DNA of 28,824 bases from a virus. This document shows, piece by piece, positions 1 to 28,824 of this stretch. Position numbers and translations under genes: made by a program. Below the pieces are notes generated by a model that made no database searches, was not told the DNA's origin, and was given only the letters and a program-made list of their open reading frames with translations. Each line of letters opens with the position of its first letter. Position 1 is the stretch's first letter. Location of the stretch: positions 1 through 28,824 of the IMG/VR virus record IMGVR_UViG_3300027607_000128. One strand, written 5' to 3'.

Positions 1-525
1 CTAAATCTTAAATATGAAATCTGGAGCAGATTCTGTGTATATACTGGCTATCTTTCCTGATACTGCCGCCATACTAGCATAGAGAGGTTTACTGTACCAT
101 TTCCTTGTTTTTTTATTGTATAAGCCATTTTCCCGACTTTTAGCTATGGCCCAGGCAATTCTATATAACTGTTTTTCGGTTGGTAATTTTGTTGGTTTAT
201 TATTGTATCCAGACACACTACTAAATCTTGAAAGCCCTTTTTTCTTAACCCATTCATAATAAATATCCCCTGACTGGATATCAGAAAAATCAAGGTTTTT
301 AAGTTCTAAGTATTTTCCATATATCTTAAAACTAATTGCAGCAGTATGGAATCCCTGTTGTCCATTGGAAATTAGTTCTTGTCTTATTGAATTAAGTAGA
401 CTACCTGTAATATTGATTTTTTTCTTTGCTAATTGCTTAGAAAGCATCAATACAGTATCATCAAGCCATTCTTGCAGTTCTTTTTCTACTTCTTTATAGA
501 TATGGTGTAATTCCTTTTCTCCCAT
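1..525 (-). CDS. putative head-tail joining / tail-completion protein
   Basis: The gene encodes 174 residues, from the ATG at 525 to a TAG at the left edge, so it is complete. The N-terminus is helical and acidic/basic (residues 1-35), followed by TGSLLNSIR, a short strand-rich part and a C-terminal AWAIAKSRENG...WYSKPLYASM stretch. This layout (helical start, a 'TGxLxxS' turn, an 'AWAIAKxxxxxG' helix, a 'PL' motif near the end) resembles small phage neck or tail-completion proteins of the HK97 gp10 kind. That assignment is by general resemblance only. The gene is divergent from the packaging operon at 609 and shares a promoter region with it. A degenerate copy of the late promoter element sits exactly 38 bases upstream of its ATG, which supports late virion expression. 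Further tail genes probably follow to the left, outside the window. Confidence 0.55.
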   Translation of the reverse strand: MGEKELHHIYKEVEKELQEWLDDTVLMLSKQLAKKKINITGSLLNSIRQELISNGQQGFHTAAISFKIYGKYLELKNLDFSDIQSGDIYYEWVKKKGLSRFSSVSGYNNKPTKLPTEKQLYRIAWAIAKSRENGLYNKKTRKWYSKPLYASMAAVSGKIASIYTESAPDFIFKI

Positions 526-544
526 ACAGCAAAAATCACATAAT

Positions 545-564
545 GAAACACTTTAAATAAGGAC
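545..564 (-). promoter_or_regulatory. degenerate late promoter element upstream of 525
   Basis: On the minus strand GTCCTTA starts at 564. Its TCCT lies exactly 38 bases before the ATG at 525, the same distance as in the three strong copies. The TGTAC half is replaced by GTTTC. It shares the palindrome at 559-575 with the divergent element upstream of 609. Confidence 0.5.
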
Positions 565-575
565 TTACTGTCCTT
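559..575. promoter_or_regulatory. palindrome AAGGAC-TTACT-GTCCTT between divergent genes
   Basis: A perfect 6-base inverted repeat with a 5-base centre lies midway between the genes starting at 525 and 609. Each arm forms the GTCCTT box of one of the two divergent late promoters. A dimeric activator could bind here and serve both directions. This role is inferred. Confidence 0.5.
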
Positions 576-589
576 AAAGATGATTGTAC
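568..589 (+). promoter_or_regulatory. late promoter element upstream of packaging operon
   Basis: CTGTCCTTAAA, six variable bases, then TGTAC, ending 20 bases before the ATG at 609. The same 16 fixed positions, internal spacing and distance to the start codon occur at 5067-5088 (plus) and 15983-16004 (minus). This does not look like the usual Bacteroidota vegetative promoter (TTG and TAnnTTTG), so a phage-specific factor is likely. Confidence 0.75.
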
Positions 590-608
590 AAAAAGGCAAT
601 TTTGGATT

Positions 609-1613
609 ATGGGATTAATCACAAGTATATCAGATATTCAAGCATACCTCAACATCAGTAAGAATTACAAATTTGCTACTTTAAAGCCATTTGTAGATTT
701 GGCTGAGCAGGAATATATCGAACCTCTCATATCGGCTGAATTATATGCCGAATTGGTAGGAGCTAATTCACCTTCTTCAGAGCAAACAAAGTTGATGTAT
801 TTGATAAGAGGTGCTTTGGCCAATTATGCATTATTCGAGGCTATTCCCCATATCAATACACATGTTTCTGAATTGGGCATTCAACAGAGTTACAATGATG
901 ATTTGGACAGTAGTAGGCCAGCCACCAACCAAGCTGCCAATAAGTTAGAGCAGAGTTACCAAAGAAATGGCTATAGATTTGCCGATAGGGTATTACAATA
1001 CTTGGAAGAAAAACATGCTAGTTTTTCGACTTGGGTGCAATCTGATGCTTTTACGCTTACACGTAATAACTTTAATACTAGTAAAAGCGAATTCCAAAAA
1101 TATGTCTATCAGGTAGGTAGCCTCAAGACTTACCAAGCTTTAAGACCACACCTGAACAATGCAGAATTGCAGTATGTGGAACCAGTAATCGGTACAACCT
1201 TATTTAATGCGCTTAAAGCTGCGCTCATTGCTGAAATCAGTGAATCTACTCCTTTAACTGATGCTAATTTTGATTTACTCCAAAAAATCAAACCGGTGGC
1301 CGCTTACTATTCATTATTAGAAGCATTGAGTTTTCTTCCACTGGAAATCAGAGGGAATGGCTTGTACATTATCGAAACACCCAATAGTTCTAGTACTAGG
1401 GCAAGTGCTGATTATAGAAGAACTGAGTCCATTAGAATGGAAGTAGAAAAGAAAGCCAAGTTTTATTCAGATAAACTTAAAAATTTCCTTCAGGAAAATT
1501 CTGATACTTATCCTGATTATAAAACTGAGTCAGACAGCTACGTAGAAAACGCCAGTGACGATTACAGGACACGCTCTGATAATTCAGAAGAAGATAAATC
1601 ATTCTGGATATGA
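609..1613 (+). CDS. DUF6712-like head-tail connector protein, internally duplicated
   Basis: This 334-residue protein has two related halves. Residues about 8-90 (FATLKPFVDLAEQEYIEPLISAELY, then a helix with ALANYALFEAIPHI) match residues about 165-250 (SLKTYQALRPHLNNAELQYVEPVIG, then PVAAYYSLLEALSFL) in order and spacing. The E-Y-[IV]-[ED]-P-[LV]-I core is shared. The pattern resembles the DUF6712 family of Bacteroidota phages, which I take to be connector or adaptor proteins. The C-terminus (from about residue 290) is acidic and Ser/Asp-rich. It is the first gene of the packaging operon, behind a strong late promoter element, and overlaps the next gene by ATGA. Its position near terminase and portal fits a head-tail interface role, but the exact role is inferred. 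Confidence 0.6.
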   Translation: MGLITSISDIQAYLNISKNYKFATLKPFVDLAEQEYIEPLISAELYAELVGANSPSSEQTKLMYLIRGALANYALFEAIPHINTHVSELGIQQSYNDDLDSSRPATNQAANKLEQSYQRNGYRFADRVLQYLEEKHASFSTWVQSDAFTLTRNNFNTSKSEFQKYVYQVGSLKTYQALRPHLNNAELQYVEPVIGTTLFNALKAALIAEISESTPLTDANFDLLQKIKPVAAYYSLLEALSFLPLEIRGNGLYIIETPNSSSTRASADYRRTESIRMEVEKKAKFYSDKLKNFLQENSDTYPDYKTESDSYVENASDDYRTRSDNSEEDKSFWI

Positions 1614-2848
1614 TATTGATAGCACTCATAGGAAATATCTGTACTGGTAAAAGTACAGTGGCTAAATGCCTCAGCCAATTGAATCCAAATTACAAACTTC
1701 TTTCTATAGACGCCTTCAGGTTAAAATACAATCCAGAAGCTACCAAAGAGGGTGAGCACAAGGCCCAAGAGCAACTTAAAAAAGACCTATTATCCAGTAA
1801 GTGGGTTATACTTGAAATGTCAGGTACTTCGCAGCGGTTTGCTAGCCTTTTGCACGAATTTGAGAAACAGGAAGGCAGGAATATCACCGTAAAATTGACT
1901 TGCTCTAGACCTATATTATTACAAAGATTTGTAGAAAGGCAGGAAAGTAATTATCCCAAAATACCCTTTCCTTATGCTATCAAACAGGAAAGCAGCATTC
2001 AGCGTATCGATGCAAGATTGCAAAGTGTATCAGCTGACTTGGTTTTTGATACTTCAAAGATTAAACCTGATGACATTGCACAATCAATCACATCGTATGT
2101 CAAAATAAATGAAATACAAAAGGAAAAAATTATTGAAGAAACGCCCATAAAGATTAGCCCTGTTTCAGAGATATTAGAGTGCATCAAAGATTTTGATTAC
2201 AAGAAAGGACTAGCAATCTTTAAAAAGTATCTACCCACTAAAAAATACCTGTTTAAAAGGTTCAGCAATTTCCATAATAAGAAACACGAAAGGCAGCTAA
2301 AATCTCAATTGAATAGTTTGGCTGCCAGCCCTGAAAAGTTGGTGAGTATAAACGATGTATTGGAAGTAAGCAACATCAGCCAGCAAGCTCAAGAGAATCA
2401 ACATTTCACCCCCAAAAGGGTAGTAGCATATCCTGATACTTTGCAGCAAATGATTATAGAGAGGGGGAAAATGATAAATCAAAAAAAGATACTATCTAAT
2501 AGCCTTCATTTACTGATTAAAAAACCGAATGAATCTAAAATAGCTGTAACCACTATCATTGACCTTAAAAGCAAAATTGATTCTATTGATGGAATACAAA
2601 AGCATTTTGAACGGCATACCAAATTACCTAAGAAGCTGGAGCGCTACGAAAAAACTTATGCATCATTAGAAGATATTGAGCATGCTATAAAATTGGCTAG
2701 ATCCCGGATCAGTAAGAACAAAAGCAAAATGACCAGGGCGCAAGTCAATGGAGATACTGAACTGTACACTAAATACGATTTAGCTATTCAGAAGGAAGAA
2801 GCTTTGATAAAGCAACTGACCATAAAGAAATTAAAATATGGAGACTAA
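1610..2848 (+). CDS. P-loop kinase-like domain fused to a phage C-terminal domain
   Basis: This 412-residue protein starts with a P-loop NTPase domain of the polynucleotide/nucleotide kinase type (residues about 1-165). The Walker A motif is GNICTGKST (8-16), an acidic strand SIDAFR follows at about 32-37, and VKLTCSRPILLQRFVERQ carries the Arg-rich lid typical of kinases. The substrate is unknown. After a lysine-rich linker, residues about 265-412 form a helical domain (RGKMINQKKILSNSLHLL onward) with basic coiled-coil character. The arrangement resembles structural or packaging-associated hypothetical proteins of Bacteroidota phages. It overlaps the connector gene by 4 bases and the small terminase gene by 11, so the three are translationally coupled. 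A kinase domain inside a packaging operon is unusual. The gene could act in DNA-end processing or be a fused accessory enzyme; both are guesses. Confidence 0.6.
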   Translation: MILIALIGNICTGKSTVAKCLSQLNPNYKLLSIDAFRLKYNPEATKEGEHKAQEQLKKDLLSSKWVILEMSGTSQRFASLLHEFEKQEGRNITVKLTCSRPILLQRFVERQESNYPKIPFPYAIKQESSIQRIDARLQSVSADLVFDTSKIKPDDIAQSITSYVKINEIQKEKIIEETPIKISPVSEILECIKDFDYKKGLAIFKKYLPTKKYLFKRFSNFHNKKHERQLKSQLNSLAASPEKLVSINDVLEVSNISQQAQENQHFTPKRVVAYPDTLQQMIIERGKMINQKKILSNSLHLLIKKPNESKIAVTTIIDLKSKIDSIDGIQKHFERHTKLPKKLERYEKTYASLEDIEHAIKLARSRISKNKSKMTRAQVNGDTELYTKYDLAIQKEEALIKQLTIKKLKYGD

Positions 2849-3446
2849 GAAGCAGGCAAAAAAGACCATTATCGAGTGGATTGAACAACAAGAAGGTAAG
2901 GTCAAAAAAACAAAATTTGATAGCCTACTCGATAAGATTTTCAAAGGGGAGGAACTGGATGAAAACCAAGCCATGGCTTGGCAGCGGTACAAGTTTGTAG
3001 TCTCTTTAAGGAACGAAGGCTATAGTAATCCTAGGATAGTGCAACTTATTGAGGAAGAATATGATGTTTCCACCCAGATGGCCTATCGGATTATAAAAGA
3101 AGCCAATCGGGTGTATGGGGAAATTGCCTTTACTGATAAGCAAGCTGAGAAAGCAGTTTACGCGAATAAGTTGGATGAAATTGCTAGAATAGCAACAGAC
3201 ATAGCTTTGGAAAAGACGAAAATTGAAGGAGAAGAAGAGGAAATCTTTGTAGCAGAGAAAAAAGAGCAACATCTATTTTTGTGCCTAGCCAAAGATTGCA
3301 TCAAAGAAGCAGCTGCCATAAAAGGTGTGAACGATAAGGATAACCAGACCAATATTTTAAACATGCCTATCATCAATATCACTTCTGACCCAGAGGCAGC
3401 TAGAAAACAACAAGAACGCGTGATAGACATTAGCCAAGATGATTGA
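2838..3446 (+). CDS. putative terminase small subunit
   Basis: This 202-residue protein lies immediately before the large terminase and overlaps it by 8 bases, the classic position of the small terminase. Residues about 53-92 (VSLRNEGYSNPRIVQLIEEEY...STQMAYRIIKEA) form a convincing helix-turn-helix, expected for recognition of the packaging start site. Residues about 105-165 are charged and helical, compatible with an oligomerisation segment. The C-terminal end is acidic (QERVIDISQDD) and could contact the large subunit. No family-specific motif was found, so the call rests on position, size and the helix-turn-helix. Confidence 0.7.
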   Translation: METKKQAKKTIIEWIEQQEGKVKKTKFDSLLDKIFKGEELDENQAMAWQRYKFVVSLRNEGYSNPRIVQLIEEEYDVSTQMAYRIIKEANRVYGEIAFTDKQAEKAVYANKLDEIARIATDIALEKTKIEGEEEEIFVAEKKEQHLFLCLAKDCIKEAAAIKGVNDKDNQTNILNMPIINITSDPEAARKQQERVIDISQDD

Positions 3447-4860
3447 TGTATTCCTGAATAAGAAACAAGTTGCCTTTTTGAATGCCCCACAAAAGACCAA
3501 AGTATTTATTGGTGGGAGGGGAGGTGGTAAATCGTATACGATTGGTAGTAACCATTCTTTGCGGGCGAAATATCTTCCCAGGGCAAAATATGGATTGGTT
3601 TCAATTACCAAATCTCACTTAAAGAACAATGTTGCTCCTTCCTTGATAAGGGCACTGAAAACCAATGGTTTCCAAGAGGGAAAAGATAAGCATTTTGTGC
3701 GGTACCAGAAACCACCAGCACACTGGGCAGAACCCTATGAAAAACCTGATGATTACAGCGATGTTATCACTTTTAATAATGGATTTACAATACAAATGGT
3801 AAGTACTGCCAAAGGACACAATGCCGATATTATCAGGGGGATGAATTTCGATGGATTGGATATTGATGAAGCAGCGATGGGCTTGGATAAGGAAATTTAT
3901 GATTCTGCCATTATGCCTACGGTCCGAGGCAATTCCTACATTTTTGAAGGTAATCCTTTTCACCAGCAAATATGCTTTTACACTTCTATGCCTTGGCTTT
4001 CTAGTGGCAAATGGTTGCTAGATTTTGAAAAGCTACAAGAGGAATATCCTGATAAGGTTTTCTTTTGCAAGGCGACTAGTTGGGACAATGAACCTGTAAT
4101 CGGCAGGGAAGTGCTAGAGCGTTGGCAAAGGGAAATGAATCCGTTGGAATATCAGGTAGAGATTATGTGTGAAGAAGTAGATACCATTCCCAATACCTAC
4201 TATGATGAATATAACGAGGGCACACATTGCTACACCAATAGCCTCTATTCTAAATTCCAAGATATTGATAGGAGCCAACCTTTAATGATAAGCTTTGATT
4301 TTAATGCAGGCTTTATCTGTTGTGTGGTAGGGCAGTTATTGGGTACTGAGCTGAGACTACAATCTGAGCTATATGTAAAGGGTACAAAGATTATAGACCA
4401 CTTGATCGATCAGTTCTGTAAGGAATTCAAAGGTATGGAAAACAAGATAGAGATATATGGTGACCCACAAGGGCATAAGAGCAACCCCAACAGTACAGAG
4501 ACTTACTTTGATCAAATCTATAGGTTACTAAAGAAGAGAGGATGGAAGCCTAGATTGAAAGCCATGGTAGCCTATCCTGAGCACATCACCAGGCACCATG
4601 TAATCAATAAGATATTGAAAGAAGATAGTACCAAAGTAATCAGGATCAATAGGAGGGAATGCCCCAACCTTTCCACACTACTGAAGAAGACGCCTATCTT
4701 ACCTGATTACAAAAAGGATAAACGTGCAGAGAAAGATACCAACATTCCCCAAGAGCAAGCACCACACCTGACTGATGCTTTTGATTACTTGGTGTACCCA
4801 GTGCTCAACAAATATGTAGAGGGCACTACTTCCAATCTTTCCAAACCTGAGGTTTGGTAA
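3439..4860 (+). CDS. terL: terminase large subunit
   Basis: The 473-residue packaging motor has an N-terminal ATPase and a C-terminal nuclease. Walker A is GGRGGGKS (residues 25-32). Walker B is GLDIDEA (139-145) with the catalytic Glu right after the Asp. An FEGNP coupling motif follows at about 169-173. The RNase H-like nuclease shows its acidic residues in SFDFNAG (Asp287), YGDPQGH (Asp342) and HLTDAFDY (Asp446 or Asp449). The length is normal for the family. The protein cuts concatemeric DNA and drives it into the prohead through the portal, which is encoded just downstream. It overlaps the small terminase gene by 8 bases. No frameshift or loss of key residues is visible. Confidence 0.95.
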   Translation: MIDVFLNKKQVAFLNAPQKTKVFIGGRGGGKSYTIGSNHSLRAKYLPRAKYGLVSITKSHLKNNVAPSLIRALKTNGFQEGKDKHFVRYQKPPAHWAEPYEKPDDYSDVITFNNGFTIQMVSTAKGHNADIIRGMNFDGLDIDEAAMGLDKEIYDSAIMPTVRGNSYIFEGNPFHQQICFYTSMPWLSSGKWLLDFEKLQEEYPDKVFFCKATSWDNEPVIGREVLERWQREMNPLEYQVEIMCEEVDTIPNTYYDEYNEGTHCYTNSLYSKFQDIDRSQPLMISFDFNAGFICCVVGQLLGTELRLQSELYVKGTKIIDHLIDQFCKEFKGMENKIEIYGDPQGHKSNPNSTETYFDQIYRLLKKRGWKPRLKAMVAYPEHITRHHVINKILKEDSTKVIRINRRECPNLSTLLKKTPILPDYKKDKRAEKDTNIPQEQAPHLTDAFDYLVYPVLNKYVEGTTSNLSKPEVW

Positions 4861-5066
4861 CTCAATCCTGATTACAAAAAGGCAATCTCATATATCATCA
4901 AAAAATCCATTTTAAAATTGCCTTTTTGTTAATGTGCGCCGTTCCCTTCTTGTGCTTTTGGTTTAAAAATGATTTTTAAATTCTTGGAAAAGTACAAAGC
5001 TATGAGCTGTAGGATAGATTTTCTCAAATCTTCGGTTTAATCATATTTCATCCAAAATTGCCTTTA
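4861..5066. other. non-coding stretch with inverted AAAAAGGCAAT copies
   Basis: About 206 bases between the large terminase and the next promoter carry ACAAAAAGGCAAT at 4874-4886 and its inverse ATTGCCTTTTTGT at 4917-4929, an 11-base stem with a 30-base loop. A further inverse copy lies at 5053-5064. The same 16-base ACAAAAAGGCAATTTT occurs at 588-603 upstream of the first packaging gene. The stretch could hold a terminator, a packaging (pac or cos) signal or a regulator site. There is also a 23-codon open frame at 4969-5040 with no support. Confidence 0.4.
4874..4929. repeat. inverted repeat ACAAAAAGGCAAT / ATTGCCTTTTTGT
   Basis: The stem arms are at 4874-4886 and 4917-4929, directly after the terminase stop codon. 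The right arm ends in a T run on the plus strand, so a weak terminator is possible, but the loop is long (30 bases). The repeat is shared with 588-603 (plus) and 5053-5064 (minus), which argues for a sequence-specific role. Confidence 0.45.
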
Positions 5067-5088
5067 CTGTCCTTAAAAAGTGATGTAC
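5067..5088 (+). promoter_or_regulatory. late promoter element upstream of portal operon
   Basis: CTGTCCTTAAA-N6-TGTAC, ending 20 bases before the ATG at 5108. It matches the elements at 568-589 and 15983-16004 at all 16 fixed positions with the same spacing. It gives the small gene at 5108 and the portal gene their own late promoter separate from the terminase operon. Confidence 0.75.
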
Positions 5089-5107
5089 CATTACTGATAT
5101 TCACAAT

Positions 5108-5428
5108 ATGTCAGAGATAGGTTTGAAAGCAGCAATAAAATTGGCTGAAACAGAGTTCATCGGCAACGAATTGAATGTCTACTCAATAGGCTATTTTAAA
5201 CAGGATGGCACATTTAATCTAAAAAAAAATATTTGCTCCAAAAACCCTGAAGTAGAAGTAGACCCTGAAAGGCTGAAAAAAGTGGGTACACCAAGTAGTA
5301 AGTCAAAATATACCCCAGCAAATACCAGGACCATGCTTTTTTTCGACCTTCTTACACAAAATTATTTCTCTATCTCCACCGACTTGTGGGTATTAATCAA
5401 CGAATTTAAAATCAACCATAACAAATGA
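5108..5428 (+). CDS. small protein of unknown function upstream of portal
   Basis: This 106-residue protein is not recognised. It starts with a short helix (GLKAAIKLAETEF), then strand-like segments (LNVYSIGYFKQDGTFNL), a charged Pro/Lys-rich middle and a hydrophobic C-terminal helix (TRTMLFFDLLTQNYFSISTDLWVLINEF). No signal peptide or metal-binding motif is seen. The start at 5108 is fixed by its exact distance from the late promoter element. It overlaps the portal gene by ATGA, so the two are co-expressed and translationally coupled, which suggests a head-assembly or portal-related role. A nine-A run in codons near position 5221 could cause slippage but lies well inside the frame. Confidence 0.6.
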   Translation: MSEIGLKAAIKLAETEFIGNELNVYSIGYFKQDGTFNLKKNICSKNPEVEVDPERLKKVGTPSSKSKYTPANTRTMLFFDLLTQNYFSISTDLWVLINEFKINHNK

Positions 5429-6738
5429 GCAGGAAAGTAAAAGCAATTGATGGCATACATTATCTACCAGATGCACAAGCCTTATTAGAGGTAGTACCTA
5501 CTTCTTCAGCTTCTAGAAGGACTACCACGGGTAATCCAAGTCTGACAGGATTGGAAATGGGATTGATATCAAACTACCATGAAGTGCAGTCACATGAGCG
5601 GAATAGGCTACAATATATTCCTTGGGGTGAGGATAATCTTTTTCCTTATAATCTGCTCAGACTGACCATTAAAAACAATATAGCACCTGGTATTATCAAT
5701 ACTAAAATCGATTTTGTATCTGGCAAGAAAATAATCCTTTACAAAGAACATATTGGGGAAAATAAAAAGATAGAAGTAGAAATAGTTGAAGATCCAGAAA
5801 TTGAAGATTGGTTGGAAGAAAATGAAGTGGATGAACAAATGACCAAAATAGTTACGGATGATATTTGGTTTGGCAATTTTGCAGTAGAGTTTATTAGGGC
5901 TAAATCTGGTAAAAAAATAGCGGGATTTAAACATCATGATATGATGACTGTAAGGGCAGCAAATCCTTACAAAAGGATTCCTGTATACAAATATTTACTC
6001 AATGATTGGATAAACGATTATGTAAGTATGGCTACAGAGATTATGAAATTCAAAAGAGAAAAACCTTTTGCTTATCCTAATAGCCTGTACCATGTTTTTA
6101 GATATTTTCCAGGATCATTTTACTATGGTTTGCCTGATTATATAGGTTCAGAAAATTGGATGAGACTAGCCAACAAAATTCCTATTTTCCATGATAAAGG
6201 AATGGACAATACTTATCAGATACGTTGGCATATTCAGATACCCCAAGATTACTTTGAACAATTTGATGGTGATGCAAAAAAAGAAGAAAAACGTTTGCGT
6301 GAAGAGATGAATGATTTTTTGGCTGGAGCACAAAATGCGGGAAAGGCTTTTGTAACACGCTATGCAAAAGACCACAACGGTAACAAAAAAGAAGGTTGGA
6401 TAATTGAACCCGTAAAAGCTGAATATTTTGATGAAGCTTTTGTAAAACTATATGAGCAAAGCAATGTAGCCATAACTAGTTCACATAGTATAGATCCAAG
6501 TATTTCTGGAGTACAGACCCAAGGTAAGCTAAGTTCAGGATCTGACAAACGAATCTCTTATGATATGTTCTTAAAACTAAAAGTACCCAGCTTTAGAAAG
6601 CGGATATTAAAGCCACTTTATGAGGTAAAAAGGGCCAATAACTGGAACAAGAAAATTAAGTTTGGAATGCTTGATTATGAGCTGACCACACTTGATGAAA
6701 AGCATGAAGGAGGTCAAGAAGTAGTACAGGAGGAATAA
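5425..6738 (+). CDS. phage portal protein
   Basis: This 437-residue protein is assigned as portal from its position just after terminase, its size and its sequence character. The N-terminus carries a YIPWGEDNLFPYNLLRLTIKNNIAPGIINTKIDFVSGKKI segment typical of portals of the Bacteroidota phage group. An acidic helix region (IEDWLEENEVDEQMTKIVTDDIWFGNFAVEFI) follows, then a stretch around FVTRYAKD and SSHSIDPSISGVQTQGKLSSGSDKRISYDMFLKLKVPSFRKRILKPLYEV that resembles the end of the portal stem/clip region. The protein would form the dodecameric ring at the capsid vertex that binds terminase and the neck. It is the last gene of the plus-strand module and runs toward the minus-strand accessory pair. 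The C-terminus is Glu-rich. Confidence 0.8.
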   Translation: MSRKVKAIDGIHYLPDAQALLEVVPTSSASRRTTTGNPSLTGLEMGLISNYHEVQSHERNRLQYIPWGEDNLFPYNLLRLTIKNNIAPGIINTKIDFVSGKKIILYKEHIGENKKIEVEIVEDPEIEDWLEENEVDEQMTKIVTDDIWFGNFAVEFIRAKSGKKIAGFKHHDMMTVRAANPYKRIPVYKYLLNDWINDYVSMATEIMKFKREKPFAYPNSLYHVFRYFPGSFYYGLPDYIGSENWMRLANKIPIFHDKGMDNTYQIRWHIQIPQDYFEQFDGDAKKEEKRLREEMNDFLAGAQNAGKAFVTRYAKDHNGNKKEGWIIEPVKAEYFDEAFVKLYEQSNVAITSSHSIDPSISGVQTQGKLSSGSDKRISYDMFLKLKVPSFRKRILKPLYEVKRANNWNKKIKFGMLDYELTTLDEKHEGGQEVVQEE

Positions 6739-6747
6739 TCTGAAAAG

Positions 6748-6766
6748 TAAATTTTATTAAAATTTA
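6748..6766. terminator. AT-only palindrome between convergent genes
   Basis: TAAATTTTA-T-TAAAATTTA is a perfect 9-base inverted repeat just after the portal gene, and it includes the stop codon of the opposing gene. It may act as a weak bidirectional terminator. The absence of GC pairs makes this uncertain. Confidence 0.3.
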
Positions 6767-7255
6767 AATACTTTCTAGGTTAATAACATAAACTCTTTCG
6801 AACATTTCACTTACATTATTTTGTGTTGTTTCTGAATTCTTATTGAAAAGTAGATAAGCATTATAGGGGTCTTCATTGATATGAACAAACTTATTTGGTG
6901 AAAATACATTTTCCATTATTCTTTTGTAAATAGGATATCTTTTATCTACACCTATAAATCCAAATGATGCTTTAGGATATTCTTTATACATATCAATCAT
7001 TATATGTAAACAAGTGTTTATAATTCTTGAGGTGTCGCCAAAGTTAGATACAATTTTATACTTATTTACAGAATTAGCATGCTCTTTAAGATGGAATTTT
7101 ACTACAAAAATTTGATATTCATACTCTTCAACATTTACAATATATCTGTGATTATTTTTAGCTCTAAAAGCAAATTTGTGTTCAAATAGAAAAGGCTCAT
7201 TAGTTGAGCCTTTTATTCTTTGTATTTTTACATAATCGTAATACTCATTGAACAT
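6764..7255 (-). CDS. accessory protein of unknown function (gene 2 of cassette)
   Basis: This 163-residue alpha/beta protein has no signal or membrane segment. The order is strands (residues 5-65), a helix beginning SRIINTCLHIMIDMYKEYP, a strand ASFGFIGVDKRY, then a helix YKRIMENVF and a final strand. The pattern 'helix - KEYP - strand - GxxxRY - YxRI' recalls small Bacteroidota families such as DUF6169/DUF6934. This is a weak resemblance from memory, not a confirmed hit. The ATG at 7255 lies one base after the stop of the upstream partner, so the two form an operon. The pair sits between two virion operons and has its own AT-rich codon use, fitting a cargo (moron) cassette. A strong hairpin lies within its first 22 codons (see 7190-7214). 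Confidence 0.5.
   Translation of the reverse strand: MFNEYYDYVKIQRIKGSTNEPFLFEHKFAFRAKNNHRYIVNVEEYEYQIFVVKFHLKEHANSVNKYKIVSNFGDTSRIINTCLHIMIDMYKEYPKASFGFIGVDKRYPIYKRIMENVFSPNKFVHINEDPYNAYLLFNKNSETTQNNVSEMFERVYVINLESI
7190..7214. terminator. terminator-like hairpin inside the start of gene 6764-7255
   Basis: AAAAGGCTCA-TTAGT-TGAGCCTTTT is a perfect 10-base stem with a 5-base loop and T runs on both strands. It lies within codons 14-22 of the gene. On the plus strand it would stop transcription from the portal operon before it enters the cassette. On the minus strand it could attenuate the second cassette gene. Confidence 0.5.
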
Positions 7256-7256
7256 A

Positions 7257-7826
7257 TCACAATTTATATTCGTAGGCCTTGGTTCTGTTTTCCCACAATT
7301 CTGCTTCGGTTCTAATATTGAAAAATTTCGTCTTATCTTCTTTTACATCAAAAGAGTTGACATAATCCATTATCTTATCTCTGGTTTCTAGATACTCGAC
7401 ACTTGCATTCCAAATTTTACGTAAACCATACTTTATTCCCCATGTAATATCTCCCTTTGAATCATCAAATTCTAACTTTCCAGACTCTTTGATTTTTTTA
7501 AAATCAATTTTTCCTCTAAAATCATTAATTCTATCTAACTCTATCCTAATAAACCTATACTCTTTCGTTGAGGGATTTTCCTTTGCTAAAATTTCAATAA
7601 TTTTTTCCGTTCTGGAAACTATAGCGTAAGAAGCTTTTTTTAAAATAGTATAATAAGATAAATCAGTAAAAATATCAGAAACAGCTCTAATTGCTTTTGA
7701 TATCAGATTACTATCTGGTACTTCAACATTATCATTGATTGGAATTGAAATATCCTTTGACCCTATTATAGGACCAATATTCAATGATAAATTATTATTA
7801 TATGATATTTGTTGATTTACTTGCAT
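7257..7826 (-). CDS. accessory protein of unknown function (gene 1 of cassette)
   Basis: This 189-residue protein is read from the ATG at 7826. A TTG at 7847 would add seven residues and is less likely. It has a polar Asn-rich start, then mostly helices: SNLISKAIRAVSDIFTDLSYY, a basic segment with SRTEKIIEILAKENPS, and a C-terminal region rich in aromatic and charged residues (WGIKYGLRKIWNASVEYLETRDKIMDYV). No known motif was identified. It lacks a transmembrane segment. It is transcribed ahead of the 6764-7255 gene with one base between stop and start, a spacing common in toxin-antitoxin or defence pairs. That function is only a possibility. The AT-rich region upstream (7827-7915) may hold its own promoter. 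Confidence 0.5.
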   Translation of the reverse strand: MQVNQQISYNNNLSLNIGPIIGSKDISIPINDNVEVPDSNLISKAIRAVSDIFTDLSYYTILKKASYAIVSRTEKIIEILAKENPSTKEYRFIRIELDRINDFRGKIDFKKIKESGKLEFDDSKGDITWGIKYGLRKIWNASVEYLETRDKIMDYVNSFDVKEDKTKFFNIRTEAELWENRTKAYEYKL

Positions 7827-7915
7827 AACACGGTAATCAATGAACAAAATACATTTATTTTACCTAACTATTCAAGTATTTAACAAAATTTTGCAGAAAT
7901 AATTACTATTAAATT
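7827..7915 (-). promoter_or_regulatory. AT-rich region with possible Bacteroidota-type promoter
   Basis: On the minus strand a TTG and a TATTTTG lie 21 bases apart, ending about 20 bases before the ATG at 7826. This resembles the Bacteroidota vegetative promoter (TTG plus TAnnTTTG) but misses one position. It would let the cassette be expressed independently of the late genes. Confidence 0.3.
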
Positions 7916-8155
7916 TCATTTCACTAACATTTTTCCTTCTTTCCCATTCAAAATCAATATTGAATCTTCTGCTATTACTTGAGTCTTACCATCAAAAATC
8001 GTCAACTTAAATGGCTGGTCTTTAAACTTGGTTATCTCAACTTTATAATAACCTGAAAGGTACAAGCAATCTTTATTGTAGTTCCAGCCTTGTGGACGTT
8101 TTGGGAATGGTTTACAGCATACCAAAAAAAACAATATAAAAAGTGTCCATTTCAT
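7916..8155 (-). CDS. small putative lipoprotein next to lysis gene
   Basis: This 79-residue protein begins MKWTLFILFFLVCCK, a short signal peptide with a lipobox-like LVCC, so lipidation at Cys13 or Cys14 and outer-membrane or inner-membrane anchoring are likely. The rest is strand-rich (YYKVEITKF, FKLTIFDGKTQVIAEDSILIL). It overlaps the DUF5675 gene by ATGA and is the last gene of the structural/lysis operon. Position and size suggest a spanin-like or other lysis accessory lipoprotein, but no partner inner-membrane spanin is visible nearby. It could equally be a lysogenic-conversion or superinfection-exclusion lipoprotein. Confidence 0.6.
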   Translation of the reverse strand: MKWTLFILFFLVCCKPFPKRPQGWNYNKDCLYLSGYYKVEITKFKDQPFKLTIFDGKTQVIAEDSILILNGKEGKMLVK

Positions 8156-8553
8156 ATAATTTGTAGATAAAAAACACTTGGTAGTATATTCCTCAAATAG
8201 TCCATGGTATTCCTACTGTCAGCTACATCTAACAATCCATCCTTATTCAGGTCAAAAAAGTATTTGCCTACAACAATGCATCCTTTTGTATCATCAAAGA
8301 AATTGCCTCCATGAATTACTATGGCAGACCTTTTGGGCACATGTTGAAGTTTAAAGGCTATACCAAAGCGTTTACTTTTGTACCTTTTAACCAGGTAAGT
8401 ACCTCGAGGTATGCAAGAGATATTTTTTTGATTATCCTTATCAGGAGGCTCAAGTGTCATACAACTAAACAGTTTCTTTACACCATCATAAATATTGAAT
8501 TCGCCTAAAGTCTGTTTTCCCCCATCCTGTAAGCGGGTAATAACTGCTTTCAT
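8152..8553 (-). CDS. DUF5675 family protein, probable lysis-associated enzyme
   Basis: This 133-residue protein matches the DUF5675 pattern: IPRGTYLVKRYKSKRFG, then AIVIHGGNFFDDTKGCIVVG. The IHGGN-x6-GC arrangement (His then Cys) recalls the active site of L,D-transpeptidase-like folds. The family's enzymatic activity is not something I can confirm. A DxNxDGxxDxxDS loop (DLNKDGLLDVADS, residues about 102-114) follows, which is a calcium-binding EF-hand-like or dockerin-like motif. The gene overlaps the tail gene upstream and the lipoprotein gene downstream by 4 bases each. Its position at the end of the late operon is where lysis genes usually sit. No signal peptide is seen. Confidence 0.75.
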   Translation of the reverse strand: MKAVITRLQDGGKQTLGEFNIYDGVKKLFSCMTLEPPDKDNQKNISCIPRGTYLVKRYKSKRFGIAFKLQHVPKRSAIVIHGGNFFDDTKGCIVVGKYFFDLNKDGLLDVADSRNTMDYLRNILPSVFYLQII

Positions 8554-9848
8554 TTTATTAAAAATAATTCTGCTTGTACCACAAAATGTAGCCGTTTATC
8601 ATGATTGGCTTTTATATTGGTACGGAGCTGTTTAACAAAAAAATTTAATCCATCTAACTGTATAGGTCTAGTAAAATCCAATGCTGCCAATTGAGTTGCT
8701 GACATAAAAATATTTCTCTTTACCAGTTTGGTAGTAGCCAAAAAATTTAACCACTTTTCCCAAAATCTAGGAACCAAGTCGCCCCAGCGAAGACTGAAAT
8801 TTGGTCCTGTATATTTTACATAATTATCAGAATCATCAAAAAACAATAATACCCTAGGGTTAAAACCAGAATCCATTTCCCAGAGGTTGGGCAAGAAACT
8901 AAAAGTACTTGTTATTGGATTTTCACCACCCCCAAATTGATAAGGCTCGTACAGATCTTGTCTATCTTCCAAGGCCACTTCTTGGGTATTGGCATAGTCA
9001 AAAGTATACCCCTTATTGCCTTCATAATGCGATTTAAAATATTCGGCCGCATAATTTTTTATGATTTGAGGATTTAGATTATCCAATAAATCTTGGCAAT
9101 GTCCTACCAATATCTTTTTATTCTGTTTATCAGGCTGTACGTATAAACAAAATAACTTGGTCAATGCATCCAGTAATTCTAAATAAGTAGTATTATCAGG
9201 AAATCGATAGCGGTTATCCCCATAGTATCTCGTGCCACCGGGAGGTTTTTGATTAAAAAATACCAGGTTATTCAAATCTGTATCCCAGTTCAATTCAAAT
9301 TCCCATGCGGAATTACTTAAACTGGAAAGTAATGCAGAATACATATAGTAAAATGCTATATTGAAACCAAATGCTCCAGCTGAGGTATCATTTTCACCTC
9401 TTCCACGCCTTACTGGCCTGTTACTATCATTATTGATTATCCCTTCCCAAAAACTATTGTTTACTTCCAAATAAGGGAAAAGATTGGTAGCTGATGCAGG
9501 GATTCCCATTTGCAATTCAAGATTGCTCAATTCAGTCTTTAACTTACCCTGTAGGTTTACTTCATAATCACCTGTCCCTGGTTCAGCCAGAACTAAATCC
9601 CCCTCAAAAATTTCAATACCATTCCATAACACTGTACAAACTACAGTTTCACTATCAGAGTCAGTATCCAGCATTTCAGGAAAACCCAAAATACGCTGGT
9701 TATTCTTAGATTTTGGAAGATTGAAATTATAAGAATGTGATTTGAAAAGCTCATTTATCCCCTGAAAAACAAAATTGTTCAACTCCAAAGGTATAGAAGT
9801 ATCCCTATAAAAATCCAATGCTTTACCGTTTACCAATAATTCCAGCAT
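8550..9848 (-). CDS. putative tail tip / baseplate protein
   Basis: This 432-residue protein starts LELLVNGKALDFYRDTSIPLELNNFVFQG and continues with SHSYNFNLPKSKNNQRILGFP, a beginning seen in tail-associated proteins of Bacteroidota prophages. The sequence is strand-rich. A central part includes LELLDALTKLFCLYVQPDKQNKKILVGHCQDLLDNL, reminiscent of the hub domain of tail-associated proteins. No lytic domain is recognised. It overlaps the gene upstream by TGATG and the lysis gene by ATGA. Its position at the 3' end of the tail module, before lysis, fits a tip or baseplate component. Exact equivalence to Dit or Tal is not established. Confidence 0.6.
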   Translation of the reverse strand: MLELLVNGKALDFYRDTSIPLELNNFVFQGINELFKSHSYNFNLPKSKNNQRILGFPEMLDTDSDSETVVCTVLWNGIEIFEGDLVLAEPGTGDYEVNLQGKLKTELSNLELQMGIPASATNLFPYLEVNNSFWEGIINNDSNRPVRRGRGENDTSAGAFGFNIAFYYMYSALLSSLSNSAWEFELNWDTDLNNLVFFNQKPPGGTRYYGDNRYRFPDNTTYLELLDALTKLFCLYVQPDKQNKKILVGHCQDLLDNLNPQIIKNYAAEYFKSHYEGNKGYTFDYANTQEVALEDRQDLYEPYQFGGGENPITSTFSFLPNLWEMDSGFNPRVLLFFDDSDNYVKYTGPNFSLRWGDLVPRFWEKWLNFLATTKLVKRNIFMSATQLAALDFTRPIQLDGLNFFVKQLRTNIKANHDKRLHFVVQAELFLIK

Positions 9849-11488
9849 CAGTCCAATTTTATAAGTGAAATAGATTCAATCCTACCAACAAAAGGCCCTG
9901 TTGAATGCAAACTTTGAGAAGCTGCTATAATGAAAGGATTCAGGAAATTTTGCGTAGCTGTAAATGTAACTGAAATGATACCTGCTTCTCCAATATTCAA
10001 GGCAGCTGGATAAAATGCAGGACCATTAACAGCATCAAAAATCCTAAAGGAACCACTCAGATAATTACTGATATTGACAGTTAACTTATATAGACTGCCT
10101 GCCACAATAGTTTCAGCCATATCGAAATTAGCCTCTAATGCCAACTGATAATCACTTCCTACATTACCATACCAATCCATATAAATGTGGTAATAACTAA
10201 ATCCAACCTCCCAAGCCCCAGCATCAAGTTTAATATGCCAATCTCCAGATGGATCAACATCACTATTTACATTTTCAAGATCTAAGTCTTCTAACAATTC
10301 CAATGAACCACCAGGTCCACCAAGTTCAGCTAATGATTCACGGGCTACGAACCTTCCAAAACTTTCCCTTACAAAAGCCTCTCTAAATGCAAAGGTCAAC
10401 CCAATCAGTTCATTGTTTTTTTCATAATAGATAAACTCTAAATTGTCTACTTCAACTGGAGTAAATTCCCCTTTTGAAAGTATCAATATTTCTTGAGAGT
10501 GGACAAAATCATGCAATGCTTCTGGCTCATCCAACTCCAACCAACCTGTATTTGCATTACCACCTAAAAAACTTTGGATATCTGTTGATATCCCCTTCCT
10601 AAAAACTCCTTCTTTCGATAAAGCAAATCCCTTACTACTATTTACCAATTTATTGAAATCACCATTAGCAATAAGAGTATCATATCCTCCCAAACTGTTT
10701 TGATAAAGAAAGGACATTTTTTCTAGTGTCAGTTGCTCAATTAAATGGTATTTAAAAAATTCAGAAATGACCACATCAGATCCATCTGCCAACCAAATCG
10801 ACCATCCTAGTACTGTTTTGCCAGCTTCCTTATTATCTGCTATTTGCAGATTACTATATCCTGATCTAACTGTTACAATTCCTTTTATAAAAGAAGCAGA
10901 ATAAGCTTGATAATCAGTATTTGAACCATCGGTGTAATGAATCCTTACTTTAAGCCTTACTGTACCATCAACTGTTAAAAAATAACTTAAAAATTCAGGC
11001 ACATCATGAGTGGTAAATTTTGGATCAGGTTGTGAAGTCAAGAACTTACCAGTATTGATAAAAGATGCTTGAGAAGCATAAGAAAAACCTGGTCTTTCAA
11101 ATCCTGATGGTATACTCAAAAAATTTACTTGTTGCTGTAAAACTGGGTCAGCATCATTAATAATCTCATAGATTATTAAGGTGAAATAATGTTCAGTAAC
11201 AGTTTGATAGATCAAATTGGAAGTAAACCTAGGTGGTTCAGGTTCACAGAATGCATTCAAGTGATCCTGGATCTCAAATTCTACATTTCCCTGGTCATCT
11301 ACAGAACGGGAACGTTTAATGATCAATTCTTGAGGTGTAAAGCTGCTATTTGAACGATGTAATTCAATGACAGCATAGTATTTATCATAAGCATAATCAT
11401 TGCTTTGAAGGCTTAAATAAACTTTGTTCCATGCCCATGCAATGTCTGCTGAATCATCCCAGCTTTTATATGTAATAGAAAGTGCCAT
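9848..11488 (-). CDS. large tail protein with C-terminal jelly-roll-like region
   Basis: The start is taken as the ATG at 11488, giving 546 residues, because it overlaps the upstream stop as TAATG. A TTG four codons earlier is less likely. The N-terminal half is beta-rich (ALSITYKSWDDSADIAWAWNKVYLSLQSN, then repeated short strands with Ser/Thr). A linker with ELGGPGGSLELLEDLDLENVNSD occurs near residue 395-415. The last 135 residues (GDWHIKLDAGAWEVGFSY...SGSFRIFD...GRIESISLI) read like a carbohydrate-binding jelly roll. It lies between the tail terminator-like gene and the tail-tip gene, so it is probably a baseplate or receptor-binding protein. No catalytic motif was found. Confidence 0.55.
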   Translation of the reverse strand: MALSITYKSWDDSADIAWAWNKVYLSLQSNDYAYDKYYAVIELHRSNSSFTPQELIIKRSRSVDDQGNVEFEIQDHLNAFCEPEPPRFTSNLIYQTVTEHYFTLIIYEIINDADPVLQQQVNFLSIPSGFERPGFSYASQASFINTGKFLTSQPDPKFTTHDVPEFLSYFLTVDGTVRLKVRIHYTDGSNTDYQAYSASFIKGIVTVRSGYSNLQIADNKEAGKTVLGWSIWLADGSDVVISEFFKYHLIEQLTLEKMSFLYQNSLGGYDTLIANGDFNKLVNSSKGFALSKEGVFRKGISTDIQSFLGGNANTGWLELDEPEALHDFVHSQEILILSKGEFTPVEVDNLEFIYYEKNNELIGLTFAFREAFVRESFGRFVARESLAELGGPGGSLELLEDLDLENVNSDVDPSGDWHIKLDAGAWEVGFSYYHIYMDWYGNVGSDYQLALEANFDMAETIVAGSLYKLTVNISNYLSGSFRIFDAVNGPAFYPAALNIGEAGIISVTFTATQNFLNPFIIAASQSLHSTGPFVGRIESISLIKLD

Positions 11489-11955
11489 TATACATCCCAA
11501 AAGTTTTCATCAGTACAGATCGAGTTTGGAAAAGAAGTATTGATAGTTACCCTCCAACCAACTACATTATCATGCAAGCCCCCTGTGATGGGTTCAAATT
11601 TCAATACATCCAGCTGTTCTTCCATATCAAAATCTTCCAATACTTTTATTGCTATCTGCTCGGCATAATGTTCAAGTTTTTCATTTAGCAAAGTATCCTG
11701 TTTGTCATAATCATCCAGTTCTACTTCTTCTATGATTGCAAAGCCAATATTATAATTTCTATATGCATCAGAGATTCCATTGGAAAATCCTTTTTCAGGT
11801 ATTTCCAAGAAAAGACAAGGATATTCCATCTCCGATTCCAAGTCTTCAATAACCCTTCTGTAACTGCCGTATTTGAAAGTATTGATTTTGGTAGTCTGGC
11901 TTACCAAACCCTCAAAATAAGTTTTGATGGATGCTATGTTATTGAACTCAGGCAT
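11488..11955 (-). CDS. putative tail terminator / neck protein
   Basis: This 155-residue alpha/beta protein starts with a helix (NNIASIKTYFEGLV), then strands (EYPCLFLEIPEKGF, YRNYNIGFAIIEEVE), a long helix (DTLLNEKLEHYAEQIAIKVLEDF) and final strands ending DNVVGWRVTINTSFPNSICTDENFW. This helix-strand-strand-helix-strand order is seen in phage tail terminator and minor tail proteins. The assignment is by overall pattern only. It overlaps the chaperone-like gene upstream by 8 bases and the next gene as TAATG, so it is part of the late operon. Confidence 0.45.
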   Translation of the reverse strand: MPEFNNIASIKTYFEGLVSQTTKINTFKYGSYRRVIEDLESEMEYPCLFLEIPEKGFSNGISDAYRNYNIGFAIIEEVELDDYDKQDTLLNEKLEHYAEQIAIKVLEDFDMEEQLDVLKFEPITGGLHDNVVGWRVTINTSFPNSICTDENFWDV

Positions 11956-12700
11956 TTTTTAAACTTTCAGCTTCAAGATGTTTTTTTGTCAAAATTAAGC
12001 ATATCTCTGAAATAGGTGTTTCCTTTACTTTATCCAGATTACCAACAATACCAGTTTCTGCAATAGCTATAAAAGTACCAGCCCATCCCAGTTGATCATT
12101 ACCACCTTCGTTATTAAAAATAGTTTTATACTTTTTCCTCAACCTATCCAAGTTTGCAGACATATATAACAATGCCGAGGCTTTTATCCTGTAGTCCAAA
12201 TCCTTGAATAAAACAGTCCTTTCTTTTATACCTTTTTCCTTCAGTTTTACCCTTTTATCGCCCCATTTATTTTCTTTTCCAGCTTCACGGAAAATTACAG
12301 CACAAAGTGAATCCAACTTGTCTTCATCTTCTTTCATAGCATTCATAAAACCATTTGCCAAGGCAAACTCAAATCCTATAAACCCCCGAAAAGATTCTAA
12401 AGGAGCAAGATATTGTTGTCCTTTATGTTTGAACTCCCTGAAGAAGCAATATTCTGGTAGCTTTTCTACTGTTATCCAGTCCAACAATACCAGGAGCTGA
12501 GCAAGTTGTACTTCATTTAATCTGTTTAGTAAAAAAGCCTTACTTCCTGCCAACGAAACAAGAAAAAGGCTTTTCATATCTAATGGATTATCTGAATACT
12601 GTAAAAACAGATTGATATAAACTTTTATCTGTTTGGTATCCAGTTCATCAAAACTAGCTGGTATATTGAATCTATGGGTGTCTAACTTTATTTCATGCAT
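11948..12700 (-). CDS. tail assembly chaperone-like protein
   Basis: This 250-residue, mostly helical protein has the start HEIKLDTHRFNIPASFDELDTKQIKVYINLFLQ. It follows the tail tube gene, where tail assembly chaperones are normally encoded. The middle contains ALANGFMNAMKEDEDKLDSLCAVIFRE and a basic stretch (GDKRVKLKEKGIKERTVLF). The C-terminus is helical and ends in acidic/basic residues. No slippery sequence for a programmed frameshift was found, unlike many chaperone pairs. The gene starts at 12700, sharing one base with the stop of the tube gene (TAATG). The call is positional; no family motif confirms it. Confidence 0.45.
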   Translation of the reverse strand: MHEIKLDTHRFNIPASFDELDTKQIKVYINLFLQYSDNPLDMKSLFLVSLAGSKAFLLNRLNEVQLAQLLVLLDWITVEKLPEYCFFREFKHKGQQYLAPLESFRGFIGFEFALANGFMNAMKEDEDKLDSLCAVIFREAGKENKWGDKRVKLKEKGIKERTVLFKDLDYRIKASALLYMSANLDRLRKKYKTIFNNEGGNDQLGWAGTFIAIAETGIVGNLDKVKETPISEICLILTKKHLEAESLKNA

Positions 12701-13221
12701 TAAGATGTTGGGATAAGTCCCTGATATTCGAATGGAGGATTTTGAGAACTTACAATTTTTAGATTAAAGCTCATCTCATTTCTGTCATTTCCTCCTTTGC
12801 CACCTGTCGTTCCTTCTGATGGATCTACTGCTTCTAATGGTTCTACTAAATCTCCAAGTAACCAAGCTTTCCCATTTGTATCGATAGCAATACCAATCAT
12901 ATCAGTATTGTTCATTTTATCGATGGCTTTTAATATAGCTGCCCTTAATTTTGGAATTCTTACTTCAATAGAACTGGTCCAACTCTTACCCTTTTGTAGA
13001 CCTTGGGTTGCTATGTTCAGCCTAGCATTTTCATCTTTGATAAAATCAACTTTTTTCCAAAACTTACCAGTCACTAAAGTTAAGTCAGATGCAATCACCC
13101 CATCCACATCTGCAGGAATGGCTTCTACATCAACTTGAGGTATATAGTAAAACTCTGATAGACCAGCGGCATTTTTTTCACATCCTATGCCCAGGATAGC
13201 ATCTAAATCACATGCAGACAT
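12700..13221 (-). CDS. putative tail tube protein
   Basis: This 173-residue protein has a strand-rich core and a C-terminal GGKGGNDRNEMSFNLKIVSSQNPPFEYQG segment of the type seen at the end of tail tube proteins, where a Gly/Asn/Arg loop precedes the last two strands. The start MSACDLDAILGIGCEKNAAGLSEFYYIP is typical of tube or capsid-attached proteins in Bacteroidota phages. It lies two small genes after the major capsid gene and ahead of the chaperone-like gene, as expected for a tube. No tape measure gene follows in this operon. Confidence 0.6.
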   Translation of the reverse strand: MSACDLDAILGIGCEKNAAGLSEFYYIPQVDVEAIPADVDGVIASDLTLVTGKFWKKVDFIKDENARLNIATQGLQKGKSWTSSIEVRIPKLRAAILKAIDKMNNTDMIGIAIDTNGKAWLLGDLVEPLEAVDPSEGTTGGKGGNDRNEMSFNLKIVSSQNPPFEYQGLIPTS

Positions 13222-13247
13222 ATCAAATTAATTTAAAAGGTTTCCAA

Positions 13248-13466
13248 TTACTTTTTTGTACTTACAGCTGCCTTTTCTACTTTCTTGAAAAAGTCAGGAC
13301 ACTTATCAAGCAATGCTTTTAGAAACTTTTGATTGTAAGGTTTCGCCTGACCTTTTTGAAGCTTTTCAAGGCTTTTTATATCATGCTTTGCCACAGTATT
13401 CTCAAATCTGAATTGAAAGCCAGATAAGAGCAACTTATAAGTTTCGTTTCCTATTTTAAATTCCAT
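13248..13466 (-). CDS. small protein between capsid and tail genes (A)
   Basis: This 72-residue protein is not recognised. Its start, FKIGNETYKLLLSGFQF, matches the neighbour at 13468-13686 (LIGKEKYQISVHGFYL) in the pattern IGxExYxxxxxGF. It continues with a basic helix, KSLEKLQKGQAKP, and ends in a Lys/Ala-rich stretch. The ATG at 13466 lies one base past the stop of that neighbour. Its place between capsid and tail tube would suit a head-tail joining or decoration role. Confidence 0.5.
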   Translation of the reverse strand: MEFKIGNETYKLLLSGFQFRFENTVAKHDIKSLEKLQKGQAKPYNQKFLKALLDKCPDFFKKVEKAAVSTKK

Positions 13467-13467
13467 G

Positions 13468-13686
13468 TTATACTGCTTTTAAAATGTTTTGGCCTTCAAT
13501 CGCCAATACTTTAGTGAGTATTAATGCGAATTCAGAAGGGTCTTTTGTGATTTCTGATGCTAGATACTTTTTGCCATCAAGGTAAAAACCATGAACTGAG
13601 ATTTGATATTTTTCCTTACCAATCAAAAGGATATCTTTTGAGGTAGCCTCTTCATTTTCTGCTGTTTTTTTTGTCACTTTTGCCAT
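13468..13686 (-). CDS. small protein between capsid and tail genes (B)
   Basis: This 72-residue protein is not recognised. It has a charged N-terminus (AKVTKKTAENEEATSKD), then ILLIGKEKYQISVHGFYLDGKKYLASEI and a helix DPSEFALILTKVLAIEG. It shares the short IGxExYxxxxxGF pattern with the next gene and may be its paralogue. It starts 41 bases after the major capsid gene stop and is in the same operon. Confidence 0.5.
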   Translation of the reverse strand: MAKVTKKTAENEEATSKDILLIGKEKYQISVHGFYLDGKKYLASEITKDPSEFALILTKVLAIEGQNILKAV

Positions 13687-13726
13687 GAAATAAACTTTAC
13701 TGGTTGACTAAAAATTAAGATTACAA

Positions 13727-14695
13727 TTAGGCTTGGTCATTCACGATTAAGTAATCTTTCCCATCAATTTCAAAAGCAGATATGCCTACACCAATCTTAC
13801 CATCTACTAATAGATTGATGTTCCTTTTTTCCTTTTCTACAATAATTCGTTCTGTATCAGACATCAGGTCCATGCCAATTTGAAGAATCCCTTTAGGTGC
13901 GATAACCACTCTACCAGAGCCTTCCAGTCCAGGTAAAGGTTGAATTCCTGCGTTACCCTCTGATATCTCCAATACAGGTTGTTTAAATGAATTGTAAGTC
14001 ATGTGGTCACCATAATTTTCTTTATAGTTTAGATAATAATTACTGGCTGTATTATGACTACAGAAAATATCAACCCCTTTATATTTCAGTTCCTCAGGCA
14101 ATGCTTTCCACATATCCTGCAATTTTTCTACTGCATTGTCTTTAGTGATTGCACCAGTTGCTACTGGAGTAATCGTAGTAGCAGTAATTGCATCTGCTAT
14201 TATCTTCAAAAATCCATCACAAACTTCCAATGGATTGACAACATTGGCTGCTGCTGCCGTTCCTGAATTATAGACACCTTTCCAGATGATACGTTCCATG
14301 GTATCCTTTATTCGAGCATAAATCTGTTCCATTATAAACAGCTCAAAAGGATATTTGTAAGGATCACTGCCACTGGCCATTAATTTGGCAGTCCATTTTC
14401 TATGTTCTTTGATTGGATTGATAGTTAAATCAACCTGCCATTGCCTTACCTTTAATATCCTGCTTACATAATCCAATGCACCAGTTGTGGGATTCCAACC
14501 TTCTTCTTTACCTACCTGCACAATTTCCTTGATAAAGGGAGTGACCATTGGTTCTTCATCCTTTATGTCTTGATACACATCAATATACCTGGCAGACTTA
14601 AACCCAAGCATTTCTTGTTGGTACAAGAGGTAACCATCACCTCTATTGTAAGCGCCTAAAACAGCATCTAAATTACTATAATCAATCGCACTCAT
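13727..14695 (-). CDS. major capsid protein
   Basis: This 322-residue protein directly follows the protease/scaffold gene, the standard position of the major capsid gene. The N-terminal part (DYSNLDAVLGAYNRGDGYLLYQQEMLGFKSARYIDVYQDIKDE) precedes a helix-rich segment (IMEQIYARIKDTMERIIWKGVYN) like the long spine helix of HK97-type capsids. Later segments include DIFCSHNTASNYYLNYKENYGD and GSGRVVIAPKGILQIGMDLMSDTERIIVEKEKRNINLLVDGKIGVGISAF, typical of the axial domain strands. No Ig-like extra domain is present. The ATG at 14695 is 2 bases past the stop codon of the protease gene. The fold is inferred from pattern, not from a search. Confidence 0.8.
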   Translation of the reverse strand: MSAIDYSNLDAVLGAYNRGDGYLLYQQEMLGFKSARYIDVYQDIKDEEPMVTPFIKEIVQVGKEEGWNPTTGALDYVSRILKVRQWQVDLTINPIKEHRKWTAKLMASGSDPYKYPFELFIMEQIYARIKDTMERIIWKGVYNSGTAAAANVVNPLEVCDGFLKIIADAITATTITPVATGAITKDNAVEKLQDMWKALPEELKYKGVDIFCSHNTASNYYLNYKENYGDHMTYNSFKQPVLEISEGNAGIQPLPGLEGSGRVVIAPKGILQIGMDLMSDTERIIVEKEKRNINLLVDGKIGVGISAFEIDGKDYLIVNDQA

Positions 14696-14697
14696 TA

Positions 14698-15963
14698 TTA
14701 CTCATTAATTTTGTTTAAAACCTTTAATTTTTTGTGCCTTTCAACAGCCTCTTTCATCCATGGCGTATTGTTCCAAGGCTTGTTAGCATTGCTTGCGCTA
14801 TCTCCAGCATCGCTGCCAGGAATTACCTGTGTGCCATTATTCTCAGCAGTCTTATCCAGTTTAGTTTCTAGTTCAGATACTTTATCAGTTAGTTGGTTAT
14901 TGGTTGCTTGCAGCTCTCCAACTTCTTTTTCCATGGTATCTTTTTCAGCCTGTAAACTAGCCAATTGCTGCTCTAACTCTTTCACTTTCGCTTCAGCAGC
15001 TTCTTTGGCTTCAATGGCCTCGTTTACTTTTTCCAGTTTTTCTTCTTGTTCGCTATTGCTCATACCAAAGAACCTTTCAATGGCATTGTATTTTTTACTT
15101 TGCATTTTTGCTTCATTTTTTATTTCAAAAATCTTATTAACCGCATCTTCAAAAGTGCCCATACTATCTGCTAAGCCTGCTTTAATGGCACTATTGCCCA
15201 TATAATGTTTCCCTTCAAAAACATCCCTTTCATACTCACTGGATATTTTATCCCCTCTGTAGCTTTTGATATTTTGAATGAAAGATTTTGCTACCTCGTC
15301 CAACTCATCCTTCATAGGGTTTAAATCTCCTTCTTGATAGGCTCTATGGTCATGGTTCTTTTGGGGAGATACCCTTGCATAAATTGCTTTTCTTTCTATA
15401 CCTCTAGCAGCATAATAATTAGAGAAATCCCAGAAGCTCATCATGGTACCGATAGAACCGAGTAGATCGGAAGCATCACTGACCACGATATGTTCTGTAC
15501 TGGCTGCAATGCCATAGGCAGCTGAGGCAGCCATGCCATCTACAAATGCCACCACAGGTTTTTGGGTTTGTGTAATCACATTTTCCAACAACCTATGTGC
15601 ACCAGCAGAACCGCCTGGGCTATCAATTACCAACACAGTTCCTGCAATCTCAGGGTCATTGTCAAATTCTTTTATATCCTGTACCAATGACTTTGTTCCA
15701 CGAGCACCAGAAAATTGGTCATACTTTGTGACCGTACCCCTTAAATAGGCTACGCCAACATTTTTGGGTTCTTTTTGAGTAGAAGATGATAAAGTATAAA
15801 TCTCAGGTCTGTTTCTTGCCCTAGCCTCTGACCAATCAATATCTTCTGGCTTTCCTTCTCCCATGATGATATCATATACCAAAGGAAACATTGCAGTAGC
15901 AGCATTTTCTTCAATGTGCCAAATTCCTTTTGCGATATCATTTAATAGTTCATCCCTGATCAT
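14698..15963 (-). CDS. S49 family prohead protease fused to coiled-coil scaffold
   Basis: The ATG at 15963 (421 residues) is preferred over an in-frame TTG at 15978 because it lies exactly 38 bases from the late promoter element, as in the other late operons. Residues about 65-280 form an S49 (SppA-like) serine protease: strand VLVIDSPGGSAG (110-121), nucleophile region MAASAAYGIA with Ser147, then LLGSIGTMMSF. The general-base Lys is probably Lys202 (RVSPQKN), about 55 residues later as in SppA-type enzymes. Residues about 305-376 form a Glu/Lys/Ala-rich coiled coil, then a polar end. This fused arrangement is known for phage prohead proteases with an internal scaffold. The coiled coil would guide capsid assembly and be removed at maturation. 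Confidence 0.85.
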   Translation of the reverse strand: MIRDELLNDIAKGIWHIEENAATAMFPLVYDIIMGEGKPEDIDWSEARARNRPEIYTLSSSTQKEPKNVGVAYLRGTVTKYDQFSGARGTKSLVQDIKEFDNDPEIAGTVLVIDSPGGSAGAHRLLENVITQTQKPVVAFVDGMAASAAYGIAASTEHIVVSDASDLLGSIGTMMSFWDFSNYYAARGIERKAIYARVSPQKNHDHRAYQEGDLNPMKDELDEVAKSFIQNIKSYRGDKISSEYERDVFEGKHYMGNSAIKAGLADSMGTFEDAVNKIFEIKNEAKMQSKKYNAIERFFGMSNSEQEEKLEKVNEAIEAKEAAEAKVKELEQQLASLQAEKDTMEKEVGELQATNNQLTDKVSELETKLDKTAENNGTQVIPGSDAGDSASNANKPWNNTPWMKEAVERHKKLKVLNKINE

Positions 15964-15982
15964 GTTACAATTATCCAATATT

Positions 15983-16004
15983 GTACAGGGTATTTTAAGG
16001 ACAG
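15983..16004 (-). promoter_or_regulatory. late promoter element upstream of capsid/tail operon
   Basis: CTGTCCTTAAA-N6-TGTAC on the minus strand, ending 20 bases before the ATG at 15963. It starts right after the stop codon of the depolymerase gene, so the protease, capsid, tail and lysis genes get their own late promoter. Confidence 0.75.
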
Positions 16005-17567
16005 CTAGTCAAAATACATGAATGCTACATCAGGGATAGTAGCATAATTGCCGACCATAGATTTATGGTATCCAATATTTTGGATTGAACCTTCAGGTTG
16101 TAGACCTGGGTAACCAGCAGATGTATTCATTCTATAGAAATCCCTTAATTCAGTATCCCCATTTCCTACAGCTTGAGTATACTTATAACATACAGCAGCT
16201 GCATACATGTGATGTTGAAAATACCTACCCCACATGTAAGAATATTTAAAACTTCCATTGCTATTGGTATCGCGATATCCAGTTCCACTACTATCTACAT
16301 ATCCATCTATTTGATCACCCCTTGTACTATACCGGGGGGCAAAACCTCCATTTTCCTGACTCCTGAAATATCTTGAGTAACCTTTTATGGCATTGATAAG
16401 GCTTTTTGGTCCACCTACAGTAGAATCAGGTGTCCTTCCATCAGTGGTTATGGTATTTGTTACACCTGCCGAGGTAGAAAAAGTAAAACCATAATCATCA
16501 TCTAACATCTTCCATAAACTGTAGGCAAAAGTAGCCCACATATTTAGATTGATACCACCATAATGGATTCCAAACTCACCACGTCTATGAAATTCAGTCT
16601 GTGTCCCATCTGGGAACATGCCAAAAGTCAACCATTCATCAAAAACCTGTTTTCCATAGTTAATGTATGTGGTGTTACCTGTAACTGCACCTATTACACC
16701 AATTGCAGATGCTTGACTCATCAACCTATTATTATATACAACAGATCCACGGGTCAATACATAACCATTTTGATGGGTTATCCACTCGGCCCAGGTTTCC
16801 GATAGCCTTAATGCCCGTCTACCTTCATTATTCATCTGTTTATTCTGCCTATCTAAAGTAGAATTAAAATAGCCTTCAAGTGCTCCGATCTCTATATTTT
16901 GCCTAAAAAATTCTGCTCCAGCCAATAACCAGTTTTCTACTTGTAATTTTTGTGAAGAACTCATATGAGGTTTCAACCAACCATATATAAGTGCCCTGGA
17001 ACAAAGGAATTCTCCTTCAAAAAAGGCTGGATTGGCCTGCCATAGATATTGTGTTGAGCTTCCTAATTGCTTAGTAGCATTGGGTTGCCACCTAGGCAAA
17101 TTATATTGAATTCCAGGACGTTGGGCCTGATGAATCAAATCACTGATACATGTATTTATCAAGGAGCTATTTTCTTGTACAACTGCCCAAAATGCAGCAG
17201 CTGTAAATAGATCTTTGTGCCATGGCTCTCCCCAGATTCTATCATATTCCATGTGGGGGTCATTTACCCATGGTACAATTGGATTACCACCATCCCAGTT
17301 CTGTCTATTGGCTTGCCTATCATCACTTCTAGGTCCATCATGGGAAAGGGGTCTTAGTGTAAGATAAAGGTCTTTCCTTTCGATGATACGTTGCCCTTTT
17401 CCTGGACTATTGGTAAAATCACTACCAAAAGTTGTATAGGTATTATTACTAAAACGCTGCCTGTAAAATATTTTTTCGGCATCGGTAATCAATTCACCTT
17501 TATTATCTTTTTTTGGTGGTTGTACTTCATCTAGAGATGAAGTAAATAATATCTGAAAAAATCCCAT
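16005..17567 (-). CDS. alginate-lyase-like tail depolymerase
   Basis: The ATG at 17567 is chosen because it overlaps the upstream stop as TAATG; a TTG two codons earlier is possible. The 520-residue protein has an N-terminal stretch of about 60 residues without homology, perhaps for virion attachment, and then an alpha/alpha-toroid region. Motifs include GEFLCSRALIYGWLKPHM (185-202), SVVYNNRLMSQASAIGVIGAVTG (275-297) and DGTQTEFHRRGEFGIHYGGINLNMWA (320-345). These fit the alginate lyase superfamily (Pfam Alginate_lyase, PL5-type) with Arg and His-Tyr of the catalytic site. The usual NNH catalytic motif appears here as NNR (279-281), so activity or substrate may differ. No signal peptide is seen, as expected for a virion protein. 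Next to the fibre gene it probably degrades host capsule or slime. Confidence 0.65.
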   Translation of the reverse strand: MGFFQILFTSSLDEVQPPKKDNKGELITDAEKIFYRQRFSNNTYTTFGSDFTNSPGKGQRIIERKDLYLTLRPLSHDGPRSDDRQANRQNWDGGNPIVPWVNDPHMEYDRIWGEPWHKDLFTAAAFWAVVQENSSLINTCISDLIHQAQRPGIQYNLPRWQPNATKQLGSSTQYLWQANPAFFEGEFLCSRALIYGWLKPHMSSSQKLQVENWLLAGAEFFRQNIEIGALEGYFNSTLDRQNKQMNNEGRRALRLSETWAEWITHQNGYVLTRGSVVYNNRLMSQASAIGVIGAVTGNTTYINYGKQVFDEWLTFGMFPDGTQTEFHRRGEFGIHYGGINLNMWATFAYSLWKMLDDDYGFTFSTSAGVTNTITTDGRTPDSTVGGPKSLINAIKGYSRYFRSQENGGFAPRYSTRGDQIDGYVDSSGTGYRDTNSNGSFKYSYMWGRYFQHHMYAAAVCYKYTQAVGNGDTELRDFYRMNTSAGYPGLQPEGSIQNIGYHKSMVGNYATIPDVAFMYFD

Positions 17568-19534
17568 TACCAATTAAATTTTAGCCAATCAACAAAAAAC
17601 CAGTCACCTACTGCAATGAATTGTACAGTAAGTGGACCTGCTGAAAGGTCCAAGCCAGTAACTTCTATTGTTCCTAGGGTAATACCTCCAAGGTTTTGAC
17701 TATCCTGCAAACTTCCTGGAACCAATGTTGCCGTATATGATTGACCATTGATGAACAAAGCAAAATATCCATTGGTGATGTAACCTTGCTGGTCTCCTGG
17801 AGAACCAGTCCTTATCCTAGCTTGGAATGTCACAGGGTTTTGATTGCTCGGCATTGTCAAGTCCCATCTTACATTATCATTTGAATCATACATCCTCAAT
17901 ACACTACCTCCTGATGCAATATCCAAAGTCTGAGCGCCTATTGAACCTTTTGTACCTGTATCCAATATAATTGTATAACTACCAGGTGTTTCTGCCTCTT
18001 GGTATACCTGACCTGCACCACCAACAGCTGCGGTAATCTGAAACCATGGTGTGTATCTTAATTGACCATTTTTTGCTCCTGATTGTGCCAAAACTTGAAT
18101 AACGCCTCGTACTATGGTATCTTCTTCATTAGCAGATAAAGCAAAACTGTTGTTTTGTGAAAAAGCTTGTATAGTAACTATACCATTACCATCAGGAGCT
18201 CCACTACCATCATCACCAGATCTTTCAAAACTTACCAAAGGTCCATCTGTAGTATTTTCCAGATCACCATCCTCATCAAAGAAATTATATTGTACTGAAA
18301 TGGTTTGGCCTACTTCCTTGATTCCATTCAAATCTGCATTGTTGGCATATGGAGCAGAATTCTTTAATTTTTTTATCATATCTACCACATTGGAATCTTT
18401 GTCATATAAGAACCAATAGGACATTAAAGTATTAGGCTCAAAGCTTACTTCAGGGTTGATATCATTTATGGTAGCTCCTGTAAAAACAGGCTCTTCAGTA
18501 CCTTGGAAATGCATTTTTATCTGGGCACCCCTCAGCCCTCCATTGGTATCAATGATGATACTTGCATCTGAGTTAGGTGCTCCCTCAGTATTATAGACTG
18601 CACTTTCTGTAAAAACTATTTTATTGATATCAGAATAAGTTTTTTGCGCCCATTCCCCAATACCACTTCCACCTGATTGAGAAAGGTGTGTCCATAACTT
18701 TTGAGTTGCATCAACTTGATAGGCTGAAATGAATGCAAATTCATTAGCTTCCAATATGAATTCACCAGGTACACCTTTGGCTTTAGCCCCTGGTAATTCG
18801 ATTGTAACAGGTGATGAAGAAGTATTTTTAAATACTATCTCACCCTTTTGGCCTTGTAAGTCTAGATCATTGATTATTCTAGTATCACCATTGACCTGAC
18901 AAAAACCCCTTCTTACAGGATTGTGATCCTGGCCAAGTGAAAGGATTCCTATAGAAGTCTGTCCAGAATGACCACTTTTCTCATAGAATTTTTGGAAGAT
19001 TGTCCCAAAACTGACCAATACTTTATCACCAAAGAACCATGTACCCGTTCCACCGATTATATTCCACTTATCGGATGATACTTTTCTTAATCTGATACTT
19101 GCTTGTGAATCCTGGGCATACAATCCATACTGACATTGAATTGCCTGGCCAGCTTGTAGATTATGGATAATTTCTCCAGCAGGTGGTGTTATGGTCACTA
19201 TACCTGTATCAACTTTATTGATAATTGCTTCAAATTGACTACCTTCTGAGGTGGGGTCACCTGTATCTGGTAAGGTAAAATTTATACTGTCGGATCCTGC
19301 TCCTTCATTACTAAATGGTACTCCATTGTCACCTGTGGACATGGAATAATTGGCTGATTTGGCAACTACTTTTGGCTGGGCTATAAACTCATCTTTGAAT
19401 ACTACCTTATTGGCAATATCATTGGTGAATACCCGCATAAGTGCAGCAGTAATAGCCTTAGCAGGTGCATTGTCCTTGAACTTCCCGTTGGACAGGTTGT
19501 TCCATGTATCCAAAAAACTTTGTTTGAAACTCAT
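17567..19534 (-). CDS. tail fibre / receptor-binding protein with CBM6-like C-terminus
   Basis: This 655-residue protein has a short N-terminal segment (KQSFLDTWNNLSNGKFKDNAPAKAITAALMRVFTND) that may attach to the virion. It is followed by long beta-rich, Gly/Ser/Asn-rich regions typical of fibres. Residues about 515-655 look like a carbohydrate-binding module of family 6 type: AETPGSYTIILDTGTKG, VLRMYDSNDNVRWDLTMP, GYFALFINGQSYTATLVPGS and a final LTVQFIAVGDWFFVDWLKFNW. It overlaps the depolymerase gene and the gene upstream by 1 and 4 bases. The pair of a binding fibre and a lyase suggests recognition and degradation of the same surface polysaccharide. Confidence 0.65.
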   Translation of the reverse strand: MSFKQSFLDTWNNLSNGKFKDNAPAKAITAALMRVFTNDIANKVVFKDEFIAQPKVVAKSANYSMSTGDNGVPFSNEGAGSDSINFTLPDTGDPTSEGSQFEAIINKVDTGIVTITPPAGEIIHNLQAGQAIQCQYGLYAQDSQASIRLRKVSSDKWNIIGGTGTWFFGDKVLVSFGTIFQKFYEKSGHSGQTSIGILSLGQDHNPVRRGFCQVNGDTRIINDLDLQGQKGEIVFKNTSSSPVTIELPGAKAKGVPGEFILEANEFAFISAYQVDATQKLWTHLSQSGGSGIGEWAQKTYSDINKIVFTESAVYNTEGAPNSDASIIIDTNGGLRGAQIKMHFQGTEEPVFTGATINDINPEVSFEPNTLMSYWFLYDKDSNVVDMIKKLKNSAPYANNADLNGIKEVGQTISVQYNFFDEDGDLENTTDGPLVSFERSGDDGSGAPDGNGIVTIQAFSQNNSFALSANEEDTIVRGVIQVLAQSGAKNGQLRYTPWFQITAAVGGAGQVYQEAETPGSYTIILDTGTKGSIGAQTLDIASGGSVLRMYDSNDNVRWDLTMPSNQNPVTFQARIRTGSPGDQQGYITNGYFALFINGQSYTATLVPGSLQDSQNLGGITLGTIEVTGLDLSAGPLTVQFIAVGDWFFVDWLKFNW

Positions 19535-20070
19535 ATATAAAAATCTGTATTGAAATCATCTGAAAAATCCCCGCCTATTTCGGTTTCTACCTCACCAAAC
19601 CCAGTTGGCAAGATATAGGCACTCAATGTTTTACTGCTCTTGAATAATTGAAAATTAAATTGGTTTCTACTATTAGAAGAACCTGAATTGTAATTGGCAT
19701 TACACCTTACTTTGGGCACGAACCTATGTTCCCCATTTTTATCCTTGTAGATCAATGCCAATACCCTATTCCTTATATTATTGGCTAGGTTACGGTGTTC
19801 TGCTATATCCTTGGGTAAAGAAAAAGGCAGAGAAAAATTAAAGAATGTATTATGTGGAGAATCATTAGAGGTTTCTTCTATGAATAGGTTTTCTTTGAGT
19901 GGTATCAATTTATTGAATGAAGTCCCATCTGAAAGTTTAACTTCGGTCACTTCTAGTCCTGTTGCTTTCCAACTGATTATATACTCCCATTCAATGAGCC
20001 AAAAACATTCTATTCCTGGAGTATTCTTTTCACAAAGCGTATTAATATCATTTAAGAAACCGATTTCCAT
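19531..20070 (-). CDS. small structural protein upstream of fibre gene
   Basis: This 179-residue protein of unknown function is strand-rich (GIECFWLIEWEYIISWKATGLEVTEVKLSDG) with a helical middle (AEHRNLANNIRNRVLALIYKDKNG) and an acidic/aromatic end (FGEVETEIGGDFSDDFNTDFYI). Proteins of similar size and composition are found in tail or baseplate modules of Bacteroidota prophages. It overlaps the fibre gene by 4 bases (ATGA), so it may connect the fibre to the tail or help it fold. A doubtful late promoter element lies upstream. Confidence 0.5.
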   Translation of the reverse strand: MEIGFLNDINTLCEKNTPGIECFWLIEWEYIISWKATGLEVTEVKLSDGTSFNKLIPLKENLFIEETSNDSPHNTFFNFSLPFSLPKDIAEHRNLANNIRNRVLALIYKDKNGEHRFVPKVRCNANYNSGSSNSRNQFNFQLFKSSKTLSAYILPTGFGEVETEIGGDFSDDFNTDFYI

Positions 20071-20089
20071 AAAGTAAAGCTACTTATAT

Positions 20090-20109
20090 GGGATAGGCTA
20101 ATTGAGGAC
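20090..20109 (-). promoter_or_regulatory. doubtful late promoter element upstream of 20070
   Basis: On the minus strand GTCCTCAAT begins at 20109, with its TCCT exactly 38 bases before the ATG at 20070. The TGTAC half is not conserved (ATCCC). It overlaps the last codons of the helix-turn-helix gene, so coincidence cannot be excluded. Confidence 0.3.
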
Positions 20110-20712
20110 TTGCTTACTATCTTCTCCGTATTGTTTTATCCAGCGTCTTATGGTATCGTGACTCTTGATATTGTATTTCTTTTGGGCAACACGATAGCTG
20201 ATATTTCCCAACATGATTTCTTTTACTATCTTTTTTTTGAAACCTTCCCTATAACGCTTGTATGTTTTGTGGTAGATGTGTTTTTTATACCTTATAAATG
20301 CCTTGTGGTTACTCTCAAAGGCATATTCATCCTCGTATATATTGTACCGTTCCAGTACTAACTTTAGGGCTTCCAGCTCGGATATGTTCAATAGGCTTGC
20401 ATATTCCCGTTGCATCCTCAAAATGTAGCTGTTGGCCATTTTGTTTATAATGTTCCCCACGGCATATTCTAATGTATCAGGTTCATTTTCCAGTGGTTTT
20501 GCAAATTTGATGGTGATTATATCTATGATACTGGTAAAATTTGATCCATGAGGTTTTCCCACTGCATAGCGGCACGGAAAGTAAAGATCATCCTTGCTTT
20601 TTAAATGCAATATGAATTGATCATCAGAACACTCAAAGGCATAGAGATCCTGTAGAAGTTTGATACTGTATTTATATACAGGTGCAGTTAGTGTATAGGT
20701 ACTTGTTTTCAT
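20098..20712 (-). CDS. helix-turn-helix protein, candidate phage regulator or replication protein
   Basis: This 204-residue protein has a C-terminal helix-turn-helix of the transposase-OrfA (homeodomain-like) type: KKIVKEIMLGNISYRVAQKKYNIKSHDTIRRWIKQYG (about 160-196). A very basic helix precedes it (YKKHIYHKTYKRYREGFKKK, 142-161). The N-terminal 70 residues are strand-rich, and residues 80-130 are helical and could mediate oligomers. No catalytic motif of a transposase is present, so a regulator is more likely. It is the first gene of the leftward operon and lies beside the repeat-rich region. Two 18-base tandem repeats lie 23-58 bases upstream of its ATG, a possible operator. It could autoregulate, activate late genes or bind the origin. 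Confidence 0.6.
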   Translation of the reverse strand: MKTSTYTLTAPVYKYSIKLLQDLYAFECSDDQFILHLKSKDDLYFPCRYAVGKPHGSNFTSIIDIITIKFAKPLENEPDTLEYAVGNIINKMANSYILRMQREYASLLNISELEALKLVLERYNIYEDEYAFESNHKAFIRYKKHIYHKTYKRYREGFKKKIVKEIMLGNISYRVAQKKYNIKSHDTIRRWIKQYGEDSKQVLN

Positions 20713-20734
20713 GGCTGGTACGAATTGGCAAATG

Positions 20735-20770
20735 TGCTACGCACTGTTACGATGCTACGCACTGCTACGA
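20735..20770. repeat. two 18-base tandem repeats, likely operator
   Basis: TGCTACGCACTGTTACGA (20735-20752) and TGCTACGCACTGCTACGA (20753-20770) differ at one base. On the minus strand they contain four CGTARCA heptamers spaced 10, 8 and 10 bases apart. They lie 23-58 bases before the ATG at 20712, in the likely promoter or leader of the helix-turn-helix gene. Confidence 0.7.
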
Positions 20771-21017
20771 TAAAGATACTTATTTCCCAGAAAATATCTA
20801 AGTAATTGATAATCAATAATTAAAATGATTTCAAAAATATTTATAAAGGAAATATTCTGAACAACATACCTTTCTTTCTCTTGACCCTGATTGTGTTATC
20901 TATTTGGAGTTTCTGCTGAAAATTGTACTACTCCAATATTTGGGTCATTTTTTTAAAAATTATGCTGTATAAAAAATAGTGTGGTTGGGGGTACCCCTCC
21001 TTGTTTTCGGGTTTTGA

Positions 21018-21286
21018 GTTTCCAGTTTCCAATTTTTATCCAATAGTGCTGATAATCAATAAGTTAAATTTTGGAAACGCATTTTATTTGTTGGAAAGTG
21101 TTGGATACTCACCACGAGTTTCCAACAACCATGTGTTAATATCCAACAGTATCCAACAGTTTCCAAAAAGTATCCAACAAATTAATTGTATTATATATAT
21201 ATGATATAAATAATAAATAATTGTATATCAGTTGGTTAACTATTTAACAAATTGTACTCTTGTTCATTTGTTGGAAACTGGAAACA
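21018..21286. repeat. iteron-like array of TWTCCAACA / TGTTGGAWA
   Basis: At least a dozen copies of TWTCCAA(CA) or its inverse are present: GTTTCCA 21018, GTTTCCAA 21025, TATCCAA 21037, inverse at 21070, 21088 and 21099, TTTCCAACAA 21119, TATCCAACA 21140, 21150 and 21171, TTTCCAA 21160, and inverse copies at 21269 and 21279. Four direct copies at 21140-21179 are spaced 10-11 bases, one helical turn. An AT-rich segment follows (21181-21230). The arrangement resembles an iteron origin with an unwinding region. Confidence 0.6.
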
Positions 21287-21509
21287 TTTTTTGAAAATAT
21301 GTATTCTTATGACACAAAAAGAATAAAAACAAGTGTTTTGAACCACATATGGAAATATTACAACGTAAACTTTTATATAGTAAATTTGACTTTTTTTGTA
21401 CTATTTAAAGCTGCAATGAATATTAGGATTAAGAATATTCTCAAGTCTCCCTTTCTTATTTTTATATAATATTTAGGTATATTTAAATTCTACTCAACCT
21501 TATATTGAA

Positions 21510-23360
21510 ATGCCTTCAGAATTTGATGTAAATGAAGTAATAGCCAGCTTTTTAGATAAAAAATCTGATGATTTTTTTGGTGCTTTTGGGTCTGTTTTTA
21601 AGAAAGGAAAAGATCAGCTAACGCTCACTTTTAAGACCAAATACAAGAATTATTTAAAAAAATTGGTAGAACGATTTGGCAAAAGCAAAAACTTCTTTAT
21701 AAGGGATAATCCTAGGCCACTTTATGATTTTTTTGAATCTATAGATATATCCTTTGGAGATACTACTATTGAAAAAGCGGGTATTAACGATATTACTTCA
21801 ATATCAACAAAGAGTCTAATCACTGGAACGGGAGGGGCTGGAAAATCAATTCTATTGAAACACTTTCTTTTAGACTCTTTAAAAGAAAAATACAAGGTTC
21901 CTATCTTTTTAGAATTGAGAAACTACGAAACAGAGAAGCTAAATTTACTTTCTATTGTAATTGAAAGTTTTGAGGGGTTTAATTTAGAATTTGAAGAAGA
22001 ATACTTAGAAAAGGCCTTAGAAAAAGGACACTTTGTTTTTTTAATAGATGGGTTGGATGAAATAATAGAAGAAGATAGAATAAAAATCATTGCAGAAATT
22101 GAAGAACTGTCCAATAAGTTTAACGAATGTGCTTTTATCATAACTTCTAGACCTGATTCCTTACTAGAAAAACTTCAAAACTTCCATCATTTTAATACAA
22201 ATCCATTAACCTTAAATCAAGCAATCTCTTTATTGGAAAAACTCCCTGCCGATAAGGAAATAAAAACAAAATTTATCATTGATTTAAAAAATAATTTATT
22301 TGAAAAACATAAATCCTTCTTATCTAATCCCCTTTTATTATCCATTATGTTGCTGACATATGGCCAGAGTGGTGATATTCCTAATAAATTGAGCATTTTC
22401 TATAATCAAGCGTATGAAGCTTTATACCAAAGACATGATATATTAAAAGGAGCTTATAAAAGAAAGATATCTTCTGAATTAGATATTGTTTCTTTCGAGA
22501 AAATCCTTGCAGCTTTTTGTATGGTGACATATTATGATAGAAGATTTACATTTTCAAAAGTAGAAGCACTTAAAGATATTGAAAGAGCTAAAAATTTAAC
22601 TGGTTTTAATGTTAATGCACAAAATATCCTAGATGATTTACTGCTATCTGTATGCATACTTGTAAAAGATGGGATGTTCTTTACTTTTACTCATCGATCT
22701 TTTCAAGAATACTTTACAGCAAAATTTATATCAAACTTAAATGATCCGGAAAAGAAGATAAAATTATTAAAGAAATTGATTTCCTCAGTTGATTTGATTT
22801 TTAGGCTTTTTTATGAAATAGATTCTATTTTTTATGAAAAAAATATTTTAATACCTTATTTAAAAAATATATTTCTAGCAATTGATTTAAAGGATAAAAT
22901 TAATAAAAAAGTATTTTTTTCATTTATAAAAATGTTTTCAGAAAAATTTTATATGGACGAAAATTATCACTTGCAAATGAGTTTTAAAAATAAAATACCA
23001 ATTGCATCAGGTGAAGTTTTCCGTTTGAATGAGTATATAAAATTACATGATATTTTAAAAACTATTAGCTATGAGCAACGTGACATAAAGTTCTCATTAG
23101 AAAATCAAATAAGTTATAAAAGTTTTTTCAATAAAACAGTTAGTCAAATTGATTATATACGTAAGTATGAAGAACTCAAGTCAGAAGATTGTTTTATATA
23201 TACTGATGGAATAAAAATCAATGATGATTTATTTAGAAAAATCTACTCTGATAAAACAAGTCTCCCTTTTTATTTTATTAACTTTTTAAAAGAAGTATAT
23301 GATTTCTTGGTAGAGAAGCATGATAAAATCAATAATGATTTAGAAAACCTTCTTAATTAA
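21510..23360 (+). CDS. NACHT-domain NTPase, probable anti-phage defence protein
   Basis: This 616-residue STAND-type NTPase has a Walker A at GTGGAGKS (106-113), Walker B with the extended FVFLIDGLDE (175-184), sensor TSRPD (212-216) and the later HRSFQEYFTAKF (395-406) seen at the end of NACHT winged-helix regions. The first 100 residues are a small helical domain (DDFFGAFGSVFKKGKDQLTLTFKTKYKNYLKKLVERFGK). The C-terminal 200 residues are helical without leucine-rich or tetratricopeptide repeats. Bacterial NACHT proteins (bNACHT) protect cells against phage. No separate effector domain is recognised, so the effector may be the short N- or C-terminal region. It is a single gene on the opposite strand from its neighbours and more AT-rich than they are, so it is probably cargo acquired by the phage. 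Confidence 0.8.
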   Translation: MPSEFDVNEVIASFLDKKSDDFFGAFGSVFKKGKDQLTLTFKTKYKNYLKKLVERFGKSKNFFIRDNPRPLYDFFESIDISFGDTTIEKAGINDITSISTKSLITGTGGAGKSILLKHFLLDSLKEKYKVPIFLELRNYETEKLNLLSIVIESFEGFNLEFEEEYLEKALEKGHFVFLIDGLDEIIEEDRIKIIAEIEELSNKFNECAFIITSRPDSLLEKLQNFHHFNTNPLTLNQAISLLEKLPADKEIKTKFIIDLKNNLFEKHKSFLSNPLLLSIMLLTYGQSGDIPNKLSIFYNQAYEALYQRHDILKGAYKRKISSELDIVSFEKILAAFCMVTYYDRRFTFSKVEALKDIERAKNLTGFNVNAQNILDDLLLSVCILVKDGMFFTFTHRSFQEYFTAKFISNLNDPEKKIKLLKKLISSVDLIFRLFYEIDSIFYEKNILIPYLKNIFLAIDLKDKINKKVFFSFIKMFSEKFYMDENYHLQMSFKNKIPIASGEVFRLNEYIKLHDILKTISYEQRDIKFSLENQISYKSFFNKTVSQIDYIRKYEELKSEDCFIYTDGIKINDDLFRKIYSDKTSLPFYFINFLKEVYDFLVEKHDKINNDLENLLN

Positions 23361-23391
23361 TAGTGTAATCTCCCTTGATACGCTTTCATTT

Positions 23392-26300
23392 TTATGTAAA
23401 ATTCTTTATGATCAAATTTCCCTCTTTAAAATTTACTTTCTTAATCTTCACTTGCTGCATAAATTCCATACAATACTCCTTAAATGTTTCTTTGCTTAAA
23501 TTTGTGTTATTAACCCTATTAAATAGCCAAAGTAAATCTGTAATAGCTTTGGGTTTACCATCTGCCAACTCTTCATCTAGTAAGAAGTTGAAAACAGTTT
23601 CTTTAGCATGCCCATTTAATTGTGTTTTAGCCATAATTAGGGTATTAATGGATTTCTCAAAGCTTTCATCATCTTCTTTTATAAAGTCTTCTACAAAGCC
23701 TTCACTACTACTTATTTCTATTCCTTCGCTGCGTAGAATATTATAATCGAGCACAATAGCCGAGGTATTACGAATTTTTGCCTTGGGGAAATCTACTCCA
23801 GCGGTACGTAAACCTACTGTGTATTTCGGATTGGCAGCATCTTCGTTTTTACATGCCCGGTGCATGAGTAACATATCTTTGATATCCCCTTCTCCATATG
23901 GACTCATTTGTTGTCTACTGGCCGCTTGACGATAAAATGGCATAATCTGTCTTAGCCTTATGAATAGCTTGATCTTTCCATCTTTTTCTTTTTGTATTTT
24001 CCAATGTTCACCTTCTCTGATTTCTGCCCCAGCCAATACACTGAAAAATTGAGCTACTTCATTTGTTGTGGCCTTGATTTGGGATTTGTATTTGATATTT
24101 TCTAAGGCAAGGGAAATGAATTCATCAAAGCTAAATGCAAATGGTAGTTCAGTATTTTCCATCAGGATTTTTACTGGAGCTGCCATGGATACAATATTTA
24201 AAATAATTCTATCATCTGGCATGGATTCAAGATTGCCTTCAGAAATCATTTCTTTTAGCCCCTCAATTAGTTGCCTTTTTGTTGCTTTGGCATATAAGAA
24301 ATAGTTTGATTCTATCAATTGCCTGTATTGCAATAAATCAGCGGTTACTTGTGTGCAATAACCTTTGTTCTCCAGTTTCTTCAGCTCATCAAATTTTTCT
24401 TGGTTTCTGTGTTGGCCATCGAATTTTAGAGGAATAACCCTATCATGAAGGCCAGGATCAAAAGAAGGAGAATCTTGGCCTGATATAATTGCCCCATTGT
24501 GGTTTTTTTCCTTATTGGCAGCATAGGAACGTGTCTGTCTTGTTTTTCTGCCAGAACCACCTGCCAAAGTCTTGAGCATTTCAATCTTTACTTCCCTTTC
24601 TTTTTTAAGGTTCCTGCTCAATTCATTGATCCATATAATAGAATTCTTGAATTTATTGATGTATTCCATGATACCAGAGCTGGTATCTGTATTGAGGTTA
24701 CTACCTTCTTCTTCACCATGTCTGGCACCGAACATCTTTGCCAATGATCTTGCAGCTGTAGATTTACCTTGTTGAGGTGGCCCAAACATATTCAATAATG
24801 GAGTATAATGATTGTTGTTCTCATAAATGATATCCCTGAACAGGCTCATTAAAAAGTAACCCTGCATCAGTATTCCGTTATTATGATATACATCTACAAT
24901 CAACATGGACCATCTCTCAAAATCTATTTCCGAATTTGGAAAAAGCTTGAACCGTTTTTGATCGCTGTAATCATTATCATTGATGTTCAAACCCATCTTG
25001 CCCGCATAAGGCAGATAATAATATTCTAATGTGAATACTAGATTGGCATCAATTAAATCCTGTAATTTTTCCTTACCGATTTTATCAGCTGAACTTTTAG
25101 CATCATCTATCATGTGGTCTTTGTTATTGATTTCAATAACTGACTCTCCAGGAAGCTTTAAAAAATCATTGATTGACTTGATTGAGTATTTCATCTTTAC
25201 TACGCCATAATTATCTGGTTTATGGAGTTTACCATCTGCATAAATTCCATTTGCCCAAATCCAAAAGTTCTTTTCAGGATAATAGCCCATGTTAGTAGGT
25301 TCTTTGGCTGCTCTCAAACCACCTCTAAGTTTGATGTTTATTTTGTTGAGATAGAACTCATTGGCTTCAAAGATGAACCTACCTTTAAACCTTCCAACAG
25401 TCTTTTTAAAATCGCTCAATAAGGTCAATTGGTCAGCACTCAGGGCTTTGATAACTGACTTGCCAAAAGTATTTGTAAACTTTACTACATATACAGGGAT
25501 ATCATCTGTTTCAACAAAGTATAGATACTTCATTTTAAAAAGACAGATGGTTTTTTGTACACCGTCCTTATCATAGTAATAGGCATTTTTTTCTTCGAAG
25601 AAGCCAAACTCATAATATTCTTCCCTTCTGTCCTTGTTAAAATCTTCGGGTAACTCGATATCTTTAGCCCTCTTCTTTAGCTTGTATTGTTTGAAATCCT
25701 TCCAGTTAGAGGTTATTGCATCATAGTATGATTTTCTTAGTATCTTATCTTCAATCAATTCTATTAACCTTCCAACATTGGTAATCGCATCTGTTTTTTC
25801 TTTAGGACCAATAGCAGCTTGTTTCAATCCAACCCTAACGCAATAATCACTTAGATAATCTTCTTGATCATTGAGCCATTCTTGGACTTTTTCTTTATCC
25901 TTTCTTTTTAGATATTCATCAGGATCTTTGCCTTTTTCTGGTATGAGCACATAAACAGTTATTTCATTTTGGAGCATTAGTTCAGCTGACCTGTGAAGTG
26001 CTTTTATTCCTGCCTTATCTGAATCTGGTACTATACATACTTTATCTGTATATCGTTTTATCAGGTTTATTTGATCTTGAGTAAGTGCAGTACCACATGG
26101 AGCTACTACGTTTTCAATACCATGTTCATGAAATCGCATTACATCTGTATTGCCCTCAACTAAATAGACCAATCCTTTTGATTGAATGGCTTTTGTTGCA
26201 AGGTGCAGCCCATAAAGATGTTTGCCTTTTTCCCAAAGAGTATCAGGACTATTGAAATACTTTGGAGGAATATAATTACCCTTTTCTTTTAATGTGATTT

Positions 26301-26958
26301 TTTCTTGTTCTGTTGGTTCAGGATATAACCTACCTGTGAATGCTACAATACGCCCGAGATTGTCGTGTATAGGAAAGATGACCCTTTGCTGAAATGTATC
26401 ATAGTATTTATCATTATTATTTCTGATAAGACCAGCTTGTGTAAGTGCTTTTAAATCTAACCCAGCCTTTAAGGCTGATTGGTATATATCATCTTTAGAA
26501 TTACTGGCATACCCTATCTTGAACTTATTTAATGTTTCTTTTTTGAATCTTCTAAAAGCTACAAACTTCTGGGGTATGTTTTCACTGGCAAAATGTGCAT
26601 TTGCCCAGGTCAATAATTCATTGATGGTTTGTCTACGTTCGAATTCTTTTTTCCTGGTTTCCCTTTCTTCATCACTCACTTCATCATAAGCCAAAGTAAT
26701 ATTATGGTTATTGGCAATCTCTTCAATAGCTTCTATAAAAGAGAGTTTTTTATATTCCATTACAAATGTAATCCCATCACCACCTTTCCCAGAGCTGAAA
26801 CATTTAAATATATTTTTACTTGGGGATACACTGAAAGATGGTGTCTTTTCATCAGTAAATGGGCTGAGTGCCTTGTTTTTTTTAAGTGGTATGTACATGC
26901 CTACCACGTCTTCTATAGGTAGGTTTCTTACTGTTTGTATGGAAAAATCTGCAATCAT
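23392..26958 (-). CDS. primase-helicase fusion with degenerate zinc finger
   Basis: This 1188-residue replication protein has several domains in order. Residues about 1-90 are CHC2-like, with LSPFTDEKTPSFSVSP and FKCFSSGKGGD. Three of the four zinc ligands are replaced (Ser32, Thr35, Ser56; only Cys53 remains). The DnaG-type catalytic core spans about 110-400, with TOPRIM motifs EGNTDV (268-273), GTALT (289-293) and PDSDKAG (311-317). After a linker comes a helicase-type ATPase with Walker A GPPQQGKST (726-734), Walker B SIIWINE (773-779) and an Arg-rich GRKTRQTR (803-810), resembling the superfamily 3/D5 or DUF927-type. The C-terminus is helical. It would prime and unwind phage DNA. It follows an intrinsic terminator and is convergent with the NACHT gene. 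Confidence 0.9.
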   Translation of the reverse strand: MIADFSIQTVRNLPIEDVVGMYIPLKKNKALSPFTDEKTPSFSVSPSKNIFKCFSSGKGGDGITFVMEYKKLSFIEAIEEIANNHNITLAYDEVSDEERETRKKEFERRQTINELLTWANAHFASENIPQKFVAFRRFKKETLNKFKIGYASNSKDDIYQSALKAGLDLKALTQAGLIRNNNDKYYDTFQQRVIFPIHDNLGRIVAFTGRLYPEPTEQEKITLKEKGNYIPPKYFNSPDTLWEKGKHLYGLHLATKAIQSKGLVYLVEGNTDVMRFHEHGIENVVAPCGTALTQDQINLIKRYTDKVCIVPDSDKAGIKALHRSAELMLQNEITVYVLIPEKGKDPDEYLKRKDKEKVQEWLNDQEDYLSDYCVRVGLKQAAIGPKEKTDAITNVGRLIELIEDKILRKSYYDAITSNWKDFKQYKLKKRAKDIELPEDFNKDRREEYYEFGFFEEKNAYYYDKDGVQKTICLFKMKYLYFVETDDIPVYVVKFTNTFGKSVIKALSADQLTLLSDFKKTVGRFKGRFIFEANEFYLNKINIKLRGGLRAAKEPTNMGYYPEKNFWIWANGIYADGKLHKPDNYGVVKMKYSIKSINDFLKLPGESVIEINNKDHMIDDAKSSADKIGKEKLQDLIDANLVFTLEYYYLPYAGKMGLNINDNDYSDQKRFKLFPNSEIDFERWSMLIVDVYHNNGILMQGYFLMSLFRDIIYENNNHYTPLLNMFGPPQQGKSTAARSLAKMFGARHGEEEGSNLNTDTSSGIMEYINKFKNSIIWINELSRNLKKEREVKIEMLKTLAGGSGRKTRQTRSYAANKEKNHNGAIISGQDSPSFDPGLHDRVIPLKFDGQHRNQEKFDELKKLENKGYCTQVTADLLQYRQLIESNYFLYAKATKRQLIEGLKEMISEGNLESMPDDRIILNIVSMAAPVKILMENTELPFAFSFDEFISLALENIKYKSQIKATTNEVAQFFSVLAGAEIREGEHWKIQKEKDGKIKLFIRLRQIMPFYRQAASRQQMSPYGEGDIKDMLLMHRACKNEDAANPKYTVGLRTAGVDFPKAKIRNTSAIVLDYNILRSEGIEISSSEGFVEDFIKEDDESFEKSINTLIMAKTQLNGHAKETVFNFLLDEELADGKPKAITDLLWLFNRVNNTNLSKETFKEYCMEFMQQVKIKKVNFKEGNLIIKNFT

Positions 26959-26989
26959 GGGTTTATAAACAGGTCATTTTTAGTTGTAA

Positions 26990-27034
26990 TGAAAAAATAA
27001 AAGATAACTGGGTGGCATGGCTGCCCAGCTATCT
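26990..27034 (-). terminator. intrinsic terminator upstream of primase-helicase
   Basis: On the minus strand an 11-base stem (AGATAGCTGGG with CCCAGTTATCT, one G-U pair) closes an 11-base loop and is followed by TTTATTTTTTC. It lies downstream of the membrane-protein operon (gene ending at 27088) and only about 32 bases before the primase ATG. It should limit read-through into the primase-helicase gene. Confidence 0.7.
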
Positions 27035-27087
27035 GACATATTGGGCTACAATACATAGCTGGAATTTCGTGTTAAGTCTCCGCCAGA

Positions 27088-28302
27088 CTATGCACCCATA
27101 TCTTTCTGTTCTGCACGCCTCAAATCCCTATGTTTATATTTCATCTTTCTTTGGCAGGCTTCTGAACAATATTTCCTTTTATTAGGCCCTTCTTTTCGGA
27201 TGTTTACTTTGTATTTATTGCTACATCCATCAGCTTCACAGGTCCTTTCTTCTATTTCTGTTAGTTCTGTGTTGGAATCACCTTCAGATACATTGTTATT
27301 ATGTATTACCCAAGGTTCTGACTGTACAATGGCTTTTGGTTCTGACATAGAACCAAGCTTTTCAAGTACTTTTTGCATAATTGTGGTTAGTTGTCCATTC
27401 CACATATTTAAATTGTTTAAATAAGCTGATAAATCAGGTTTCCCGTTTTGTGGATTACCAATATCGTTATTTGGGTTACTGTTTTTAGGGACTTGATTTT
27501 CCCCGTCATACTCTTGGTCTGTTGGTTTTATGGATTTTACCTGAAAATGGAAGATATATATCATGAATATGAGGTAGAGTGATTCTGTGATGACAACATT
27601 GTATTTATTCCTTGTTCGTTTTTGGTGTAGGTCTGTGCCATATTTGGTTAATTGTTGGGTATATTCTGTTTGATTGCTATTTCGCATGTCAGCATGTTCA
27701 TTCCTTAATTCCCTATTGCTTTCTTCTAATCGTGCCAGTTCTTTTCTATGGTTTAGGATCTTGATTGAACTGTGGTATTTATTGCCTTTTTGTGGCATGT
27801 AAAAATTGCCTTTGTAAGTATAGATGTCTTTTATCTCAGCTATTCGTTTTTGATTCTCGGCTACTAATTGGGTGTAAATAGAATCTGTTTGAGCTGTTTT
27901 GGTATCTACAGGGTAGGGAATGCTCAACTCAGCCCTTACCTCAGCTCCATTGAGGCTCATGTAAACAGAATTTACTTGTAGGCTTATTCCCAATACCAAA
28001 AAGAAAGAATTGAATTGATTATGTGCTCCTAGAAACTCATACATGAATTTACCTATGACCAAGGTTTTGATTACTTCATATAGCAATACAATTATTGTAG
28101 AGATTACTCCCGTGTGTACTATGTTATCCCCTATCCAATGTTGTTGTATATAATGATACTCAGACCAACCTGAGTAAACTTGACAAGCAATAGAGCATGC
28201 TAATAGCACTAAAAAAATGATGAAAAAGCGGTCGAAGTAATCTTTTTTTTCTAGATAGGCAGACCGCCACTGGCCTAACAGATAGGTCTTGATAGTTTCC
28301 AT
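27088..28302 (-). CDS. membrane protein with coiled coil and C-terminal zinc finger
   Basis: This 404-residue protein has four predicted transmembrane helices (about 26-45, 62-84, 97-116 and 236-254). A long polar coiled coil lies between the third and fourth (about 140-235, rich in Glu, Lys, Arg and Gln). The C-terminal tail, probably cytoplasmic, has a C-x4-C-x18-C-x3-C motif (Cys355, Cys360, Cys379, Cys383) in a basic context (KYCSEACQRKMKYKHR), a zinc-binding type that often contacts nucleic acid. The combination is unusual and I do not recognise the family. A tail of this kind could tether phage DNA or replication proteins to the membrane, but that is speculation. It is the last gene before the terminator at 26990-27034. 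Confidence 0.7.
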   Translation of the reverse strand: METIKTYLLGQWRSAYLEKKDYFDRFFIIFLVLLACSIACQVYSGWSEYHYIQQHWIGDNIVHTGVISTIIVLLYEVIKTLVIGKFMYEFLGAHNQFNSFFLVLGISLQVNSVYMSLNGAEVRAELSIPYPVDTKTAQTDSIYTQLVAENQKRIAEIKDIYTYKGNFYMPQKGNKYHSSIKILNHRKELARLEESNRELRNEHADMRNSNQTEYTQQLTKYGTDLHQKRTRNKYNVVITESLYLIFMIYIFHFQVKSIKPTDQEYDGENQVPKNSNPNNDIGNPQNGKPDLSAYLNNLNMWNGQLTTIMQKVLEKLGSMSEPKAIVQSEPWVIHNNNVSEGDSNTELTEIEERTCEADGCSNKYKVNIRKEGPNKRKYCSEACQRKMKYKHRDLRRAEQKDMGA

Positions 28303-28342
28303 GATAATAGTTTGAGATTTGGTACTTAAAAAGATAGTCGGA

Positions 28343-28525
28343 TTACTTGTAGGTTTCCTTTAATATGAAAAGGAGGCTAAATAGCATATAGGCATACAGG
28401 CTGTTTTCTATAAACTTCATAGTTTGGAGAGGTAGTCTACCGGCGAAGTACAACACTAAAGCTAAAAAAAAAGCGAACATTACAAAAACTGATATTAGGG
28501 TGTGTATAAGGCTACTAGTTTTCAT
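28343..28525 (-). CDS. small membrane protein
   Basis: This 60-residue protein has two hydrophobic segments (about 7-29, HTLISVFVMFAFFLALVLYFAG, and about 42-55, SLYAYMLFSLLFIL). It has no signal peptidase motif and no recognised family. It starts at 28525, one base inside the stop codon of the upstream gene (TAATG), and ends 40 bases before the next membrane protein gene. It is therefore an operon partner of the zinc-finger membrane protein. Confidence 0.55.
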   Translation of the reverse strand: MKTSSLIHTLISVFVMFAFFLALVLYFAGRLPLQTMKFIENSLYAYMLFSLLFILKETYK

Positions 28526-28824
28526 TATCCAAAGTTTTTTGATTTATATTCGTGTTGATATTTGGTTACCATACTATTTAGTTGTGCATTGGACAGTATC
28601 AATTCTTTAAAAGATTCCGCCTTTTTCAACCTTTCTTGCATTTCATTTGAAGTAAGATTATCCTCTTCATTCTGAGGATTTTTGGTTAAAAACTTAGTAT
28701 AGTTAATTTCATGCTGTAAAATGGAAAGCAGATCATTTGTTTGCTTTTCATTCAGTGCGAGTATTATTCTTTTCATCTTGTGCTGGTTTTGAGTTTGAGA
28801 TTTTAATGCTTTTGACCCACACAT
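28525..28824 (-). CDS. small helical protein at window edge (start uncertain)
   Basis: The frame runs to the right edge of the window, where a Met codon occurs at 28824, so the 5' end may lie outside. An internal Met at 28776 gives MKRIILALNEKQTNDLLSIL, a more typical start, and a protein of 83 residues. The sequence is helical with a charged middle (KNPQNEEDNLTSNEMQERLKKAESFKELIL) and no recognised motif. It overlaps the next gene by one base (TAATG), so it is expressed with the small membrane proteins downstream. Confidence 0.5.
   Translation of the reverse strand: MCGSKALKSQTQNQHKMKRIILALNEKQTNDLLSILQHEINYTKFLTKNPQNEEDNLTSNEMQERLKKAESFKELILSNAQLNSMVTKYQHEYKSKNFG

Follow-up and report, generated by a model that had tools for sequence, protein, structure and literature searches.

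A putative late-promoter element at a constant distance from the start codon in a broad group of Bacteroidota phages

Element copies and late operons in the window

The window, i.e. the whole 28.8-kb stretch of the virus record analysed here, includes terminase, portal, protease and capsid genes that resemble those of the temperate Bacteroidota phages Polaribacter phage Leef_1, Flavobacterium phage 6H and Microcystis-labelled phage Mea-Yong924-1. Three copies of CTGTCCTTAAA-N6-TGTAC had been predicted at 568-589 (+), 5067-5088 (+) and 15983-16004 (-), and all three were found with no mismatch. None of 100 dinucleotide shuffles of the window gave four matches to this pattern at three or fewer mismatches. 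The gap between TGTAC and the ATG, which was originally described as constant, is 19 nt in each exact copy, and the open reading frames (ORFs) opened are 334, 106 and 421 aa long. The start codon for the minus-strand copy is ATG 15963, rather than a TTG further upstream. Features of the window, including predicted promoters 1 to 5, are as follows.

568..589, plus strand: upstream element of late promoter 1, an exact copy with the core TGTCCTTAAA at 569-578 and a lineage-specific TGTAC at 585-589
597..604, plus strand: -7-like box of promoter 1, CAATTTTG, with ATG 609 four bases on
556..565, minus strand: core of promoter 2, AGTCCTTATT, divergent from promoter 1, with an ATG 40 nt on
530..537, minus strand: perfect -7-like box of promoter 2, GATTTTTG, ahead of ATG 525 of a 174-aa gene
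609..4860, plus strand: packaging operon (DUF6712/adaptor, AAA protein, putative TerS, terminase large subunit)
5067..5088, plus strand: upstream element of promoter 3 (small gene and portal operon; portal family), an exact copy
5096..5103, plus strand: degenerate -7-like box of promoter 3, GATATTCA, ahead of ATG 5108
5108..6738, plus strand: 106-aa protein and portal
15983..16004, minus strand: upstream element of promoter 4 (head protease, capsid and tail operon; S49 protease), an exact copy
15968..15975, minus strand: -7-like box of promoter 4, GATAATTG, ahead of ATG 15963
13727..15963, minus strand: head protease and major capsid protein
20101..20110, minus strand: weak core of promoter 5, AGTCCTCAAT, within the end of the candidate regulator gene, with ATG 20070 at 40 nt
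20098..20712, minus strand: candidate late regulator, 204 aa, matched at E=7e-6 by the HMM of a phage family from which it had been left out, and carrying an additional HTH_28 domain at its C terminus

The exact copies precede the packaging, portal and capsid/tail operons (609..4860, 5108..6738 and 13727..15963), as had been claimed. The 334-aa gene that starts at ATG 609 is assigned to DUF6712/adaptor by Pfam and is the first gene of the packaging operon. A weaker copy proposed at 545-564 is real and lies on the minus strand, where AGTCCTTATT begins at 565, 40 nt before ATG 525; the family of the 174-aa gene is common to 20 phages. Promoters 1 and 2 (569 (+) and 565 (-)) thereby form a divergent pair with the inverted repeat TAAGGAC-TTACT-GTCCTTA. 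The copy at 20090-20109, originally regarded as doubtful, corresponds to AGTCCTCAAT from 20110 (-), exactly 40 nt ahead of ATG 20070. It matches three of the four -7 positions and has the same layout as prophage locus L447.

In all five copies, three exact and two weaker, the GTCC core is located exactly 40 nt ahead of the ATG. The window includes 57 [ACT]GTCC sites, five of which have the ATG of an ORF of at least 60 aa at 40 nt, and at all remaining distances between 20 and 79 nt there is at most one such site. Two other tetramers likewise score five in this 4-base count; hence, the case stands on the full motif and on the relatives.

General layout in related phages

Single-protein queries of IMG/VR with the terminase and then with the candidate regulator found no relatives. 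Alignments of terminase and capsid proteins gave ~95-100 viral loci, which therefore represent one broad phage group; the terminases of the element-bearing phages are 25-50% identical. A search of IMG/VR for the exact 16-bp motif revealed just two exact matches elsewhere, both due to chance, and a relaxed search of the relatives for the window's own motif gave nothing. The exact 16-bp pattern is thus a dialect private to this phage. De novo comparison of upstream regions inside each phage revealed a common core, TGTCCTT. When all hexamers were scored at all distances before an ATG in the ~100 relatives, with gene starts based on ORFs, TGTCCT at 40 nt ranked first (95 observed, 5.5 expected, z=36). 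Similarly, TGTCCT-N34-ATG has ~83 matches in 50 phage records, versus 11 for the reversed pattern.

The layout can be generalised as [T/C]GTCCTWTTT - N~19 - [G/C]AnnTTtG - N3-Y - ATG. In 102 unique aligned sites, which were de-duplicated by similarity only so that the counts are not fully independent, [T/C]GTCCTWTTT occupies positions 0-9, [G/C]AnnTTtG positions 28-35 and a pyrimidine position 39, and the ATG is at exactly 40 nt in 73 sites. The C variant of the first core base comes from the hexamer scan and dialect comparisons, not from this alignment. Conservation in the second block is highest at T33 (97/102), T32 (91/102) and A29 (87/102), followed by G35 (73/102). Thus, the TGTCC part of the motif as originally proposed and its distance to the ATG generalise, whereas TGTAC is local: positions 16-20 are weak in the alignment of the relatives, and TGTAC was rejected as a second universal block. 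Dialects were also found. CGTCCTA replaces TGTCC in four phages (G002, G006, G014 and G029), Flavobacterium phage 6H has a different core, TGTCTTAAA, and leaders of at least 10 nt, and G012 has AACGCCnCCGTTAC, with CGTTAC at 40 nt.

Promoters were also selected blind to the ATG, with the two blocks alone as the criterion. This gave 126 promoters, as compared with 0-4 for each of six permuted cores, and 70 of the 126 have the ATG exactly at 40. In IMG/VR, a permuted-core pattern had 42 matches overall, 11 of which open an ORF, while the real pattern gave at least 120, and among the matches listed 125 of 134 open an ORF. On genome contigs, the real-pattern matches listed belong mostly to Bacteroidota of several classes, and among these matches an ORF is opened in 45/60 from Bacteroidota, versus 3/21 from other phyla or of unknown origin.

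Across 34 phages with complete or near-complete genomes, the same operon starts recur behind the promoters: the small gene that precedes the portal (14), the packaging operon (12), the protease (9) and a tail gene (8). Families encoded 3' of pattern matches include head protease, portal, tape measure and endolysin. Lack of enrichment upstream of late genes in related phages had been named as the observation that would count against the prediction; the element is enriched in the relatives, before orthologous late operons. These data support its assignment as a late-promoter element of a wide group of Bacteroidota phages. No published description of it was found in the open-licence literature.

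The -7 box and predicted leaderless starts

The -7 box of Flavobacterium johnsoniae is T-12 A-11 H H T-8 T-7 T-6 G-5 (PMC6847099). In the second block of the phage element, A29, TT32-33 and G35 are conserved and the first T is not, this base being C or G in 57 of 69 cases. Depletion of G at positions 30-31, between the A and the TT, is characteristic of the host sigma-A -7 element as well (PMC6847099). The -33 TTTG is missing from the aligned sites, where [T/C]GTCCTWTTT stands in its place. The original statement that the element does not match the Bacteroidota sigma-A promoter is therefore not upheld: a sigma-A-like -7 box is present 28-35 nt downstream of the core, and only the -33 region is replaced. 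The element shares with the Bacteroidota sigma-A promoter (-33 TTTG / -7 TAnnTTTG) the A, TT, t and G of the -7 box and, for the predicted starts, the distance from box to start (in the host promoter the box ends 4-5 nt before +1), and differs from it in the first -7 base, the -33 region and its near absence from hosts. Of the published F. psychrophilum sigma motifs SM1-SM6, SM1-3 place TAnnTTTG variants at the same position, but the published account of the six mentions neither an upstream TGTCC box nor a late regulon of phages (PMC9723704). These comparisons point to the use of host sigma-A at the phage promoters.

With G35 set at -5, following the F. johnsoniae spacing (PMC6847099), +1 falls on position 40, which is the A of the ATG. 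This placement fits a pyrimidine at position 39 (-1) in 64 of the 69 leaderless cases and a purine at position 40 in 26 of the 38 leadered promoters. Among 119 scorable promoters selected blind to the ATG, the start codon is at the predicted +1 ±1 in 78, which are leaderless by position; one has a leader of 2-9 nt and 38 have leaders of at least 10 nt (10-20 nt in 25, 21-59 nt in 13). For sigma-A-like boxes of these sequences that lack the core, a leader of 0±1 nt was found in 29 of 324. Thus, the predicted +1 lies at or near the ATG in about two thirds of the promoters, and the late mRNAs would be mostly leaderless and translated as such. In Leef_1 (NC_062750.1), three predicted +1 positions, 1848, 2515 and 34630, each coincide with the A of an ATG, and a fourth, 509, is 2 nt ahead of ATG 511. 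The original prediction overlooked this consequence of the constant distance, which implies an ATG at about +1.

Leaderless phage transcripts are known, e.g. in Thermus phage P23-45, where, as predicted here, many genes have the AUG at or near +1. Unlike in P23-45, each promoter here has a phage-specific upstream box, and the hosts are rarely leaderless (3.7-5.5% in published maps): leaderless mRNAs make up 5.5% in F. psychrophilum (PMC9723704), and 3.7% of 5' UTRs are shorter than 10 nt in B. thetaiotaomicron (PMC7366714).

Candidate reader and rival explanations

The strict pattern was found in 5 of 296 Bacteroidota genomes (about 1 Gb) and, the centre genome aside, in none of 298 genomes of a second phylum, in searches that would overlook dialects. 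Host chromosomes almost lack the element; hence, a host regulon is unlikely, and the phage-encoded reader envisaged originally is likely.

Among the families common to these phages, just one other than virion proteins and integrases is near-universal, that of the 20098-20712 protein. Its members are basic, unannotated proteins of 150-200 aa. Of 50 phage records, 47 encode a member, and each of the other three is a fragment no longer than about 30 kb. In Leef_1 the candidate is gp39 (29520-29993). Of 99 host genomes, one has the family, as a single copy with phage-like genes as neighbours; the 3' end of that copy carries a CGTCCTA box with an ATG at 40 nt, which mirrors the arrangement at 20110/20098 in the window. 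Most members lack a recognised DNA-binding domain: HTH_28 is present in the window member only, and Pfam gave no match in the other 28. Sequence searches of PHROGs and PDB with the candidate gave no informative match. AlphaFold models of the family are confident (pLDDT 87.5 and 84.8), and comparison of the predicted fold with PDB gave nothing below E=1. A TGTCC promoter precedes the family gene by 42 nt in G020 and 54 nt in G027, which suggests autoregulation in these two phages. The next motif promoter lies within 1.5 kb behind the candidate gene in 13/73 cases, versus 235/1967 for background ORFs, which is no strong signal. Assigned by association, this family is the leading candidate for the activator that would read the element. 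Phage late regulators include Mu C, P2 Ogr and lambda Q, the last being an antiterminator. Like these, the candidate would be a small phage protein needed for late transcription, but no sequence or fold similarity to them was detected.

The most probable reading, to which we give a probability of about 0.8, is a phage-specific late promoter in which the upstream box replaces the -33 region and sigma-A acts with a phage activator to produce mostly leaderless late mRNAs. Host RNA polymerase with sigma-A would recognise a weakened -7 box, [G/C]AnnTTtG in place of TAnnTTTG, while a phage-encoded activator, for which the 20098-20712 family is the best candidate, would bind [T/C]GTCCTWTTT at about -40 to -31. 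Transcription would start about four bases past the -7 box; for some two thirds of the promoters this is the A of the ATG, and the remainder would have leaders of at least 10 nt. A start on this A would mean that late operons mostly open with a leaderless mRNA, and would fix the distance from core to ATG at 40 nt. Support for the promoter layout is good; where transcription starts and which protein reads the box are inferred. In T4 middle promoters, sigma appropriation by MotA/AsiA likewise involves a phage box that substitutes for -35 with retention of a host -10-type box. The same arrangement, with a phage-specific box at -35/-33, is seen in both the aligned and the ATG-blind promoters. However, the sequence, host phylum and proteins differ, the promoters are late ones, and for a phage protein that would remodel sigma region 4 the family above is just a candidate.

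The activator may be another phage protein, such as the LuxR-like regulator annotated in some of the phages, a possibility that we place well short of even odds. Leef_1 and 6H carry other regulators, and divergence of the candidate was no predictor of the motif dialect once that of capsid, portal and terminase was allowed for (partial Mantel r=0.15, p about 0.09), portal divergence being better correlated with the dialect. However, the LuxR-like cluster is present in just 10 of 34 genomes, whereas the candidate family is near-universal.

A phage-encoded alternative sigma factor that reads both blocks would account for the off-consensus first -7 base and for an upstream box that is both strong and dissimilar to the host -33. 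It is improbable, as Sigma70 region 2 is absent from 19 motif-bearing phages (control genomes were positive), region 4 is represented by just a weak sub-threshold HTH in five phages, and AnnTTtG with G depletion at 30-31 fits the host sigma-A -7 element. Equally improbable is a reader encoded by the host, either a transcription factor or an alternative sigma factor. A common host factor could permit conservation of the element across phages this different, but the dialects differ per phage, the few host genomes with the strict pattern compare with ~83 looser matches in the phage records, and the element is not among the published F. psychrophilum sigma motifs.

An mRNA element that steers late-gene translation would explain the constant distance to the AUG in a phylum that does not rely on Shine-Dalgarno sequences (PMC6847099). 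We consider it very improbable, since a -7-like box lies between the element and the ATG, and about a third of the promoters keep both blocks with the ATG at least 10 nt further downstream. Furthermore, an intrinsic terminator abuts the core in 32 of 126 promoters, as compared with 0.4 in shuffles, which leaves no space for an upstream promoter and makes it unlikely that the box is within the downstream mRNA. Chance or a repeat artefact of a single window, to which the mere three exact copies might point, is refuted by the hexamer scan, the alignment, and the permuted-core and ATG-blind controls, and is contradicted by every test in the relatives.

Beyond the phage-specific sigma-A promoter itself, a bolder and tentative proposal is that temperate phages across the Bacteroidota classes use a family without a known fold to redirect host sigma-A to late promoters of the GTCC type, in a coupled leaderless takeover in which leaders of 2-9 nt are forbidden. 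If so, late transcriptional and translational takeover would be coupled via one promoter architecture.

Bacteroidota phages are common in the gut and in many waters, and to our knowledge their late gene control is largely undescribed. The layout provides a rule by which late operons and true start codons can be annotated, and one named protein can be tested as a late activator. The predicted leaderless mRNAs would form a natural set in a phylum in which neither leaderless nor Shine-Dalgarno initiation is usual, and the bimodal leaders, 0 or at least 10 nt, would offer a clean test of initiation by Bacteroidota ribosomes.

Divergent promoters and leader length

Between 545 and 589, the cores of two divergent late promoters form an inverted repeat, with about 5 bases between them. 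Both directions could be driven from this region by one bound dimer or by two bound monomers.

Leaders of 2–9 nt, as reckoned from the predicted transcript starts, were nearly missing, being found at only one of the 119 scorable core promoters. It is as if ribosomes took an AUG placed at the very 5' end or one preceded by 10 nt or more of leader.

Further sites in related phages and hosts

At 476 and 30871, phage G012 has a distinct dialect, AACGCC[C/T]CCGTTACTA, before late genes, with CGTTAC 40 nt from the ATG. In G020 (24231, plus strand) and G027 (27880, minus strand), a conserved strong TGTCCTTTTT promoter lies 3' of the candidate regulator gene with no ORF behind it; it may give rise to a small RNA or leader. 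The candidate regulator match in G050 (24034–24509, minus strand) is in two pieces with internal stops, indicating either a broken gene or a sequencing error, and two TGTCC promoters are still present.

Among the genome-contig matches (alignment A4, loci L269–L348), the region upstream of nine host genes, which encode DJ-1/PfpI plus AraC-type regulators, reads TGTCCTTT...TTTG...ATG. This region may represent a separate host element or common descent.

Other genes in the window

16005–17558, minus strand, alginate-lyase-like protein of the tail region, directly upstream of promoter 4
21510–23360, plus strand, NACHT/STAND NTPase whose C-terminal domain is SNaCT13

The alginate-lyase-like protein may serve as a depolymerase. 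The stretch bearing the NTPase gene has a low GC content (~27%), and this gene is possibly a defence gene carried by the phage.
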